Source of the DNA: Kutzneria viridogrisea
Lineage (GTDB): Bacteria > Actinomycetota > Actinomycetes > Mycobacteriales > Pseudonocardiaceae
Direction of reading: 5' to 3'
Length of the DNA: 64,000 nt
NCBI GenBank assembly: GCA_014138725.1
Contig: JACJID010000001.1
Coordinates: 682,001 to 746,000 of the forward strand
Within the stretch, counting starts at the first letter, position 1. Each line of letters begins with the position of its first letter. The notes beneath the pieces are model-generated. The model was not told where the DNA came from and did not search any database. It worked only from the letters and a program-made list of their open reading frames with translations. The position numbers and the translations under genes were made by a program. Positions 1-64,000 of the stretch are shown piece after piece.

Positions 1-184
1 CGATCCGCTCGGGACGCCGTCCAAACAGGACTGACCCGAGTTCCTCCGCCAGATCGGCCACCGCGTGCTGCGCGGTCAGCGAGTCCGATGGCGATTCGAT
101 GCGACACAGTGCGAGCACGTCGCGCACCATGTCCTCGGTGCGCCCGGTCAACTCGGCGAGCAGGTCGCTGCTGGCCGGTGTCAC
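1..184 (-). CDS. M20-family peptidase / N-deacylase, N-terminal part (runs off the left edge)
   Basis: Only the first 61 codons are in the window. The frame starts at GTG (184-182), which overlaps the TGA of the racemase gene as GTGA, so the two are translationally coupled. The visible part has the usual opening of M20 carboxypeptidase-G2-like hydrolases: a helix, then LCRIESPSDS, then a helix leading to GSVLFGRRPERI. The metal ligands would lie beyond the edge. In the known N-succinylamino acid racemase pathway a member of this family removes the N-succinyl group from the L-isomer, and its position here fits. The family call is moderately secure; the substrate is inferred from the neighbours. 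Confidence 0.7.
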   Translation of the reverse strand, partial: MTPASSDLLAELTGRTEDMVRDVLALCRIESPSDSLTAQHAVADLAEELGSVLFGRRPERI

Positions 185-1287
185 GGCTGGATCACCGTCC
201 GGGCCGTGGTGAGTTCGGTGACCACCTCGGGTATCGGGTCGATCCCGATACCTGGGCCGGTCGGTACCGCGACCCGTCCGCCGGTCATGGTGATGGGCTC
301 GGTGAGGTCCTGGGCGTAGTAGCGGTCCGAGGCGGAGATGTCCGAGGGCAGGGTGAAGTTCGACAGCCCGGCGAGCGCGAGGTTCGCCGCGCGCCCGATT
401 CCGGTTTCCAGCATCCCGCCCGCCCAGACCGGGATGCCGGCCGCGGCGCACACATCGTGGATCCGGCGCGATTCGAGGTAACCGCCCACCCGGCCGGGTT
501 TGATGTTCACGATGGCGCAGGCGCCGGTGCGGATCGCCTCGTACGCGTCCTGGGCGGACACGATCGATTCGTCCAGACAGATCGGCGTCCGGATCACCTT
601 GGCGAGTTCGACGTTCCCGGCGAGGTCCTCCTCCGCCAGCGGCTGCTCGATCAGCAGCAGGCCGAAGGTGTCGAGCTGCGCCAGGTGGCGGGCGTCTGCC
701 CTGTGGTACGCCGAATTGGCGTCCACCTGCAGAACGATGTCCTCGCCGAAGCGTTCTCGCACGGCGGCGACCGGTGCGAGGTCCCAGCCGGGTTCGATCT
801 TCAGTTTGATCCGGGCGTAGCCGGCGTCGAGGTACTCCTCGACCGCGTCGAGCAGTTCGGGAACGGTGTCCTGGATGCCCACCGACACACCGGACACGAC
901 CTCCGTCGCGGTCGCCCCGAGGTACTGGCTCAGCGGCATGCCCATGGCGCGCAGCTCGGCGTCGAGCACCGCGGTTTCCACCGCCGACTTCGCCATTCGA
1001 TGCCCGCGTACCGGGGCGAGCAGCCCGCCGACCGCCGCGCCGCTCAGCTCGTCGGCCGCGAACAGCCGGGGCAGCAGGTGGTCACTGATCACCTGCTGGG
1101 CCCCGTCGAGGTATTCGCTGGAGTACAGCGGGCTGTCCATCGCGACGCACTCGGCCCAGCCCTGCGCTTCGGCGGTCTCCACCCGGACGAGCAGCACGTC
1201 CCGGTTCGTTTCGACCGCGAACGAGGTGCGAAATGGTGCCACCAAAGGCATCGTCACCCGGATCAGCTCAACCGCCCTGATCTTCAT
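181..1287 (-). CDS. N-succinylamino acid racemase / o-succinylbenzoate synthase-like enolase-superfamily enzyme (copy 1)
   Basis: 368 aa, the usual length for the MenC/NSAR branch of the enolase superfamily. All catalytic motifs are present: the KxK pair in YARIKLKIEPGWD, metal ligands in LQVDANSAY, LLIEQPLAEED and CLDESI, and the opposite catalytic lysine in VNIKPGRVGG. The ATG at 1287 overlaps the TGA of the upstream GNAT gene (ATGA), and its own TGA overlaps the downstream M20 GTG. No other menaquinone genes are nearby, and the GNAT-NSAR-M20 order is the hallmark of the D-to-L amino acid pathway (succinylation, racemisation, L-specific desuccinylation). NSAR is therefore more likely than MenC, but the fold alone cannot separate them. 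A paralogue lies at 39579-40700. Confidence 0.85.
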   Translation of the reverse strand: MKIRAVELIRVTMPLVAPFRTSFAVETNRDVLLVRVETAEAQGWAECVAMDSPLYSSEYLDGAQQVISDHLLPRLFAADELSGAAVGGLLAPVRGHRMAKSAVETAVLDAELRAMGMPLSQYLGATATEVVSGVSVGIQDTVPELLDAVEEYLDAGYARIKLKIEPGWDLAPVAAVRERFGEDIVLQVDANSAYHRADARHLAQLDTFGLLLIEQPLAEEDLAGNVELAKVIRTPICLDESIVSAQDAYEAIRTGACAIVNIKPGRVGGYLESRRIHDVCAAAGIPVWAGGMLETGIGRAANLALAGLSNFTLPSDISASDRYYAQDLTEPITMTGGRVAVPTGPGIGIDPIPEVVTELTTARTVIQP

Positions 1288-2063
1288 CGCGTCTCCGTCC
1301 CGCACTGGGTCCGCGGCGGTGCCAGTACGCACCAGCCGTCCTCGGTCATTGCCGTCCAGCGGTAGCCGGCCGCCAGCCGGGGCGCCATGGCCGTGCGCAA
1401 CGCGACGCGCCAGGCGAGCACGTGCTGGGAAGCGACCACCGCCGGCAGCCGCAACCGGACCGCGCCGTCACCACCACCGCCGGTCTGCCGAGGCTCACCG
1501 TGTTCGCCGATGTCCAGGATCCGCTCGGCTTCGGCCGGTACGGGCGGGCGACCACGGTCCAGGTCCCACCGCATCAGGACCCGGTCGGTCGGTACCCCGG
1601 CGTTGAGCGCGTCGTCGATTGGCCCGTAGTGGTCGACGAGGTAGGTGTGTCCCACCGCGCCGAGGTGGTTGATGTTGAAGACCGCGTTGCGGCGCTGAAG
1701 CGGATCGAAAGTCCAGCTCATCCGGGAGATACCACGCTGGAGGCACCAGTCCCGCTGGTGGTACTTGATCGCGCTGCCCACCCCGCGGCGGCGCCAGTCG
1801 GGGTGCACGCCGACCATGTGCGAGTGCAGGCGTGCCGGGTCCTCGGCGGAGCGGAAGCCCACCGCGCCGCCGACCAGCGACGGCCCGGCGAACACCCCGA
1901 GAACCATGCCGCCCGCGTCGCTCATCGCCCGCAGCAGATCCAGTGGCATCGGGGCGTCGCGGGCGCCCCAGACCAGTTTGAACAGCGCTAGCAGCTGTTC
2001 GAGCTGGCCCAGCTCCGTCAGATCCGACACCTCGTGCCGGGCCAGGTCCGTCGTGGTGGTCAT
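1284..2063 (-). CDS. GNAT-superfamily N-acyltransferase of the NSAR-associated type (copy 1)
   Basis: 259 aa from ATG 2063, well longer than a minimal GNAT. The acyl-CoA-binding segment is clear (GVHPDWRRRGVGSAIKYHQ), followed by a conserved WTFDPLQRRNAVFNINHLGA stretch. The paralogue at 38.7 kb shares that stretch (WTFDPLVSRNAYFNLAKLGA). Such GNATs adjoin NSAR genes in other bacteria, where they act as succinyl-CoA:D-amino acid N-succinyltransferases. That activity is inferred here. It is the first gene of the minus-strand operon and is divergent from the APC permease, so the 384-bp gap between them should hold both promoters. Confidence 0.82.
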   Translation of the reverse strand: MTTTTDLARHEVSDLTELGQLEQLLALFKLVWGARDAPMPLDLLRAMSDAGGMVLGVFAGPSLVGGAVGFRSAEDPARLHSHMVGVHPDWRRRGVGSAIKYHQRDWCLQRGISRMSWTFDPLQRRNAVFNINHLGAVGHTYLVDHYGPIDDALNAGVPTDRVLMRWDLDRGRPPVPAEAERILDIGEHGEPRQTGGGGDGAVRLRLPAVVASQHVLAWRVALRTAMAPRLAAGYRWTAMTEDGWCVLAPPRTQCGTETR

Positions 2064-2447
2064 GCGATCAGCATGCCCGCGAGGCTCGCCCCGACCTTCG
2101 TTGCGATCGTCAATCGCGATGACTGCGTATTGATGTCGGCAACAAGTGAGGGTCGGCTGCGAAGGACTCACGCGGCCGGACTGGCGGTCATCGGGGCGCG
2201 TGCGGTCCGACAGCGGAGCGACCCAGCGGAGTCCCGTGTCGGGATTGGTGAGGGTAACAATATCTGCGGATAGATTTTGACGTACGCAACAAGAGGCGTC
2301 ACTGTGGCGCGCCGCACACTGTGCCGATCAGATGCCTGGCCGCTCTCGTCCGTGCCGCAAAGACAAACGGGCGTGACCCAGCTGGCGGGTCCCCCTGGGG
2401 ACGGGTGCCCCCAGCTTGGATCGGTTAGTGGAGAACTGGAGACTGCG
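2064..2447. promoter_or_regulatory. Divergent intergenic region with possible leader hairpins
   Basis: This 384-bp gap separates the GNAT-NSAR-M20 operon from the permease operon. GCGAT (2103-2107) and ATCGC (2113-2117) form a small dyad, and GCAACAAG occurs twice (near 2139 and 2287), so these are possible regulator sites. Just before the permease, CTGGGG (2395-2400) can pair with CCCCAG (2409-2414), while the same G-run can pair upstream with GTCCCC (2389-2394). An outer pairing of AGCTGG (2380) with CCAGCT (2411) is also possible. Competing pairings of this sort could act as an attenuator. No convincing coding frame is seen. Confidence 0.35.
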
Positions 2448-3941
2448 ATGACTGAACTGGCCTCATCCGATATCGCGTCATCGGCACCGAGGTCGGGGAA
2501 ACGTGCGCTCGGCGTACTGTCATTGGTCGGCATCTTCTTCTTCACGGTATCCGGAGGCCCTTTCGGGCTCGAAGCTTCCGTCTCCAGCGCTGGGCCGGGC
2601 ATGACACTGCTGATGATTGCCTTGGTGCCGATGGTTTTCGGCGTGCCGAACGCGTTGGTGGCCGCGGAACTCAGTGCCGCCATACCGGTCAACGGCGGCT
2701 ACTACTACTGGACCAAGATCGCGCTCGGAGGTTTTCCGGCATTTCTGTTCGGGATGTGGAACGCAATCGGCGCGGTGTTGAACCTCACGCTCTATCCGAT
2801 TCTTCTTGCCGATTACCTGGCGACCTGGCTGCCGGACGTCGCTCGCGGCAAGGGTTGGGTCATCTTGTCGTTGTTCAATGGCGGCTTCGTTGTGGATCTG
2901 CACTGGATCGTCACTGTCGCTTTTGTGCTTCCGCTGGTTTACCTCAACTATCGCGGCTCCAAGGTGGTGAGTGACTACTCGGTCGGGATGATGGTGCTGA
3001 TTCTCGCCCCGTTCGCGATCCTGGCGGTTATCGGCATCTACCATGCGATCAGCAGTGGGATTGATGTCACTTCACCCTTCACGATTCCCGGTCACAGCAT
3101 TCACTCGTCGGTGGCCGGCGCGCTCAGTGTGATCGTGTGGCTGTACCTCGGCTTCGACGGCCCGAGTACCGTGCTGGGCGAGGTCGCCGACGCGCGTCGG
3201 ACCTACACTCGAGCCCTGGTCATCTCGGTTCCGCTTATCATCGCCGCCTACCTGCTGCCCACGATTGCCGCGCTCGGCAGCGGTCTGCATCAGGGTTCGC
3301 CCGGCGACTGGGTTCAGGGCGACTTCATCGTTGTCGGCGATATCCTGGGCGGAAGCTGGCTCAAGGTGCTGATTTCCGTAGGCTCGGCACTGTCTCTGAT
3401 CGGCCTGTTCGCGGCGATCCTCATGGTGAGTACCCGGATCCCGCGTGCGCTTGCCGCGGATTCATACCTCCCTCGTTGGTTGGCGCGCGACAGTAAACGA
3501 TTCAACACGCCGGTTGGCGCTCTCCTGACGAGTGGCACTATTGTCGTGGTTCTCTCCGCGGCCGATTTCGGTTCGATTTTGCGAGCCACGGTGCTGCTCA
3601 CGCTGTCATCGATCTTGCTCGAATTCGCGGCTTTCCTTGTCCTTCGCTGGCGGTACCCGTGGATGCGTCGGCCGGTTCGGGTCCCCGGTGGCTGGCCCGG
3701 CGCTGTTCTGGTAGTCGCGCTCCCCACCGCGATGGCCGTGTATCTCGCGTGGAGTACGGCCGTCAATGAGACTGCTACGTTCGTCACGAGTCTCGCGGTG
3801 GCACTCCTGGGCGTGGCGCTGTACCCACTGTGTCGCCGATTTGTCAAGGCTGGTCGGCCGGACGCGGAAATCGACCACTCCAATGTCGACCTGGGGCCGG
3901 ACAGGTACGCGAAACCCAGCTCGCCGGAGGCGGGAGTTTGA
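2448..3941 (+). CDS. APC-superfamily amino acid permease
   Basis: 497 aa from ATG 2448, with GGAG about 9 nt upstream. The protein is strongly hydrophobic, with about 12 membrane segments. It opens with the APC signature (FFFTVSGGPFGLEASVSSAG) and a later GGYYYWTKIALGG stretch typical of amino acid/polyamine permeases. The last codons overlap the next gene's start (TGATG), so the two are coupled. Codon use seems slightly less GC-biased than its neighbours. Given the GNAT-NSAR-M20 operon and the D-aminopeptidase-like partner, uptake of an amino acid or small amino-acid derivative is the likely role; the exact substrate cannot be read from sequence. Confidence 0.85.
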   Translation: MTELASSDIASSAPRSGKRALGVLSLVGIFFFTVSGGPFGLEASVSSAGPGMTLLMIALVPMVFGVPNALVAAELSAAIPVNGGYYYWTKIALGGFPAFLFGMWNAIGAVLNLTLYPILLADYLATWLPDVARGKGWVILSLFNGGFVVDLHWIVTVAFVLPLVYLNYRGSKVVSDYSVGMMVLILAPFAILAVIGIYHAISSGIDVTSPFTIPGHSIHSSVAGALSVIVWLYLGFDGPSTVLGEVADARRTYTRALVISVPLIIAAYLLPTIAALGSGLHQGSPGDWVQGDFIVVGDILGGSWLKVLISVGSALSLIGLFAAILMVSTRIPRALAADSYLPRWLARDSKRFNTPVGALLTSGTIVVVLSAADFGSILRATVLLTLSSILLEFAAFLVLRWRYPWMRRPVRVPGGWPGAVLVVALPTAMAVYLAWSTAVNETATFVTSLAVALLGVALYPLCRRFVKAGRPDAEIDHSNVDLGPDRYAKPSSPEAGV

Positions 3942-5536
3942 TGGACATGCATTCGGTGGTCTCCCAGCTGGCGAGGCAGGTACGTACCTGGTGGCCCGTG
4001 ACAGGTGTCGCGATCAGCATTGTCACCGAAGCCGGCGAATCCGCGCTCATCACTGAGGGATGTGCCGACGCGGGAACTGGGGTACCGGTCACTGATCGCA
4101 CGCGGTTCGAGATCGGTTCGATCAGCAAGACCTTCACCGCGTTCTTGCTCGGGCAGTTGGCAGATGAGGGGAAGCTGGCTTTCGAGGCACCGGTCGCCAA
4201 CTATCTACCGTGGTTCACGCCGAACAACGGGTCGCAGACGATCAGGGTGCGCCACCTCATGCAGCACACCTCAGGCTTGTTGGCCGGGGCCGACGCGCTT
4301 CCTGATGCCGCCGCACGCGGTTACGCGCTGCGCAACGCGAGGACGTATGCGGAACCAGGCGAGATGTTCCACTACTCCAACGAGGGCTACAACCTGTTGG
4401 GGCTGACAGTCGAACACGTCACGGGAAAACCACTCGCGAACGCCATGGCCGAGCGCCTGCTACGTCCGCTGGGCATGCACGACTCGACAGCGCACATCAC
4501 TCACGATGACAAGGCCCTGCTCGCTACCGGATACCAGTTCCTGCACGACGACCGGCCGCCGCTACCGTCGGCTCCGCTCACCCCGGCCACCTGGTTCGAG
4601 TATTCGGCGGCCGATGCGAACGTGACGGCAACCGCATCCGATCTGGGCAAATTCGCCCGGATGCTGCTGGGGCGCGGTGCCCTGGACGGCACAAGGATCG
4701 TCACCCCGGAGCGGTTCGAGCAGATCATCACCGACCGCGCCGACCTGGGCGGTACGGCGGAGTGCCCACGCGGCTACGGACTCGGCGTCGAGGTGGAACA
4801 CGTCGATGGCCATACCTGGCTGCTGCATTCTGGTGGCATGGTCGGGTACCGCTCGTTCCTCGCCGTCGATCTCGATGGTGGACACGGTGTCGCGGTGCTG
4901 ACCAATGCTCCCGGCGAATGCCGGGCGATCGAACTCTTCGGCCGACATGTGCTTTCCGTCGTACAGGGTGCCGCGCCAGATCCGACGATGTTCGACCGGG
5001 AGAGCATCCCGGATGCTCAGCGCTACGTCGGAACCTACGGAACGGGCTCGCGGCAGATCCGCGTCAGCACCACCGCGGACAACGGTCTGTTGCTTACCTC
5101 GGACGGGATAACGGGCAAGCTGTACGACACCGGCGAGGGGCGGCTCGCCTGCGACCACCCGCACTGGTCCACCTACCACCATTCGGTGAGCACTATCGCC
5201 GGGAAGCCGCAGTGGCTCTGCGGAGCAGACTCACTTGGCGGCGACTCCGCGCCGGCTTCAACCCCCCATCCGCTCGCCGGCTGTTACCGGAGTTACACCC
5301 CTTGGTATCCCAGCTTCAGGATCGTGCAGCGAGCCGGCCGGCTGCACATGATCGCCGCGACCGGTGTCGAAGCGCCTTCCGATGAACCGGAACTCATCGA
5401 ACTCGATGACGGAACGTTCCGTGTCGGAGCTGACCCACGACTGCCGGAGCGGTTGACGGCTGGCCCCGCACTCGACGGCGCGGTGCTGTGGGTCGATCTG
5501 GACGGATGTCGCTACACACGCTCGTTCCGGGAATAG
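3941..5536 (+). CDS. Serine beta-lactamase-fold hydrolase, D-aminopeptidase-like
   Basis: 531 aa from ATG 3941, which overlaps the permease stop. Class C/PBP-type catalytic motifs are present: SxxK in IGSISKTF, YxN in HYSNEGYN, and HxG in LLHSGGMVGY. There is no signal peptide, so it probably acts in the cytoplasm. A C-terminal extension of about 170 residues after the serine domain resembles the layout of D-aminopeptidases (about 520 aa, catalytic domain plus beta-barrels) rather than secreted beta-lactamases. Coupling to the permease suggests that imported D-amino acid peptides or amides are cleaved here, feeding the NSAR operon. An esterase of the same fold is the main alternative. Confidence 0.75.
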   Translation: MDMHSVVSQLARQVRTWWPVTGVAISIVTEAGESALITEGCADAGTGVPVTDRTRFEIGSISKTFTAFLLGQLADEGKLAFEAPVANYLPWFTPNNGSQTIRVRHLMQHTSGLLAGADALPDAAARGYALRNARTYAEPGEMFHYSNEGYNLLGLTVEHVTGKPLANAMAERLLRPLGMHDSTAHITHDDKALLATGYQFLHDDRPPLPSAPLTPATWFEYSAADANVTATASDLGKFARMLLGRGALDGTRIVTPERFEQIITDRADLGGTAECPRGYGLGVEVEHVDGHTWLLHSGGMVGYRSFLAVDLDGGHGVAVLTNAPGECRAIELFGRHVLSVVQGAAPDPTMFDRESIPDAQRYVGTYGTGSRQIRVSTTADNGLLLTSDGITGKLYDTGEGRLACDHPHWSTYHHSVSTIAGKPQWLCGADSLGGDSAPASTPHPLAGCYRSYTPWYPSFRIVQRAGRLHMIAATGVEAPSDEPELIELDDGTFRVGADPRLPERLTAGPALDGAVLWVDLDGCRYTRSFRE

Positions 5537-5545
5537 CTGGAGCAA

Positions 5546-7180
5546 CTAGGCCTGAGCCCTCCGCAGCGCGCGCACCCTGAGCTGGAGGTGCGCGAGCAGC
5601 ATGGCATCGGCATTGGTGAAATCCAGCCCGGAGACCTCGCGGATCCGGCGCAGCCGATAGCGCATCGTGTTGGCGTGGATGTGCAGGGTGGCCGCCGCGA
5701 TGTCAGTGGCTCCCGCGGCGTCGAGATACGTGGCCAGGGTCGCGGTCAACAGGCCGTCCTGGCCGTCGTGCTGGCACAGCCGGTGCAAGGCGCCGGTGCT
5801 GTCCGGGAGGCCGAGCGACTCGGTGACGTCGGCGAGATGCAGCAACAACACCGACAGCGCCATATCCGCCACGGTGCGCACGGCCGGTCCGTGCGCGGTC
5901 GGGTGCCGTAGCGCCCGCAGCGCGGCGTCCGCCTGTGCCCGCACTTCGGCGATCTGCCCCAGCGAGTCGGCCGGGCCGCCAACGGCGACCACGTAGTTGC
6001 CGGCCAGCGGTGTGCGGGCGAGGAAATCACGTGCCAGGTTGACGGTCGCCTCCAGCGCGGTGGTGTGTTCCGGAGGCCAGGCGACGAGTGCGTACACCGC
6101 GCCGGTACCCGCCACCGAGGCGGAACGAGGGTGCACGGCCGCGAGGAAGTACTCCAGTGTTTCGGCGAACCGGCGTAGCTCGCCGGCGGTCACCGCATCG
6201 GTTGCGGCGTCGGAGTCCTCGGTCTCGAACAGCCGAGGTGCCGCGGCCAGCACACAGACCGGGCCGGAGCCCAACTGCAACCGGCTGGCCTCCACTCGGT
6301 CGGCCGAACCGCCGAGTACCGCCGCAGCCAGCTCGCCGCGCTGCTGGCGGGCATAACTGGTCTCGGTTCGCAGGCCGACCAGGCGCAGCGCGACGATCGA
6401 CGCGAACTCGCGCAGCCGCGCCGTGCTCGCCTCGTCGAGCGGCTTGGTCACCACCGCCCAGATGTAGCCGAGGACATCCGAACCGGCCCGGACCGCGATC
6501 GCCACCCTCGGCAGCTGGTCCGGCTCAGTCGCCTCCAGATAGACCGGGTCGCCGCTGGCGTGCAGGCGCACGAACTCGCCACGCTCGCGCTGTTCGGCCA
6601 GCGTCCGCTGGTGCACCGCACGGCCCAGGATGGTCTCGATCCGTTCGGCGTCGGTCCGGTCTTGGCCCTCCGACCAGGCGACCAGCGCGGAGAAGCGGTC
6701 TTCGATGGTCACCGGGGCGCCGAGGGCCGTGTAGATCGCGTTCGCCAGGGTGAACAGCTCCGAGCCGCTGTCGTCGGAGCGGACGCGTGCCCTGGCGTAT
6801 TCGAGCAACTGCTCGCGGACGGTCGTCGCGACGTGCATCCAGGACGCGTTCTGGTTGACCTCGATGATCGTCAGCTTGCCGCCGCCCACTGACGGTGGTA
6901 GCGGGGCCTTCACCGCCAGTACCCTCGCGTCGGCGCGGTCCATCGCCGCCGCCAGTTCGAGCAGCTCGGCTTCGGTGGTCACGCCGATGCCCAGCACCAC
7001 ACACCCCGGCCCGAGCTGTGTCGGCGCGCCTGGGGCGTAGATGGCGATCTCGGTCAGCGGCTCGTCGAAGCCGGCCCCTTCCTGGACCAGGCGCAGCAGT
7101 GCGGGGCCGACGTCGCGCACCAGCTGCTGGACGGGCAGGTACCGCTCGGCCAGGTGCCGCCGCACGCCAGACTCACTCAT
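5546..7180 (-). CDS. PucR-family transcriptional regulator (copy 1)
   Basis: 544 aa from ATG 7180. The C-terminus carries the PucR helix-turn-helix (AAATLHIHANTMRYRLRRI near residues 500-525), and the N-terminal half looks like the purine-catabolism-regulator sensory plus GAF-like region. It faces the serine hydrolase gene end to end with only 9 bp between them. PucR proteins often control nitrogen-compound catabolism next to their own gene, so control of the permease/NSAR modules is likely but inferred. A second PucR lies beside the second NSAR module (37028-38623). The 236-bp dispersed repeat begins at this gene's start codon. Confidence 0.85.
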   Translation of the reverse strand: MSESGVRRHLAERYLPVQQLVRDVGPALLRLVQEGAGFDEPLTEIAIYAPGAPTQLGPGCVVLGIGVTTEAELLELAAAMDRADARVLAVKAPLPPSVGGGKLTIIEVNQNASWMHVATTVREQLLEYARARVRSDDSGSELFTLANAIYTALGAPVTIEDRFSALVAWSEGQDRTDAERIETILGRAVHQRTLAEQRERGEFVRLHASGDPVYLEATEPDQLPRVAIAVRAGSDVLGYIWAVVTKPLDEASTARLREFASIVALRLVGLRTETSYARQQRGELAAAVLGGSADRVEASRLQLGSGPVCVLAAAPRLFETEDSDAATDAVTAGELRRFAETLEYFLAAVHPRSASVAGTGAVYALVAWPPEHTTALEATVNLARDFLARTPLAGNYVVAVGGPADSLGQIAEVRAQADAALRALRHPTAHGPAVRTVADMALSVLLLHLADVTESLGLPDSTGALHRLCQHDGQDGLLTATLATYLDAAGATDIAAATLHIHANTMRYRLRRIREVSGLDFTNADAMLLAHLQLRVRALRRAQA

Positions 7181-7409
7181 CCGCCGACTCCCTGACTCGT
7201 GACTTGTTACAAGCATCAAGTCTGGGCGTCATTTCTTGGTGCTGTCAACGAAGCAGACGTGGCGTGCACCGGCGAGCATGGTGCTCCGTTCGGCCAGACC
7301 GTGGTGTCCAGCGTGGTCGGTTTCCTGGGCAAGCACGTGCCGGTCAGCGCACAACTGGAGACCGCTCATCCACTGGGAGGATTCAATGCGCTCCCGCGCC
7401 CTGACAGCG
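7174..7409 (+). repeat. Dispersed repeat, copy A (pairs with 42318-42554)
   Basis: A 236-bp segment from the PucR start codon to the first codons of the secreted hydrolase is nearly identical to 42318-42554, with scattered substitutions and a 1-bp length difference near the start. A further 70 bp (7627-7696) matches 42562-42631. One frame across the segment (about 7214-7370) reads HQVWASFLGAVNEA... in both copies, with amino-acid changes and a stop in copy B, so it is more likely a decayed tail or leader than a live gene. Confidence 0.85.
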
Positions 7410-8873
7410 GTACTTTCCGCCGTGCTACTGCTACCCCTTGCCGGTACCGCCGTCGCCACCCCCACGTCGCCCCGGATCGCCTGGCATGCATGTGGCGATG
7501 TCGGTGGCGAGTGCGCCACGATCGCGGTGCCGATCGACTGGGCGAACCCGTCCGGCCCGAAGTTCGACCTCGCGATCGGGCGGCGGCGGGCGACCGACCC
7601 CGCACACCGGATCGGGGTGCTGTTCTCCGCACCCGGCGGTCCCGGCGGCTCGGGCATCGACGAGTACACGCTCAAGAACGAGATCCCCGCGGACAGCGTG
7701 CTGTACCAACGGTTCGACATCGTCACCTGGGACCCGCGCGGGGTGAAGCGCAGCCACGAGGTCCAGTGCGATTCGGCGCTGCTGGAGCAGGCGCCGACGA
7801 CCTTCCCCGACAACGAGGAGCAGTACCGGAAACTGCTCGCCCACAACGCGAAGCTGGGCGCGGACTGCCGCGCGCACACCGGCCCGCTGTTCGACCACGT
7901 CGACACCGTCAGCGCGGTACGGGACCTCGAGGCGATCAGGGCCGCGCTCGGCGAGCAGACGCTGAGCTTCTACGGGGTTTCCTACGGCACCCAGGTCGGC
8001 CAGCAGTACGCCGAACTGTTCGGCGACCGGGTCCGCGCGATGGCCATCGATTCCAACATGGACCACAGCATGGTGTCGGGGGCGAAGTACATCGAGACGG
8101 CTTCGGCGGACCTGGAGGGCTCGTTCACCGCGTTCGCGGACTGGTGTGCGCGCACCGCGAACTGCCCGCTGCACGGCACGGACGTTCGGAAGGTCTGGGA
8201 CGGGCTGCTCGCGAAGGCCGAGGCCGGGACCTTGACCGACCCGAAGGACGGCGAGGAGATCAGCTCCGAGGCACTGCAGTCCGAGCTGATGAACGCCATG
8301 TACGAACCGCGGAAGCAGTGGTACGGCGAGGCGGACCGGCTCAAGAGCCTCAACGCCGGTACGCCCGACAAGACGACCGCTGCGGCCAAAGCCAAGCTGA
8401 CCGGCAACTCGTACCAGGCGATCTGGTGCGAGGACTGGAATTGGCGCGTCAGTGGGTTCTCGGAGCTGAAGGCCTACCGTGACAACGCGGCGAAGCACGC
8501 ACCACGCACCAAGCTGTCGGCGCTCTGGAGCGACGTGACGACCTGTCTCGGCTGGCCGGCGAAGGTGGTCAACCCGCAGCACCGGCTGGACGTGCACGGC
8601 GACCCGTCGATCCTGATCGTCAAGGGCAAGTACGACGTCGCGACCCCGCGCGCGTGGAACTACGCCGTCGCGGAGCAGCTCGACGGCGCCGCACTGCTGG
8701 AGTACGACGGCATCGGCCACGGCCAGTTCTTCAACAGCAGCTGCGTCCGCGCGAAGGTGGAGGAGTACCTGGTCACCGAGCAGGCACCGGCACGCGGCAC
8801 GCGCTGCGCCGCGGTCTGGCCGACCACTCCGCCATCGGCCCCGGCCCCGATCACGCCGATCCACTCCGCCTGA
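7386..8873 (+). CDS. Secreted alpha/beta-hydrolase, tripeptidyl aminopeptidase (SlpD/SlpE/Tap) type
   Basis: 495 aa from ATG 7386, after a clear GGGAGG. A signal peptide ends near residue 24 (LAGTAVA). The mature protein has the Tap-like layout: an oxyanion segment APGGPGGSG near residue 80, the nucleophile in YGVSYGTQ (Ser about 198), Asp in GKYDVATP (about 416) and His in GIGHGQF (about 443). Several cysteines fit an exported fold. Streptomyces relatives remove N-terminal tripeptides outside the cell, so this could supply peptides to the adjacent uptake system. Part of the 5' end, with an internal deletion, recurs as a fossil at 42.5 kb. Confidence 0.85.
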   Translation: MRSRALTAVLSAVLLLPLAGTAVATPTSPRIAWHACGDVGGECATIAVPIDWANPSGPKFDLAIGRRRATDPAHRIGVLFSAPGGPGGSGIDEYTLKNEIPADSVLYQRFDIVTWDPRGVKRSHEVQCDSALLEQAPTTFPDNEEQYRKLLAHNAKLGADCRAHTGPLFDHVDTVSAVRDLEAIRAALGEQTLSFYGVSYGTQVGQQYAELFGDRVRAMAIDSNMDHSMVSGAKYIETASADLEGSFTAFADWCARTANCPLHGTDVRKVWDGLLAKAEAGTLTDPKDGEEISSEALQSELMNAMYEPRKQWYGEADRLKSLNAGTPDKTTAAAKAKLTGNSYQAIWCEDWNWRVSGFSELKAYRDNAAKHAPRTKLSALWSDVTTCLGWPAKVVNPQHRLDVHGDPSILIVKGKYDVATPRAWNYAVAEQLDGAALLEYDGIGHGQFFNSSCVRAKVEEYLVTEQAPARGTRCAAVWPTTPPSAPAPITPIHSA

Positions 8874-8959
8874 GCGAGTTCGTCCGGAGGTGTGGGTGAC
8901 GCGCGGGCGCGTCAGCGAACGAACCGTCGCGACGGCCCGCGCCGTACCCGGAGGCTGAC

Positions 8960-8994
8960 CGCCCCCGTCCCTGCCTGAGCTGCGGGCGGGGGCG
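8960..8994 (+). terminator. GC hairpin after the secreted hydrolase
   Basis: CGCCCCCGTCCC pairs, imperfectly, with GGGCGGGGGCG across a short loop, about 90 bp after the hydrolase stop. There is no U-run, as is common for actinobacterial terminators. The flanking genes converge. Confidence 0.55.
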
Positions 8995-9027
8995 TGTCGC
9001 TCGACCGGACCATCCCAGCAGGCCAGC

Positions 9028-9059
9028 CCCCGGTGCCGCCCCCGACAGCGGCACCGGGG
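9028..9059 (-). terminator. Strong hairpin ending the ABC transporter operon
   Basis: A 12-bp perfect stem, CCCCGGTGCCGC (9028-9039) with GCGGCACCGGGG (9048-9059), has an 8-nt loop. It sits 5 bp beyond the stop codon of the minus-strand permease gene. Being symmetrical, it may also stop plus-strand transcripts. Confidence 0.7.
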
Positions 9060-9064
9060 ACGCC

Positions 9065-10270
9065 TCAGCCCGCCGCCAGTGCCGCGTTCGGCGGCAGGCG
9101 GGCCGCGCGGGAGGCGGGGAACCAGCCCGCCACCGTGCCGATCAGCATCGAGGCGCCGACCCCAGCCGCGATCGCGGGCAGCGGCAGCACGGCTGGCCAG
9201 TCGTTGCTCAGCGCGTACCCGATGCTGACGGCCAGTCCGAGCAGGACCCCGAACAGCCCGCCCAGCCCGGACAACAACACCGCCTCGGTGAGGAACTGCA
9301 GGCGCACCTGGCCCCGGCCCGCTCCCAGCGCCCTGCGCAGCCCGATCTCCGAACGACGCTCCAGTACGGAGATCACCATCGTGTTGGCCACACCGACCCC
9401 GCCGACCAGCAGGGCCACCGCGCCGAGGCCCAGGAACATCGTCAGGAAAGTGGACTTGGCGGCGAGTTGGGCCTGCAACGCGTCCGAGGGCCTGCTGACC
9501 GCGACCTCCTCGGGGTGTTCGGGGTTGACGCTCTGCCCCAGCACCGCGCGCACCGCGTCCACCGACTTCTCGGTCGAACGTTCGTACACCGTGGTCGGAT
9601 GACCGTCGAAGCCCAGCCGCGCACCGGCCACGTCCCAGCCCACCAGTGCGGCCCGGTCCAACTCGGGCGCCAGCGGCACCTCGGCCAGGATGCCGACCAC
9701 GGTGAACCACTGCTTGCCCAGGTACACCTGCGCGCCAGGGTGGTCGATGCCGAGCTGTTGCGCGCTCTTTGCACCGAGCACCACGGCTGGGTACTTGCTC
9801 GTGGCCGCGTTGAGCCACTGGCCCGCGGCCAGTGACGCGCCAACGGTTCCCGGCAGATCCACCTTGGCCGCCAGCACGGTGATGCCGCCGGTCGCGCGCG
9901 GATCGGCCAGGTCGCTGCGGTACACCGCGCAGTCGGGTACCTCACCCGTGCCGGTGGCCACCTGCACGGGGCCGATCCGTTTGGCCATGTCCACGGCGTT
10001 GACTGGCAGCTTCGACTTGGCACCGAACAAGGTGTTGCCCGCACGGACCTTCAACAGGTTGGTGCCCAACGCGTTGAGCTGGTCGGCCAGCTTGGCCTGG
10101 CTGGCCGCGCTGATGCCGAGTACCGCCACCATCGCGGCCACGCCGATCCCGATGCCCAGCGCGGACAACACCGCCCGCGCGGGCCGGCCGACCACCCCGG
10201 TCAGCCCGGCGCGCACCAGATCCATCGGGTTGAGCCGGGCCGGTCGTGGCAGTGCCACACTCGCGCTCAC
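9065..10270 (-). CDS. MacB/FtsX-type ABC transporter permease
   Basis: 401 aa from GTG 10270, which overlaps the ATPase stop as GTGA. One membrane segment lies near the N-terminus ([20 protein letters not shown]). A large extracytoplasmic MacB-type domain follows, then three C-terminal segments of the FtsX type ([39 protein letters not shown], and one before [10 protein letters not shown]). With the ATPase, adaptor and lipoprotein upstream it makes a MacAB-like export or envelope-stress complex. The cargo is unknown; such systems often export peptides or antibiotics or handle lipoproteins. Confidence 0.88.
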
Positions 10271-10950
10271 GCCAGAACCCCTGTGTCGTGTCGGATCCGA
10301 CCGTCCAGCAGTTCGACGCGACGCGGTAGTGCGGCGGCGATCGCGGTGTCGTGGGTGATCACCGCGATGGTGGTGCCCTCCTCGTGCAGTTCGCGCAACA
10401 GCGCCATCACCTCGCTGCCCGACCGCGAGTCCAGCGCGCCCGTGGGTTCGTCGGCGAGCAGGATCGTGGGCTTGCCGACCAGTGCGCGGGCGATGGCCAC
10501 CCGCTGGCACTCGCCCCCGGACAGCTCCTTGGGCAGGTGGTCGATCCGGTGCCCGAGACCCACCCTGCGCAAGGTCAACTGCGCCCTGCGCACCCGCTCG
10601 GACCGGCCGATCCCGTGGTAGAAAAGGCCGTTCGCCACGTTGTCCAGCGCACTGAGGTACGGGGTCAGGTAGAACTGCTGGAACACGAAGCCGATCCAGC
10701 GCGCCCGCACGGCCGCCAGGTTCCGCTCACGCAGCCCGATCACCGGGTGCCCGTTGATCCGGACCACCCCGCTGGTCGGCCGGTCCAGCGTGCCCATCAG
10801 TTGCAGCAGCGTGGATTTGCCTGACCCGGACGGTCCGACCACTGCGATCAGCTCACCGGGGTCGATACGCAGCGAGACCGAGCGCAGCGCGTGCACGTCC
10901 TCGCCGTAGCTGCGGCTGACATTGTTCAGTTCGATCACCGGCGTGCTCAT
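10267..10950 (-). CDS. ABC transporter ATP-binding protein (MacB/LolD type)
   Basis: 227 aa. Walker A is GPSGSGKST, the Q-loop is in FVFQQFYL, the signature is LSGGE, Walker B is ILLADEP followed by TGALD, and the switch His is in VITHD. The ATG at 10950 overlaps the adaptor's stop (ATGA), and its own stop overlaps the permease start. This LolD/MacB class pairs with FtsX-like permeases, as here. It should act at the inner face of the membrane to power the exporter. Confidence 0.93.
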
Positions 10951-12008
10951 TCGCCCGCCGCCTTGACCTTGGCTCCCGCCCGCAGTTCGGAGCTTTTCAC
11001 CTCGACCCGGCCGCCTGAGAACATGCCCAGCTCCACCTTCACCAGGTGAGTGCCGGAGCCATCGACCAGCTCCACCGCGTAGCCGCCCTCGGCCAGCGCG
11101 AGCAGTGCGCTGACCGGCACCGTGAGCACGTTCTCCTTGCGCTCACTGGTGAACGAGACCCGCACCGGCGAGCCGTCCAGGGAGCCCGCGATGCCAGGGT
11201 CGTCCAGCCCGACCACCACGTCGATCGTCGGCGTGCCACTCGGCTGGTTCGGATCGGGCTTGTTCACCACGGTACCCACCGAGATCACTTTGCCGCTGCC
11301 GTGCTGCCCGTTGGGCAGTGACACGTCCACCTTGGCGTCCACTGAGGCGAGCTTCTGCTTGGTGACGGACAGCTTGACCACGACCCGCCTTCCGGTACCC
11401 GTGGCCCCGATCAGCTTGCCCTGCGCTGGTTGTCCCAGCACTCCGTCCACAGTAGCCACACGGATGTCCACAGGTAGAACCACGGCGTCAGCCGGATCGA
11501 CCACGCCGGTCTGCGTCACCCCGAGCGCCTTCTGCCAGCGCTTGACCGCCGCCGCCGTGGCGTCGGTGAACTTCTCGCCCGGTACACCGTAGAAGTAACC
11601 GAGGTCCTTCAGGTTCTGTTCCAACACCTTGACATCCGGACCATTGTCCATTCCGGACTTGAGTGGACGCCAGAACGGTACGTCGCCGCGGAACAGTGGC
11701 ACCGAGTGGCCGTTGACCGAGTACACGGCCTTGCCCTGTGCGATGGTCTGCCCCGCGTTGGGCAGCCAGGTGAGTACTCCACCGCCCGCGCCCATCACCT
11801 GGTAGCCGCCCGCGTATTCCAGCGTTCCGTCCACTGTGTCCTGTTGTACCAACTGCTGTCGTGTCACCTCGGCCGTGGACGCTGGTGCGGGTTTGTTGGC
11901 CGTGGCGTCCGTCCCGCCGTTCTGGCCAAAGGCCGCCACGGCGCCTACGCCGATCGAGGTCGCGGCGAGTACGGTGATCCCGGTGATGACCACTCCGCGC
12001 TTGTTCAC
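10947..12008 (-). CDS. Membrane-anchored adaptor with peptidoglycan-binding domain (HlyD/MacA-like)
   Basis: 353 aa from GTG 12008, which overlaps the lipoprotein's TGA (GTGA). One N-terminal membrane anchor ([22 protein letters not shown]) is followed by an extracytoplasmic region. A PG_binding_1 domain sits in the middle ([18 protein letters not shown] onward). The C-terminal half is of membrane-fusion-protein type, with [20 protein letters not shown] near its end. This combination is typical of actinobacterial adaptors that partner MacB-like transporters. I chose GTG because the overlap matches the style of the whole operon; longer upstream starts would run into the lipoprotein gene. Confidence 0.82.
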
Positions 12009-12511
12009 TTCGAGGGCACCTGCATGCCGCACGCCTCAAGCGCCTTCCTGGTCTTCTCGTCATCGGCGTTGAGCATTTGGCCCTGGCCGGAACCCGGGTC
12101 GGGCGTGTCCACACCGTGTTCGCGCATGCACTTGGCGAACTTCAACTCCTTTTCCTTGACCTTCGGGTCGTTCGGATCGATGTCCCCGACGGGGGCGTAC
12201 TTCTTGCAGGCGTCCATCGCCTTGTCCGCGGCTTCGCTGGCGTCCGCGGGCAGCGCGGGCATCATCATTCCGCCACCGCTGCCGGGCTTCGGGTCGGGCA
12301 CGTCCATGCCGTGCTCGCGCAGGCACTGCGCGAACTTCAGTGCCTTCTTGTCCGGATCGGTGGGCACGTCGGAGTCGGCCGCCTTGCCGGTGCTCGTCAC
12401 CTTGCTTCCGTTGAGGCTGGCCACCCCGTTGTCCCCGGTGCCGCCGCCGCACCCGGCAAGCAGGCTCAACACGAGCAGCGGCCCGGCGAGCAGCATCGTT
12501 GAAGTCCTCAT
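12005..12511 (-). CDS. Lipoprotein with a duplicated CxREHG repeat
   Basis: 168 aa from ATG 12511. A signal peptide ends in a lipobox (LSLLAGC), so the protein should be lipid-anchored outside the membrane. Two internal repeats are obvious: KFAQCLREHGMDVPDP and KFAKCMREHGVDTPDP, each followed by a Gly-rich linker with methionines and later a Cys (MDACKKYAP; LEACGMQVP). The paired cysteines could form disulphides or bind a ligand. It is the first gene of the exporter operon and is divergent from the two-component system. The repeat family is common in actinobacteria but has no function I can name with confidence. Confidence 0.8.
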   Translation of the reverse strand: MRTSTMLLAGPLLVLSLLAGCGGGTGDNGVASLNGSKVTSTGKAADSDVPTDPDKKALKFAQCLREHGMDVPDPKPGSGGGMMMPALPADASEAADKAMDACKKYAPVGDIDPNDPKVKEKELKFAKCMREHGVDTPDPGSGQGQMLNADDEKTRKALEACGMQVPSK

Positions 12512-12622
12512 GGCTGACTGTTCTAGTCGGCGCCCGGTTTCTGAGATGTTGCTGTGAACGGAAACCTTTCGGAAACCTGGTTCGGCGCATCCTCGTTGGT
12601 CGGGTCGAGGAGAGGAAACCGA

Positions 12623-13276
12623 ATGCGAGTACTCGTCGCCGAGGACGAACACGTCCTCGCCGATCTCGTGGCGTCCGGCCTGCGGTCGGAGGCCATGGCC
12701 GTCGACGTCTGCTACGACGGGACAGCAGCGCACGAACGGTTGCTGGTCAACGACTACGACGTGGCTGTGCTGGACAGGGACCTGCCCGGCGTGCACGGAG
12801 ACGACCTGTGTGCCGAGCTGGTCGCGCGCGGTGCCCGGACGCGGGTGCTCATGCTCACCGCCGCCGCCACGCTCGACGATCGGGTGGGTGGCCTGGACCT
12901 GGGTGCGGACGACTATCTGACCAAGCCGTTCGAGTACCCCGAACTGCTGGCGAGAGTGCGCGCGCTGGGCCGCAGGACACAGGCCCCGCTGCCGCCGGTG
13001 CTCACCGCTGCCGGGATCGAGCTGGACCCGGCGAACCGGCGCGTCACCCGGGACGGCAGGCGGGTGGGCCTGACCCCCAAGGAGTTCGCGGTGCTGGAGG
13101 TGTTGCTGCGGGCGGAGGGCACCGTGGTCAGTGCGGAGCAACTGCTCGCCAGCGCGTGGGACGAGTACGCCGACCCGTTCACCAACGCCGTGAAGGTGGC
13201 CATGTCGAAGCTGCGGGCCAAGCTCGGCGAGCCGCAGGTGATCGAGACCGTACCCGGCGCCGGTTACCGGATCTGA
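12623..13276 (+). CDS. OmpR/PhoB-family response regulator
   Basis: 217 aa from ATG 12623, after GAGGAGAGGAAAC. The receiver domain has the acidic pocket (VAEDEH), the phosphorylatable Asp in VAVLDRDLPG and the Lys in DYLTKPF. The C-terminal winged helix ends in the usual VETVPGAGYRI. It is followed 2 bp later by its kinase and is divergent from the lipoprotein/ABC operon (111 bp apart), which is its likely target. Confidence 0.93.
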   Translation: MRVLVAEDEHVLADLVASGLRSEAMAVDVCYDGTAAHERLLVNDYDVAVLDRDLPGVHGDDLCAELVARGARTRVLMLTAAATLDDRVGGLDLGADDYLTKPFEYPELLARVRALGRRTQAPLPPVLTAAGIELDPANRRVTRDGRRVGLTPKEFAVLEVLLRAEGTVVSAEQLLASAWDEYADPFTNAVKVAMSKLRAKLGEPQVIETVPGAGYRI

Positions 13277-13278
13277 TC

Positions 13279-14406
13279 ATGGGGCTCACCGTGCGCGCCA
13301 GGATCACCGCCCTGTACGGCCTGCTGTTCGTGGTGGGCGGGCTCGTGCTGGTGCTCGTGGTGTACCTACTGGTCAAGGTCAACCTGGTGAGCCAGGTCGC
13401 GACGGCCGTGTCGGCGGCCCTGCCGGTCAACGACGATGCGGTGACCCGGACCATCCCGACCGACATCGCGGCGGTCTCGCAGGACATCGCGGTGGTCTCG
13501 CAGAACACCGTGCTGACAAAATTGATCATTGTGTCGGTGGTTTCCCTCGTGGTGCTGGCGGTGCTGGCCGTTGCCGTCGGCTGGTGGATATCCGGCCGGG
13601 TGCTGCGGCCGTTGCACCGGATCAGCGCCACCGCGCAACGGCTGTCCTCGGAGAACCTGCACGAGCGGATCGCGCTGGGCGGGCCGCCTGACGAACTCAC
13701 CGAGCTGGCCGAGACCTTCAACGACATGCTGGATCGGCTGGCGGACGCCTTCGAGAGCCAGCGCAGGTTCATCGCCAACGCCTCGCACGAACTCCGCACT
13801 CCGCTGTCGATCCAGCGTGCACTTGTCCAGATAGGACTGTCTGAAAAGGACTTTGACAAGGTTTCGATCGTGCGTGAGCAACTGCTCGCCGCGAACCGAC
13901 GCAGCGAACGGCTGATCGACGGCCTGCTGGTGCTGGCGCGCAGTGATCGCGGACTGGAGAACCGGGAACCTGTTGCCCTGCATGAGGTCGTGGCTCATGA
14001 GCTGGCCGCCGCCCCGGTGGGTGCGCTTGAGGTGCGGACGAGCCTCGACGACTGCTGGGTGCTCGGCGATCCGGTGCTGATCTCGCAGCTCGTCAGCAAC
14101 CTGGTCGGCAACGCCGTGCGGCACAACGTCGACGGTGGACAGATCCGGGTGCACACCCATGCCCGTACCGGACTGCTGATCAGCAACACCGGTCCCGAGG
14201 TGGACGCCGCACGGCTGCCCGAACTGTTCGAGCCGTTCCGCCGGGGCGCGGAGCGGACCCGCGGCGCCGAGGGCTCCGGCCTGGGGCTTTCCATCGTACG
14301 ATCGATCGTGCGGGCACATGGTGGTGCCGTGCACGCCTACCCGCGACGGGGCGGCGGGTTGGAGGTGTCGGTGACACTGCCTACGGCCGTGCCCGCCCTG
14401 TCGTGA
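13279..14406 (+). CDS. Sensor histidine kinase
   Basis: 375 aa. Two membrane segments (about residues 12-36 and 75-100) bracket a short external loop, so it likely senses a membrane or interface signal. HAMP follows, then the H-box FIANASHELRTPLS, the N-box NLVGNAVRHN and a G-box (GSGLGLSIV). It starts 2 bp after the response regulator stop. This is the CutS/TcrY-like class of actinobacterial kinases that often regulates an adjacent MacB-type exporter. Confidence 0.92.
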   Translation: MGLTVRARITALYGLLFVVGGLVLVLVVYLLVKVNLVSQVATAVSAALPVNDDAVTRTIPTDIAAVSQDIAVVSQNTVLTKLIIVSVVSLVVLAVLAVAVGWWISGRVLRPLHRISATAQRLSSENLHERIALGGPPDELTELAETFNDMLDRLADAFESQRRFIANASHELRTPLSIQRALVQIGLSEKDFDKVSIVREQLLAANRRSERLIDGLLVLARSDRGLENREPVALHEVVAHELAAAPVGALEVRTSLDDCWVLGDPVLISQLVSNLVGNAVRHNVDGGQIRVHTHARTGLLISNTGPEVDAARLPELFEPFRRGAERTRGAEGSGLGLSIVRSIVRAHGGAVHAYPRRGGGLEVSVTLPTAVPALS

Positions 14407-14484
14407 CGTACGGCTGTACCAAGCTCGGCGTGCGGTGCAACTGCTGGTCCAGTCCGGCATGCAGTGGCCGATCGGCAGATCCGG

Positions 14485-15129
14485 TCAGTGTGCCAGCAGG
14501 TCGTTCAGTTCGTCCTCGAAGAGCAGGGCGGGCTCGAATTCCATGCCAGCGAAGTGCCCGGCGAGTTCGAGCGAAAGGGCGCCGTGCAGGCGGGTCCAGA
14601 AGGACAGGGCCCAGTGCAGGGCCGCAGGTGGTGCGGGGTGGTCACCAGCCCATTGACGGTGGTTTTCGAGGTGGGCGTCGAACGGTGTCGCCGAGGTCCG
14701 CGGGGACACCGCGGTGTGGACGGTGATCAGCACGGTCATGATCTCGAACGAGATCTTCTTGGTCTCCTCGGGTGCGTGGTAGCCGGGAACGGGCGTGCCG
14801 TAGATCAGGAAGTACCGATGTGGGTCGTCGAAGGCCCATGTTCGGATGGCGTGGGCCAGCCCGGACACGTCGGCACCGGAGTCGAAGGCCGCTCGGACGG
14901 TGTCAGCCAGGCTCCGGTAGGCGTCACGGATGAGTGCGGTGATCAGCTCGTCACGACTGGCGAAGTAGCGGTACAGCGCGGGGCCGCTCATGCCCATGCA
15001 CTTGGCGATCGCGTTCAGGGACAGCGCGCACACACCGGTCGTGGCCAGCTGCTCCCACGCGTGTCGCTTGATCTCCGCGTGCACCCGGGCCCGGTAGCGC
15101 TCCCGTTGGCTCGTCCCGCCCGTGTCCAT
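14485..15129 (-). CDS. TetR-family repressor (copy 1)
   Basis: 214 aa from ATG 15129. The N-terminal helix-turn-helix is clear (LSLNAIAKCMGMSGPALYRYFASRDELI), followed by an alpha-helical ligand domain of the TetR_C_13/WHG type. It closely resembles the TetR at 42665-43312, and the DNA-binding helices are essentially identical. Its upstream region shares an operator layout with that copy (see 15167-15225). It is divergent from the small membrane protein gene at 15285, its probable target. Confidence 0.9.
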   Translation of the reverse strand: MDTGGTSQRERYRARVHAEIKRHAWEQLATTGVCALSLNAIAKCMGMSGPALYRYFASRDELITALIRDAYRSLADTVRAAFDSGADVSGLAHAIRTWAFDDPHRYFLIYGTPVPGYHAPEETKKISFEIMTVLITVHTAVSPRTSATPFDAHLENHRQWAGDHPAPPAALHWALSFWTRLHGALSLELAGHFAGMEFEPALLFEDELNDLLAH

Positions 15130-15166
15130 CGCCAGTCATCCTCCAGCCGCTACGATGCTCCACTTA

Positions 15167-15225
15167 AGTTAGAGGCTATCACCTTCCCTATTGACACTCA
15201 CTGGATGCTGTTATAGGTTTTAACT
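15167..15225 (+). promoter_or_regulatory. Promoter and paired TetR operator half-sites (copy 1)
   Basis: AGTTAGAGGCTAT (15167-15179) and ATAGGTTTTAACT (15213-15225) are inverted versions of one motif, AGTTAgAnnCTAT, with a TAGnnnCTA dyad core. Between and overlapping them lie TTGACA (15191-15196) and, 17 bp on, TAGGTT (15214-15219), a good plus-strand promoter. The right-hand motif covers the -10. The same arrangement occurs at 43353-43412 before the paralogous TetR. Confidence 0.65.
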
Positions 15226-15284
15226 ACTGTGAGAGCTGATAGCTTGGCTCGTCCGCGCTCCGCCTTGGCCCCCAGGAGAAGACA

Positions 15285-15659
15285 ATGCTCACCACGACAC
15301 CGTCCACCGCAACGCCGCCCCGCAACCGCGCCACCTGGCGGCTCGTCACCATCTCGGCCTGGGCCACGCCAGTCCTGATCGTCGGCCAGTTCGCCATGGT
15401 CGCTGTCGTCCCGGTCGCACTCGTGCTGATCGGTGTCCTGCGCGACACCCGCCTCCGAGCACTCCGCTGGTGGGCCGCTGCCCTCGCCGTGGCCTACGCC
15501 ATTCCGTTGGCCCTCTGGGCGATCGGACCGCACCGCGCGCCGAGCCTGTCCAAGGACATGAACCCCATCTTCGCCGTACTCATCGTCGGCACAGCCATCG
15601 CAACCGCGATCGCCAGCCACCTCCTGCGCAGGAAGTCCCGGCCGACCGTCCAGGAGTGA
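15285..15659 (+). CDS. Small integral membrane protein
   Basis: 124 aa. Three hydrophobic segments are visible (about residues 20-50, 58-80 and 90-112), ending in a basic LLRRKSRPTVQE tail. I recognise no family. It is divergent from the TetR gene and sits behind the TTGACA/TAGGTT promoter flanked by the TetR motifs, so it is probably repressed by that TetR. At the matching place beside the TetR paralogue lies a broken NmrA-like gene instead. Confidence 0.65.
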   Translation: MLTTTPSTATPPRNRATWRLVTISAWATPVLIVGQFAMVAVVPVALVLIGVLRDTRLRALRWWAAALAVAYAIPLALWAIGPHRAPSLSKDMNPIFAVLIVGTAIATAIASHLLRRKSRPTVQE

Positions 15660-15884
15660 ACCGCCGATCTGGTGCCGGTCGGTGTGCCGCCTGGCTCAAC
15701 CAGTTCCCGGCGGTGCAACGCAAAGCCCGCGTCCCGGACGACTTGGTGTGCCTCGGCACTGCTGGACCTCACACGACAAGCCTCTGTAGCCTTGATGGAG
15801 GTGGGCAGAGGGCAAACTGCTGATATGTGCACGGCGTCGGCTATGCAGCTGTCGGTCGTGAAAGATCCCGGGAGTGCTGACAAC

Positions 15885-16409
15885 ATGTCTGTCGTCGTCC
15901 GACGCGCCGATCTCGTTGCCGAGGCCGAGGAGATCACCAAGCTCCTGGTGGACTACATGACGACGGCCCAGCAACAACTCCTGACAACGTTTGGCATCAA
16001 GGACGCACCTACCGATGTTTCCGGCATGCGCGCATCGCTTCAGGAGTACGGTGATCCGTCCAAAGTGCTGCTTGTAGCGGAGGACTCGAGCGGCACGTTG
16101 GTGGGGGTGGCCGGGCTGCGGGTCATCGAGCCCGGCGTTGTAGAAGTGAAGCGGATGTACGTGGTGCCTGAGTGCCGCGGCCTGCATGTCGGCTCGCGTC
16201 TGCTCGACTGCCTGCTTGGCGAGGCCGCACGAATGGGGGCGTCGACTGTGCGGCTCGACACCGTCCGGTTCATGGTCGATGCCCAACGTCTGTATCGCTC
16301 GCGCGGATTCGCCGAGAGGAAGCCCTACCAGCAGACGGAAATACCGCAGCACCTCCAGCAGTACTGGATCTTCTTTGAACGAGGCATCGGTCCAGCCGAG
16401 GAGCGGTGA
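15885..16409 (+). CDS. GNAT-family N-acetyltransferase
   Basis: 174 aa from ATG 15885. The acetyl-CoA-binding motif is VVPECRGLHVGSRLLDCLLG, preceded by the beta-4 strand (GVVEVKRMYV) and followed by LYRSRGFAERKPY. This is a compact single-domain GNAT, unrelated in detail to the long NSAR-associated GNATs of this window. The substrate is not predictable. An upstream in-frame extension to 15672 lacks a good ribosome site, so I took the internal ATG. Confidence 0.82.
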   Translation: MSVVVRRADLVAEAEEITKLLVDYMTTAQQQLLTTFGIKDAPTDVSGMRASLQEYGDPSKVLLVAEDSSGTLVGVAGLRVIEPGVVEVKRMYVVPECRGLHVGSRLLDCLLGEAARMGASTVRLDTVRFMVDAQRLYRSRGFAERKPYQQTEIPQHLQQYWIFFERGIGPAEER

Positions 16410-16727
16410 GCAGCGGGCGCAGCCACTTCGAGCGGTCCAAGCCCGGAACCGGCACGTGGCGCCGCGAACAAGGAACGGACAAGTGGTACGTGTACACCTT
16501 CGTCGGCAAGTAGCCGATCCGATCGGGCAAGCCGAAGGTGCATGCCCTGACCCGCAAGACGTCACAGCAGGACCTGAGCTTCGTGCTGCACCGGCTCAAC
16601 AATGGCCAAACGCGACCTGGCTGCGGCGGCGGCACCTGAACCTCGTCACGTTGAACAGGTACCGCTCGATTTGCTGATTTGGCAACAAAACTCACGGCCC
16701 GGTGCTGGTTGTGGTCCACTGCCCGGC
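16410..16727 (+). other. 318-bp gap with a possible fossil reading frame
   Basis: One plus-strand frame reads GTGTWRREQGTDKWYVYTFVGK, stop, PIRSGKPKVHALTRKTS... Most of it looks protein-like but it is interrupted by an in-frame TAG near 16512 and has no start or clear end. It may be the remains of a transposase or other mobile gene; I cannot name the family. Confidence 0.3.
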
Positions 16728-17615
16728 ATGAACAGCCAGAGTGCCCTTCTCCCGGCCTCGTTGGTCACCACCGGTTGGCTCGCACAACACCTCGGCGAGC
16801 CCGATCTGCTCGTGCTCGACGCCTCGGTCCAGATGGTCCCCACCCCGCCGCACCGGGTGCCCATGCGTGAGGCCTACCGCGAGGCGCACCTCCCCGGCGC
16901 GGTCTTCGCCGACCTCGTCAACGACCTCAGCGACCCGGACAGCCCGTTGGCCATCACCCGGCCCTCCGCGCACCGAGCCACCACGGTGTTCGGTCAGCTG
17001 GGCATCGGTCCGAGGACCCGGGTCGTCGCCTACGACTGCGAGTTCGGTCAGTACGCCGCACGCCTGTGGTGGCTGCTGAAGTCCGCGGGCCACGACGCGG
17101 TCGCGGTCCTCGACGGAGGCCTGCGAAAGTGGACCGGGGAGGGCCGTGCGGTCGAGTCGGGCGAGGTGGAGCCGGTCCCTGCCGCGTTCGCAGCGTCCCC
17201 CAGGCCCGGGATGTGGGCGGACAAGCAGCAGGTGATGGCGGTCGTTCGCGACGGAGTCCAGGCCACGCTGGTCAACGCGGTTCCAGAGCTCCCTGCCGAC
17301 ACCTCGTTGCTTCCCGAGGAGGCTGTCCGGGTCATGTCCACCACCATCCCGGGCAGTGTCAACGTGCCCTACCCGTCCCTGGCGCAGCCGGGCACGTCGA
17401 TGCTGCGGGCCTCCGAGGATCGTGCGCAGTTCCTTGCATCGGTGACCAGGGGTAGGCCCGCGATCGTGTACTGCAACTCCGGTTTGAACGCGCCTCTGGT
17501 CGGGTTCAGCCTGCTCGCCGCGGGGCATGACGAGGTGATGGTCTACGACGGTTCCCTGGAGGAGTGGCTGGGAGATCCTCACGCCCCAGTCGAGCGCCGC
17601 ACCATTCCCGGCTGA
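16728..17615 (+). CDS. Thiosulfate/3-mercaptopyruvate sulfurtransferase (tandem rhodanese)
   Basis: 295 aa from ATG 16728. There are two rhodanese domains. The N-terminal, inactive one contains VVAYDCEFGQYAARLWWLL and VLDGGLRKW. The C-terminal, active one contains IVYCNSGLNAP with the catalytic Cys in a six-residue loop, and ends VYDGSLEEWLGDPHAPVE. It transfers sulfane sulfur from thiosulfate or mercaptopyruvate to an acceptor in the cytoplasm. The CNSGLNA loop is not the usual mercaptopyruvate CGSGVTA, so the donor is uncertain. No linked sulfur genes are nearby. Confidence 0.88.
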   Translation: MNSQSALLPASLVTTGWLAQHLGEPDLLVLDASVQMVPTPPHRVPMREAYREAHLPGAVFADLVNDLSDPDSPLAITRPSAHRATTVFGQLGIGPRTRVVAYDCEFGQYAARLWWLLKSAGHDAVAVLDGGLRKWTGEGRAVESGEVEPVPAAFAASPRPGMWADKQQVMAVVRDGVQATLVNAVPELPADTSLLPEEAVRVMSTTIPGSVNVPYPSLAQPGTSMLRASEDRAQFLASVTRGRPAIVYCNSGLNAPLVGFSLLAAGHDEVMVYDGSLEEWLGDPHAPVERRTIPG

Positions 17616-17808
17616 GAGCCCGCCCAGGCTTACCGGTGCCGCAGCGGCGGGTTCGTTCGGTACTGCGGCGGCGGGGGAGTGCAACTGCTGCTCAGTCCAC
17701 TGCTTGGATCTCCGCGGAATGATTTGTCATTGGTGTTGCTTCCAGGTCGGCACGGCGAGGTGGTTGCGGGCGGCGATCCCGCGATATCCCTTAGCCGACA
17801 CGCCCTGC

Positions 17809-18744
17809 TCAGCGCGGGTGACTGGCGCTGCCGCCGGATGGCTGGCCTACGGATTCCGCCGCGATGTCCTCGCCACCGCGAACGCCGAGGCCGACCTGGC
17901 CGTCCGCCGACCAGCTGGCGAGCAGCCGCAGCGAGTCCTGGGTCGGTGAACCGGGCTTGACCGTATAGACGCACAGGGTCTGTTCCGGTTCGCCGGGAAG
18001 CTGCAACGCCTCGTAGTCGAAGCTGAGCTCGCCTACGACGGGGTGACGGCAGCGTTTGGTGGCATGGCTGCGCTGGCGGACGTGGTGACTGGCCCACCAG
18101 CCGTTGAACTCGGGCACGCGCAGCATGAGCTCGCCAATGAGGTCCGCGAGCCGGTGGTCGTGGCGGTGGCGCCCGGCCTCCATGCGCAGGACGGCCGCGG
18201 TGTCGGCTGCGATTCGTTCCCAGTCACTGAACAGCGGCCGGGCCGCGGGGTCGAGGAACAGGAAGTGCGCGAAATTCCTCTTCCTGGCAGGAAGTGCGGA
18301 GAAGTCGGTGATCAGCGCCCGGGCGAGTTGGTTGCTGGCCAGCACGTCTGTCCTGCGGCCGAGGATGAACGCGGGAACGTGGCCAAGGGTGTCCAACAGT
18401 TGCAGGAGCCCGGGCCGCACCTGCTGAGGGCGGCTGACGCCGTTCCTACGTGGGCTGTCCCCAGCGCACAGGTCATCCAGGTGGGACCGTTCGACCTCGT
18501 CGAGCAGCAGCGCGGTGGCGATCGCGTCGAGGATTTCGCGGGAGATGTTGCCTGCCCGCCCCTGCTCCACACGGGTGTAGTACTCCGTGCTGATCCCTGC
18601 GCTGCGGGCGAGTTCTTCGCGTCGTAGCCCCGGTACCCGTCGGATACGCCCGTCCGCCACCAGTCCGACGTCTTCCGGACGCAGACGTGCACGTCTGGTG
18701 CGCAGGAAGTCGGCGAGTTCGGCATTGCGTTCCACGGTGGACAT
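17809..18744 (-). CDS. XRE-family regulator with MmyB-type ligand domain
   Basis: 311 aa from ATG 18744. An N-terminal Cro/C1 helix-turn-helix (LRREELARSAGISTEYYTRVEQGRA in part) is followed by the MmyB-like PAS-related domain (DVLASNQLARAL, FLDPAARPLFSDWE). It is divergent from the SDR gene at 18886. Streptomyces relatives typically sit head-to-head with, and control, an SDR or oxidoreductase gene, so the SDR is its likely target. The C-terminal tail after about residue 285 is Gly/Ser-rich and probably disordered. Confidence 0.9.
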   Translation of the reverse strand: MSTVERNAELADFLRTRRARLRPEDVGLVADGRIRRVPGLRREELARSAGISTEYYTRVEQGRAGNISREILDAIATALLLDEVERSHLDDLCAGDSPRRNGVSRPQQVRPGLLQLLDTLGHVPAFILGRRTDVLASNQLARALITDFSALPARKRNFAHFLFLDPAARPLFSDWERIAADTAAVLRMEAGRHRHDHRLADLIGELMLRVPEFNGWWASHHVRQRSHATKRCRHPVVGELSFDYEALQLPGEPEQTLCVYTVKPGSPTQDSLRLLASWSADGQVGLGVRGGEDIAAESVGQPSGGSASHPR

Positions 18745-18885
18745 TCTGCCCGCGAAATCGCTGTGGTGGTCGGCTCAGGGTGGCCCTGGGAGAACCAGGT
18801 ACAGCGGGGCACGGCCAACGGCCCTGCGATGGTCGGTGACCTGCTGAGGTGGTGGCATCGCACTCGAGCAACTGGAGGAAGCACG

Positions 18886-19659
18886 ATGTCGGAGCGCGTT
18901 CTGGTTCCAGCCCTGGCTGGGCGTGTCGGTGTCGTGACCGGCGCGTCCAGCGGGATGGGGGCAGCGACTGCCGAACTGCTCGCCGCCCAGGGCGTCAAGG
19001 TCGCTTTGCTGGCCCGCCGCGCGCACGAACTCGACGCGCTCGCCGAGAAGATCACCACCGCAGGTGGCACCGCGTTGAGCGTTCCGCTCGACCTCACCGA
19101 CGTCGCTGCCGTGCACGCGGCTGCCGCGCAAGTGCGCACGCGGTTGGGGCGGCCCAGCATCGTGTTCAACAACGCCGGGATCATGCTGCCGTCTTCGGTC
19201 GAGGGCCTGCACGACCAGCGCTGGCGCCGGCAGATCGACCTGAACGTCACCGCCGCGGTGACCACTGCCGCCGCGTTCGTCACCGACCTGGTGGCCGCCG
19301 CAGCGGAAGGTGGCCCGGCCGATCTGATCACTACCTCGTCGGTCGCCGCCAAGAGGATCGTGCCGAGCTTCGCCGTCTACAGCGCCACCAAGGCATTCCT
19401 CACCCACTTCACTCACCAACTGCGCGCCGAACTCGGCCCCAGGAACGTGCGCGTGTCCGTGATCGAACCGGGTATCGTGAGCACCGAACTGTGGTCCACC
19501 GGCGCCGACCGGACCACGCAAGAATGGTATGCGAAAGCTAGTGAACACATCGAACCGCTGCGCCCGGCTGACATCGCCGAGATCGTCGTCTACACCGTGG
19601 GGCTCCCCAAACACGTGAACCTCCAGCAGATCGCCGTCATGCCCACCAGGCAGGCCTGA
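18886..19659 (+). CDS. Short-chain dehydrogenase/reductase
   Basis: 257 aa from ATG 18886, after CTGGAGGAAGC. The dinucleotide motif is GASSGMGAATAELL; NNAG is in VFNNAGIML; the catalytic Ser is in TTSSVAAK and YxxxK is in YSATKAF. This is a classical NAD(P)-dependent SDR of unknown alcohol/ketone substrate. It is divergent from the MmyB-like regulator (141 bp) and 49 bp upstream of an ApbA-like reductase, so the two may be co-transcribed. Confidence 0.9.
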   Translation: MSERVLVPALAGRVGVVTGASSGMGAATAELLAAQGVKVALLARRAHELDALAEKITTAGGTALSVPLDLTDVAAVHAAAAQVRTRLGRPSIVFNNAGIMLPSSVEGLHDQRWRRQIDLNVTAAVTTAAAFVTDLVAAAAEGGPADLITTSSVAAKRIVPSFAVYSATKAFLTHFTHQLRAELGPRNVRVSVIEPGIVSTELWSTGADRTTQEWYAKASEHIEPLRPADIAEIVVYTVGLPKHVNLQQIAVMPTRQA

Positions 19660-19708
19660 TCATGTTCCGAGAGTGCCGAACACGAGGATTGAGTGGACAG
19701 GTGACGTA

Positions 19709-20731
19709 ATGCGATTCGTCTTCCTCGGGGCGGGAGCCATCGGTAGCGCGCTCGGCGGCCTGCTGGCACAGTGGGGAAGCGAGGTCCTGTTGATCGCGCG
19801 CGGTGATCACGCCCGGTCGGTGATGGCCAACGGCGTGACCGTGCGGTGCCCCGACACGAGGTCGACTGTTCACGTGCCGACGGTGACCGGGCCTGACCAG
19901 GTGCGCTTGACCGACCGCGATGTGCTGGTGCTGACCACGAAGACGCATCAGGCCGAGGCGGCCGTCGAGCAGTGGGCCGATGTGCCGGTGCACGACCGTG
20001 ATGGCACCGTCCTCGGCAGCGCCGCCGAACTGCTGCCGATTTTCACCGCGTTGAACGGGGTCGCCAGCGAGGAGATCGCGCTGCGCTACTTCGAGCGGGT
20101 CTTCGCGGTGTGCGTGTGGTTCCCGACGGTGATGACAGAACCCGGAGAGGTCATCGTTCGAACACTGCCACCGCGGGGCATCTTCCACGTTGGTCGTTAC
20201 GGCGTGTCATCCGATCCCGCTGCTGACACGAAACTCGTGGCAAGCATCGGCGAAGAGTGGGCAGCAGCTGAGTTTCAGGTCATCCGGTCGGAGGACGTGC
20301 TGAGGTGGAAGTACCGAAAATTGCTCGCCAACGTGGGCAACGTGTTGCAGGCCCTGCTCGGTGACACCGCCGGCGCGGAGGACCTGCGGCGCGCGGCCGA
20401 GGACGAGTGCCGCGAGATCTTCGCAAGTGCCGGGATCGCGTTCGCCGGCGACGAGGAGTCGCAGGCCGCCTGGGGCGCCCTGTCCATCGAGCCAGTCCCC
20501 GGCGAACCAGCCCAACTCGGCAGCTCCAGCTGGCAGTCGCTCGTCCGCGGACACAGCACGATCGAAACCAGTTACCTCAACGGGGAGATCGCGCTGATCG
20601 CCCGCAGGATCGGGCGGTCGGCTCCGCTGAACGCCAAGCTCACCGCTCTGGCTCGCCGCGCGGCCCGTGAAGGACTCCGACCAGGTTCACTTGGTGTCGA
20701 GGACCTTCGGGCACACCTGGGGCGTGTCTGA
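19709..20731 (+). CDS. Ketopantoate reductase (ApbA/PanE)-family protein
   Basis: 340 aa. The N-terminal Rossmann motif is FLGAGAIGSALGGLLAQWG, and the C-terminal helical ApbA domain includes WKYRKLLANVGNVLQALLG and ETSYLNGEIALIARRIG. The conserved Lys in WRKxxxN-like context is present (WKYRKLLAN). No pantothenate genes are nearby, and many such paralogues act on other 2-keto acids or lactones, so PanE function is not assured. It follows the SDR and may share its transcript. Confidence 0.82.
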   Translation: MRFVFLGAGAIGSALGGLLAQWGSEVLLIARGDHARSVMANGVTVRCPDTRSTVHVPTVTGPDQVRLTDRDVLVLTTKTHQAEAAVEQWADVPVHDRDGTVLGSAAELLPIFTALNGVASEEIALRYFERVFAVCVWFPTVMTEPGEVIVRTLPPRGIFHVGRYGVSSDPAADTKLVASIGEEWAAAEFQVIRSEDVLRWKYRKLLANVGNVLQALLGDTAGAEDLRRAAEDECREIFASAGIAFAGDEESQAAWGALSIEPVPGEPAQLGSSSWQSLVRGHSTIETSYLNGEIALIARRIGRSAPLNAKLTALARRAAREGLRPGSLGVEDLRAHLGRV

Positions 20732-21391
20732 CAGTGTTTTGTCCAGGTGATCACGACCGGTGCCGAACTCCCGACGGACGGCGTCGCCTCCGAGTCGTCG
20801 AACCACACCTTGCATCCCCGCGTCGGGTGCTACCTCTGGGTCAGTAGCGGGGGGTCGTAGCGTGACGAGTCGAAGGTCCGGGGAGTCAGTCGCGGAGGGT
20901 CGAAGCGTGACGGATCAATGGTCTGCGGGGAATCGTGGGTGGCCGACGGGGCGCGTTCGATCGTTGTAGCAGGCGGGAGGTAGGTCCGCTGGACCGATGT
21001 GGTCGACGCCGGGGTGTTGTTGGCGGAGGACGAGTGGTCGGCGAAAATGCCCAGGATGGCCGTGGCCGGCACGACCAGGGAAAGGGTGATGGTCAGCCAG
21101 CCCTCTTCCGCTCGTGCGTCACCTTGATCTCGACCATAGGAAGTCCCCCCGCTCCTAGGAATCCCTAGGGTACCCCGCTCGATGGAACGGGAAACGGCAC
21201 AAGCTCACGGTTGCTCTGGCCGTCACACTGTTGGCGTAATCATCGGTTCCTCTGCCGGGAGTATCCGGTATGACGATCCCCATCGCGGACCGGTGGCCCG
21301 GTTGCCGCCCCGACTCGGGCCAGTACAGGACACGGGGTGACCTAATCCCCGCCTATCGTCGCTGCTGGCAACCGACATCGGCGGAAGGATC
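20732..21391. other. 660-bp gap; only a doubtful small minus-strand ORF (20830-21072)
   Basis: Apart from the candidate small membrane ORF listed separately, I see no gene. Several short near-repeats around CGGAGGGTCGAAGCGTGACG (20895 area) reflect the low-complexity SRxDPPxLT-type coding of that ORF. The 21150-21390 part is GC-rich non-coding DNA holding the promoter of the VOC gene. Confidence 0.5.
20830..21072 (-). CDS. Putative small single-pass membrane protein (start uncertain)
   Basis: About 80 aa from GTG 21072, but the same frame continues upstream without ATG/GTG through WLTITLSLVV, making a good membrane segment (TLSLVVPATAILGIFA). An ATG at 21137 opens a different frame that stops after 14 codons, so a frameshift or a CTG start near 21096 is possible. 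The C-terminal part is low-complexity (PSRFDPPRLTPRTFDSSR). I recognise no family. Confidence 0.35.
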   Translation of the reverse strand: MPATAILGIFADHSSSANNTPASTTSVQRTYLPPATTIERAPSATHDSPQTIDPSRFDPPRLTPRTFDSSRYDPPLLTQR

Positions 21392-21928
21392 GTGATGCCC
21401 GAGCAGACCAACGCCGCGCCGGCGGGCTACACCACCGTGGCGCCCTGGGTGGTCACCGAGGACACGGGGGCGTTCCTCGACTTCGTCTCCCAGGCGTTCG
21501 GGGGTGAGGAACTGGGGCGGGTGCCGACCGAGGATGGTGCGATCGGCCATGGTGAGATCCGAGTCGGCGATACCGTCGTGTTGGCCTTCGACCGGCACGC
21601 GGACTGGCCCGCCATGCCGAGTCTTCTCCGCGTGTTCGTCACTGACGCCGACCAAGCCTTCTCCCAAGCGGTCGCAGCTGGCGGCCATGTCCTCACTCCG
21701 CTGGCCAACGACGCCTTCGGCCAGCGCGGGGGCCGTATCAGGGACCCCTTCGGCAACATCTGGTGGGTGGTCAGCCACGTTGAGGACGTCTCTGAAGACG
21801 AGATGTGGAAGCGGCTTCAGGACCCCACGTACGCCGAGGTCATGCGCGTGGCTCAGGAAACACTCGACGCCGAACTCAGCGGTCGGCACCAGGGCCGCAG
21901 CAGTGCTCCTGTCAGGACAACCAGCTGA
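21392..21928 (+). CDS. VOC-family (glyoxalase/PhnB-like) protein
   Basis: 178 aa from GTG 21392 (ATG 21395 is equally likely), with GGAAGG just upstream. It has two beta-alpha-beta-beta-beta repeats of the PhnB/glyoxalase type: VAPWVVTEDTGAFLDF opens the first and LRVFVTDADQAFSQAVAAGG the second, ending DPFGNIWWVVSH. Candidate metal ligands are present, but PhnB-type members often lack activity. The long helical tail (DEMWKRLQDPTYAEVMR) is typical of the subfamily. It converges on the methylaspartate ammonia-lyase gene, with no evident functional link. Confidence 0.8.
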   Translation: MMPEQTNAAPAGYTTVAPWVVTEDTGAFLDFVSQAFGGEELGRVPTEDGAIGHGEIRVGDTVVLAFDRHADWPAMPSLLRVFVTDADQAFSQAVAAGGHVLTPLANDAFGQRGGRIRDPFGNIWWVVSHVEDVSEDEMWKRLQDPTYAEVMRVAQETLDAELSGRHQGRSSAPVRTTS

Positions 21929-21965
21929 CCGACGATGTGGACTGCCGTGACCTGCGGCTGACCTC

Positions 21966-23231
21966 TCATTCTCGGGCCAGATACCGGTCCAGGCGAACCG
22001 CGCGGTTCATTTCGTTGGTGACGATCGCCAAACCCTCGTCGACCCCCATGCCAGGCTTGACCAGCATTTGGGTGGCTCCGGTCGCAATTCCGATGTGTGT
22101 GGTCGCGCGGGCCGACAGATCGGTCTCGGAGCAGGATCCGCCGACGAACGCACCGGCGCCGTTGGCGTGGCATGCCAACACGGCTTCGACGGCGTGATGA
22201 ATGGAGCCCAGGTCCGGTGTCTTGACCTGAATGTGATGTACCGCTCCTGCTGCGGCAAAAGCCACGATGTCCTCCAGAGTGTTCGCCCACTCGTCGACGA
22301 CGAGTTCCACCTGTGATCCTCTGGCGGTCAGCACCTCACGCAGCTGGCACAGCACCTCGATCTGGGCATCTCGCGAGCCGGCGTCCATGGGGTGCTCCAC
22401 CCGCAGCGTGTGCGGACCCGCTGCCTCCTCCATTCGCACGAGAATGTCGGCGGTCCCGACAACGGAGCCTGCTGCTTCGCTCCCGAGCATTCCGTAGACG
22501 TCGAGATGGATGATGGGCACATAGCTCTCGTCGCTCGAAAGTTTCCTGGACCTCTGTCGAATCCAGTGAACGTAATCGACAAGAGCGCGACCCCCAGGGC
22601 CGACCAGTGCGGGCCTGTTGATCAGACCGTGCGGCAGCACCGGAACCTGCTTAATGATCATCTTGTCGACATTGTCATACCGGTCGTCGCCGCTCTGGGC
22701 GTACAGCGGGACCGCGGTGAGCAGCCCTGGAAGCTGCCATTCGTCCTTGATGACCCGTCCCATGAGGTGGTGGCCGGCCGCATGTGACGCCGCATCCAGC
22801 AGGGCTTGCGACACGCCGTACGACGCTGCTCGGCCCAAGCCCGCAATTCCGCTGACGAGTTGCTCAGCGTGAGCCGCCGACCTGCGAAAAGAGGTCACAT
22901 CCAGCCCGCGAAGCTTCGGAGCCAACTCGGACTCGATCAGGGCGGCTATCTCGGCCGCGTGGAATCGCGGTTCTCGGCCGCCAACTCCGGAGTATTGCAC
23001 GCTCGCGCAGTCGCCACGTGCGACGTATCCGTCGCTGAGCACGAGCATCACGCATACCGATTCAGCCGGCTCGCGAACGGACTTGTATCCTGCGGTCACT
23101 CCCGCGCCCGAGTAGAAGTTTCCGTCACGCTGTGCGCCGTATTTGATGGCCACCTGATCATCGAAGAAGAATCCGCCCAGGCCTGGCGATGCGATCGTGT
23201 CCTCGATTGTCAGCGGCGACAAGTCGTTCAC
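21966..23231 (-). CDS. Methylaspartate ammonia-lyase
   Basis: 421 aa from GTG 23231, preceded by AAAGGA at good spacing; an ATG at 23255 is possible but has no ribosome site. It is an enolase-superfamily enzyme converting (2S,3S)-3-methylaspartate to mesaconate and ammonia. Diagnostic motifs: PGLGGFFFDDQVAIKYGA, the metal ligands HLDVYGMLG, VEHPMDAG and VVDEWANTLEDI, and the catalytic base in IQVKTPDLG. Length matches the 413-aa clostridial enzyme. It lies 34 bp after a CitE-like lyase. No glutamate mutase gene is in view, so free methylaspartate rather than glutamate may be the substrate source. Confidence 0.92.
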   Translation of the reverse strand: MNDLSPLTIEDTIASPGLGGFFFDDQVAIKYGAQRDGNFYSGAGVTAGYKSVREPAESVCVMLVLSDGYVARGDCASVQYSGVGGREPRFHAAEIAALIESELAPKLRGLDVTSFRRSAAHAEQLVSGIAGLGRAASYGVSQALLDAASHAAGHHLMGRVIKDEWQLPGLLTAVPLYAQSGDDRYDNVDKMIIKQVPVLPHGLINRPALVGPGGRALVDYVHWIRQRSRKLSSDESYVPIIHLDVYGMLGSEAAGSVVGTADILVRMEEAAGPHTLRVEHPMDAGSRDAQIEVLCQLREVLTARGSQVELVVDEWANTLEDIVAFAAAGAVHHIQVKTPDLGSIHHAVEAVLACHANGAGAFVGGSCSETDLSARATTHIGIATGATQMLVKPGMGVDEGLAIVTNEMNRAVRLDRYLARE

Positions 23232-23265
23232 GTCGTGGTCCTTTGGGTAGAACATGAAGAGGCGA

Positions 23266-24186
23266 TCATGACCCCGCGGTCCGGGAGGTGCGCTTGCCAA
23301 CGTGCTCGACAGCGAGGTCAGTGGTGGTGGGGGGCGGACGATATGCGGTGTCGTCTGCGGCAAGGTGCAGGGTTGCCGAGGCGGGTGTCGCGCGATCGAG
23401 CAGGGCTTGAGCGCGCAGGAGTAGCGGGCGATCGATCATCTGTCCCGCGATGGCCCTGGCCGCGCCATCCGCAGCGGCGTCGACGACCGTGCGCGCCCAT
23501 CTGGCCTCACTCTCCGATGGGGCGAGGCTCCCGTGGACAACCGGGACCTGGCGCGGGTGGATGCACAGTTTTCCGGTGAACCCGAGGGCCCGAGCCTCTG
23601 CCAGATCGTCGAGCAGGGCTGTCCTGTCGTCGAGTGCCGTCGTAACGCCGTCGATCGGTCCTGGGAGGTTCGCGGCGGCACACGCCAGGACCAGCATGGA
23701 GCGCGCGTGACGCAGCGCGCCACGGGCCGTGTGCTCGATGCCCAGTTCAGTCGCGAGGTCGACGCTCCCGAAGGCTGGCCGGACGACCCCGGGCGCGCGA
23801 CAGATCTCCGCCGCTCCCAGGATTCCGGCCGCAGTCTCGACCAGTGGCAGCACCGGAATGCCGGTCGGCAGCTGCGTGATGTCGGCGGCGGTCTGCGCCT
23901 TCGGAAGCATCAGCGCCGGAGCGAGGCCGGCCATGGCGAGCAGGTCGTCCTCGAACCATGGCGTGCCAACACCATTGACGCGGACCACGGCCCGGTTGCC
24001 GCCGCGCAGCCATGCCGACACGTGCGCGCGTGCGGCGTCTTTCGCCGTCTCCGCTACCGCGTCCTCGAGATCGAGCACCACAACGTCCGCACTGGACTCG
24101 CGGGCACTGTCGAAGCGATCGGGGCGATCGCCGGGAACGAACAGGAAGCTCCGAGCCGAGACCAGCAGGTCGACGTAGGTCACCAT
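23266..24186 (-). CDS. CitE-like (HpcH/HpaI) CoA-ester lyase
   Basis: 306 aa from ATG 24186, with GGAGGTGAAGC upstream. Motifs of the CitE family: RSFLFVPGDRPDRF, VVLDLEDAV (metal Glu/Asp), RVNG, LPKAQTAADI, VLPLVETAAGIL, AFGSVDLATELG, GKLCIHPRQVPVV. It is the first gene of the methylaspartate operon and is divergent from a GntR gene. With mesaconate formed downstream and a CoA-transferase nearby, a (S)-citramalyl-CoA lyase giving acetyl-CoA and pyruvate is the natural guess. Malyl-CoA or citryl lyase activity cannot be excluded. Confidence 0.85.
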   Translation of the reverse strand: MVTYVDLLVSARSFLFVPGDRPDRFDSARESSADVVVLDLEDAVAETAKDAARAHVSAWLRGGNRAVVRVNGVGTPWFEDDLLAMAGLAPALMLPKAQTAADITQLPTGIPVLPLVETAAGILGAAEICRAPGVVRPAFGSVDLATELGIEHTARGALRHARSMLVLACAAANLPGPIDGVTTALDDRTALLDDLAEARALGFTGKLCIHPRQVPVVHGSLAPSESEARWARTVVDAAADGAARAIAGQMIDRPLLLRAQALLDRATPASATLHLAADDTAYRPPPTTTDLAVEHVGKRTSRTAGS

Positions 24187-24206
24187 GCTTCACCTCCGCC
24201 CGAGAA

Positions 24207-24235
24207 TCATGCATTATCATCAGGATGATGCATGA
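24207..24235. promoter_or_regulatory. Palindromic operator between the lyase operon and GntR
   Basis: TCATGC (24207-24212) pairs with GCATGA (24230-24235) and ATCATC (24216-24221) with GATGAT (24224-24229), with one 3-nt bulge. It lies 21 bp from the lyase start codon and 53 bp before the GntR start, an ideal place for GntR autoregulation and control of the operon. Confidence 0.6.
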
Positions 24236-24287
24236 ACCTGCCCCAGTGTGTCAAAGTCGGGAGCGCGGCGGTCACAATGGGGCGATC

Positions 24288-24995
24288 ATGTCCGCTGGGG
24301 CGAGGAGGGCCGCCACCGTGACCACGTCATCGGCAACCAAGCGAGATCAGATCGTCGACGAGTTGCGGCGACTCATCCTCACCGGTGAACTGGCCCGGGG
24401 CGCCCGGATGCCGCAGGACGAACTCGCCCAACGGTTCGGCGCGAGCATCACGCCCGTCCGTGAGGCCATGCGCCTTCTGGAGGCCGAAGGTCTCGTCGTC
24501 GCCGAACCGCATCGCGGGGTCCGAGTGGCCGCCGTCGACCTCGAGCGCGTCAAGGGCATCTACGTTGTCCGGCGACTCGCCGAGAGCTACGCCATGCGGC
24601 GGGCGGCGTCCCGGATCTCGCGGCGTGACCTGGCGGTGGCTCGTGAGTTGCAGGAGCAGATGACCGCGGCAGCCCGGCGCGACGACCGGGCTGCCGTGCG
24701 GGAGTTGAACCGCGAGTTCCACTTCCTCTTCTACGACCGCTGCGGCATCCCCGCTCTCAGGGATCAGATCCGGGGAATGTGGCAGGCTTTTCCCTGGGAC
24801 GTGATGCTCGACTCCGAGGAACGCCTCGCCGCCTCGCACCAGGAACACCTCGAGATCATCGATGCGCTCGACTCCGGCGACGTGGACGCGGTCGCGGAGG
24901 CGACCGAGCGCCACATCTGGCACGGGTTCGCCGCGATCACCGAACGGTTGCGCGGCAACGTCTCGCCGGACCCGTTCGACCTCGACGTCGGCTGA
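24288..24995 (+). CDS. GntR-family (FadR/FCD-type) regulator
   Basis: 235 aa from ATG 24288; an earlier ATG at 24225 lies inside the palindrome and is less likely. The winged helix-turn-helix is RMPQDELAQRFGASITPVREAMRLLEAEG, here cited in part, and the FCD effector domain follows with its metal-binding histidines (EFHFLFYDR, SHQEHLEIID, ATERHIWHG). It is divergent from the CitE-MAL operon and co-oriented with the CoA-transferase, so it probably senses a pathway organic acid such as mesaconate (inferred). Confidence 0.9.
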   Translation: MSAGARRAATVTTSSATKRDQIVDELRRLILTGELARGARMPQDELAQRFGASITPVREAMRLLEAEGLVVAEPHRGVRVAAVDLERVKGIYVVRRLAESYAMRRAASRISRRDLAVARELQEQMTAAARRDDRAAVRELNREFHFLFYDRCGIPALRDQIRGMWQAFPWDVMLDSEERLAASHQEHLEIIDALDSGDVDAVAEATERHIWHGFAAITERLRGNVSPDPFDLDVG

Positions 24996-25140
24996 TCCTC
25001 TTGTTACGGGTAGCGGACATCTTTGCTTGGGGGTTGCCCGAGTAGCTGTGCGAGGCCCTCCTCGCCGGGACCCCTTCGACTGGGGGCCTGGAACACCTCC
25101 TCAACCATCCCCAGACGAAGAGTGTCACGATCGGAGAGCG

Positions 25141-26325
25141 ATGAGTTCCCTACCGCTGACCGGAATCACCGTCGTCTCGTGCGAGCACGCTGTGGCGGCG
25201 CCCTTCGCAACCCGGCAACTCGCCGACCTGGGCGCGCGCGTCATCAAAGTAGAACGCCCCGGCTGCGGTGACTTCGCCCGGGACTACGACGAAACCGTGC
25301 GCGGGCTTTCCAGTCATTTCGTCTGGTTGAACCGCTCCAAGGAGAGCATCGCCCTCGACCTCAAGCAGCCCCACGGCAAGGAGGTGATGCGGCGGCTCGT
25401 CGCCGAGGCAGATGTGTTCGTGCAGAACTTCGGGCCCGGCGCCGCCGAGCGCCTCGGTCTCGGCTCGGCCGAGTTGCGCGCGCGGCACCCGCGACTGATC
25501 ACGTGCTCGATCTCCGGGTACGGGTCGAGCGGGCCTTACCGTGATGCCAAGGCGTACGACCTGCTGATCCAGGCGGAGGCGGGATTGGTGTCGGTGACGG
25601 GCAGCGCCGACGCACCCGCGAAGAGCGGCATCCCGGCGGCGGACATCGGCGCCGGCATGTACGCCTTCTCGGGCATCCTCTCGGCGCTGTACGAGCGAGA
25701 GAAGACAGGTGCGGGTACCTCGCTGGAGATCAGCCTGTTCGATTCGCTCGTCGAATGGATGGGCTACCCGCTGTACTACGCCGCATACGGCGGCACACCA
25801 CCGGCTCGGACCGGAACGAGCCACGCGGCCATCGCGCCGTACGGGACGTTCGCGGCCAAGGACGGTACCGAGATCGTTCTCGCCGTGCAGAACGAGCGAG
25901 AGTGGCGATCGTTCTGCGAGCAGGTTCTGGAGCGCCCGGAGTTGACAGCGGACGCGAGGTTCGGCACCAGCAGCCGGCGGGTCACCAACCGTGGCGAGCT
26001 GGAGTCCGAGATTGCCGCAGTCCTCGGCCACATCACCGGTGACGAACTGGAACAGCGGCTTGCTGCTGGCAACATCGCGCACGCGCGCCAGCGTGAAGTG
26101 CGAGAGGTCGTCGAGCACCCGCAGCTGGTTTCCCGCAACCGACTGACCACAGTGGACTCGCCGGTGGGAAAGCTGACCGCCATCCTTCCGGCGATCACCG
26201 TGCCTGGGCGAAAACCACGCATGGACCCGATCCCGGCCGTGGGCGAGCACACGTCCGCGATCGTGAAGGAACTGGGATTCGGTGCGGACATCCAGCAGCT
26301 GACCCGGACCCAGGCAGGCTTCTAG
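25141..26325 (+). CDS. Class III (CaiB/BaiF) CoA-transferase
   Basis: 394 aa from ATG 25141, preceded by GGAGAGCG. The family core is intact: LADLGARVIKVERPGCGDFAR, NRSKESIALDLK, the catalytic Asp in AKAYDLLIQAEAG and a C-terminal SRNRLTTVDSPVG region. It transfers CoA between carboxylic acids. In this setting succinyl-CoA:mesaconate (or citramalate) CoA-transferase is the best guess, linking methylaspartate ammonia-lyase to the CitE-like lyase. A mesaconyl-CoA hydratase would complete the route and is not in the window. Confidence 0.88.
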   Translation: MSSLPLTGITVVSCEHAVAAPFATRQLADLGARVIKVERPGCGDFARDYDETVRGLSSHFVWLNRSKESIALDLKQPHGKEVMRRLVAEADVFVQNFGPGAAERLGLGSAELRARHPRLITCSISGYGSSGPYRDAKAYDLLIQAEAGLVSVTGSADAPAKSGIPAADIGAGMYAFSGILSALYEREKTGAGTSLEISLFDSLVEWMGYPLYYAAYGGTPPARTGTSHAAIAPYGTFAAKDGTEIVLAVQNEREWRSFCEQVLERPELTADARFGTSSRRVTNRGELESEIAAVLGHITGDELEQRLAAGNIAHARQREVREVVEHPQLVSRNRLTTVDSPVGKLTAILPAITVPGRKPRMDPIPAVGEHTSAIVKELGFGADIQQLTRTQAGF

Positions 26326-26419
26326 CGTGTGTCCCGTGGATCTGGCTGGTGTGGCTGACAATCCGCGGACATGGACGAGGACTGACTGAAGCGGCACGGC
26401 CTGTCCGAGACGATGCCAC

Positions 26420-26454
26420 CAGGGCGCGGTGGCACCGGATGTCACCACGCCCTG
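26420..26454. terminator. Bidirectional terminator between CoA-transferase and ALDH genes
   Basis: CAGGGCGCGGTG (26420-26431) pairs with CACCACGCCCTG (26443-26454) with one mismatch and an 11-nt loop, between two convergent genes. Confidence 0.7.
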
Positions 26455-26490
26455 ACGGCGGTGGCCGCGGGGTGAGTCAGGCGGAGGTTC

Positions 26491-27963
26491 TCAGCCCATC
26501 GCCACGGCATAGTCCATCTCGGCGTACACCTTCAGGACCTGGAACTCCTCGATCGCCTTCAGCCCGCCCAGGTAGCCGTATCCGCTGCCCTTGACGCCGA
26601 CCTGCTCGAAGTGCTCGGTGAGCAGCCCCCAGGTGTTGATCCACATCCCGCCGGCCTGCACCTGACGACCGACCCGGCGAGCCTGAACCGGATCGGCGGT
26701 GAAAATCGAGGCGGCCAACCCGTACTGGGTGGCGTTCGCCCTGCGCACGGCGTCGGCCTCGTCCTCGAAGACCTCGAAGGTCTGCACCGGCCCGAAGACC
26801 TCCTCCTGGACGATTCGGGCCTCGGTGTCGGTGACCTCCACGAGGCTGGGCCGGTAGAAGGCGCCGGACGAGGACAAGGGACCCTCGGTGACCTGCCCGC
26901 CGCGGACCAACACCGTGCCGTACGAGCCGGCCTCCTCGACGAGGGCGTCGACCCGCTCCGCCGAGGCGCGGTCGATGAGCGGACCGAGCTGGGCCGTCTC
27001 GTCGTCCCAGGTGCCAAGGCGAACCTGCGAGAGCGCATCGGTGAGCGCCGTGCGGACCTGGTCGGCGATGTCGCGGTGGACCAGGACGCGGGAGCCGGTG
27101 CAGCAGAACTGCCCGTTCATGAGAGTGGCCGCGCGGAGCAGGTTGGGGATGGCGATGTCGAGGTCGGCGCTGGGGAAGATGATGATGGGTGTCTTCCCGC
27201 CCAGCTCGAGGCCGAGCCGCTTGAGCGTGGCCGCGGCAGCGGCGGCGATCTGGCGGCCCACCGGAGTGCTGCCGGTGTAGCTGATCATGCTGACCTGCTC
27301 CGAGGCGACGAGATGGCGGGCCACCTCGCTGCCGGTCTCGGTGAGGATGTTGACCACCCCGGGCGGGATCTCCGCCACCGAGGCAACCACCTGGGCGAAC
27401 AGCGCGTTGGTCAACGCGGTCTGGGCAGGCAGTTTGATCACGACCGTGCAGCCAGCGGCCAGCGCCGGACCCAGTGCCCGGACAGTCAGGATCACCGGGG
27501 AGTTCCATGGCGAGATGATGCCGACCACACCGGCCGGTTCCGGCATCGAGTGGAAGTACTGTCCCGGAGCCACTTCGGCGGCCCGGCCAGCGATCTGCGT
27601 GCGTGCACTCGCCGCTGTGTAGCGCAGCCACGTCGCGGCGGCGCTGACCTCCCACATCGTCTCTCGGAGCAGTTTGCCGTTTTCCTGGGAGAGGGTGGCG
27701 GCGATCTCGGGAACACGCGCCTCCAGAGCGTCAGCCAGCCGCTCCAGGGCGGTGGCCCGCACATGGTGGACACGGCCCCAGTCGGTCGAGGCGAAGGCGT
27801 CCGCGGCAGTGTCAACGGCCGCGCGTGCCTCGGCCTCGCCACCGTCGTAGAAGGTTCCGACCACCGCACCGGTGGAGGGATTGAAGGACTCGCGGATCTG
27901 TGTGGATTCCGTCCACTTGCCGCCGATCCAGTGGCGTGCGGGGGCGTTCGTGTTCTTGGACAT
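26491..27963 (-). CDS. NAD(P)-dependent aldehyde dehydrogenase
   Basis: 490 aa from ATG 27963, with GAAAGG upstream. Superfamily motifs: PWNSPVILTVRALGPALAAG, SYTGSTPVGRQIA, the general base in LGLELGGKTPIIIF, the nucleophile in NGQFCCTGSRVLVH, and EEVFGPVQTFEVF. It oxidises an aldehyde to the acid in the cytoplasm; the substrate is not predictable. It converges on the CoA-transferase gene across a terminator and diverges from the XRE gene downstream, so it may or may not belong to the mesaconate module. Confidence 0.9.
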   Translation of the reverse strand: MSKNTNAPARHWIGGKWTESTQIRESFNPSTGAVVGTFYDGGEAEARAAVDTAADAFASTDWGRVHHVRATALERLADALEARVPEIAATLSQENGKLLRETMWEVSAAATWLRYTAASARTQIAGRAAEVAPGQYFHSMPEPAGVVGIISPWNSPVILTVRALGPALAAGCTVVIKLPAQTALTNALFAQVVASVAEIPPGVVNILTETGSEVARHLVASEQVSMISYTGSTPVGRQIAAAAAATLKRLGLELGGKTPIIIFPSADLDIAIPNLLRAATLMNGQFCCTGSRVLVHRDIADQVRTALTDALSQVRLGTWDDETAQLGPLIDRASAERVDALVEEAGSYGTVLVRGGQVTEGPLSSSGAFYRPSLVEVTDTEARIVQEEVFGPVQTFEVFEDEADAVRRANATQYGLAASIFTADPVQARRVGRQVQAGGMWINTWGLLTEHFEQVGVKGSGYGYLGGLKAIEEFQVLKVYAEMDYAVAMG

Positions 27964-28288
27964 GGGGGACCTTTCGTCTAGGCGAATTGGTGAGTTCGAT
28001 CGGCGACGGCTCGCGAGATCACCGGTTGGTTCGGATGGCGCCCGGGAGGACAAGCGCCGAACTCCTCCACCGCGCGGCGCAGCGGGTCGCTGACGGCCGC
28101 CATGGGGACGCCAACGTCGAACTGCCGTCGCCATTCGTCAGCCCGTTGAGGTTCGCCAGGCCATCGGCGAGGTTCAGTCGGTTCACGTCCTCCAAGATCC
28201 AGCGCCGGAACTGGCGGTGGCAGCCAAGGATCGTCCTGGTACAGCTGGTACCAGGCGGCGGCCAGGAGTTGTGCGGGAGACTGAGTGG
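27964..28288. other. 325-bp gap between ALDH and XRE genes
   Basis: It should contain both divergent promoters. A minus-strand frame around 28000-28190 looks partly protein-like (DEWRRQFDVGVPMAAVSDPL) but has no start, no ribosome site and no recognised family. I call no gene. Confidence 0.5.
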
Positions 28289-29125
28289 ATGAACAACCTA
28301 GGTGCCGAGCTCCGTGCCTGGCGAGATCGGCTCGACCCCCAGGCGATCGGGCTTACGCACAACTCCCCGCGCCGTGCTCCTGGGCTGCGGCGCGAGGAGT
28401 TGGCCGTTCTGGCTGGCATCTCGATCGAGTACGTGGTCCGGCTCGAGCAGGGCCGGGCCACGACCCCGTCGGCGCAGGTGTGCTTGGCACTGGCCCACGC
28501 GCTGCAGCTGTCCGACGAGGAGCAGGCCCATCTCATGCGCCTCGCCGGTCACGCGGCGGACCCCAACCGCATACCGCGGCTGATCCCAGGAAGCGTGCAC
28601 CGGATCATGGACCAGCTCTCCGGGCACCCACTGGCGGTCTATGACGCCACTTGGCAGTTGCTGCACTGGAACCCGCTGTTCGCAGCGACCTTCGGTGACC
28701 CCACCGCGCTGTCCGCCGATGACCGGAACATGCTGCTGCGGCAGTTCGAGGACAAGCCGAACCACGCGAAGTTCACACCGGCCGAGCGCTCCGCGTTCGA
28801 GGAATCCCTCGTGGCGGACCTGCGCGCCACCACCAGTCGGTACCCGAACGACCAGGATGTGCGGGCGCTGATCGTGCGGTTGAAGCGCAGCGCACGTTTC
28901 CGCGAGCTGTGGGCACTGGGCGCGGTGGCCCAGCACCAGAGCGGGCACAAGGTCATCGACCACCCGGAGGTCGGAACTGTCGATCTGGACTCCGACACAC
29001 TCACCACGCAGGGCTCGAACCTTCGTGTGGTCGTGTACACGCCCCGTCCCGGAACGGATGCCCGGAGCAAGCTCGACCTCCTCGCTGCGATCGGCACCCA
29101 GAAACTCGCTCCGCGGGGCAAGTGA
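28289..29125 (+). CDS. XRE-family regulator with MmyB-type ligand domain
   Basis: 278 aa from ATG 28289. The Cro/C1 helix-turn-helix includes LRREELAVLAGISIEYVVRLE, followed by the MmyB-like domain (VYDATWQLLHWNPLFAATFG, and the NHAKFTPAER region). It is a second member of the family seen at 17809-18744, not a close copy. The partner gene such regulators usually face would be the ALDH gene (325 bp away, divergent). Confidence 0.9.
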   Translation: MNNLGAELRAWRDRLDPQAIGLTHNSPRRAPGLRREELAVLAGISIEYVVRLEQGRATTPSAQVCLALAHALQLSDEEQAHLMRLAGHAADPNRIPRLIPGSVHRIMDQLSGHPLAVYDATWQLLHWNPLFAATFGDPTALSADDRNMLLRQFEDKPNHAKFTPAERSAFEESLVADLRATTSRYPNDQDVRALIVRLKRSARFRELWALGAVAQHQSGHKVIDHPEVGTVDLDSDTLTTQGSNLRVVVYTPRPGTDARSKLDLLAAIGTQKLAPRGK

Positions 29126-29229
29126 GCACTCCACCTTCTGAGTGCCCGTTGCTGAACTGGGCCGGGTGTGGACGTGGTGACGAGACGGGGAACTCCTGGT
29201 AGAGCGGACGTTGTCGAAGCGCCGTTCCA

Positions 29230-29475
29230 CCAGGTGTTCCGTTGCTGCCCGACCCCACCTGGCACCAGGGCCGAGGCGGACGTCACGAGAAGCACTGCCG
29301 TCGGGTCATCGTGGACGCGATCTTGTACCTGATGGACAACGGCATCAAGTGGCGCGCCCTGCCCGACGGTCTACAAACGGTTCGCGATCTGGGAGAAAGC
29401 CGTTGCGACGCAACGGATCCTGGATGGACTGCGGGACCGTGTCCGGCTGGCGGCGGGAAAGCCGTCAGCGCCCTA
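29230..29475 (+). pseudogene. IS5-family transposase remnant (N-terminal part, frameshifted)
   Basis: The first part reads LPDPTWHQGRGGRHEKHCRR, then VDAILYLMDNGIKWRALP, the typical opening of an IS5-group DDE transposase. The protein then continues in another frame as VYKRFAIWEKAVATQRILDG, so there is a frameshift near 29370. The catalytic region is missing. Confidence 0.75.
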
Positions 29476-29599
29476 ATGATCAAGTGCTCACGCGCCGAGC
29501 GGGCACGACATCCCATCAGCGATCAACCTTCCCGGCCGTCGGCGAGGGCACGATCTTTGAACAGACCTTTGAGGTCTGGGGGAACGAGTGCTCACCCAC

Positions 29600-29815
29600 C
29601 GGCTGCTACCGGACCGAGCCTGCCGCACAGCCGGCGCGAAGCACTCATCAGGGGGGACCGCACCGGCACACACCCCGGTCGACCGCCGTAAGCCCGGCTC
29701 ACAGCACCACCTGATCACCGACACCAGCGGCGTCCCGCTCGCGGTGACGCTGGCCGACGGACATCGCAACGACGTCACCCAACTCCTCCCGCTGGCCGGT
29801 GGAGCGAACCTTCCG
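29600..29815 (+). pseudogene. Second IS5-group transposase fragment (IS427-like middle part)
   Basis: TPVDRRKPGSQHHLITDTSG followed by VPLAVTLADGHRNDVTQLLPL is the characteristic core of IS427/IS1647-type transposases. It has no start and no catalytic C-terminus, and its sequence type differs from the fragment just upstream, so it comes from another element. Confidence 0.75.
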
Positions 29816-29869
29816 CTTGGCTCAAGGGTTTCCGGCGGCTGCTGGTTCGAACCGAGCGACGGGCTGACG

Positions 29870-30081
29870 TCCACCAAGCCATTCTCAACCTGGCCTGCTC
29901 GGCCTCGACCTGGCGTCGGACGGCCTGAACCCAACTGTGCAGCGGTGTACACGCTGATCCCCAGATCCCGCGCGACCCGGGTAACCGGCTTGCCGGTCTC
30001 GACCACAATGCGCACCGTACCCGCCCGGCACTCCTGATCAAGCCGGCGCCTTGTGCTTCCCACGACCTGATCACCTCTCAC
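29870..30081 (-). pseudogene. IS3-family OrfA fragment (frameshifted)
   Basis: The minus strand reads RRRLDQECRAGTVRIVVETG, then KPVTRVARDLGISVYT, the helix-turn-helix of an IS3 OrfA. It then shifts frame to LHSWVQAVRRQVEAEQAR. The rest of the element is absent. Confidence 0.75.
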
Positions 30082-30347
30082 TTGGTTCAGGTCTCCACGC
30101 TACGAGGGGACGCGCACTCTTGACTTTCGGTGGGTCGGCTCGGACACTTGCCCCGCAACCTTAGTTTGGCCAATGAACGAACGAAGTAGTAGCAGGTCAG
30201 CTGCTCATCTCGGGGAGGTGGCCCGCGCATGCGATCGGTGACCGGCTCTCGCCGTGCCGTCGGTGTGGCACTCGGGCGCCGGTGGCCCGTGACCGCACTG
30301 CCCGACCCCCTGGCCTCCTCCGTCGACGCCGCAACGAGAGGATCGCA

Positions 30348-32144
30348 ATGGCACGGAAGACAACCCTACGATTAGGGATCGCGGTCACCGCGGCCCTGGC
30401 GCTGGTGACGACTGTCGCCAACACCGCGGAAGCCGCCACATACACCGTGACCGCGGGTAACCCCGGCTCCTGGAGCCACGCCGATGACACCCCTGCGGGG
30501 CTGTTCACCGACAGCAACGGCCAGTTCTACTACCAGGAATCGCACTCTCTCTACGGTGCGAACGACAGCCGCACGTGGAGTTTCTACACTGGCAGCAACT
30601 TCGACACGGCCAGCCTCGCGTCGATCAGCAACGGCGGCACCAACGCCGACACGACAACGCTGTGCAACAACAGCCCCACTGGCGTGGAAGCCACCTACAC
30701 ATCCGGCTCCGGTTACTCGCAGCGAAACTACTGCGACCTGATGGGCGTGTGGGTCGATCCGGACAGCGGCGCCTGGTACGGCCTGATCCACAACGAGTTC
30801 ACGCCGAGGCCGTTCGGTGACGGCCTGCACTACGACTCAATCGACTACGCCACATCCCAGGACCAGGGCAACTCCTGGACCATCCAGAGCCACGTCATCA
30901 CCTCACCGTTCAGCACCGTGCGCAACGACACCGCCCAGTTCCCCAACCAGACGTACTACTACGGCGACGGCGATCCACGCCTGTTCGTGGACAACGCGTC
31001 GGGCTACTTCTACGTCTTCTACGGCAGCAGGGTGCTGGACAAGAGCGGCGGCGGCAATATGTGGCTGGAGCATGTGGCTCGTGCGCCCATCTCGCAGAAG
31101 ATGGCACCGTCGTCGTGGACAAAGTGGTACAACGGCGCGTGGCAGGCCCCCGGTGTCGGCGGGCAGGAAAGCAACATCGTTCCCACCAGCCAGTCCAGCA
31201 CCGGCTACACCTCCGTCAACTACGACCCCACCCAGTCGGGCACGGTCGCACAGCAGCAGTCCACGGGCACCCTACCCGGCGGTGACTCGCCGCTGGCCCT
31301 GATGAACATCGCCTGGGACTCCTACCTGAACATGTACATCGGGACGCCGCAGAACCAGCCCCCCGGCCAGCACCCGCCGCTGCACATCTATGCCACGGAC
31401 GACCTGTCCACCCAGAAGTGGACCGACATCGGCAGCATCCCGGCCAACAAGCTCAGCGCCTCCTCGTGGTACCGGTGGTTCGTGGACTCCGCCACCCTGA
31501 CAACCTCCAACACAGTGGGCAAGACGTTCCGCACCTACTGCTCCTTCTTCTGCACCGCCAGTTCCAGCGCCACCTACGTGCCGACCACGATCGTACGGGC
31601 GTCGCGGTTCACGGACTCACCGCTCGCGGCACCAGTTGACAGCACCACCTCCTACCAGATCACGGCCGCCAACGGACGACAGTTGGCCCAAGGCAGTGCG
31701 GGGAACTTCGCCGCCGCCAGTTCCTCGCAATCCCAGCAGTGGAAGCTGATCCCCACCGGCGACGGCTTCTACACCGTCACCAACAAGGCCACCGGCCAAG
31801 CTCTGGGCGTGGCCGGCAGCGGCGCGGCCGGCCGAGCCTGGGGCACTGCCGTCACCGCGGCACCGGTACTCGGCACCGAAGTCCGGCAACAGTGGTCTCT
31901 GCGGCCGGTCGTTACTGACTCGGGTACCAGCGGATCGTCCCGTGCCACCGGAACCTACCGCCTGATCAACCGCTACAACGGGTTGGCTCTGAGCGTCACC
32001 GGCCAATCCCTGGTGACCACCCCGCAACGCAACTGGGACAACACCAGCAGCGCCTCCGGTGGCGATCGCACCCCCTCGGCGGCGCAGGTGTTGACCTTCA
32101 CGCGAGTCGCAACGCAGCTTTCCGCATCGAATCGCGCGCAGTGA
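30348..32144 (+). CDS. Secreted beta-propeller-like protein with C-terminal ricin-type lectin domain
   Basis: 598 aa from ATG 30348. A signal peptide ends near residue 29 (NTAEA). The N-terminal about 400 residues are rich in Asp/Tyr/Trp/Ser repeats such as DPRLFVDNASGYFYVFYGS and look like a glycosidase-type beta-propeller, with a few Cys pairs. The last about 160 residues form a beta-trefoil-like region with QxW-type repeats (SQSQQWKLIP, VRQQWSLRP, YRLINRYNGLALSV). It is probably exported to bind and perhaps cleave a polysaccharide. The glycosidase family is not certain. Codon use is ordinary for the window. Confidence 0.7.
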   Translation: MARKTTLRLGIAVTAALALVTTVANTAEAATYTVTAGNPGSWSHADDTPAGLFTDSNGQFYYQESHSLYGANDSRTWSFYTGSNFDTASLASISNGGTNADTTTLCNNSPTGVEATYTSGSGYSQRNYCDLMGVWVDPDSGAWYGLIHNEFTPRPFGDGLHYDSIDYATSQDQGNSWTIQSHVITSPFSTVRNDTAQFPNQTYYYGDGDPRLFVDNASGYFYVFYGSRVLDKSGGGNMWLEHVARAPISQKMAPSSWTKWYNGAWQAPGVGGQESNIVPTSQSSTGYTSVNYDPTQSGTVAQQQSTGTLPGGDSPLALMNIAWDSYLNMYIGTPQNQPPGQHPPLHIYATDDLSTQKWTDIGSIPANKLSASSWYRWFVDSATLTTSNTVGKTFRTYCSFFCTASSSATYVPTTIVRASRFTDSPLAAPVDSTTSYQITAANGRQLAQGSAGNFAAASSSQSQQWKLIPTGDGFYTVTNKATGQALGVAGSGAAGRAWGTAVTAAPVLGTEVRQQWSLRPVVTDSGTSGSSRATGTYRLINRYNGLALSVTGQSLVTTPQRNWDNTSSASGGDRTPSAAQVLTFTRVATQLSASNRAQ

Positions 32145-32173
32145 CCCTCATGCCGACCACATGAGCGCGGAGT

Positions 32174-32222
32174 CCCGGGGTTGGCGCGGCATCCGGCCGC
32201 GGCAACCCCGGGCACTCGGCTG
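32174..32222 (+). terminator. Hairpin after the lectin gene
   Basis: CCCGGGGTTG (32174-32183) pairs with CAACCCCGGG (32213-32222), and an inner GCGCGGC/GCCGCGG pairing extends it. It lies 30 bp beyond the stop codon. Confidence 0.7.
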
Positions 32223-32586
32223 GACCCTCCGCTCCAGCGAGGATCCCTTTGCCAGCCAACCGAATCCGGCCCAGTTCGGAAACGTCTGAGAACATCGGCT
32301 GGACGAGCCTCAGCAGGTGTTTGAGTTGGTCGGACAGCACGGCAGGAGGCCCGGTAGGTGACACCACGTCATGTTTCCCATGACTGAGCACGATTTCGCA
32401 GAGGCTGGCCTTGGAACGCGACGACTGCTCGCACCTTCACGCGCCAGCGGCTACAGTAGCGTCAAACAGTTCAAGCGTTAGTTCGCATGGGTTCGGCTAT
32501 CGCGCGCGATGTGGGAGGTGATCACGGTGCACCCGGTCTTATGACAGCCCCAGCCTGGGGCGTCACGGAGCCGAAAAGGTGACCGT
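32223..32586. other. 364-bp gap, no gene seen
   Basis: It follows the terminator and precedes a small gene. A minus-strand frame (32098-32391) is open but has no family features or ribosome site. The 32450-32500 part is AT-richer (CAAACAGTTCAAGCGTTAGTT) and may hold the promoter of the next gene. Confidence 0.5.
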
Positions 32587-32913
32587 ATGAGCAAGACCGA
32601 CAAGACCCGACCCTGGTGGGTGCGGATCGCCGACGAACCGATGGTGACCTGTGTACCCGCGCACAATCACAGGTTTGGGCCGTGCACGCTGCCGGATGAG
32701 ATCACCGCTGACAGTGCGTCCCTGTGGCCGCTGCCGAGCGGCTGTTACTGGCTTGCCACCGACCATTTCCTGTTTGATTGCGGCGGCACCAGCGGAGGCC
32801 GGGAGTGGTACCACTTCCGTCGCCAGGAGCGTCGTCGCGACCGTCGCCAGGCGCGACGCGAACTGCGCGCCTACCACGGCCAAAGCTGCAAGAGCCCAAA
32901 TGGTCAGGATTGA
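32587..32913 (+). CDS. Conserved hypothetical small protein
   Basis: 108 aa from ATG 32587, with AAAGGTGACC upstream at ideal spacing. It contains four cysteines (CVPAHNHRFGPC, GCYW, FDCGG) and a strongly basic C-terminus (RRQERRRDRRQARRELR). I have seen similar short proteins in actinomycete genomes but know of no function. The basic tail suggests nucleic-acid contact, and the Cys/His set might bind metal; both are guesses. Confidence 0.6.
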   Translation: MSKTDKTRPWWVRIADEPMVTCVPAHNHRFGPCTLPDEITADSASLWPLPSGCYWLATDHFLFDCGGTSGGREWYHFRRQERRRDRRQARRELRAYHGQSCKSPNGQD

Positions 32914-32955
32914 CCAGCCCGATGTCTCACGCTGACGCCGAGATCATGGACCGGT

Positions 32956-33834
32956 TCACGCTGACATCTCCGCGATGAAGCGCAGCAGCCGGGCGTTGAC
33001 CTCCTCCGGTGACTCGGCTGGCAGTGAGTGCGTGGCGGTGGGCCACAACTCGGCCTGCACACCGGGGATCAGCGCCCGAGCCCGGGTGTAGGCGGCCCGC
33101 GGATGGTGCATCACGCTGCGGCCGGCGACCAGGACCAGCGCCGGGATGTCGATCGACCGCAGGTGGGCGTCCGTGGGGTACTCGGGCACCGCCATGGCCA
33201 TCCGATAGGTCCGCATCCCGGCGTCGATCACCGCCGCGAGCGGGTCGTCGGGCGGGGCGGGCACGCCGCCGTTGACCCAGGTCTGGAACGACGGTCGGCC
33301 CCACCGGGAGACCACCGGCAGGGCCGCGAGCGCGGTGCGGAGCAGCAGCTGCGCGGGGAACCGGCCCAGGGTGTACATCGGGTCGAGCAGGCTGACCGAG
33401 GCCAGCCGGCTGGAGTCCCGCGCGGCCAGGTTGGCCGCGAGCCAGCCGCCGATGGAGTGGCCGACCAGGTGCGCCCGGTCCAAGCCCAGGCCGGCCAGTG
33501 TCTCGCCCAGCCAGGCGGCCTGGTCGGCTCCGCCGCGCAGCGGGGCAGTCTGCTCGCTGCGGCCCGGTTCGCCCAACGGCTCGACCGTGTACACCGGGTG
33601 CCGCGCGGTCAGCCCGGCCAGGTTCGGCTGCCAGATCACGCTGGTGCTGGCCCGGCCGGGCAACAGCACCAGCGGTGCGGCCTCAGCGGATCCGAATTGG
33701 TACACCCGGACTGTGCCGAACCCCGTGTGCACGTCACGCGTCTCCGTCGGCTCCGGCAACAGCGCCATGCCGGCCCGGTAGGCCGCGTCGAACTCGGCGC
33801 GGGCCGCCGGCGAGACGAACCTGCCCATCCCCAT
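32956..33834 (-). CDS. Alpha/beta-fold hydrolase
   Basis: 292 aa from ATG 33834, preceded by GGAGGAGGTGCCC. The oxyanion region is VLLPGRASTSVIW, the nucleophile elbow is LVGHSIGGW, the Asp lies in the IPALVLVAG segment and the His is in ATHSLP. It is a cytoplasmic esterase, lactonase or C-C hydrolase of unknown substrate. It is divergent from a TetR gene with a shared operator-like repeat, so it is probably that repressor's target. Confidence 0.85.
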   Translation of the reverse strand: MGMGRFVSPAARAEFDAAYRAGMALLPEPTETRDVHTGFGTVRVYQFGSAEAAPLVLLPGRASTSVIWQPNLAGLTARHPVYTVEPLGEPGRSEQTAPLRGGADQAAWLGETLAGLGLDRAHLVGHSIGGWLAANLAARDSSRLASVSLLDPMYTLGRFPAQLLLRTALAALPVVSRWGRPSFQTWVNGGVPAPPDDPLAAVIDAGMRTYRMAMAVPEYPTDAHLRSIDIPALVLVAGRSVMHHPRAAYTRARALIPGVQAELWPTATHSLPAESPEEVNARLLRFIAEMSA

Positions 33835-33863
33835 GGGCACCTCCTCCACGCGATTTTGCGATA

Positions 33864-33907
33864 CGATCGGATGGTAAAGATTCACGGGATCGTGTGCAAT
33901 CCGATCG
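33864..33907. promoter_or_regulatory. Inverted-repeat operator between hydrolase and TetR genes
   Basis: CGATCGGAT (33864-33872) and ATCCGATCG (33899-33907) are perfect inverted copies, 26 bp apart, in the 91-bp divergent promoter. This fits autoregulation by the adjacent TetR. Confidence 0.6.
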
Positions 33908-33925
33908 GCTTGCGAAAGGGGTGTC

Positions 33926-34519
33926 GTGCCCAAGCAGGTGGACCACGAACAGCGGCGGCGGGAGATCGCCGCCGCGCTGTGCCGGCTGGCCAGCGAGCGC
34001 GGCCTGGAGGGCGTCAGCCTCGGCGAGGTGGCCGCCGAGGCTGGCGTGTCCAAAGGCCTGGTCCAGCACTACTTCCGGAACAAGGACCTGATGCTCCGCT
34101 ACGCCACCGGTTACCTGCGGGAACGCCTCGAGCAGCGGATCGCCGCCCGGACGGCCGACGCGCCAGCTGGGCCGAGGGCGGCGCTGCACGCGGCGTTGCT
34201 CGCGCTGCTGCCGTTGGACCCGGACGGCCGCACGGAATCCCTGGTGGCCAACGCGTTTCTGTTCCGCGCGCTCAAGGACCCGGCCATGGCCGAGCGGTTC
34301 CGGGAGGGCCACGCGCTCCTGCGCGACGCCGTCGCCGGCTGGGTCGAGGCCGCGTACCCGACCGGCCACGCCAACCCGGCCCAGGAGGCGGACCTGCTGC
34401 TGGCCGTGGTCAGCGGCCTCGCCGACGCCGTGCTGCTGGGCCACCACACGTCGGAGGCGGCCGTGGCCATCCTCGACCGCCAACTCGACCGGCTGGACCG
34501 CGCGCCACGGGAGACATAG
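33926..34519 (+). CDS. TetR-family repressor
   Basis: 197 aa from GTG 33926, after GAAAGGGGTGTC. The helix-turn-helix is VSLGEVAAEAGVSKGLVQHYF with NKDLML following, typical of the BetI/RutR-like group. The C-terminal domain is helical (TetR_C_6-like). It is divergent from the alpha/beta hydrolase gene and likely represses it through the flanking inverted repeat. It is not related to the two paralogous TetR genes at 14.5 and 42.7 kb. Confidence 0.88.
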   Translation: MPKQVDHEQRRREIAAALCRLASERGLEGVSLGEVAAEAGVSKGLVQHYFRNKDLMLRYATGYLRERLEQRIAARTADAPAGPRAALHAALLALLPLDPDGRTESLVANAFLFRALKDPAMAERFREGHALLRDAVAGWVEAAYPTGHANPAQEADLLLAVVSGLADAVLLGHHTSEAAVAILDRQLDRLDRAPRET

Positions 34520-34609
34520 CCACTCGTTGACCCGGCGACGGCCGGTGCTTGAGGGGCTGACAAGCGAGCACCAGATCGCCGCGTGACCGAGTCGGGCCGG
34601 TGGTCCCGG

Positions 34610-35965
<1,356 letters not shown>

Positions 35966-35982
35966 TCACAATTCCGGCTTGT

Positions 35983-36003
35983 TTGTTCGGTTCTGCCGAA
36001 CAA
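35983..36003. promoter_or_regulatory. LysR-type operator
   Basis: TTGTTCGG (35983-35990) and CCGAACAA (35996-36003) form a perfect 8-bp dyad with a 5-nt centre, 10 bp before the LysR start and 57 bp before the decarboxylase start. It is a good autoregulatory/activation site. Confidence 0.65.
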
Positions 36004-36013
36004 CGATGGCGGG

Positions 36014-36937
36014 ATGCTGAACCCGTGGCGCCTGGGCCTGCTGAGCCGGCTCGACACGCTGGGCACGATCCGCGCCGTCGCGCAGGACGCGAACATGAGC
36101 GCTTCGAGCGTGTCGCAGCAGTTGGCCGTCCTCGAGGCGGAAACCCGCACCCGGCTGTTGGAGCGCACCGGCCGCCGGGTCCGCCTGACACCGGCAGGGC
36201 TCCTGCTGGCGCGGCGCGCACGAGCGATCCTCGACCACATGGACACGGTCGAAGCGGAACTGCGCGGCCTCACCGAGGATCCGGTCGGCCTGGTGCGGCT
36301 CGGGGCGTTCCAGAGCGCGATCCACACCCTTGCGGTGCCCGTCGTGACGCGGCTGGCAGGCGCCTACCCGCATCTGGAGGTCCAACTGCTGGAACTGGAA
36401 CCGCACGAGAGCATCCCGGCTCTGCGCGGCGGCGATGCCGACGTCATCATCACCGCCACGGACTTCGTCGAGCTGCCGCTGGGGCCGGACCTCGAGATCG
36501 TGCCGCTGGCGACCGACCCGATCGTACTGGTCGCCTCGCCGGACCGTCCTGTGCCGCGCGGGCCCGCGGTGTTGTCGGCCTACGCCGGTGAGCCGTGGGC
36601 GCTGGACGTGCCGCAGTCGTACATGGCGAACCTGACGCTGCGGCTGTGCCGGGAATCGGGGTTCGAGCCGAGGGTGGCGTGCCGGTTCAGCAACTACCTG
36701 ATGACGTTGCAGCACGTCGAAGCGGGCCTGTCGATCGCGTTGCTGCCGGACTTGGCGGTGGACCGGCGGTACCGGGTGGTGACGCGGGAGCTGGCGATGC
36801 CGGTGAACCGAACGATCGCGGCGGTGGTGCGCCGGGGTTCACCGCTGCGGGCCGCGGTGAACCTGGTGCTCACCGCGTTGCGGCAGCAGCCGGACGCCCC
36901 GGCACTGGTGGATCGGCCAGCCCAGGAGGCGGACTGA
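36014..36937 (+). CDS. LysR-family regulator (DgdR-like by position)
   Basis: 307 aa from ATG 36014. The N-terminal helix-turn-helix is TIRAVAQDANMSASSVSQQL, followed by the wing (RLLERTGRRVRLTPAG) and the substrate-binding domain (VRLGAFQSAIHTLAVPVV, PHESIPALRGGDADVIIT). It is divergent from the dialkylglycine decarboxylase gene with a palindrome between. The known Burkholderia DgdR is a LysR repressor of dgdA; whether this one represses or activates cannot be told. Confidence 0.88.
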   Translation: MLNPWRLGLLSRLDTLGTIRAVAQDANMSASSVSQQLAVLEAETRTRLLERTGRRVRLTPAGLLLARRARAILDHMDTVEAELRGLTEDPVGLVRLGAFQSAIHTLAVPVVTRLAGAYPHLEVQLLELEPHESIPALRGGDADVIITATDFVELPLGPDLEIVPLATDPIVLVASPDRPVPRGPAVLSAYAGEPWALDVPQSYMANLTLRLCRESGFEPRVACRFSNYLMTLQHVEAGLSIALLPDLAVDRRYRVVTRELAMPVNRTIAAVVRRGSPLRAAVNLVLTALRQQPDAPALVDRPAQEAD

Positions 36938-37027
36938 TCCACCGGATTCGGCGGCAGCGGACTTGACCGCCGTCCTCCCGCCGGACAACGCCAGGTACCT
37001 CGAAGCGCACCGCGACGCCGACAGGGC

Positions 37028-38623
37028 TCAGTAGCCGAGCTGGTCGCCGAGCCTTAACCGCAGCCACAGCACCAGACGCTGGTCCGGGTCCGCGAGATCG
37101 AACCCGAAGATCTCCTCGGCGCGGGAAAGCCGGTACCGGATCGTGTTCGGGTGCACGGACAGCCGATGTGAGGCGGCCGCGATATCGCTGTTGGCGTCCA
37201 GGTAGGCGAGGATGGTGGAGGCATAGGTGGTGCCGTGCTGGAGATCGTGGGCGCGGACCGCCGGCCCGAGCCTGCGGGGCAGCGCCTCCTGCGCGGCCAG
37301 GATCTGGGCCAGCGCGGACAGCGTCGCGCTGGCCCAGACCTCGTCGATCGTGGCCACCTGGCACGGGTTCGGGTTACCCAGCCGGTCGGTGAGTGTGCGC
37401 AGGACAAGATCCGCGTCGGCGCGTGAGCTCGCGATCGAGCGCAGCCCCTGGACGAGCGAGCCGAGTCCGGCCTGGACCGGCACCCGCAACGCGCTGTGGG
37501 CTCGCCGGGCGATGTCGGCGACGAGTTCGCGGTGCGCGTTGGGCAGCAGCGCATAGACCGTTCCATCGATCAACGCGCAGCCGTGCCTGCCGTAGTGGGC
37601 CTCGCAGTGCAGGCTCACCAGGTCGGCGAGCCGAGTGGCCGCGTGTGCCGCGAGAACCTCCTCGGCGTCATTGGCGGCGACGGCGAACGCGGCCACCGCG
37701 ACGGGCAGGTTCGGGTCCAGGCCGAGCTGTGGGGCCACCGCGGTGACGCTGCTCGGGTCGGCGAACAGCCGCCGCAACAGCTCGGCGCGCCTGCGCCGGA
37801 CGCCGTGGACCGCGGTACGGGCCGCGAGCAGGTGCAGCGAGACGATGTCCGCCACCTCGGAAAGGGCCTGTTCGGCAGCGGAGTCAAGGCAGTCCTCGGC
37901 GTTGACGACCCAGATCGAACCCAGTTCCTCGCTCCCCGCGCGGACCGCGACACCGAGCCGAGGAAGACCGCCGGGAACGGCTGGGAACCGGCAGGTGCGC
38001 CCTACCTGGGCGAGCACGCGGTACTGCTCGTCGTAGTAGTCCGGGGCCACGGGCACCTGAAGACCGAGGATGCCCTGGCGTCGGCCCTCGTCGATGGCCT
38101 GGCCGGGCAAAGTCGAGTACGCGAGGATTCGTCGGTGCGGGTCCTCGATCACGGTGGCACCTCCCACCATCCCCGCGATCGCGTTGGCCAGGGCGAACAG
38201 ATCGCCGACGGCCGGGGCGCCCCCGGCCTGCGCGCAACGCGCCGTGGAGGCGAGGGCTGAGGAGATCATGGCGTCCAGGTGGTGCCAGGCCACGGCCTCG
38301 TCGGCGGCGAGCAGCACGATGCCGGACCGCTGCGCGGCTGCCACCAACTCGGTGACCGGCTCGCCGAAACTCTTCACCACCAGGCAGGCGTATCCGGCCT
38401 CGGCCGCCGAACCAACGAGCTCCTTCGCCCGCGCCTCGGCCGACCCCACGCCGACGGCGAGCAGGATCGCGTCCCTGACGGGGGGAAGCGGGGCTCGCCG
38501 CTCGAAGATGAGCACGCCAGAGACCGGCACCGGCCTGTCCGGCAGCACGGTCAACGGCCGCAGCATGGACGAGCCCAACGCGTCGAGGACTTGTCCAAGA
38601 TCGGGTACCGCCGTGTCGAGCAT
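37028..38623 (-). CDS. PucR-family transcriptional regulator (copy 2)
   Basis: 531 aa from ATG 38623, preceded by AGAGGTGAGG. An N-terminal PucR-like sensory region (about residues 1-120) and a GAF-like middle lead to the C-terminal helix-turn-helix (AAASHRLSVHPNTIRYRLSRA). It is divergent from the second GNAT-NSAR operon (92 bp), so control of that operon is very likely. It is the counterpart of the PucR at 5546-7180, though the two have diverged. Confidence 0.88.
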   Translation of the reverse strand: MLDTAVPDLGQVLDALGSSMLRPLTVLPDRPVPVSGVLIFERRAPLPPVRDAILLAVGVGSAEARAKELVGSAAEAGYACLVVKSFGEPVTELVAAAQRSGIVLLAADEAVAWHHLDAMISSALASTARCAQAGGAPAVGDLFALANAIAGMVGGATVIEDPHRRILAYSTLPGQAIDEGRRQGILGLQVPVAPDYYDEQYRVLAQVGRTCRFPAVPGGLPRLGVAVRAGSEELGSIWVVNAEDCLDSAAEQALSEVADIVSLHLLAARTAVHGVRRRRAELLRRLFADPSSVTAVAPQLGLDPNLPVAVAAFAVAANDAEEVLAAHAATRLADLVSLHCEAHYGRHGCALIDGTVYALLPNAHRELVADIARRAHSALRVPVQAGLGSLVQGLRSIASSRADADLVLRTLTDRLGNPNPCQVATIDEVWASATLSALAQILAAQEALPRRLGPAVRAHDLQHGTTYASTILAYLDANSDIAAASHRLSVHPNTIRYRLSRAEEIFGFDLADPDQRLVLWLRLRLGDQLGY

Positions 38624-38715
38624 CCTCACCTCTTTGGCCAGACGCACAAAACCTTCGCGGATTCTCTGGACGGGCAACGCATGCACGTGCCCAGTGCGGG
38701 CGCGAGGCTGTCAGC

Positions 38716-39582
38716 ATGCGCAGTACAGCAAGCGTGCCGCGGGCAGCCCCAGCGACCGTACCCGCCTCGGCCCAGGCGAGCGCAACCGAAACCGCCACGC
38801 GCGCCGCGACCCGTGCGGGTGTCCGGTTCCACCTGGCCGAGGACCTCCCCACGCTCGAGCCGGTATCACGATTCCTCGCCGGTGTGTGGCAGACCCCCGA
38901 ATCCCAACCACCGTTCGCACCCGATGTGCTGCGGGCCTTCGTGCACGCTGGCGGCGCCGTACACTACGCAAGCGACGGGGACGGCGTCGCCGCCGCAGCC
39001 GTACTGCTCTTCTGCTCGCCGAGTTCCCGTGCCGTCTACTCGATGATCGCAGCCGCCCGCACCAGCGATCACGGAGTCGGGTTCGCCCTCAAGCAGGCGC
39101 AGCGGGTCTGGGCGCTCGAACGCGGCGCGACCGCCATGGTCTGGACCTTCGACCCACTGGTGAGCCGCAACGCCTACTTCAACCTCGCCAAACTCGGTGC
39201 GACCGCCACAGAGTACTCGGTGGACCTCTTCGGTCGGATCGACGACGGCGTCAACGGGCATGACGAGACCGACCGGCTCACCGCCGTCTGGCCGCTGTGC
39301 GATCCCCATCCCGTCCGCCTCGCAGGACCCGATCTCGAGAGTGCGGAACTCGACCCACAGCCCGCGCCGGACGGCGCGCCGTTCAGCGCACGCGACGAAA
39401 GCGGGCACTGGTGCCGAGTCCCACTGGACATCCTCACCACGCGTCGCCAGGACCAGCCGCTCACCGCCAAATGGCGGGCAGCCGTACGCGATGTCCTGCT
39501 CCCGGCCTTCGACGCGGGCTTCACCGCGACCGGGTTCAGCAGGTCCGGCTGGTACCACCTGACCAGGAAGGAACAGTCGTGA
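38716..39582 (+). CDS. GNAT-superfamily N-acyltransferase of the NSAR-associated type (copy 2)
   Basis: 288 aa from ATG 38716. The first about 35 residues are Ala/Thr-rich and probably disordered, so a later start is possible. It shares the diagnostic WTFDPLVSRNAYFNLAKLGA stretch and overall length with copy 1. The CoA-binding loop is weaker than in copy 1 (SDHGVGFALKQAQ against WRRRGVGSAIKYHQ), which may mean altered acyl donor use. Its TGA overlaps the racemase GTG (GTGA). Proposed role: N-succinylation of D-amino acids (inferred). Confidence 0.8.
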   Translation: MRSTASVPRAAPATVPASAQASATETATRAATRAGVRFHLAEDLPTLEPVSRFLAGVWQTPESQPPFAPDVLRAFVHAGGAVHYASDGDGVAAAAVLLFCSPSSRAVYSMIAAARTSDHGVGFALKQAQRVWALERGATAMVWTFDPLVSRNAYFNLAKLGATATEYSVDLFGRIDDGVNGHDETDRLTAVWPLCDPHPVRLAGPDLESAELDPQPAPDGAPFSARDESGHWCRVPLDILTTRRQDQPLTAKWRAAVRDVLLPAFDAGFTATGFSRSGWYHLTRKEQS

Positions 39583-40700
39583 AGATCGAACTCATCGAAC
39601 TCGTCGAGATTCGCCTTCCCCTGGTCCGCCCGTTCCGTACCTCGTGCGCGAGCGATACCGAACGGCACACCTTCCTGCTGCGTGTGGTGACGGACGCCGC
39701 CGAGGGCTGGGCGGAATTCGGCGGCGACCCCGAACCGCTGTACAGCGCGGAGTTCGCTGTCGGCGCCGAACGCGTCCTGCTCGATCACCTCGTGCCGAGG
39801 GTCACCGCGCTGCACCGGCCGAGTGCCGCCCGGATCGCCGCCGCGTTGTCCCCGGTCAAGGGGCATCACATGGCCAAGGCGCTGCTGGAAACGGCGATCC
39901 TCGACGCCGAGTGCCGCGCGCACGCGATGCCGCTGGCGACCTACCTCGGTGCGGTGCGCGACCGCGTCCCCGCCGGGGTGTCCGTGGGGATCACGGACAC
40001 GATCGCGGAACTGCTGGAATCGGTCTCCGGCTACCTGGAACAGGGATATGTCCGGATCAAACTCAAGATCGAACCGGGCTGGGACGTCGAGCCCGTTCGT
40101 GCGGTCCGCCGCGAGTTCGGTGACGAGCTGGCGTTGCAGGTCGACGCGAACACCGCCTACTCGCTCACTGATGCCGAACACCTGCGCGGCCTCGACGAGT
40201 TCGGACTCGTCCAGATCGAGCAACCGCTCGGCGAGGACGACCTGCGCGGCCACATCGAGCTTGCGAAGTTGCTGCGCACGCCGATCTGCCTCGACGAATC
40301 GATCCGCTCGGCGCGCGAGGCCGCCGCCGCGATCGCACTGGGCGCCTGCCGCATCATCAATATCAAGCCCAGCCGGGTCGGCGGCTACCTCGAGGCCCGG
40401 CGGATCCATGACATCTGTGCCGCACATGGGATACCCGTCTGGTGCGGCGGGATGCTCGAGACCGGTATCGGTCGTGCGCAGAACCTCGCACTCGCCGCAC
40501 TTCCCGGCTTCGTGCTGCCGAGCGACATCTCGGCCTCCAGCCGTTACTACGCCGAGGACCTCACCGACGCGTTCGAGCTCGACAACGGTTGCCTGTCTGT
40601 TCCGGACGGGCCAGGTAGCGGCGTGACGGTGCGACCCGCAGCGCTCGGCCGATACGCCGTCTCGACGCGGAAGCTGTACAAGCGGGGCTCGACGCGGTAG
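39579..40700 (+). CDS. N-succinylamino acid racemase / o-succinylbenzoate synthase-like enzyme (copy 2)
   Basis: 373 aa from GTG 39579, coupled to the GNAT stop. The catalytic set is complete: YVRIKLKIEPGWD, LQVDANTAY, VQIEQPLGEDD, CLDESIRS, INIKPSRVGG. It is clearly a paralogue of the enzyme at 181-1287 and sits in the same gene order after its GNAT, but no M20 peptidase follows. The next gene is instead a secreted serine carboxypeptidase-like protein, so the desuccinylation step would need the first locus or another gene. Confidence 0.85.
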   Translation: MKIELIELVEIRLPLVRPFRTSCASDTERHTFLLRVVTDAAEGWAEFGGDPEPLYSAEFAVGAERVLLDHLVPRVTALHRPSAARIAAALSPVKGHHMAKALLETAILDAECRAHAMPLATYLGAVRDRVPAGVSVGITDTIAELLESVSGYLEQGYVRIKLKIEPGWDVEPVRAVRREFGDELALQVDANTAYSLTDAEHLRGLDEFGLVQIEQPLGEDDLRGHIELAKLLRTPICLDESIRSAREAAAAIALGACRIINIKPSRVGGYLEARRIHDICAAHGIPVWCGGMLETGIGRAQNLALAALPGFVLPSDISASSRYYAEDLTDAFELDNGCLSVPDGPGSGVTVRPAALGRYAVSTRKLYKRGSTR

Positions 40701-40769
40701 CGGCCGCATTCCCAAGCGAGAGGCGAAACCAGTTACGCCGCAAGCAGTAGTCTTCTGGAGGAAGAAATC

Positions 40770-41885
40770 ATGCGAGGTAAGGTGAGTGCTGTCGTGGCCT
40801 TGGCGGTCACGGCCTCTCTGGCGGTGGTGCCAGTCGCATCGGCCGCGATACCACGGTGTGACACCAAGCCCATCCAGACAGCACTGGAGGCGCTGAAGAG
40901 TGTCGGCGCCTCAGGAATCGCCATGACGGTGAAGAGTCCGCGCTGCGGTGTCTGGAACGGCGGCGTCGGCCTTGCCGACCGCAGGACGGGCCGCAAGGTC
41001 CTCGGCGATGAGCACAGCCGTATCGGCAGCGACACCAAGACCTGGACGGCCACGGTCGTGCTCCAGCTCGTCGGTGAAGGCAGGATCAAGCTCGATGGCA
41101 CCGTCGAGGACTATCTGCCGGGTCTCATCCGCACCGAGCTCTACGACGGGCGCAGGATCACGATCCGGCAGCTCCTGCAACATACCAGTGGCCTGCCCGA
41201 CTACCTGGACGCGCCGTTCTGGCGCAACGAGGAGGCGCACCGCTGGGATCACATCGAGCCCTTGCAGACGGTCCAGCAGGCGCTGACCCTGCCCCCGCCC
41301 GATGACCGGGCTCCGTCCGGCTTCGCCTACGCCAACACCAACTACAACCTGGCCGGACTGATCGTCACGAAGGTCACCGGCCGCGGCATCGACACCGAGA
41401 TCGACCAGCGGATCATCAAGCGCCTCAATCTTCGCGAGACCTACTGGCCCGGCGACCGGACCACGATCCCCAAGCCGGACCTGCGGAGCTACCTGAAGCG
41501 GGCCGGGACCTTGGTGGACAGGACGGAATGGAACACCTCCGAGGCCGACGCCTCGGGTGAGCTGATCTCCACCGGTGCCGACACGACCGCCTTCTGGACC
41601 GCGCTGTTGACCGGGAAACTGTTGGCCCCGGCCCAACTCGCCGACATGAAACGGACCGTTGCGGACAACTTCGGCGAGGACTACGGCCTGGGAGTCGAAC
41701 GCAATCGGCGCGCCCCAGGCCTCGTCACCTGGGGACACAGCGGCAGTATGGCCAGCGGCCACAGGTTCAGGAACGCCGTCACCGATGACGGCCAACGGGC
41801 CGTGACCCTGCTGATCGGCACGGACACGTACAACTCCGACAAGGTTGACTCCGTCATCGGCAAGCTCATCCGCGACCTCCGCTGA
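40770..41885 (+). CDS. Secreted D-alanyl-D-alanine carboxypeptidase / beta-lactamase-family protein
   Basis: 371 aa from ATG 40770, with GGAGGAAGAAATC upstream. A signal peptide ends near residue 26 (PVASA). Serine-hydrolase motifs are SDTK (SxxK) in IGSDTKTW, YAN in FAYANTNYN and HSG in WGHSGSM. It resembles the Streptomyces R61 DD-peptidase group. It may release D-Ala from wall peptides or from other peptides outside the cell, supplying D-amino acids to the NSAR module just upstream. It is probably the last intact gene of that module. Confidence 0.87.
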   Translation: MRGKVSAVVALAVTASLAVVPVASAAIPRCDTKPIQTALEALKSVGASGIAMTVKSPRCGVWNGGVGLADRRTGRKVLGDEHSRIGSDTKTWTATVVLQLVGEGRIKLDGTVEDYLPGLIRTELYDGRRITIRQLLQHTSGLPDYLDAPFWRNEEAHRWDHIEPLQTVQQALTLPPPDDRAPSGFAYANTNYNLAGLIVTKVTGRGIDTEIDQRIIKRLNLRETYWPGDRTTIPKPDLRSYLKRAGTLVDRTEWNTSEADASGELISTGADTTAFWTALLTGKLLAPAQLADMKRTVADNFGEDYGLGVERNRRAPGLVTWGHSGSMASGHRFRNAVTDDGQRAVTLLIGTDTYNSDKVDSVIGKLIRDLR

Positions 41886-42078
41886 CCGGAATTCTCCTTC
41901 GCCACCAGGAGGCGCGGCGGATTGGTGCGGCGGGGGAGAGTTGGGGCTGCCGTGGGGCGGCGTTGCGCGGGGCATTGTGCTCGACCGGGGCCTTTACAGC
42001 GTGTCATGCGCCGGATGCATACGAGTGATCCGCAACTTGCGTTGGTGAGCACCCGGTCCGCCGTGGACGCTGAATTGC

Positions 42079-42324
42079 ATGACGCAATACGAGGGCATCA
42101 CCAGACGTGGACTGCTCGGTCTGGTCGGTGCTGCGGCCGCCGCCGTCCCGCTGGGCAGCGGAGATGCTGGGGCGCAGGCCGCGTCTGGGGAGGTCACCGT
42201 GTGCATGACCGTCAACGGGTCGGCCCCCTCGCTGACCGTGGACCCGCGCCCAACCCTGCTGGCCACGCTGGACGGCGCGTCCGTGACCACGATCGAAGGA
42301 CTGGCCGACGGCGATTTCACTCAT
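42079..42324 (+). pseudogene. Fossil of a Tat-exported [2Fe-2S] subunit (YagT/PaoA-like)
   Basis: It opens like an aldehyde/xanthine-oxidase small subunit with a Tat signal (ITRRGLLGLVGAAAAAVPL) and the first strand (VTVCMTVNGSAPSLTVDPR). It then jumps from LLATL straight to DGASVTTIEGLADGD. The stretch of about 40 residues that should carry the plant-type ferredoxin cysteines is missing, in frame. At 42318 the gene runs into the copied segment from the 7.2 kb locus and ends. No functional cluster can form. Confidence 0.75.
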
Positions 42325-42631
42325 CCGCCGACTCCCTGGCTCGGGACTTGTTTGCCAGCATCAAGTCTGGGCGTCGTTTCTTGGTGCTGTCAACGAAGCG
42401 GTCGTGGCGTGTATCGGCGAGCATGGTGCTCCGTTCGGCCGGACCGTGGTGCCCAGTGTGGTCGGCTTTCTAGGCAAGCACGTGCCGGTCAGCGGGTAAC
42501 TGGAGACCGCTCATCCACTGGGAGGATTCAATGCGCTCCCGCGCCCTGACAGCGTTACCTTCCGCCCCCGGCGGTCCCGGTGGCTCGGGCATCGACGAGT
42601 ACACGCTCAATAACGAGATCCCCGCGGACAG
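42318..42631 (+). pseudogene. Dispersed repeat copy B and fossil of the secreted hydrolase
   Basis: 42318-42554 matches 7174-7409 almost base for base, including the GGGAGG ribosome site and the first codons of the hydrolase (MRSRALTA). A deletion equivalent to 7410-7626 follows, then 42562-42631 matches 7627-7696 (PGGPGGSGIDEYTLNNEIPA). The match then stops, so the catalytic part is gone. It lies 33 bp from the end of the TetR paralogue. Confidence 0.85.
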
Positions 42632-42664
42632 TCCGTCCGAACTGCCGCGCGGTCAACGAGGTGG

Positions 42665-43312
42665 TCACTGCGAGACCAGGGCGTTGAGTTCGTCGGCGAT
42701 CAGCAGGTTGGGGTCGAACTTCATGCCGGTGAAGTGGCCGGCGAGTTCGAGCGAGAGCACGCCGTGCAGGCGGGTCCAGAAGGACAGCGCGCGGTGCAGG
42801 GTCGCGGCCGCTGCCGGGTGGCCGTTGGCCCACTCGCGATGGGTTTCGAGGTGGGCGTCGAACGGTGTTGGCGGTGTGTCCGCCGACAGCGCACCGCAGG
42901 CTTCGAGCAGTACCGTCATGACCTCGAACGTGATGGCGGTGGTGTCGTCGGGCGCGTGGTAGCCGGGGACGGGTGTGCCGTAGATGAGGAAGTACCGCTG
43001 CGGGTCGCTCCGAGCCCAGTCCCGGATGACGTGGGCCAGTCCGGCCAGGTCGGCTCCGGAGTCGTACGCCGCCCGGACGGTGTCGGCGAGGCTTCGGTAG
43101 GCGTCGCGGATGAGTGCGGTGATCAGCTCGTCGCGGCTGGCGAAGTAGCGGTACAGCGCGGGGCCGCTCATGCCCATGCACTTGGCGATCGCGTTGAGCG
43201 ACAGCGCGGGCACCCCCGCCGCGGCGATCTGCTCCCACGCGTGTCTCTTGATCTCCGCGCGCACCTGGGCCCGGTAGCGCTCCCGTGGGCTCTGCCCGCC
43301 CGGGTCCGTCAT
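42665..43312 (-). CDS. TetR-family repressor (copy 2)
   Basis: 215 aa from ATG 43312. It is a close paralogue of the TetR at 14485-15129: the helix-turn-helix is identical over LSLNAIAKCMGMSGPALYRY and most of the ligand domain is shared, differing mainly between about residues 120 and 150. The reading frame is intact although its neighbours on both sides are broken. It should bind the motif pair at 43353-43412. Confidence 0.9.
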   Translation of the reverse strand: MTDPGGQSPRERYRAQVRAEIKRHAWEQIAAAGVPALSLNAIAKCMGMSGPALYRYFASRDELITALIRDAYRSLADTVRAAYDSGADLAGLAHVIRDWARSDPQRYFLIYGTPVPGYHAPDDTTAITFEVMTVLLEACGALSADTPPTPFDAHLETHREWANGHPAAAATLHRALSFWTRLHGVLSLELAGHFTGMKFDPNLLIADELNALVSQ

Positions 43313-43352
43313 CGGCAACTCCTCCCGGGTCGGCGCGACCACCATGGACTCT

Positions 43353-43412
43353 AGTTAGAGTCTATCACTATCCCTATTGACTCTCGAGCTCGTAGCGTTA
43401 TAGCTTCTAACT
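43353..43412 (+). promoter_or_regulatory. Promoter and paired TetR operator half-sites (copy 2)
   Basis: AGTTAGAGTCTAT (43353-43365) and ATAGCTTCTAACT (43400-43412) are inverted versions of the motif found at 15167-15225. TTGACT (43377-43382) and TAGCTT (43401-43406), 18 bp apart, make the plus-strand promoter. The sequence between the motifs is also conserved (TATCCCTATTGACTCTC). Confidence 0.65.
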
Positions 43413-43468
43413 AGAACGAGGACTGCTAACTATCGGTCGCCGAGCTGTCCGTGAGGAGGGGAAGAGTC

Positions 43469-43575
43469 GTGATCAACACCAACCCGCCCACCATGCCGAT
43501 CCTGCTGCTGGGCTCCTCGGTGCCACCGCCGGCCGGAGCGCGGTGTCCGGCTACGCCACTCATCCGGTTCGCTGA
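43469..43575 (+). pseudogene. Broken NmrA/NAD(P)-binding oxidoreductase start
   Basis: GAGGAGGGG leads to GTG 43469 and the frame VINTNPPTMPILLLG. One base shift later the Rossmann-like continuation LGATAGRSAVSGYATHPVR appears and ends at TGA 43573. This is what remains of a GATGxxGR-type oxidoreductase driven by the TetR-controlled promoter. Confidence 0.5.
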
Positions 43576-44096
43576 CCTTTCAGGGCAAGGAAAACGATCT
43601 CTTCGATCCTGGATCTGGTGACAGAGGACGCAACTCGCCAGAGTGTCACCCAGTGACGTCCTGGCGGCGAGTGAGGAGTGCTGCTGTGGTGGGGGCGTCG
43701 ACGAGTGATCACAGGCCAGGGGGAATGAGTGAGCGCTGGAGCAGGCGGCTCCGTGTCCAGGCCATGATGGCACCCAACGGGTTCCCGCTGTGGGGCTCCG
43801 ATGTCGAGCCCGGCTCGGTTCATGTCCCTGACCGCCACTGGGATCGGTGTGCTCACTCCGGCCGGGCGGGTCCCTGATGTGGACACGCGCGGATACAACG
43901 CGCTGGTGTGCGGTCTACGTTGCTGACCGGCCGCCGACGATCGGTGTGGCAGCTCACCGCCGGTCCTTGCGGGATCGGTGGCCTCGGCGGGGCGGCACCC
44001 GGGCACACGCATGTCGAATGGGTTCGACTCCCATGAAGTTCTGTGAGATCAGCTTACTGGCGAGCGGGGGGCGCGCGACTATTCTGGGGATATTCG
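43576..44096. other. 520-bp gap before the biosynthetic cluster, with a tRNA T-arm-like element
   Basis: No gene is supported. At 44018-44034 ATGGG-TTCGACT-CCCAT has exact T-arm geometry (5-bp stem, 7-nt loop) followed by GAAGTTC, which could be the 3' acceptor strand. No matching 5' half lies upstream, so it is at most a tRNA 3' fragment, such as an integration site. A short frame at about 43826 (SLTATGIGVLTPAGR) faintly resembles a ketosynthase start but stops after 34 codons. Confidence 0.4.
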
Positions 44097-46697
44097 ATGC
44101 ATTTCTTCCTTCTCGGGTCGCTGGAGGTAACGGTCGGCGATCGCACGCTGCAGTTGGGTGGGGTCAAACAGCGCCTGGCCCTGGCTCTGCTGCTGTCGCG
44201 GGCCAATGAACTGGTACCGGCCAGCCAGCTGATGCTGGCGCTGTGGCCGGACGAGACCCCCATCTCCGCCCGGAAAATCCTGCACAACGCGGTATCGGGG
44301 ATCCGCAAACTCCTGGCCGTGGCCGACAGTGGACCCGACGCGCCGCAACTACTCACCAAGGCCCCCGGCTACCTGTTGCAGGTCTCGCCGGAGCAGGTCG
44401 ACCTGATGCGTTTCCAGTTGCTGGTCCAGCAGGGGCAGGGCGAGGTCGCCGCTGGCCAGTGGGCCCAGGCCGCGGAGGTGCTGGGGCAGGCGCTGGGATT
44501 GTGGCGCGGGCCGATGCTGTCGGATCTGCTGGAGGCGGGCGCGGACTGGCCGGAGATCGGCCTGGCCAGCACGGTCCGGTTGACCGCGATCGAGGACCGC
44601 ACCGAGGCCCTCCTGCGTCTGGGCCGGGGCGGGGAGTTGCTGGGGGAGTTGGAGGCGTTGGCGGAGCAGGAACCGTTGCGCGAGCGCTTGTGCGGGCAGT
44701 TGATGCGCGTGCTGTACCAGCACGGTAGGCAGGCCGAGGCGCTGGCCGTCTACCGCCGTACCCGTACGGTGCTGGCCGAGCAACTGGGACTGGATCCCAA
44801 TCCCCAGTTGCAGGAGCTGGAGCGAGCGATCCTCAACCACGACCTGGACACCCCGCCTACCGAGGTGCCCGAGTCGGTCCCCGAACAACGTGAGGTCGCG
44901 GCTCTGTCGTCGCGGGAAAGTCTTGAGCTGGAGGAGATCCAGCAGATCAGTACCGTGCTGGTGGTCGCCAGTGCCCCGCCGGGTCAGTCGTTGACCGCCG
45001 AGGGCCTCGACCTGGTCCGCGACTACGTCGGTGCCGTCCTGGCCCAGCAGGCGCGGGATCGGGAGGTGGCGTTGCTGGAGGAGCCCGAGGCTGACCTCGG
45101 GTCGTTCCTGGCGGAGGTGGGCGCGGGCTGGCAGGACGCCGGTGATGGGGGTGGGTCGGTGCTGTGGTTGGCCTCGACCGGGGTGCGGGAGGTGCGGGAA
45201 TTCGATACCTGGCGGGCGGTGCGGCTGGCCCGGGGTGTGCACAGCCAGCTGACGGTGGATCGGGGCGGGCTGCCCGGCGGTGGGGGTGTGCCGCCGTTTG
45301 AGGTGCGGATCGTGGTCACCACCGGCAACGCCCGCGTGCGCCGTGGCAGCGCGGAGGGGGCGGTCGTGTGGCCGTGTCCGGAGCAGGACCTGCTCGCCCG
45401 GTGCCTGCGGCTGCTGACCGACGAAGGCAGGGCACCGGTACGGATGTGTGCCACCACGCTGGAGGCGGTGAGCATGCTGGACCGGGCTGAGCACCTGCCG
45501 TTCGTGGCGCGCCAGGATGAGCTGGAGACCCTGGACTGTCTGCTGGAGGCGACCCGGGTCAAGCGGCAGCCGCATCTGGTCACGGTGTTCGGCCATGCCG
45601 GGGTGGGGCGTAGCCGGTTGATCAAGCAGTGGCTCGACCGTGTCGCGGGGGATCCGGGGGTGAGCTGTGTGGTGGTGCGGTCCCAGGCCCCGATCACGCG
45701 CAGCTCCCCGACCGCGGAGCTGGCGAGCCTGGTCCGTGCGGCCGCGGGGGTGGAGGCCGGTGCCCGGGCCGCGGTGGTCGATATCAAGCTCGCCGAACTG
45801 ATCGAGCGGGTCGTGGACGAGCACCGATGTTCCTGGGTGCTGGCCCACCTGAGCACGCTGCTCAATCCCGACCGTGGCGGGGATTCGTTGGCGGAGGCCG
45901 CGGTCGAGGCCTGCGCGGTGTTGTTCGAGGCGCTGGCGGGGTGGCGTCCGCTGGTGTTGGTGGTGGAGGACCTGCACTGGGCCGATACCGCGGTCGTGGA
46001 CTTCCTCAACCTGATGGTGACGCGCCTGGGTGGGGTGCCGTTGCTGGTGGTGGCCACCAGTAGGCCGGAGTTGCTTGACCGGCATCCCGTGTGGGGTGCG
46101 GGGTGGTCGCGCAGTTGTTCGTTGTGGTTGCAGGGGTTGTCGGATGAGGAGACCCTGCGTGTGCTGTGGAACTCCTACGCGGCCCCCGGGGAGAAGTCTC
46201 GTGGGCGCGGTGGGCGGTGGTCGCCGGAGGACCTGCGTGTCATGGTGGCCCCATTGGGGGGTAACCCGTTGTTCGCGGTGGAGTACGGGCGGGTTCTGCG
46301 TGAGTCGCCGACCGGGGCGACCGTCGCGGAGATGGCTACCGCGTTGCCGTATTCGGTGCGTTCCAGGTTGGCGTTGTTGTTGAACAGTCTGCCCACTCCG
46401 GCGCGGGTGGTGCTCTATGACGTGGCGTTGTTCGATGACGGGGCGACCGAGTCGGTGCTTGGGGTGCTCGCGCGGCAGGGTGGCCAGCCCGTGCCCTATC
46501 GGTGGCTGCGATATCTGGAGCATCGGGACATCCTGCGGCGCGTTACCGGGTCGGGTGGTCAGGGTGAGGCGGAGTACGTGTTCGTCAGTGCGCACTTGCG
46601 CGCGGTGGCACGGGCGCGGGTCCCCGAGGCGGTACTGGCGCGTAAGCGGTGCCTGATCGCGTCACCAGCCAACCAACCCGAAATCCTCACCGGTTAG
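44097..46697 (+). CDS. Large SARP-family pathway regulator (OmpR-type DNA-binding, BTAD, ATPase)
   Basis: 866 aa from ATG 44097. Residues 1-95 form the winged-helix domain (FLLGSLEVTVGDRTLQLGG; LWPDETPISARKILHNAVSG). The bacterial transcriptional activation domain follows (about 100-245; MRVLYQHGRQAEALAVYRR). A middle region (about 280-460) recalls a decayed class III cyclase domain (FEVRIVVTTGNARVR). An AAA/STAND ATPase comes next, with Walker B LVLVVEDLHWAD and a Walker A reading GHAGVGRS, where Arg replaces the usual Lys. SARPs activate adjacent biosynthetic genes by binding heptamer direct repeats; this one heads the cluster. The C-terminal repeats of longer relatives are absent. Confidence 0.9.
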   Translation: MHFFLLGSLEVTVGDRTLQLGGVKQRLALALLLSRANELVPASQLMLALWPDETPISARKILHNAVSGIRKLLAVADSGPDAPQLLTKAPGYLLQVSPEQVDLMRFQLLVQQGQGEVAAGQWAQAAEVLGQALGLWRGPMLSDLLEAGADWPEIGLASTVRLTAIEDRTEALLRLGRGGELLGELEALAEQEPLRERLCGQLMRVLYQHGRQAEALAVYRRTRTVLAEQLGLDPNPQLQELERAILNHDLDTPPTEVPESVPEQREVAALSSRESLELEEIQQISTVLVVASAPPGQSLTAEGLDLVRDYVGAVLAQQARDREVALLEEPEADLGSFLAEVGAGWQDAGDGGGSVLWLASTGVREVREFDTWRAVRLARGVHSQLTVDRGGLPGGGGVPPFEVRIVVTTGNARVRRGSAEGAVVWPCPEQDLLARCLRLLTDEGRAPVRMCATTLEAVSMLDRAEHLPFVARQDELETLDCLLEATRVKRQPHLVTVFGHAGVGRSRLIKQWLDRVAGDPGVSCVVVRSQAPITRSSPTAELASLVRAAAGVEAGARAAVVDIKLAELIERVVDEHRCSWVLAHLSTLLNPDRGGDSLAEAAVEACAVLFEALAGWRPLVLVVEDLHWADTAVVDFLNLMVTRLGGVPLLVVATSRPELLDRHPVWGAGWSRSCSLWLQGLSDEETLRVLWNSYAAPGEKSRGRGGRWSPEDLRVMVAPLGGNPLFAVEYGRVLRESPTGATVAEMATALPYSVRSRLALLLNSLPTPARVVLYDVALFDDGATESVLGVLARQGGQPVPYRWLRYLEHRDILRRVTGSGGQGEAEYVFVSAHLRAVARARVPEAVLARKRCLIASPANQPEILTG

Positions 46698-46751
46698 CCG
46701 CCAGTTACCGGGTGGCGGCTCGACGCGCCGCCGCCGCCCGGTAACTGGCGG
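46698..46751. terminator. 15-bp perfect inverted repeat after the SARP gene
   Basis: CCGCCAGTTACCGGG (46698-46712) pairs with CCCGGTAACTGGCGG (46737-46751), starting 1 bp after the SARP stop and ending 83 bp before the ligase start. It can end the SARP transcript. It also carries two copies of the CGGTAAYY element seen elsewhere in the cluster, and a third (GATTACCGGG) follows at 46755, so it may double as a regulatory site. Confidence 0.6.
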
Positions 46752-46834
46752 TCGGATTACCGGGCGCTTGCCCGCCCCGATCTACGCTCGCCCTCGTTTC
46801 AAGACCGTTGCCAACCAACAAGGTGGAGCACGCG

Positions 46835-48415
46835 ATGGCGAAATCCGATTTCGACCTTGCCCACCAGTACCGTGGGACCGACGCGCGCTCCCCGGCCGAT
46901 CCGTGGCGCACCGCGGTGGCCGTCCTCGCCGCACACGCGCGGTCCCGGCCGGATGCGCCCATGCTGACCGCTGTCGCGCCGGACGGTGCCCAGACCACCC
47001 TCACCTACGGCGTGGCGGACCTGGCCACCCGTCGGCTGGCCGCGTGGTTGCAGGCGGAGTTCGGGACGGCGCCGAACACGGTGCTCGGCCTGGCGCCGGT
47101 CAACGACGTCCCGTCCGTGCTGGCCGTGCTCGCGGCCCTGCGCGCCGGCCACGGCGTGCTGATGCTGGGGCCCGCCGATCCGCCGGAGCGGCACGCGGAA
47201 CAGGCCGCCGCGCTCGGCGTGCGGGCCGTACTGCGGACCCCGGACGGCGGCACCGGCACGGTCGTCATGCCGCGCTGGGAGGACCTGCCCGAGGCCGAAC
47301 CGGTCGACCCCCGGATCGATCCGATGACCGACGCGCTGTTCTTCGGCACCTCCGGTTCGACGGCGGCCGCCAAGCTGGTCGCGCAGACCCACGGCAACCT
47401 GGTCGCCAACGCGGCGGGCCTGGGCCGCCTGCACGGGTTGCGCCCCGGTGACCGGGTCCTGGGCTGCCTGCCCATCCACCACGTCAACGGGCTGCACTTC
47501 ACCGTGCTGGGCACGATGTTCGCCGGCGCTCACACGATCCTCGCCCACTCGTTCACGCCGTTCGGCTACCCGGCTCTGGTGCGGCAGTTCCGGCCGCGCA
47601 TCGCCAGCGTGGTGCCCAGTGTCCTGGAGGCACTGGTGGAGACCTGGCGAGCCCCGTCGCTGCCCGCGGAGTTCGACTACTTCGTCTCCGCCGCGGCCCC
47701 CTTGCAGGCCAGCACGGCGCGCGCGGTGGCCGACCGGCTGGGCGCGCGCGTGCTCCAGGGCTACGGGCTGTCGGAGACCACGAACTTCTCCGCGACGATT
47801 CCCCCGAACCTGTCCGAGGACGCCTACCGCGCGCTGCTGCTGGACACCGACATCCCCTCGGTGGGCGTCGCCTTCCCCGGCAACGAGATCGCGGTGCTCG
47901 ACGAGCACTGCGCGCCGGTCCCCGCCGGTCAGGTCGGCGAGGTGTGCATGCGCGGCCACAACGTGATGTCCCGCTACGCGGGCAATCCCCAGGCCACGGC
48001 CGAGGCGTTCCAGGGTGGCTGGTTCCACTCCCAGGACCTCGGGTTTCTCCGCCACGACGAGCGGAGTGGCCGGGACTTCCTGGTCCTCACCGGGCGGTTG
48101 AAGAACATCGCCAAGGTCGCCGGGGAAACCGTGTCGCTGGAGGAGATGGACCGGGTGCTGCGTGCCCTGCCCGAGGTGCGTGACGCCGCCTGCATCGCCA
48201 CCGCGGACCGGTTCTCCGGCGAGCGGATCGTGGCCGCCGTCGTGCTTGCCCCCTGGGCGGACCAGGCGTGTCTGGACGCCCCGCTGCGCGCCCGTTTCTC
48301 CCCGGCGGTGCTGCCCAGCCGATTCGTGCTCGTGCCGGAGATTCCGCGCACCTCCACCGGGAAGGTGCTGCGCCCACAGCTGCGAAGCGAACTGGTCGGG
48401 ATGCCCGACCTGTGA
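46835..48415 (+). CDS. Acyl-CoA synthetase-like adenylating enzyme
   Basis: 526 aa from ATG 46835, with AAGGTGGAG upstream. ANL-superfamily motifs: P-loop FFGTSGSTAAAKLVAQTH (the usual TGxPK is TAAAK), GCLPIHHVNGLH, YGLSETTNFS, the hinge/A8 region LTGRLKNIAKVAGETVS and the catalytic lysine in PRTSTGKVLR. It should activate a carboxylic acid as its adenylate and pass it to CoA or a carrier protein; the carrier at 53119-53367 is a candidate acceptor. Substrate unknown. It begins the plus-strand ligase-ALDH-GNAT set. Confidence 0.87.
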   Translation: MAKSDFDLAHQYRGTDARSPADPWRTAVAVLAAHARSRPDAPMLTAVAPDGAQTTLTYGVADLATRRLAAWLQAEFGTAPNTVLGLAPVNDVPSVLAVLAALRAGHGVLMLGPADPPERHAEQAAALGVRAVLRTPDGGTGTVVMPRWEDLPEAEPVDPRIDPMTDALFFGTSGSTAAAKLVAQTHGNLVANAAGLGRLHGLRPGDRVLGCLPIHHVNGLHFTVLGTMFAGAHTILAHSFTPFGYPALVRQFRPRIASVVPSVLEALVETWRAPSLPAEFDYFVSAAAPLQASTARAVADRLGARVLQGYGLSETTNFSATIPPNLSEDAYRALLLDTDIPSVGVAFPGNEIAVLDEHCAPVPAGQVGEVCMRGHNVMSRYAGNPQATAEAFQGGWFHSQDLGFLRHDERSGRDFLVLTGRLKNIAKVAGETVSLEEMDRVLRALPEVRDAACIATADRFSGERIVAAVVLAPWADQACLDAPLRARFSPAVLPSRFVLVPEIPRTSTGKVLRPQLRSELVGMPDL

Positions 48416-48470
48416 TCCACCGCGGGCGGCCGGGGCACCCAGCCGGCCGCCCGCCAGTCGAAGGAGACAG

Positions 48471-49832
48471 ATGCTGATGGCCGAGCGTGCGACGACCCTG
48501 GTTGACCCGCGCACCGGGCGCCCCAGGGGCAAGTCGCCGATCAGCGACGAGGTCGATGTGGCTGCCGTGGTGGCCACAGCCCGCGAAACGGCGGTCGCAT
48601 GGGCCCGGTTGACCCCACGGGAGCGGTCCGGCCGACTGCTGGAGCTGGCGGTCGTCATCGAGCAGCACACCGAGAGCTACACCCGGGCCGAACAGGCGGG
48701 TACCGGCAAGCCCGAGGCCGAGGCGCGGGTCGAGGTGGGCAACTGCGTTGATGTACTGCGGTTCTACGCGGGCGCGGCCCGCGCGGAGACCACGCCGGGC
48801 TCCGGCCGTCGGATGGCGGGGCTGGAGAGTTGGGTGCGGTGGGAGCCGCTGGGCGTGGTCGCCGCGATCGTGCCGTGGAACTATCCCCTGCTGATGGCGA
48901 TGTGGCGGCTGGGCCCCGCGCTGGCCGCGGGCAACACCGTGATACTCAAGCCCGCGGAGACCACCCCGGAGTCGGTGCAGCTGCTCGCCGAGCACGCGGC
49001 GCCGATCCTGGGTCCCGACGTGATCTCGGTGCTGCCCGGCGACCGCGCCACCGGACAGCACCTGGTGAGCAGTGGGATCAACGCGGTGGCCTTCACCGGC
49101 AGCCTGCAGGGCGGTCTGGACGTGGTCAAGCGTGCCGGTGTGCGCAGGGTGAGCCTGGAGCTGGGCGGCAACGGCCCCGCGCTGGTCCTGCCCGACGCGC
49201 CCGCGGACACCGCGGCCGAGCTGGTGGCGGCCTGCCTCTACAACGCCGGGCAGAGCTGTGCGGCCCCGGCCCGCGTGATCACCCTGCGGAAGAACTACGA
49301 GCAGACCGTGCACGCCCTCGCGGCGGCGATGGAGAAGCAACTGGCCGGACGCGACTTCGGGCCCCTGAACAACCCCGACCAGCTCGACCGGTTCGACTCG
49401 ATCCTGGCCCGCAGCGGCGCCGGTTTCCGTTACGAGTCTGGTTTGCGGCTCGCCGAGGACGAGCAGGACGGGTTCTGGCGTGCCGGGCAGATCCTGGCCG
49501 ACCTCAGCCCGGACGACCCGGCCGTGGTGGAGGAACTGTTCGGCCCGGTGCTGACCGTGCAGTCCGCCCCCGACCTGGCTGGTGCGGTACGGCTGGCCAA
49601 CTCGGTGCCGCAGGCGCTGGGGGCCAGCGTGTGGGGGTCGGACGTGGGCACCGTGCTCACCGTGGCTGGCGAGGTCAACGCGGGCGAGGTCTGGGTCAAC
49701 TGCCACCTCAAGCAGACCGCGGAACTCCCGCACGGCGGCCGCGGCCAGTCCGGGACCGGCACCGACCTGAGTGTGCTGGCGCTGGCGGACTACCAGCGTC
49801 CCAAGACCGTCACCGTCCGGGGGGCGTACTGA
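48471..49832 (+). CDS. Aldehyde dehydrogenase of the biosynthetic cluster
   Basis: 453 aa from ATG 48471, after AAGGAGACAG (ATG 48477 is also possible). Motifs: IVPWNYPLLMAMWRLGPALAAG, AFTGSLQGG, the base in SLELGGNGPALVL, the nucleophile in NAGQSCAAPARV and EELFGPVLTV. Slightly short for the superfamily. It likely oxidises an aldehyde intermediate to an acid (or an amino-aldehyde, as relatives do). TGATG overlap couples it to the GNAT that follows. Confidence 0.9.
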   Translation: MLMAERATTLVDPRTGRPRGKSPISDEVDVAAVVATARETAVAWARLTPRERSGRLLELAVVIEQHTESYTRAEQAGTGKPEAEARVEVGNCVDVLRFYAGAARAETTPGSGRRMAGLESWVRWEPLGVVAAIVPWNYPLLMAMWRLGPALAAGNTVILKPAETTPESVQLLAEHAAPILGPDVISVLPGDRATGQHLVSSGINAVAFTGSLQGGLDVVKRAGVRRVSLELGGNGPALVLPDAPADTAAELVAACLYNAGQSCAAPARVITLRKNYEQTVHALAAAMEKQLAGRDFGPLNNPDQLDRFDSILARSGAGFRYESGLRLAEDEQDGFWRAGQILADLSPDDPAVVEELFGPVLTVQSAPDLAGAVRLANSVPQALGASVWGSDVGTVLTVAGEVNAGEVWVNCHLKQTAELPHGGRGQSGTGTDLSVLALADYQRPKTVTVRGAY

Positions 49833-50350
49833 TGGCCGCGCACACCTGGGAAGTCGCCTCGAACCCGGACGAGGTGCACGAGCTGCTCTGCGCCAGCGAC
49901 CGATTCCAGGCGGGCCGGTTCGACTCCCCAGTGCCGACACGCAATCCGGCCACCACAGCCAAGCGGGTGGCCGCCGGGGTCGTGCACCTGCTGCGGGTGC
50001 ACGACCAGGCAGCGGCCATGTTCACGCTGACCTGGGAACCCGCGTTCGAGGAGCCCTCCGGCGTGTTCCCGGCGGCTCGTCGCCCGGCCTACCTGGGCCG
50101 CCTCGCGGTACGCCCCGATCTGGCCGGGACGGGTTCGCTGGCGGGTGCGCAGTGCGTGCGACGGGCGCTGTCGCTGGCGCGTGAGCAGGGCGCGGACATG
50201 ATCCGCGCCGAGGCCAATCCCGACCTCGAAGCCACCGTGGACATGTTGGTGGTGTTGGGTTTCACGCGATGTGAGCAGGTGTTCGCCGACGACTCAGGCC
50301 GCAGGCGTGTCCATCTGTACCAGTGGTTGGGGGACACGCCTGCGGCCTGA
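49832..50350 (+). CDS. GNAT-family N-acetyltransferase of the cluster
   Basis: 172 aa from ATG 49832, overlapping the ALDH stop. The CoA-binding segment is LAVRPDLAGTGSLAGAQCVRR, with LGRLAV as the preceding strand and VVLGFTRCEQVF near the end. It could acylate an amine of the product or intermediate, or give self-resistance. Its last 19 codons are part of a 19-bp perfect inverted repeat, so the 3' end is shaped by a terminator structure. Confidence 0.82.
   Translation: MAAHTWEVASNPDEVHELLCASDRFQAGRFDSPVPTRNPATTAKRVAAGVVHLLRVHDQAAAMFTLTWEPAFEEPSGVFPAARRPAYLGRLAVRPDLAGTGSLAGAQCVRRALSLAREQGADMIRAEANPDLEATVDMLVVLGFTRCEQVFADDSGRRRVHLYQWLGDTPAA
50294..50350. terminator. 19-bp perfect inverted repeat inside the end of the GNAT gene
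   Basis: TCAGGCCGCAGGCGTGTCC (50294-50312) and GGACACGCCTGCGGCCTGA (50332-50350) pair perfectly around a 19-nt loop. The right arm ends exactly at the GNAT stop codon, and the convergent methyltransferase ends 9 bp further on, so this should stop transcripts from both sides. Confidence 0.75.
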
Positions 50351-50358
50351 TCGGTCGG

Positions 50359-51126
50359 TCAGGGGCGGACGGCCTTGAAGACGGTGCGGCACGGGGTGCT
50401 GGTGCGAGAGCAGGACCCCGAGTCGCATTTCAGGTCGGCACCCCCGAACTCGTGGGTCACGGGCTCCAGCCCGGCCGAGCACAGCGCGGTGACGACGGTC
50501 TCGTGGTCGTAGTACCAGCTGGTCAGGGTCTGGTCCACGCGCTCAACGCGGTCGCCGCCGTTGTACACGCCGGAGACTCGCAGCATGCCCGAGCGCGTCT
50601 CAGGGTCCCACGCCCCCCGCTTGACCACGACCGCTTCCGGGGTGTCGGTGACGGTGACGTGGTTCCAGTGCAGGAAGTGGGACTGCTCGAACAGGTCGAA
50701 CACGAACACCCCGCCCGGGGCCAGGGCCGCGTGCACGGCGGCGAAGCACCGCTCCAGCTCCGCGGACGAGGGCAGGTGGTTGAGTGCACCGTCGAGGCTG
50801 AAGCAGGCCGATACCTGCTGCGGCAGGGTGAACTCGCGGGCGTCGCTGACCACCAGTCGCAGTCGGCCCTCCTGCTTGGCCTCGCTGTTGCGGGTGCTGG
50901 CGATGTCGAGCATCGCCTTGGATCCGTCTACCCCGACCATCTGCCACCCCGCGTCGAGCAGGTAGGAGGTGGTGATCCCGGTGCCACAGCACAGGTCCAC
51001 CGCGGTGTGCGGGAGCTGGGTGGTCCTCGTGAGGTGCTCGGCCAGCCGTGGGGAGAAGCGGTGCACCCAGCCGGTGTAGCTGCTGTCGAAGAAGGACGCG
51101 AATCCCGCGCCGTAGTAGTTGCCCAT
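50359..51126 (-). CDS. Class I SAM-dependent methyltransferase
   Basis: 255 aa from ATG 51126. Motif I is TAVDLCCGTGITTSYLLDAG, the acidic post-I residue is in MVGVDGSKAMLDIA, and motif IV is VSACFSLDGALNHL, followed by APGGVFVFDLF. It methylates a small-molecule N-, O- or C-centre; which one is unknown. Several Cys near the C-terminus (DLKCDSGSCSRTSTPCR) are unusual for the family and might bind metal. It is the last gene of the minus-strand biosynthetic operon. Confidence 0.87.
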   Translation of the reverse strand: MGNYYGAGFASFFDSSYTGWVHRFSPRLAEHLTRTTQLPHTAVDLCCGTGITTSYLLDAGWQMVGVDGSKAMLDIASTRNSEAKQEGRLRLVVSDAREFTLPQQVSACFSLDGALNHLPSSAELERCFAAVHAALAPGGVFVFDLFEQSHFLHWNHVTVTDTPEAVVVKRGAWDPETRSGMLRVSGVYNGGDRVERVDQTLTSWYYDHETVVTALCSAGLEPVTHEFGGADLKCDSGSCSRTSTPCRTVFKAVRP

Positions 51127-51140
51127 CTGATTGTCCTCTC

Positions 51141-52151
51141 TCAGCGGCAGCTGAAGTGGTGAACGGTGCGGTGCCGGTGGGTGTGCCCGGGGTCCAGGCG
51201 GACCGAGGGAAACTCCGGGCGGTTGGGGGCGTCCGGCAGCGCACCGGTCTCCAGGCAGATCCCGGCCCGGGGGCGTTGGCTGAAGAAGTCGCCGGTGTAC
51301 ACGCCGACCGCGGGCTGATCGGTGCTCACCCGCATGGTGCGTCCGCTGCCAGGATGGGACAGCTCCGCTACGCGGGACTCGTCGCCAAGCAGGTAGCAGT
51401 TGTCCAGCTTGGTGCCAGCCAGGCTTCGCGCGGTGGTCAAGTCCAACCCCGTCCCGCGTACCTGGGCGGGGGGACCGGGCAGCGGAATGACCTCCTCGTC
51501 GAAGCGCACGGCCTCGGTGGCGTCCAACCGCAGCCAGTGCTCGTCGATCGTGCCGCTGCCGGCGAGGTTCCAGAAGGTGTGGTTGGTCAGCCCTACGATG
51601 GTGGGCGCCGTGGTGCGCGCGGAGTGCTCGATGGTCAGCGTGCAGCCCGGCTCGAACCGGTACGTCGTGGTGACGTCCACCTCGCCGGGATAGCCCTGGT
51701 CCCCGTCCGGGCTGGTGAGCGAGAGCCGCACTTCCAGCGCGTCACCGTCCCGCCCCGCCTCCGCCGACCAGACGCGGCGGTCGAACCCGTCGGAGCCGCC
51801 GTGGACGTGGTGGCGCCCCTGGTTGCGGTCCAGCTCGTAGCGCAGGCCGTCCAGTTCGAACTCCCCGCCGGACACGCACCGGCAGTAGCGCCCGACGGTG
51901 GCGCCAACGTAGGGGTTGCTCGCCTGGTCGAGGTAGGCGGGCAGGTCCGGCAGGCGCACGCACACGTTGTCCACCTGCCCGTCCCGGTCAGGTACCCGGA
52001 CCTCCACCAGCGTCGCGCCGTAGGTCCACACGGTGACGCCCCACCCCTGGCCAACCTCGAGTGAGTACGACTCGACTTCGGCCGCAGGGCGGCCTTCGCA
52101 CGCGGGCGCGGTACCGACCGCAGTGCGCTCGATGCGAGGACTTGTGGCCAT
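51141..52151 (-). CDS. Aldose 1-epimerase (galactose mutarotase)-family protein
   Basis: 336 aa from ATG 52151. Family motifs: the substrate-binding HHVHGGSDGFDRRVW, IVGLTNHTFWNLAG and the catalytic Glu in ICLETGALPDAPN. The first motif (GRYCRCVSGGEFELDG) departs from the usual GRxANRI, with cysteines in its place. It interconverts sugar anomers in the cytoplasm, or has been recruited for another sugar-like epimerisation. It lies 11 bp after the LLM oxidoreductase and 14 bp before the methyltransferase, firmly within the operon. Confidence 0.87.
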   Translation of the reverse strand: MATSPRIERTAVGTAPACEGRPAAEVESYSLEVGQGWGVTVWTYGATLVEVRVPDRDGQVDNVCVRLPDLPAYLDQASNPYVGATVGRYCRCVSGGEFELDGLRYELDRNQGRHHVHGGSDGFDRRVWSAEAGRDGDALEVRLSLTSPDGDQGYPGEVDVTTTYRFEPGCTLTIEHSARTTAPTIVGLTNHTFWNLAGSGTIDEHWLRLDATEAVRFDEEVIPLPGPPAQVRGTGLDLTTARSLAGTKLDNCYLLGDESRVAELSHPGSGRTMRVSTDQPAVGVYTGDFFSQRPRAGICLETGALPDAPNRPEFPSVRLDPGHTHRHRTVHHFSCR

Positions 52152-52162
52152 GGTGACTCCTC

Positions 52163-53122
52163 TCAGGCGAATCGGCGGCGAAGTTCCGGCACGACTTGCT
52201 CGGCGAACAGGGTGACGGTCAGCCAGTCCACCGGCGGGCGGGCGCCGAGTACGAAGTCGGTGACGCCGAGCCGGACGTAGGGCACCAGGGCCTCCACGCA
52301 CTGTTCGGGTGTGCCGAACACCAGGAACTCCGGCCACACCGGAGAGTCCGGTGGGTAGCTGCGCCGCAGCTCGGCCAGCCGCGCCGGTACCTCCGCGAGG
52401 TTCTCGGCCAGCAGCACCCGGAACGTCATCGAGTGCCGGATCTCCTCCGGCGCGCGCCGCACCTCGGCGCAGTGCCCGCGCAGGGACTCGCACCGGGCGC
52501 GGTACACCTCCTGCGGGACGACCAGGCTGTTCCACACGTCGGCGTGCTCGGCGACCACCCGCAGCAGCCGCGGCCCGGCGCCGCCGATCACCAGCGGCAC
52601 CCTGGCCTGCAACGGTGCCGGTCGCAGGTGGGCGTCGGTGAGCTGGACGTGCTTGCCCTGGAAGGAGAACCGCTCTCCCGACCACAGGCCGCGCAGCACG
52701 CGTGCGGTCTCATCCAGCAGTTGCAGGCGCTCTGCCGCCGAGGGCCACGGCAGACCGTACTGTTGGTAGGCTAAGTCCCCACCGCCCGAGCCGATACCCA
52801 GTTCCAGACGCCCGCCGCTGACGTGGTCGATGGTCGCGGCCGCCGCGGCGAGCATCGCCGGGTGCCGCCAGGCCACCGCCGAGACCAGCAGCGCGCACCG
52901 GACCCGGCTGGTGTGGGCGGCCAGTGCCGAGAGCAGGGTCGTGCTCTCGAAACACGGCCCGTCCGGCCCGCCCATCGGCGGTCGCAGGTGGTCGAACACC
53001 GAGCACCAGTCGTAGCCCAGTTCCTCGGCGCCCCGCCACAGCGCCAGGCACTCCTCGAACGCGTGGTTCTGCTGTCCTGAGTGGACACCGAAGCGCAGGC
53101 CGCGCTCAGTCGGCGGGGTCAT
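52163..53122 (-). CDS. LLM-family (luciferase-like) flavin/F420-dependent oxidoreductase
   Basis: 319 aa from ATG 53122, which overlaps the carrier protein stop (ATGA). The TIM-barrel signature includes GYDWCSVFDHLRPPMGG, CALLVSAVAWRHPAMLA, DHVSGGRLELGIGSG and VPLVIGGAGPRLLRVVAEHAD, as in F420-dependent members of the family. It could oxidise or hydroxylate a substrate, possibly while it is attached to the adjacent carrier protein. FMN against F420 cannot be decided from sequence. Confidence 0.88.
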   Translation of the reverse strand: MTPPTERGLRFGVHSGQQNHAFEECLALWRGAEELGYDWCSVFDHLRPPMGGPDGPCFESTTLLSALAAHTSRVRCALLVSAVAWRHPAMLAAAAATIDHVSGGRLELGIGSGGGDLAYQQYGLPWPSAAERLQLLDETARVLRGLWSGERFSFQGKHVQLTDAHLRPAPLQARVPLVIGGAGPRLLRVVAEHADVWNSLVVPQEVYRARCESLRGHCAEVRRAPEEIRHSMTFRVLLAENLAEVPARLAELRRSYPPDSPVWPEFLVFGTPEQCVEALVPYVRLGVTDFVLGARPPVDWLTVTLFAEQVVPELRRRFA

Positions 53123-53367
53123 CCGCTGCTCGGGGAGGACGCCGAGCGGACCGCGTCCGCCATGGTCCGGACGCTGCCGAAGGTCTCGGCGGTGACCAGG
53201 TCCGGCGGGAACTCCAAGCCGAAGCGCCGTTCCAGGGCGACCAGCAGGGCGACCGAACCCAGCGAGGTCAAGCCGACCTCGCTGAGCGGGGTGTCCACGC
53301 CGACGCCCGCGGCGCCGGGCAGTTCCCCGCGCACCAGCTCCATCACCTCTTCAGTGGTGGCGTCCAC
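53119..53367 (-). CDS. Acyl/peptidyl carrier protein (carrier 1)
   Basis: 82 aa from GTG 53367, with GAGGAGTGAGCG upstream. A four-helix carrier fold is evident. The phosphopantetheine serine is Ser35 in EVGLTSLGSVALLV, where the usual Asp-Ser is Thr-Ser, and the second helix is ALERRFGLEF. It tethers an activated acid during processing. Its stop overlaps the LLM oxidoreductase start, suggesting that enzyme works on its cargo. The loading enzyme may be the ligase at 46835 or the adenylation domain at 59554. Confidence 0.88.
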   Translation of the reverse strand: MDATTEEVMELVRGELPGAAGVGVDTPLSEVGLTSLGSVALLVALERRFGLEFPPDLVTAETFGSVRTMADAVRSASSPSSG

Positions 53368-53461
53368 CGCTCACTCCTCGGGTCGAAGCGGACGCTGGGC
53401 TGCGCATCCTTGTCGGGCGGCGCGGTCATGGACCTTGGCCTCCTACTGATGGTGGTTGGAG

Positions 53462-54517
53462 TCAGCCGGTGACGAGGTCACCGAGGAAGGGGCGGCGGCC
53501 GAGTGCGTCAGCCACCGCTGCGGCCAGCAGCGGCGCGAAGACCGAGTGGACCAGTGGGGAGAACTCCTCGCGCGGCACCGTGGCCGTGGGCAGCACGGTC
53601 CCGGGCGCGAAGTCGGTGTCCTGGGCGCGGGTCACCGTCAGCACCCGTCGCCCGATGCCGCTCGCGCGCTGGGCCAGGGCCACCGCGCGGGCCCTGGTGG
53701 GGCCGGGCTGGGCGATCTGGATGATCGGCATGTCGGTGGGGCGGCAGAAGCGCTCCACGTGCCACCACTCCTCGACATCCTGCGCGAAGCTGGGCGCCCC
53801 CGCGGCCTCGACGAGCTTGGCGGCCGCGAAGGAAGCGGTCCCGAACCCGGGGCCGGTTCCGAGCAGGAAGCGCACGGGCGCGGCGGCGATCTCCGCCGCG
53901 GCAGCCCGGCATACCGGGCGGACCAGTTCCGCGGTGTGGTCCACGGCGCGCCCGGTGTCGGCGAGTTCGCGGGTCAGTTCCCGTGCGGCCGCGCCGTCGA
54001 TGGCGCCGCGCGCCTGCGCGAGGTGGACGGCAGCCACCAGGAGGGCGAGCAGGTTCGCCTGATGTGTGCGCACCCCGGGGCCGGGGCGCAGGCCGGGGAG
54101 TACGGGGATGACCAGGTGCTGCGCGGCCTGCGCCAGTGCGCTGTCGCGGTTGCCGGTCACCGCCAGCGTCGAGGCGCCCAGCGTGGCTGCCGCCGCCAGG
54201 GCCTCGACCACGCGCGGGCTGCTGCCGGACACCGAGATCCCGATCACCAGCGTGCGTGGGGTGATCCAGTCGGCGCCGGGGTAGTCGGCCAGCCGCTGGG
54301 CGCAGCGGGCTGTGCACCGCAACCGCGCCGTGGTGGTGAAGGCCAACTCGGCCGCCATGCAGGCGTGCAGGGAATCGCCGTTGCCCACCAGGACGACCTG
54401 GTCGGCCTCGGCCAGGCCGCTGAGCGCGCCGAACTGGTCGGCCAGGGCGGGCACGAGCTCGCGCACGTCCGCGCCGAGCCGCCGCACCTGCTCCTCGATT
54501 GCCGCCGTGCCGGTCAT
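53462..54517 (-). CDS. SIS-domain sugar-phosphate isomerase/deaminase-like protein
   Basis: 351 aa from ATG 54517. Two SIS domains are visible: VVLVGNGDSLHACMAAELAF with ISVSGSSPRVVEAL in the first, and FLLGTGPGFGTASFAAAKLVE with DVEEWWHVERF in the second. This matches the GlmS isomerase-domain/AgaS/FrlB layout without a glutaminase domain. Such enzymes isomerise or deaminate aminosugar phosphates or break down fructosamine-type adducts. It lies between the carrier protein (94 bp gap) and the BtpA-like gene (13 bp gap), pointing to a sugar-phosphate or sugar-amine branch in the pathway. Confidence 0.85.
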   Translation of the reverse strand: MTGTAAIEEQVRRLGADVRELVPALADQFGALSGLAEADQVVLVGNGDSLHACMAAELAFTTTARLRCTARCAQRLADYPGADWITPRTLVIGISVSGSSPRVVEALAAAATLGASTLAVTGNRDSALAQAAQHLVIPVLPGLRPGPGVRTHQANLLALLVAAVHLAQARGAIDGAAARELTRELADTGRAVDHTAELVRPVCRAAAAEIAAAPVRFLLGTGPGFGTASFAAAKLVEAAGAPSFAQDVEEWWHVERFCRPTDMPIIQIAQPGPTRARAVALAQRASGIGRRVLTVTRAQDTDFAPGTVLPTATVPREEFSPLVHSVFAPLLAAAVADALGRRPFLGDLVTG

Positions 54518-54530
54518 GTCGCCTCCCCGT

Positions 54531-55334
54531 TCACCCGAGCGAGCGTGCGATGGCCGTGTACTCGCTGACGCGGCGCTGGTCGATCTCCCCGCCCCAGCCG
54601 CCGCTTTCCAGGCAGGAGCCCACGAACGCGCCGTCCGCGGCGGCCAGCAGGCGGGCGGCGTTGCCGTGGTCGCTGCCGCCGGCCAGGAACACCGGGACCT
54701 TCGGGGCCGCCTGCCGGATGGCGGCGATCATCGCCAGGACCGTTTCCTCCTCCGCGTGGCTGACGGCCACCGCGTCCGCACCGGCGGTGGCGGCTGCCTT
54801 GGCCACCTCACCGACGGACCTGGTCCCGCCCAGCCACGAGTAGTGCATCGAGGCCACGTCGGCGACGACCCCGAGATGGCTGGCGTCCAGGGACCGCCGG
54901 TAGGACATCACCGCCAACGGGTTGGCCTGCACGATGCCCTGCGGTGTCTGGGTGGCGCCGACCAGGGCACCGACCCGGACGTAGGAGCCGCCGGCGACCG
55001 CGGCCACGGCCAGCGAGGCGGTCACCGCGTTGCGCATCATCTGCACACCGACCTGGAAGCCCGGGCCGGTCGCCTTGACGACCTCCGACACGATCAGCGC
55101 CATCGCCGCGGTCCTGGCCGGGTCGGACTCGTCGGCGGCGGTGTAGACGCGGTCCACCGTCTGCACCAGGCAGCCGTCCGCGCCGCCCTCGTGCAGCGCC
55201 CGCGCGGAGCGCACGGCGGTCTCGGTGATCCGGTCCAGGCTCCCCGCCTCGTGGAAGGGTGTGCCGGGCAGCGGCTTCAGGTGGACCATGCCCAGGACCT
55301 GCTTGTGCCCGCTGCCCCAGTGGTGCTCAGGCAT
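54531..55334 (-). CDS. BtpA/SgcQ-family TIM-barrel protein
   Basis: 267 aa from ATG 55334, overlapping the aminotransferase 3' end by 8 bp. The family signature is complete: GMVHLKPLPGTPFHE, VGVQMMRNAVTASLAVA, YVRVGALVGATQTPQGI and FLAGGSDHGNAARLLA. BtpA-family proteins lie in photosystem and sugar-utilisation loci but their chemistry is poorly known. Here it is inside a biosynthetic operon next to an SIS isomerase, so a phosphosugar-handling role is plausible (inferred). Confidence 0.85.
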   Translation of the reverse strand: MPEHHWGSGHKQVLGMVHLKPLPGTPFHEAGSLDRITETAVRSARALHEGGADGCLVQTVDRVYTAADESDPARTAAMALIVSEVVKATGPGFQVGVQMMRNAVTASLAVAAVAGGSYVRVGALVGATQTPQGIVQANPLAVMSYRRSLDASHLGVVADVASMHYSWLGGTRSVGEVAKAAATAGADAVAVSHAEEETVLAMIAAIRQAAPKVPVFLAGGSDHGNAARLLAAADGAFVGSCLESGGWGGEIDQRRVSEYTAIARSLG

Positions 55335-56907
55335 CGGCGGTTCCCGCCATCGAGCCCAGTGCCACGTGCAGCCGGTCCGCCGCCGCCGACAGCTCGTCCC
55401 AGGGCCGGGCGGTGGTCACGCGCGCCACGCCGCCGTTGAAGCAGAAGTTGAGGATGCCCGGGTACACCGCCACGCCGGTTTCCCGCAGCAGGTCGCGGAA
55501 GCAGAGGTAGCTGTCGTCCCACTCGGGGAAGGTGATCGCCGCGTTGATCGAGTAGGCGGGCACGGTCACCTCGGCCAGCTTGCCGAGCCGGTGGCAGGTC
55601 GCCGCGCGCAGCGTGGACAGCGCGTCCTCGCGCGTGTCCCGCTCCGTCAGGTAGGCGTGGAAGGCCCGGTTCAGCCGATCCGCGGTCAGCCCGTAGCTGG
55701 GCTCGAACTCGGCCAACTCGGCGATACCGGCGTCGGACAGGCCGGTGATCCGCCAGCGCTCCATCCTGGCCAGCACCTCGACCACGGTGTAGAGGAACGA
55801 GGGTGGCCCGCCGAACATGGTCGAGGCGTGCTCGTAGTACTCGTCGATGAAACCGCGGTCGGCCAGCATCCACCCGGTCTTCATGCCGGGCGCCGACCAG
55901 TTCTTCGACAGGCTCGACACCCGCACCACGTTGCGCGCCGCGCGGGCGACCGATCGCAGCCGCTCGGGCCCCAGCCATTCGTGGCACTCGTCGAGCACGA
56001 TGGTCGTCGTCGGCGAGGCCGTGTTGATCAGCTGCGCGAGTTCCGCCTCGTCGACCAGCGCGCCGGTGGGATTCGCGGCGGTTTGCAGCAGCACCAAGGG
56101 GGTTTCCGGGGTCAGCGCGGCGATCAGCGGTTGCAGCGAGGTCCGCCCGGCGGTGCTCGGCAGCGGCACCAGACGCACGTCGCGGCGCCGGGCCACCGCC
56201 TCCACCAGCGGCGGGTAGTTGGGGATGCCGCACAGGGCCTGGCCCGCCGCCGCCGTGGTGCCGGAGAGCACGAAGTCCGCGAGCGTGCTGACGGTGAACG
56301 TGCCGCCGAGGGTGATCGCCACGTTGCGCTCGTCGTACACCGGGCGTTCCATCAACGCGTTCTCGTAGGCGGCGACGGCCTCGCGCGCGGGGATCCGGCC
56401 GCGCGAGTCGGAGTACCCGTACCAGTCTCGCCGCAACGCGAAACGCAAGCACTCCTTGAGGGTCTCGGGCAGCCCCCAGTGCTCCTCGTCGACCGAGCCG
56501 CTGGACAGCAGCAGCGCCCGCTGCTCGGCGAGATCGCCGTACAGGTCGTCCCGGAAGAACCAGTTGAACAGTTCCTTGACGAACCGCACGGTCGACCGGG
56601 AGGAGAGCACCTCCTCGGCGGTCACCTCCCGCCACAGCCGTGAACGCCGCCACTGCTCGGCCAGTTCGGGGCGCCGCGACCGCGTGCCGAGTTCGTGCTC
56701 GACCCGGCCCAGCCAGAGGTCGCGCAGTTCGAGTGGGTCCAGCGGGTTGCGGGCGCGGGCGACCACGTCGAGCAGCCTCGCGTCTACGTCCGGCAAGAAC
56801 GTGCGCACGTCCTCGGCGACTGGGCGCGCGCACGCTGCCGCGGCACGGGCGTCCGGCTGCACCGTCGAGATGCGCCGCGCTCCTGCGAAATCCTGGAAAA
56901 GGCCCAT
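55327..56907 (-). CDS. PLP-dependent class I/II aminotransferase-fold enzyme with N-terminal extension
   Basis: 526 aa from ATG 56907, about 130 residues longer at the N-terminus than a standard aminotransferase. The fold-type I core has LQTAANPTGALVD, VLDECHEWLG and the PLP lysine in VSSLSKNWSAPGMKTGWM. The extension (RNPLDPLELRDLWLGRVEHE) is helical. It may transaminate, decarboxylate or condense an amino acid of the pathway; aspartate 4-decarboxylases have a similar length but I see no close match. It follows the oxygenase gene in the operon. Confidence 0.8.
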   Translation of the reverse strand: MGLFQDFAGARRISTVQPDARAAAACARPVAEDVRTFLPDVDARLLDVVARARNPLDPLELRDLWLGRVEHELGTRSRRPELAEQWRRSRLWREVTAEEVLSSRSTVRFVKELFNWFFRDDLYGDLAEQRALLLSSGSVDEEHWGLPETLKECLRFALRRDWYGYSDSRGRIPAREAVAAYENALMERPVYDERNVAITLGGTFTVSTLADFVLSGTTAAAGQALCGIPNYPPLVEAVARRRDVRLVPLPSTAGRTSLQPLIAALTPETPLVLLQTAANPTGALVDEAELAQLINTASPTTTIVLDECHEWLGPERLRSVARAARNVVRVSSLSKNWSAPGMKTGWMLADRGFIDEYYEHASTMFGGPPSFLYTVVEVLARMERWRITGLSDAGIAELAEFEPSYGLTADRLNRAFHAYLTERDTREDALSTLRAATCHRLGKLAEVTVPAYSINAAITFPEWDDSYLCFRDLLRETGVAVYPGILNFCFNGGVARVTTARPWDELSAAADRLHVALGSMAGTADA

Positions 56908-56947
56908 GAATGACTTACCGTTTCTGCACGAGTCCGACGCGATCGCG

Positions 56948-57817
56948 TCAGCGGATTCGAAGGCGCTTGAGGTGGCGGGGGTTGCGGACCGAGACCAGTC
57001 CTGCGGTCCTGCCGTGGAAGTGGCGCGTGTTGTCGATGACCACCATCAGCCCGCGCCGCCAGTGCACGCCGGCCGCGCCGGGCGCGTACATGGCGGCCAG
57101 CAGGGCCCCGATGGCCGCGTTGACGGTCTCGGGGTCGTCGTCCTCGTCGTTGATCCAGTCCAGGCGGTCGCCGAGGAAGTCTCGGAAGGAGAACACGGGC
57201 TGGCTCGTACCGAGTCGCACGATCGTCTCCCCAGCGGGCAGGTGTGCGTACCGCGTGCGCGAGAGCACCTTCACCTGCTGGGCGGACAGTCGAGCGGCCA
57301 CGTCGGCCATCGAGATCAGCACCGTCTGCGAGGAGGTTGGGTCGTCCCCGGGGTGGCAGCACATGAGCACGATGTAGCGGGGCTGCTCAGCGGCGATCCG
57401 GCCGCTGCCCTCGGAGTGCAACGACAGCGAGTTCTCGGCGAAAGGTTGCAGTGAGACGTCGTTGGTGTGGTGGTGCTTGCCCAGCAGGTTGAGGATCACC
57501 CCGTCAGTCACGAACGGCTGCACCGCAGGGTCGGTCTCCTCGGTGGCGGTGCCCAGGCCAGCGCCGAACTCGACGAAGTCGTTGTCGCTGAAGGGTTCGT
57601 TCAGCTGTACGGCCGCCACGCCGTGTGTGCTCAGGTCCGTGGCGACCAGGGCCAGCACCTCCTTCGGGCGCGGCCCGCACGCCCGAACCGCACCGCCCAG
57701 CGGCGAGGGCAGCACCTCTCCGGCGTCCAGCAACTTGTGCCGCCATGGCACGTGTTCGTGGTGGTCCTGCTCGGTGTAATGGTTGGTCCGCACAATGAAC
57801 TCCACCCCTCCCGGCAT
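56948..57817 (-). CDS. Clavaminate synthase/AsnO-like Fe(II)/2-oxoglutarate oxygenase
   Basis: 289 aa from ATG 57817; GTG 57793 has the better ribosome site (GGGGTGGAG) and may be the true start. The iron triad is of the clavaminate-synthase type: His134-x-Glu136 in SLSLHSEGSG and the distal His in DNTRHFHGR (about 268), with Arg downstream for 2-oxoglutarate. H-x-E rather than H-x-D groups it with CAS, AsnO and VioC, which hydroxylate or desaturate amino acid side chains. First gene of the minus-strand operon. A beta-hydroxylation of Asp/Asn, free or carrier-bound, is my best guess. Confidence 0.83.
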   Translation of the reverse strand: MPGGVEFIVRTNHYTEQDHHEHVPWRHKLLDAGEVLPSPLGGAVRACGPRPKEVLALVATDLSTHGVAAVQLNEPFSDNDFVEFGAGLGTATEETDPAVQPFVTDGVILNLLGKHHHTNDVSLQPFAENSLSLHSEGSGRIAAEQPRYIVLMCCHPGDDPTSSQTVLISMADVAARLSAQQVKVLSRTRYAHLPAGETIVRLGTSQPVFSFRDFLGDRLDWINDEDDDPETVNAAIGALLAAMYAPGAAGVHWRRGLMVVIDNTRHFHGRTAGLVSVRNPRHLKRLRIR

Positions 57818-58174
57818 CGGCCGGGAAGCAACTCATGGCGTGCACCCGGGAGTGCGTGGTCGTCAACGGTGCCAGCTGCTTCCTGCGTCCGGCCGGGTCC
57901 TGTCGCCGTGCACCGGGGAAAGCCACGAGCTCACGCCGCGAAGAACGGCAGCAGCTGGGAAACTTCCTTTGGTCGTCAAGATTTGACATCGAGACATTAG
58001 CTGCCGCGGGGTAACCGAGAGGTAACTGTTGTCCTCGGGGATTAGGTCGTGGGCGAGTGGGATCGCGATTACCGTCCAACGCGGGCGTGCGCTGTAACCT
58101 GAAGTCGAGTGCTACTCATTCGAGGTGTGTCGGACAAGCCACCGCGGTGCGAAAACGAAAAGGACGGGTGAGAC
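57818..58174. promoter_or_regulatory. Divergent promoter region of the two main biosynthetic operons, candidate SARP site
   Basis: GGTAACC (58010-58016) and GGTAACT (58021-58027) are direct repeats with an exact 11-bp period (heptamer plus 4-bp spacer), the layout bound by SARP activators. Read on the minus strand the repeats are followed after about 10 bp by TAATGT, a plausible -10 for the oxygenase operon. TTGACA occurs at 57983 and GATTACCGTCC at 58067. The carrier protein gene downstream has AAAAGGACGGGTG as ribosome site. Confidence 0.5.
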
Positions 58175-58441
58175 ATGGACGGTCGTGCCGCGTTGACCGA
58201 GGCCGCAGTGCGGGATCGCCTGAGCTCATGCCTCGCCGAGCTGCTGCTCATGGAGAGGGTACCGGACGACTTCGACCTGATCTCGAACGGAAGTCTCAAC
58301 TCCTCCATGTTCCTGGCGCTGCTCGTCGAACTGGAGGACAGGTTCGACATACAGATCTCAGGCACTGACATGAACCCCGAGAACTTCCAGACCCTGGATC
58401 GCATGACCCAGTTCGTCTGCGCGAAGCGAACGGAAAGCTGA
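58175..58441 (+). CDS. DltC-like carrier protein (carrier 2)
   Basis: 88 aa from ATG 58175. The carrier fold resembles D-alanyl carrier proteins: FDLISNGSLNSSMFLALLVE holds the putative phosphopantetheine serine (Ser43; Asn-Ser in place of Asp-Ser), followed by LEDRFDIQISGTDMNPENFQ. It heads an operon with a stand-alone adenylation enzyme, so an amino acid, probably aspartate, is loaded on it. A neighbouring Ser44 leaves some doubt about the exact attachment residue. Confidence 0.85.
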   Translation: MDGRAALTEAAVRDRLSSCLAELLLMERVPDDFDLISNGSLNSSMFLALLVELEDRFDIQISGTDMNPENFQTLDRMTQFVCAKRTES

Positions 58442-58442
58442 C

Positions 58443-59501
58443 GTGGGCGAGCCCTTCTCGGTCACGGGCTGCACCCCGGCCGACTACGCCGACATCGCCG
58501 ACATCCAGGAGGGACTGTTGGCGGGCGGTCGGGACGGCAACCTGGCGTACCTCAAGTGGAAGTACGGTGCGAACCCCTATCTGGACGACAGGTACACCGT
58601 GCTGGCCAGGTCGGGTGGAGCCGGTGGCGGCGACCTGATCGGAATGGTCGGGGTCTTCGGCTCGTGCTGGGAGGCTGGCGGGCAGCGCTTCGTCCTGCCC
58701 TGCCTCACCGACACCATCGTGGCCCCCGAGTACCGCAACAGCTCGGCCTTCCACGACATGGTCGACACGGTGCTGGAGCTGCTGCGCCGGGATGGCGTGC
58801 CGTGGCTGCTGGACTTCGGCGACCAGGGCACGATCCCCTCGATGCTCGTCCGTGGGTGGCGGATGGTCGGCCCGTGGGCCCAGTCCGCGCTCACCAGGCC
58901 GGAGGGCTTCCGGCCTCCCGCCGCGTGGGAGGAGGTCCCGCCGAGCAGCGGCGCCAACTCCGGGGTCCTGCTGCGGGCCACGCCCGGCGCGGACCTCGAT
59001 GCCATGGTCGCGGTTGCCCGCGGCGTGCCCCAGGACGGGCGCGTGCGAGTCGTGCGCGACAGGGCCTACTTCACTTGGCGCGCGGCCAATCCGCTGGCCC
59101 GGTACTACTACCTGGTCGCGGGCGGGGAGGAGCCCCAGGGCTACCTGGTCGCGCACCGCTCCGGGGTCGACACCGACGAGGGCCCCACGCCGACCACGAT
59201 CGTCGAATGCGAGGCCAGGACCGACGAGGTGTTCGCCGACCTGGTCCTGGCCGCGCACGAACGCCTCCCTGGCAGGCGGGTCGTCATGGGGACCAGGGAC
59301 GTGTGCCGGGCCGGGCTCGACGTGCTCACCAGTCTGGGAGCCGACATCGTCCAGCCCACGGGACGGTTCACCCGTGACCGCCCGCTGCCCAACCTCATTA
59401 TCCGGGACACGGGCACGGCCGGTGTCCTTGCGGAGTTGGCGGGGCTGCTCGAACCCGAGGTGTGGGATTTCCGCGGTGTGACCGGCAGGGGATGGCGCTG
59501 A
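58443..59501 (+). CDS. GNAT-fold acyl/aminoacyltransferase-like protein
   Basis: 352 aa from GTG 58443, 1 bp after the carrier protein stop. A GNAT-like N-terminal half is suggested by LAYLKWKYGANPYLDDRYTV, VLPCLTDTIVAPEYRNSSAF and LLDFGDQGTIPSMLVRGWRM, the pattern of acyltransferases found beside stand-alone carrier proteins. A second, weaker repeat occupies the C-terminal half (RAYFTWRAANPLARYYYLVA). Position between a carrier and its adenylation enzyme suggests that it moves the tethered aminoacyl group onto an amine. This is inferred from context. Confidence 0.65.
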   Translation: MGEPFSVTGCTPADYADIADIQEGLLAGGRDGNLAYLKWKYGANPYLDDRYTVLARSGGAGGGDLIGMVGVFGSCWEAGGQRFVLPCLTDTIVAPEYRNSSAFHDMVDTVLELLRRDGVPWLLDFGDQGTIPSMLVRGWRMVGPWAQSALTRPEGFRPPAAWEEVPPSSGANSGVLLRATPGADLDAMVAVARGVPQDGRVRVVRDRAYFTWRAANPLARYYYLVAGGEEPQGYLVAHRSGVDTDEGPTPTTIVECEARTDEVFADLVLAAHERLPGRRVVMGTRDVCRAGLDVLTSLGADIVQPTGRFTRDRPLPNLIIRDTGTAGVLAELAGLLEPEVWDFRGVTGRGWR

Positions 59502-59553
59502 GCGCGACCGCGTCCCGACCAATCCGCCACCGGACGACAACGAGGGGTAACTG

Positions 59554-61158
59554 ATGGTTGGCCAGCAAGCGGGCGAATTCTTCGGCGCCACCCTGATCGG
59601 GGAGACGCGCACACTGCTCGCGCCCTCGGTGGTGCACCTGATCCAGTGGTACGCCCGCACCACCCCGGACGCCCCGGCGCTGCACTGCGGCGACACCGTG
59701 ACCACCTACCGCCAGCTGTGGGCGCGCAGCACGGCCGTCGCGCAGCTGCTGCGGGAACTGGACGTGCAGCCCGGCGAGGTCATCGGAGTGGTCGCCCACC
59801 GCAACGCCGAGACCGTGGCCGCGATGGTCGCCGTCATGGCGCTCCGCGCGACCTACCTGCCGGTCGACCCGAGCAACCCGGTCGAGCGGGTGCGCGTCAT
59901 CCTTGAGCAGGCCAAGCCCCGGGTCGTGCTCTGGGACGGGACCGGCGACCCCGGCTGCACACTGGGTTTCCCCTCGGTGGACACCTCGCGGGCACCCGAT
60001 CTGCCCGAGGGGGCAGACCCCGGCTGGCCGCTGCCCCACCAGGTGCCCGGCCTCGACGACGTGGCCTACATCGTGTTCACCTCCGGCACCGCGGGCGTGC
60101 CCAAGGGGGTCATGGTCGAACACCGTTCCCTGGTCAACTACATCGGCTGGGCCGAATCCCTCGCCCTGCCCGGCGCGGGCGGCGCCGCCTGCCCGGTGTT
60201 CGGCAGCCTCGGGTTCGACCTCGCCCTCACCACGCTGTGGGTGCCGCTGGGGCACGGGCGCGCCATCGTCATGATCGACAGGTCCTGGGACTACGCCGCG
60301 CTGTTCGCCGAGCGCCCCACTCCGTACGACTTCGTCAAGGCCACGCCCAGCCACGTCCGGCTGTTCGAGCGAATGCTGCGGCCCTCCTACCAGTCGGTGA
60401 TCAAGACGCTCATGATCGGCGGCGAGCCGCTGGAACCGGCCATGCTGGCCACCATGGCCGACCGGCTCAACGGCGTGCAGGTGGTCAATCACTACGGCCC
60501 GACGGAAGCCACGATCGGCTGCTGCGCCCACAAGTTCCTGGTGTCCCAGCTGCCCAGGACGCCGACCGTGCCGATCGGCCGCCCGGCGTGGAACACCGCG
60601 GCCTACGTCGTGGACGAGGGCGGCAACCCGGTCAAGCGTGGCGAGCCGGGTGAGCTGATCATCAGCGGTTTCGGCATCGCGCGGGGGTACCTCAACGGCG
60701 ACGGCGGGCGCTTCCTGCACGCGGCCGAGTTCGGCGGAAAGGCATACCAGACCGGCGATATCGTCGAGGTCCTCCCAGAGGGGGTCCTGCTGCACCTCGG
60801 GCGCCGGGACAGCCAGCTGAAGATCAACGGGTACCGGTTCGAGCTGGCCGAGCTGTGTGACTACGCGCTGGCGCTGCCGCAGGTGGTCGACGCCGCCTTC
60901 GACATCATCCGCGGCGGCACGCTGGACGTGGTGGAGGCGTTCGTGGTGTTCGACGAGCACGCCCCGGCCGCACCGCCCTCGGAGTTGGAGATGCGCTCAC
61001 GGCTGGCTTCGTTCCTGCCGACCGAGCTGGTGCCCAAGCGGGTGCACGCGGTGCCCGAGATCAAGGTCGACGCCAACGGCAAGCGTGACCTGCGCGCCAC
61101 CAGGGCGCTGCTCGACGCGTTCGGCGCCAGCTCGCAGTCGGCAGGGGAGCGGCCGTGA
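59554..61158 (+). CDS. Stand-alone NRPS adenylation domain, predicted aspartate-activating
   Basis: 534 aa from ATG 59554. Core motifs: A3 VFTSGTAGVPKGVMVEH, A5 NHYGPTEAT, A7 YQTGD, A8 hinge GRRDSQLKINGYRFEL and A10 DANGKRDLRA. No condensation or carrier domain is attached. Reading the ten specificity positions by alignment to PheA gives Asp222, Leu223, Thr226, Lys262, Met287, Gly289, His313, Ile321, Gly322, Lys510 = DLTKMGHIGK. The classic aspartate code is DLTKVGHIGK; Lys262 would bind the side-chain carboxylate. It should load L-Asp (or a close analogue) onto the carrier at 58175. Confidence 0.88.
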   Translation: MVGQQAGEFFGATLIGETRTLLAPSVVHLIQWYARTTPDAPALHCGDTVTTYRQLWARSTAVAQLLRELDVQPGEVIGVVAHRNAETVAAMVAVMALRATYLPVDPSNPVERVRVILEQAKPRVVLWDGTGDPGCTLGFPSVDTSRAPDLPEGADPGWPLPHQVPGLDDVAYIVFTSGTAGVPKGVMVEHRSLVNYIGWAESLALPGAGGAACPVFGSLGFDLALTTLWVPLGHGRAIVMIDRSWDYAALFAERPTPYDFVKATPSHVRLFERMLRPSYQSVIKTLMIGGEPLEPAMLATMADRLNGVQVVNHYGPTEATIGCCAHKFLVSQLPRTPTVPIGRPAWNTAAYVVDEGGNPVKRGEPGELIISGFGIARGYLNGDGGRFLHAAEFGGKAYQTGDIVEVLPEGVLLHLGRRDSQLKINGYRFELAELCDYALALPQVVDAAFDIIRGGTLDVVEAFVVFDEHAPAAPPSELEMRSRLASFLPTELVPKRVHAVPEIKVDANGKRDLRATRALLDAFGASSQSAGERP

Positions 61159-61212
61159 TGTCGGAGCCGATACCCACCCAACACCGTCCGGCTCCCCGAA
61201 GGAAGTGATCGA

Positions 61213-63063
61213 ATGTGCGGCATCACCGGATGGGTGGCCTTCCACCGCGATCTCAGTCGAGAGCAGGGCGCACTGGAGGCGATGACCGGGACCATGGCCA
61301 ACCGGGGCCCGGACGCCTCGGGGACCTGGGTGGACCGGCAGGGCGGCCACGCCGCCCTCGGGCACCGCCGACTGGCCGTGGTGGACGTCGAGGGCGGTGT
61401 CCAACCGATGGCCGTGGACACCCCGACCGGGACCGTGGCGATGGTCTACAGCGGGGAGGTCTACAACTACACCGAGCTGCGCGAGGAACTGCGCAGGCGC
61501 GGGCACACCTTCCGTACCGCCAGCGACACCGAGGTCGTGCTGCACGGCTACCTCGAATGGGGACGGGCCGTCGCCGAACACCTCAACGGCATGTACGCCT
61601 TCGCCGTGTGGGACGCCCGTGCTGCCGCGCTGGTGATGGTGCGCGACCGCATGGGCGTCAAGCCGCTCTACTACTACCCGACCGACGACGGCGTCCTGTT
61701 CGGCTCCGAACCCAAGGCGATCCTGGCCAATCCGTTGGCAGCGCCCGTGGTCGACCTCGACAGCCTGCGCGAGCTGTTCGGGTTCATCAAGAACCCGGGA
61801 CACGCCGTGTGGGCGGGTATGCGTGAGGTCAAGCCTGGCACCGTGACCACAGTGGACGTCAACGGGATCCACGAGGCCACCTACTGGTCGCTCCCGGTCA
61901 TCGAGCACGGCGACGGGCAGGACGCCACGGTCGCCCACGTGCGCGAGCTCCTGGAGGACATCGTGGCCCGGCAGTTGGTCTCGGACGTGCCGCGCGGGGC
62001 ACTGCTGTCCGGCGGGCTGGACTCCAGCGCCATCACGGCGCTGTCCGCCGAGCACCTGGCCGTCGCGGGGGAGAAGCTGCACAGCTTCGCCGTCGACTTC
62101 ACCGGGCAGGGCGAGAACTTCGCCCCGGACGCCGAACGCCACACCCACGACATGCCGTTCGCGCACGAGGTGGCGGCCCGCGCCGACACGGTGCACACCG
62201 ACATGGTCCTGGACTCGGGTTCGCTCGCGGTACCCGGGATCCGGCGTGCGGTGATCACCGCGCGGGATGTTCCTGCCGGGACCGGGGACACCGATACCTC
62301 GCTGTACCAGTTGTTCCGCGAGATCCAGCAGCACGTCACGGTCGCGCTGTCCGGGGAGAGCGCGGACGAACTGTTCGGCGGCTACCGCTGGCACCACGAG
62401 CTCCGCCTCGAGGAGGCCGCGACGTTCCCGTGGATCGCGTTCAGCGGCCACCACCACGGCCGGGACGGCCACGTGCTGCGCCCCGAGCTGCGTGCCGCGC
62501 TCGACGTGCAGGGCTACGTCCGCGACCACTACGCCACCGCCGTGGCCGAGGTCGAACACCTGCCCGGCGATGACGAGCAGGCCCGCCGCAGGCGGGTGGT
62601 CAACCACCTCGGGCTGACCCGGTTCCTCCGCATGATGCTCGACCGCAAGGACCGGCTGAGCATGGCGGTCGGCTTGGAGGTCCGCGTGCCGTTCTGCGAC
62701 CACCGCCTGGTCGAGTACGTCTACAACGCGCCGTGGTCGATGAAGACCTTCGACGGCAGGGAGAAGAGCTTGCTGCGGGCCGCGGTCCGGGACGTGGTGC
62801 CCGCCTCGGTGGTGCAGCGGGTCAAGAGCGCCTACCCCTCCGTGCAGGCCCCCGACTACCTGGCGGCGGTGCGCGGGCAGGCGGCGCGCCTGCTGCACGA
62901 GCAGGACCACCCCGTGTTCGAACTGGTCCACCGGCTATGGCTGCGCGCCGCGGTCGAGGCGGACCCCGGCCAGGTCGACGTCACCACGCGGTCCGGCCTG
63001 GAGCGCTGCCTGAACCTGGCCGAGTGGCTGGAGGTCTACCGACCGCGGCTCAGCCTCTCCTGA
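61213..63063 (+). CDS. Glutamine-dependent asparagine synthetase-type amidotransferase
   Basis: 616 aa from ATG 61213. Cys2 (MCGITGW) and the N-terminal glutaminase motifs (ANRGPDASG, LGHRRLAVVD) are intact, so ammonia comes from glutamine. The synthetase domain has the pyrophosphate loop LLSGGLDSSAI and SGESADELFGGY. Glu382 sits where beta-lactam synthetases have Tyr, which argues for amide formation rather than ring closure. It may amidate an aspartyl or other carboxylate of the pathway intermediate. Plain cellular asparagine synthesis is an alternative, but it lies 54 bp after the adenylation gene. Confidence 0.88.
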   Translation: MCGITGWVAFHRDLSREQGALEAMTGTMANRGPDASGTWVDRQGGHAALGHRRLAVVDVEGGVQPMAVDTPTGTVAMVYSGEVYNYTELREELRRRGHTFRTASDTEVVLHGYLEWGRAVAEHLNGMYAFAVWDARAAALVMVRDRMGVKPLYYYPTDDGVLFGSEPKAILANPLAAPVVDLDSLRELFGFIKNPGHAVWAGMREVKPGTVTTVDVNGIHEATYWSLPVIEHGDGQDATVAHVRELLEDIVARQLVSDVPRGALLSGGLDSSAITALSAEHLAVAGEKLHSFAVDFTGQGENFAPDAERHTHDMPFAHEVAARADTVHTDMVLDSGSLAVPGIRRAVITARDVPAGTGDTDTSLYQLFREIQQHVTVALSGESADELFGGYRWHHELRLEEAATFPWIAFSGHHHGRDGHVLRPELRAALDVQGYVRDHYATAVAEVEHLPGDDEQARRRRVVNHLGLTRFLRMMLDRKDRLSMAVGLEVRVPFCDHRLVEYVYNAPWSMKTFDGREKSLLRAAVRDVVPASVVQRVKSAYPSVQAPDYLAAVRGQAARLLHEQDHPVFELVHRLWLRAAVEADPGQVDVTTRSGLERCLNLAEWLEVYRPRLSLS

Positions 63064-63412
63064 CCGCCGCGGCCCGGCAATGTCCGGTCCGAATGGTCGG
63101 CGTTGATCGCATTGGCGATTCGCCCCAACGGTATTGCACTTTTATGCACCCATTGTCGGGTAATCATCCAGGGAGGCGTGACAGAGGCCGGTAATCGGCG
63201 AGCAATCGGCGAGCTGGATTACCGTGCGATGAGAGCATCGGGAGTCGTCACTGTACATCGATTAACCGGTGTCGTACGATCGATGACAGCCCGGATTTCC
63301 GGAGGGCTCCCACGGTCCGGGGCATTTCCTTGTGCTGTACATCCAGCGCTCGGTCGAGTCACCGTTCATTGCCGGAGTCAGGTCCGGAAACACTGAGGAA
63401 AAGGATTTGTCG
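63064..63412 (+). promoter_or_regulatory. AT-richer promoter region before the cupin gene, with direct repeats
   Basis: No gene is seen. AATCGGCGAGC is repeated in tandem at 63193-63203 and 63204-63214 (11-bp period, as in SARP sites). GGTAATC occurs at 63159 and 63190, and GATTACC at 63217, forming a dyad around the tandem repeat. The base composition is clearly less GC-rich than the flanking genes. Confidence 0.5.
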
Positions 63413-64000
63413 ATGGATGCCATGAACCCTGCCATGAAGCACGCGCCGGATGAGGAGAACGAGGTCCAGGATCTCATCGGTTTCCGTGACCCGGCGCAGA
63501 ACCGGGTCATCCCGGTGGCGCAGTTCCGGGCCGACATCGCCTTCGCGGTCGTCGACCGGCTGGCGTCGGTGGTGCGCGAGGCGCACAAGTCCGCGGAAGC
63601 CACCACCGCCGACGACGAGGGCATCGTCCGCGCCCAGACGTTCGAGGAGGGCGACGTCTACATGCTGGCGAGCCCGTTCGACGGGTACTTCGCCGACCGG
63701 TACCTGATGGACTTCTACGACGTCGAGGAGCGGGACATCTGTTCCCGGATGCACCTGCACACCGGACTGCGCTTCGTGCGCATGATGACCGGTCCCGGCA
63801 CCCGCATCCGCGTGTCCAGCCTGTCGCCGTTCATCGTCTCCGACGTGCGCGGGGTGACGCCGTTCTCCCCGGACACCTTCGAGGACGATCTGCCCGGAAC
63901 TCCGGAGGGGCACCAGCGTACGCGGTACAACCTGATCGTGCCGGAGAACTCCTGGGTGGACATGCAGATCCCGCGCGGGACCTCGCACCAGTTCAACGCG
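63413..64000 (+). CDS. Cupin-fold protein (runs off the right edge)
   Basis: At least 196 codons from ATG 63413, after GAGGAAAAGGATTTG. A helical N-terminal about 90 residues is followed by a cupin core: SRMHLHTGLRFVRMMTGPGT with the HxH metal pair, and IPRGTSHQFNA with the third His. It is probably a metal-dependent enzyme (dioxygenase, epimerase, isomerase or cyclase-like) or a regulator acting on a pathway intermediate. The C-terminus and any second cupin domain lie beyond the window, so the family cannot be fixed. Confidence 0.75.
   Translation, partial: MDAMNPAMKHAPDEENEVQDLIGFRDPAQNRVIPVAQFRADIAFAVVDRLASVVREAHKSAEATTADDEGIVRAQTFEEGDVYMLASPFDGYFADRYLMDFYDVEERDICSRMHLHTGLRFVRMMTGPGTRIRVSSLSPFIVSDVRGVTPFSPDTFEDDLPGTPEGHQRTRYNLIVPENSWVDMQIPRGTSHQFNA

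Follow-up and report, generated by a model that had tools for sequence, protein, structure and literature searches.

A probable variant of the altemicidin/SB-203208 (sbz) family of biosynthetic gene clusters in Kutzneria viridogrisea

The 64,000-nucleotide stretch of the Kutzneria viridogrisea genome analyzed here (the window; contig JACJID010000001.1, forward strand 682,001 to 746,000) carries at its right end a biosynthetic gene cluster that extends past the window edge to about window coordinate 74-75 kb, where two isoleucyl-tRNA synthetase (IleRS) genes and an MFS transporter gene are added. The plus strand encodes a SARP-family regulator (44043-46697, start probably the ATG at 44097; BTAD and AAA_16 domains by Pfam), an AMP-ligase at an SbzL-like position (46808-48415, putatively for acyl loading; matched in 34 of 37 related clusters), an SbzJ-like aldehyde dehydrogenase (ALDH; 48471-49832, start estimated in the ORF 48162-49832; Pfam E 7e-107, NAGQSC kept) and a small, single-domain SbzI-like GNAT (about 49829-50350). 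The Pfam GNAT match of the latter is weak (E 0.0095), its relatives match at 49844-50332 and are found among unassigned ORFs in 17 of 39 stretches. The minus strand then encodes, each supported by Pfam and by related clusters, a SAM methyltransferase (50359-51126, SbzE-like position), an aldose 1-epimerase or mutarotase (51141-52154, start estimated in the ORF 51141-52685; SbzH-like position), an LLM (F420/FMN) oxidoreductase (52163-53122, SbzF-like position), carrier protein 1 (53119-53367, SbzG-like position), a SIS sugar-phosphate isomerase-type protein (53462-54517, SbzN-like position) and a BtpA/SgcQ family protein (54531-55334, SbzO-like position), as well as a PLP enzyme (55327-56907, Lys335 in SLSKNWS) and a TauD-type 2OG oxygenase (56948-57817, HSE at 134 and His268; SbzQ-like position). 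Back on the plus strand, carrier protein 2 (58175-58441, Pfam), a large SbzC-like GNAT (58443-59501), an amino-acid adenylation enzyme in place of SbzB (59554-61158) and an AsnB-type amidotransferase with N-terminal Met-Cys (61213-63063) form one run, in which the carrier belonging to the adenylation enzyme is encoded two genes before it. The last gene, g17 (63332-64153), is cut by the window end at 64000. The parts named in a sequence-only reading of this DNA, i.e. SARP, ligases, carriers, oxygenase, LLM, PLP, AsnB, SIS, BtpA, mutarotase, methyltransferase and the GNAT pair, were all recovered, as was the lack of condensation, ketosynthase and glycosyltransferase domains, which Pfam did not find in the 22 scanned window ORFs, all from 40770 on. 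The supposed cupin, g17, stands as an ORF, which is called cupin-like from its conserved HxH and SHQFN motifs alone and did not match any Pfam entry at E<=10. The aldehyde dehydrogenase was missing from the earlier parts list.

The closest described system is the sbz cluster for altemicidin and SB-203208, antibiotics that are made from β-NAD and SAM; SB-203207 and SB-203208 from this NAD route inhibit IleRS. The first report of NAD as a natural-product building block dates from 2021 (cited in PMC11610977), and three papers (PMC6331615; PMC11610977; PMC10491745) give the roles of SbzA as IleRS-like, SbzB/L as adenylating enzymes, SbzC/I as GNATs, SbzD as MppJ-like methyltransferase, SbzG/K as carriers, SbzJ as ALDH, SbzM as cupin and SbzP as PLP enzyme. 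The sbz cluster (LC420052, Streptomyces sp. NCIMB 40513) was compared via the cluster of S. antioxidans MUSC 164, which was named an sbz paralog (PMC6331615). Four loci (L026, L028, L030, L056) share the order MFS-TauD-PLP-BtpA-SIS-cupin-A-ALDH-GNAT-mutarotase-CP-LLM-MT, in agreement with the sbz lettering from R to E at the genes P, M, L, J, I and G; the assignment of E, F, H, N, O, Q and R is by order match, and likewise the cupin at the SbzM position is taken as SbzM. In S. antioxidans (L028 and L074) the series goes on with MT, GNAT, A and IleRS, fitting D, C, B and A. One of the four loci gave a match for a K-position carrier.

Fourteen genes of the window cluster match the S. antioxidans cluster at 36-66%, namely those for PLP, TauD, BtpA, SIS, mutarotase, LLM, MT, carrier 1, AMP-ligase, the two GNATs, ALDH, the SbzA-like IleRS and MFS. 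The six core companions as defined from the paralog clusters (TauD, BtpA, SIS, mutarotase, LLM, MT) are all included at 41-64%, with SIS reaching 41% only, and the large GNAT is 53% identical to the copy lying two genes from the S. antioxidans IleRS2. As in sbz, adenylating enzymes, carriers and GNATs come in pairs and an ALDH is present; however, the second carrier and second adenylation enzyme resemble sbz by type and not by close sequence, since the enzyme in place of SbzB is 30% identical to the SbzB-like enzyme of S. antioxidans, and carrier 2 has no match in that cluster. Further differences from sbz are the absence of SbzM-type cupin and SbzD-type genes (the S. antioxidans methyltransferase at the SbzD position has no match in the window or right flank), the additional AsnB, aspartate-type adenylation enzyme, intact second IleRS, g17, NmrA and MmyB genes, and the gene order, which is broken into several short runs on both strands. 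Judged by sequence comparison, the window cluster very probably is a variant member of the altemicidin/SB-203208 family. It is filed as a variant and not as the SB-203208 cluster, because an SbzM-type cupin was not found in the region or the genome (best E 0.05 with the paralogs' SbzM-position cupin as query). The earlier label of an unassigned type does not hold, because TauD, PLP, BtpA and SIS co-occur in 28 of the 37 related clusters. A close match of most genes, in order, to a cluster with a known product had been named as the result that would overturn it; against the sbz paralog, the gene content largely matches while the gene order does not.

The PLP enzyme is central to this assignment. 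Its top PDB match is PseP (E 7.6e-166), its model (pLDDT 91) superimposes on the PDB entry 8k3h, 'PseP with NAD', with TM 0.97 and 55% identity (Foldseek, PDB), and it is 65% identical to the copy in the S. antioxidans sbz paralog; two PLP rows (L066, L067) were left out of the structure alignment. PseP is one fused TauD and PLP protein, whereas the window cluster has two genes, and the TauD enzyme is homologous to the other domain of PseP, whose N-terminal half is the best (4e-49) of its four PDB hits at E<=0.1. AsnO is absent from these four hits, and clavaminate synthase reaches E 0.00095, hence the former description as CAS/AsnO-like oxygenase was not supported. By homology, the PLP enzyme is a putative SbzP-type annulase for NAD and SAM. 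Aspartate 4-decarboxylase was rejected as identity of this 526-aa protein because of its best match to PseP. A literature search found no paper on PseP and none on BtpA in such a role.

The two IleRS genes lie just right of the window. IleRS1 is intact and scores 853 bits, above the ileS cut-off of 621, whereas IleRS2 remains below with 586 bits and has an altered KMSKS motif. IleRS2, which lies 6.8 kb beyond the right end of the window, carries HYGH and SMSRA motifs and is 68% identical to its counterparts in S. antioxidans and S. cacaoi; by its sequence it resembles the Ile-transferase SbzA. The motif spacing is 516 compared to 544 in the S. cacaoi copy, whose HYGH-AMSKA spacing equals that published for SbzA. 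IleRS1 is probably a self-resistance copy. The cluster carries a putative Ile-transferase together with this putative resistance enzyme.

The sequence-only reading saw the cluster as built around a carrier-bound aspartate. In an independent pathway of this kind, an AsnO-like TauD enzyme would hydroxylate the aspartate on carrier 2, the PLP enzyme and AsnB would rework it, and a sugar would be added via SIS, BtpA and mutarotase. The specificity code of the adenylation enzyme, DLTSMGHIGK, is indeed of the aspartate type compared to the reference code DLTKVGHI (the literature search found this 8-letter code but not the full 10-letter Asp code), and the single plus-strand run from carrier 2 to AsnB also agrees with such a pathway. 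However, AsnB was matched in only three of the 37 related clusters besides the window, 25 of the 28 clusters with TauD, PLP, BtpA and SIS have no AsnB match in the stretches examined, and the fused PseP was solved with NAD. Moreover, among six aligned adenylation enzymes (those of S. sparsogenes, Lentzea and G385 were left out) the Asp-type code is confined to exactly the four clusters with AsnB, i.e. the window cluster and those of S. rishiriensis, S. kronopolitis and S. albospinus, the latter three with AsnB proteins 68-69% identical to that of the window. An aspartate-centred pathway therefore appears very unlikely. We rather infer that AsnB and the aspartate-type adenylation enzyme replace the β-methylphenylalanine branch of SB-203208, hence the carrier-bound aspartate is probably a late decoration and not the core. 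From the earlier product guess, a nucleotide-derived, amino-acid-decorated small molecule is still likely, while aspartate as its core was abandoned. The cluster of S. rishiriensis NBRC 13407 (L055, L063-L065), on which the literature search found no paper, is similar in AsnB (69%), large GNAT (66%), IleRS2 (60%) and the adenylation enzyme (66%, identical code), but has the SbzM-type cupin that the window cluster lacks; in the 54 kb read, it showed no g17, no match to the window methyltransferase and no IleRS1-type copy. Its glutamate-mutase pair, 82-86% identical to the S. albospinus pair, adjoins the adenylation enzyme and suggests 3-methylaspartate there. Synthesis of 3-methylaspartate within the window cluster was rejected, because no mutase match exists in the window or right flank; the sole MutE-type match in the genome (34% to the S. 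albospinus one) belongs to a giant reading frame of a different contig.

Within the family assignment, the acyl group needs consideration. In sbz, the acid on the amine is 2-sulfamoylacetate, the SbzM cupin provides the sulfonamide from cysteine, and SbzD is the MppJ-like methyltransferase for the β-methylphenylalanine carried by SB-203208. Without an SbzM-type cupin, the sulfonamide acted on by SbzA is not accounted for. It is possible, though rather less probable than its opposite, that the ALDH and AMP-ligase of the window cluster handle another acid and IleRS2 another acceptor, a sub-variant that overlaps with the sbz-variant assignment. Besides the missing cupin, g17 points in this direction: it is a different protein, and its type also adjoins the AMP-ligase of Rhodococcus opacus, whose 37-kb stretch showed no ALDH match. 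However, ALDH, AMP-ligase, small GNAT and the SbzA-like IleRS2 are all kept, which a sulfonamide that is still made would explain best, and L030 has both the SbzM-type and the g17-type cupin; g17 is a candidate stand-in for SbzM, and a second route to the sulfonamide might exist. The absent SbzM- and SbzD-type genes, the change of KMSKS to SMSRA with the shortened spacing in IleRS2, and a 99-aa ORF that looks like the beginning of an adenylation domain (L010, 15804-16103) could alternatively be read as decay of an sbz-type cluster whose product is no longer made. This is very unlikely, because the reading frames of the large genes are open and show strong GC at third positions, PLP, TauD, ALDH and AsnB retain the signature residues that were inspected, a candidate serine is present in each carrier, and even in SbzA the KMSKS motif is altered, to AMSKA.

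For the sbz-type variant, a pathway can be proposed, in which gene content, homology, motifs and conservation were obtained here, while every reaction is derived from published sbz work or guessed. The PLP enzyme would strip MTA from SAM and couple the resulting four-carbon quinonoid with β-NAD at its nicotinamide ring, which would yield a 6-azatetrahydroindane. This might then be hydroxylated by the TauD enzyme, reduced by the LLM enzyme and N-methylated at the ring by the methyltransferase, and BtpA, SIS and mutarotase may help to remove the ribose part, although these NAD-trimming roles are guesses. A nudix or phosphatase step was rejected, because the Pfam scan of cluster proteins showed neither domain. 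The acid on the amine could be made by the ALDH and attached by the AMP-ligase together with carrier 1 and the small GNAT; since the genome search gave no SbzM-type cupin, a different enzyme, possibly g17, would have to supply the ALDH with its aldehyde. At the site of β-methylphenylalanine in SB-203208, an aspartyl group would be added by carrier 2, the large GNAT and the adenylation enzyme of the aspartate type, and AsnB might amidate it or a neighbouring acid. Finally, IleRS2 may transfer isoleucine from Ile-tRNA onto the molecule, IleRS1 would protect the producer, and the MFS protein could export the product, a predicted new congener with aspartyl or amidated aspartyl replacing β-methylphenylalanine.

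The combination with synthetase genes seems to be more widespread. At least 20 of the 33 related genomes have a gene for a class I aminoacyl-tRNA synthetase within 25 kb of the PLP gene, where about two would be expected; the types are Ile (at least nine), Cys (five), Glu (five) and Val (at least one). The class II controls gave zero of 33 genomes within 25 kb for PF00152, and zero of 33 among the matches listed for PF00587, the nearest being 51 kb away in S. griseocarneus. Among the matches listed for PF00133 and the other families, 13 of the 33 genomes have none of the searched families (AlaRS, PheRS, TrpRS/TyrRS and ArgRS were not among them) within 25 kb, which counts against a strict rule; the census left out L027 and a Lentzea GluRS-type gene 27 kb away, and L033, L047 and L053 lie on short contigs. 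We tentatively suggest, at not quite even confidence, that the NAD-derived azaindane is a shared warhead re-aimed at different synthetases, with an intact copy acting in self-resistance and/or a copy with broken motifs acting as SbzA-like tRNA-dependent ligase. If true, the encoded synthetase would predict which amino acid the molecule bears and what it targets, and if the synthetase marks the target, about twenty uncharacterised clusters would be candidates for making inhibitors of the tRNA synthetases for Ile, Glu, Cys or Val. Intact copies were found for Ile, Val, Glu and Cys, and copies with broken signature motifs for Ile, for Glu, as in S. albospinus, and for Cys; Actinocorallia (L046) has an intact and a degenerate CysRS as a pair, as the window cluster has for Ile.

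The biosynthetic cluster that begins at about 44 kb of the window (G000:C1:682001-746000 of the 10.25 Mb genome) is of the sbz type, with a new decoration branch and without the sulfonamide cupin; it is new as a variant, the sbz kind itself being already known. The sequence-only reading had seen a cluster of unassigned type built around a carrier-bound aspartate, which was wrong in class, although the cluster is real and all listed gene types are present according to Pfam/NCBIfam or to homologs at related loci. An aldehyde dehydrogenase (ALDH) is also present that was absent from that list. The proposed GNAT pair was borne out (large, 58443-59501; small, ~49829-50350), and relatives of the small member are unassigned ORFs in 17 of the 39 stretches compared, which include two clusters twice (L025/G358 and L055/rish). 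For the proposed cupin, g17, cupin-like motifs were found, and the call draws on these motifs alone. The cluster extends beyond the window end at 64 kb (position in the right-flank stretch L010 + 58000 = window coordinate), where a MmyB-type regulator (64325-65212), an NmrA-like protein (~65227-66123), IleRS1 (ending at 69351; 1022-1048 aa), an MFS protein (69401-70657, minus strand), IleRS2 (70763-73792; 1009 aa), a 99-aa ORF similar to the start of an adenylation domain (L010 15804-16103, window coordinate 73804-74103) and a methyltransferase (74128-74910) are encoded. The 99-aa ORF gave no match in the Pfam scan and is perhaps an adenylation-domain remnant. A 50-aa piece on another contig (G000:C3, L078) is 76% identical to it.

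The assignment to the sbz type is based on comparison with Streptomyces antioxidans MUSC 164, one of four sbz paralogs named by Hu et al. 2019 (PMC6331615). Best tblastn identities amount to 66% for IleRS2, 65% for the PLP enzyme, 64% for BtpA, ALDH and LLM, 62% for MFS, 59% for MT, AMP-ligase and mutarotase, 53% for the large GNAT, 51% for TauD, 47% for the small GNAT, 41% for SIS, 36% for carrier 1 and 30% for the amino-acid adenylation enzyme A2; the SARP matches partially (262 aa, 51%), while IleRS1 matches the IleRS2 gene only (37%). By tblastn, the S. antioxidans cluster holds no match to carrier 2, AsnB, g17, MmyB, NmrA, the 99-aa ORF and the last methyltransferase. Conversely, the SbzM-position cupin was not found in the window, the right flank or the whole genome (genome best E 0.05), and the SbzD-position methyltransferase not in the window or right flank. 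Relatives of SbzM are reported from diverse clusters (PMC9113183). In the account of Hu et al. (PMC6331615), the 18 sbz genes are split between an A-C and a D-R operon; A is IleRS-like, B and L are adenylating enzymes, C and I GNATs, D an MppJ-like methyltransferase, G and K carriers, J an ALDH and M a cupin; F, H, N, O, P and Q are required for altemicidin and dispensable for 2-sulfamoylacetate. The related loci L026, L028, L030 and L056 share the order MFS, TauD, PLP, BtpA, SIS, cupin, adenylating enzyme, ALDH, small GNAT, mutarotase, carrier, LLM, MT, which agrees with the sbz genes from R through E at the positions P, M, L, J, I and G; L034 has the same order without MFS in the stretch, and L027 follows it up to the contig end. 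Of the first four loci, only L030 gave a match to a carrier at the K position. In S. antioxidans (L028 and L074) a 341-aa methyltransferase follows and, on the opposite strand, the large GNAT, an adenylation enzyme and IleRS2, a continuation that corresponds to sbz D, C, B and A. From the order match, N would be SIS, O BtpA, Q TauD, H the mutarotase, F LLM, E MT and R MFS. On this putative lettering, 16 of the 18 sbz genes would have a counterpart in the window cluster, B and K by type only, and M and D would have none.

The core enzyme points in the same direction. PseP is the best solved relative of the window PLP enzyme (E 7.6e-166), and the TauD protein adjoining the PLP gene matches the N-terminal part of PseP (E 4e-49); hence, both are fused into one protein in PseP. 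An AlphaFold model of the PLP enzyme (31 family members, alignment A3; pLDDT 91) superposed on PDB 8k3h ('Cryo-EM structure of PseP with NAD') with a TM of 0.97 on target at 55% identity, the second-ranked PDB match reaching 0.82 on target and 17%. In altemicidin biosynthesis, the PLP enzyme SbzP performs a [3+2] annulation of NAD with SAM (PMC11610977; likewise described in PMC10491745). The putative link of the window enzyme to SbzP runs via NAD in PseP and via the sbz paralog, not via a direct SbzP alignment. The window cluster is probably NAD-derived and IleRS-directed.

The two IleRS genes differ in their motifs. IleRS1, with the motifs HHVE/KMSKH, exceeds the ileS cut-off and shares 69-70% identity with the copies in the Rhodococcus opacus and Lentzea clusters, whereas IleRS2, with HYGH/SMSRA, falls below this cut-off and shares 58% identity with the IleRS on contig C2 (HYGH/KMSKT). 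This third IleRS of the genome (C2:992822) is presumably the housekeeping enzyme. For SbzA, HYGH at 61-64 and AMSKA at 605-609 are stated (PMC12945691); the S. cacaoi copy has these motifs and the SbzA spacing of 544, while the spacing in the window IleRS2 is 516. We regard IleRS2 as a putative Ile transferase and IleRS1 as a putative self-resistance enzyme.

The synthetase motifs of other clusters repeat the Ile pattern. In 33 genomes (of 34 loci), synthetase genes at most 25 kb from the PLP gene were Ile-type in at least nine genomes and Val-type in at least one (both PF00133), Cys/Cys-like in five (PF01406) and Glu/Glu-like in five (PF00749), i.e. in at least 20 of 33, all different genomes; random placement, kinship ignored, would give ~1.5, 0.45 and 0.24 genomes for the three families in this order. 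All three families are missing there in 13 of 33 genomes among the matches listed. The class II controls gave 0/33 for PF00587 among the matches listed and 0/33 for PF00152, versus ~1.0 and ~0.4 expected at this distance with kinship ignored. L046 holds an intact CysRS next to a degenerate CysRS, no KMSKS was recognised in the CysRS-like proteins of L051, L052, L057 (two) and L058, the GluRS of L038 is intact, and the HIGH histidine is lost in the GluRS-like proteins of L044, L069 and L071; the L039 GluRS is included in the count and left out of the motif reading. In Plantactinospora, the enzyme passes the alt_ValS cut-off and has KMSKS preserved. In Micromonospora rubida (L048), the cluster IleRS from ~17.2 kb is the sole IleRS of the genome among the matches listed and, therefore, may be the housekeeping gene; either the housekeeping IleRS may be located in the cluster, or it may have been replaced by the cluster copy.

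The aspartate suggested earlier probably belongs to the decoration branch. A2 (59554-61158, plus strand) shows the code DLTSMGHIGK, identical in S. rishiriensis, S. albospinus and S. kronopolitis, whereas the S. antioxidans and Sphaerisporangium enzymes show DGWSLGFIAK and DIWSIVVIAK, positions having been placed by hand on motifs in the six enzymes read, with three further left out. DLTKVGHI is listed as the surfactin Asp code (PMC3207962). The same four clusters with DLTSMGHIGK share AsnB (68-69%), which gave no match in the searched stretches of the rest of the 37 related clusters. The S and E genes of a methylaspartate (glutamate) mutase adjoin the Asp-type adenylation enzyme as a pair in S. 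albospinus (L071 16573-18476; Met_asp_mut_E E 3e-116) and S. rishiriensis (rish 14547-16447, C1 275554-277454, L064/L065), the pairs being 82-86% identical; hence, these two clusters probably load 3-methylaspartate, which echoes the β-methylphenylalanine of SB-203208. No such pair lies nearby in the window. On G000:C3, a 5770-aa open frame from stop to stop (L077 2706-20015, minus strand) begins with mutS-like (29%) and mutE-like (34%) glutamate mutase stretches, apparently a mutase fused to a giant enzyme, with two adenylation-type matches nearby.

A single scan with alignment A1 across 84,980 species genomes found 34 loci, 22 in Streptomyces and the others in Nonomuraea, Micromonospora, Lentzea, Sphaerisporangium, Plantactinospora, Actinocorallia, Winogradskya, Nostoc and a Crocinitomix MAG. 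Of 397 genomes sampled from the taxonomic order to which the window belongs, 3 hold the PLP gene at E<=1e-30, the window genome among them. Together with the R. opacus plasmid, a Nonomuraea gerenzanensis record and G385 there are 37 related clusters; TauD, PLP, BtpA and SIS matched jointly in 28, and at least one is missing within the searched stretch in nine (L029, L031, L035, L052, L053, L054, L057, L058, L066). Searches of the open-access literature showed no paper about PseP, about a BtpA protein with such a role or about synthetase switching among clusters of the sbz type. Subscription papers may already cover part of these findings, including Barra et al. 2021, whose abstract reportedly calls such clusters diverse. 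The TauD-PLP-BtpA-SIS-AMP-ligase set also occurs beyond actinobacteria, in Nostoc (L050) and the Crocinitomix MAG (L047). S. griseocarneus (L054) has two SbzP-like PLP genes, which are separated by 5.4 kb and match the window enzyme at 59% and 52%, a weak cupin being the sole match in this stretch among the other cluster genes searched. A 691-kb linear plasmid of R. opacus, typed as mobilizable, carries an sbz-type core of g17, AMP-ligase, TauD, PLP, BtpA, mutarotase, small GNAT and LLM (L066; NZ_CP095404.2, ~14437-26493) with its own ileS and adjoining condensation and AMP-binding genes.
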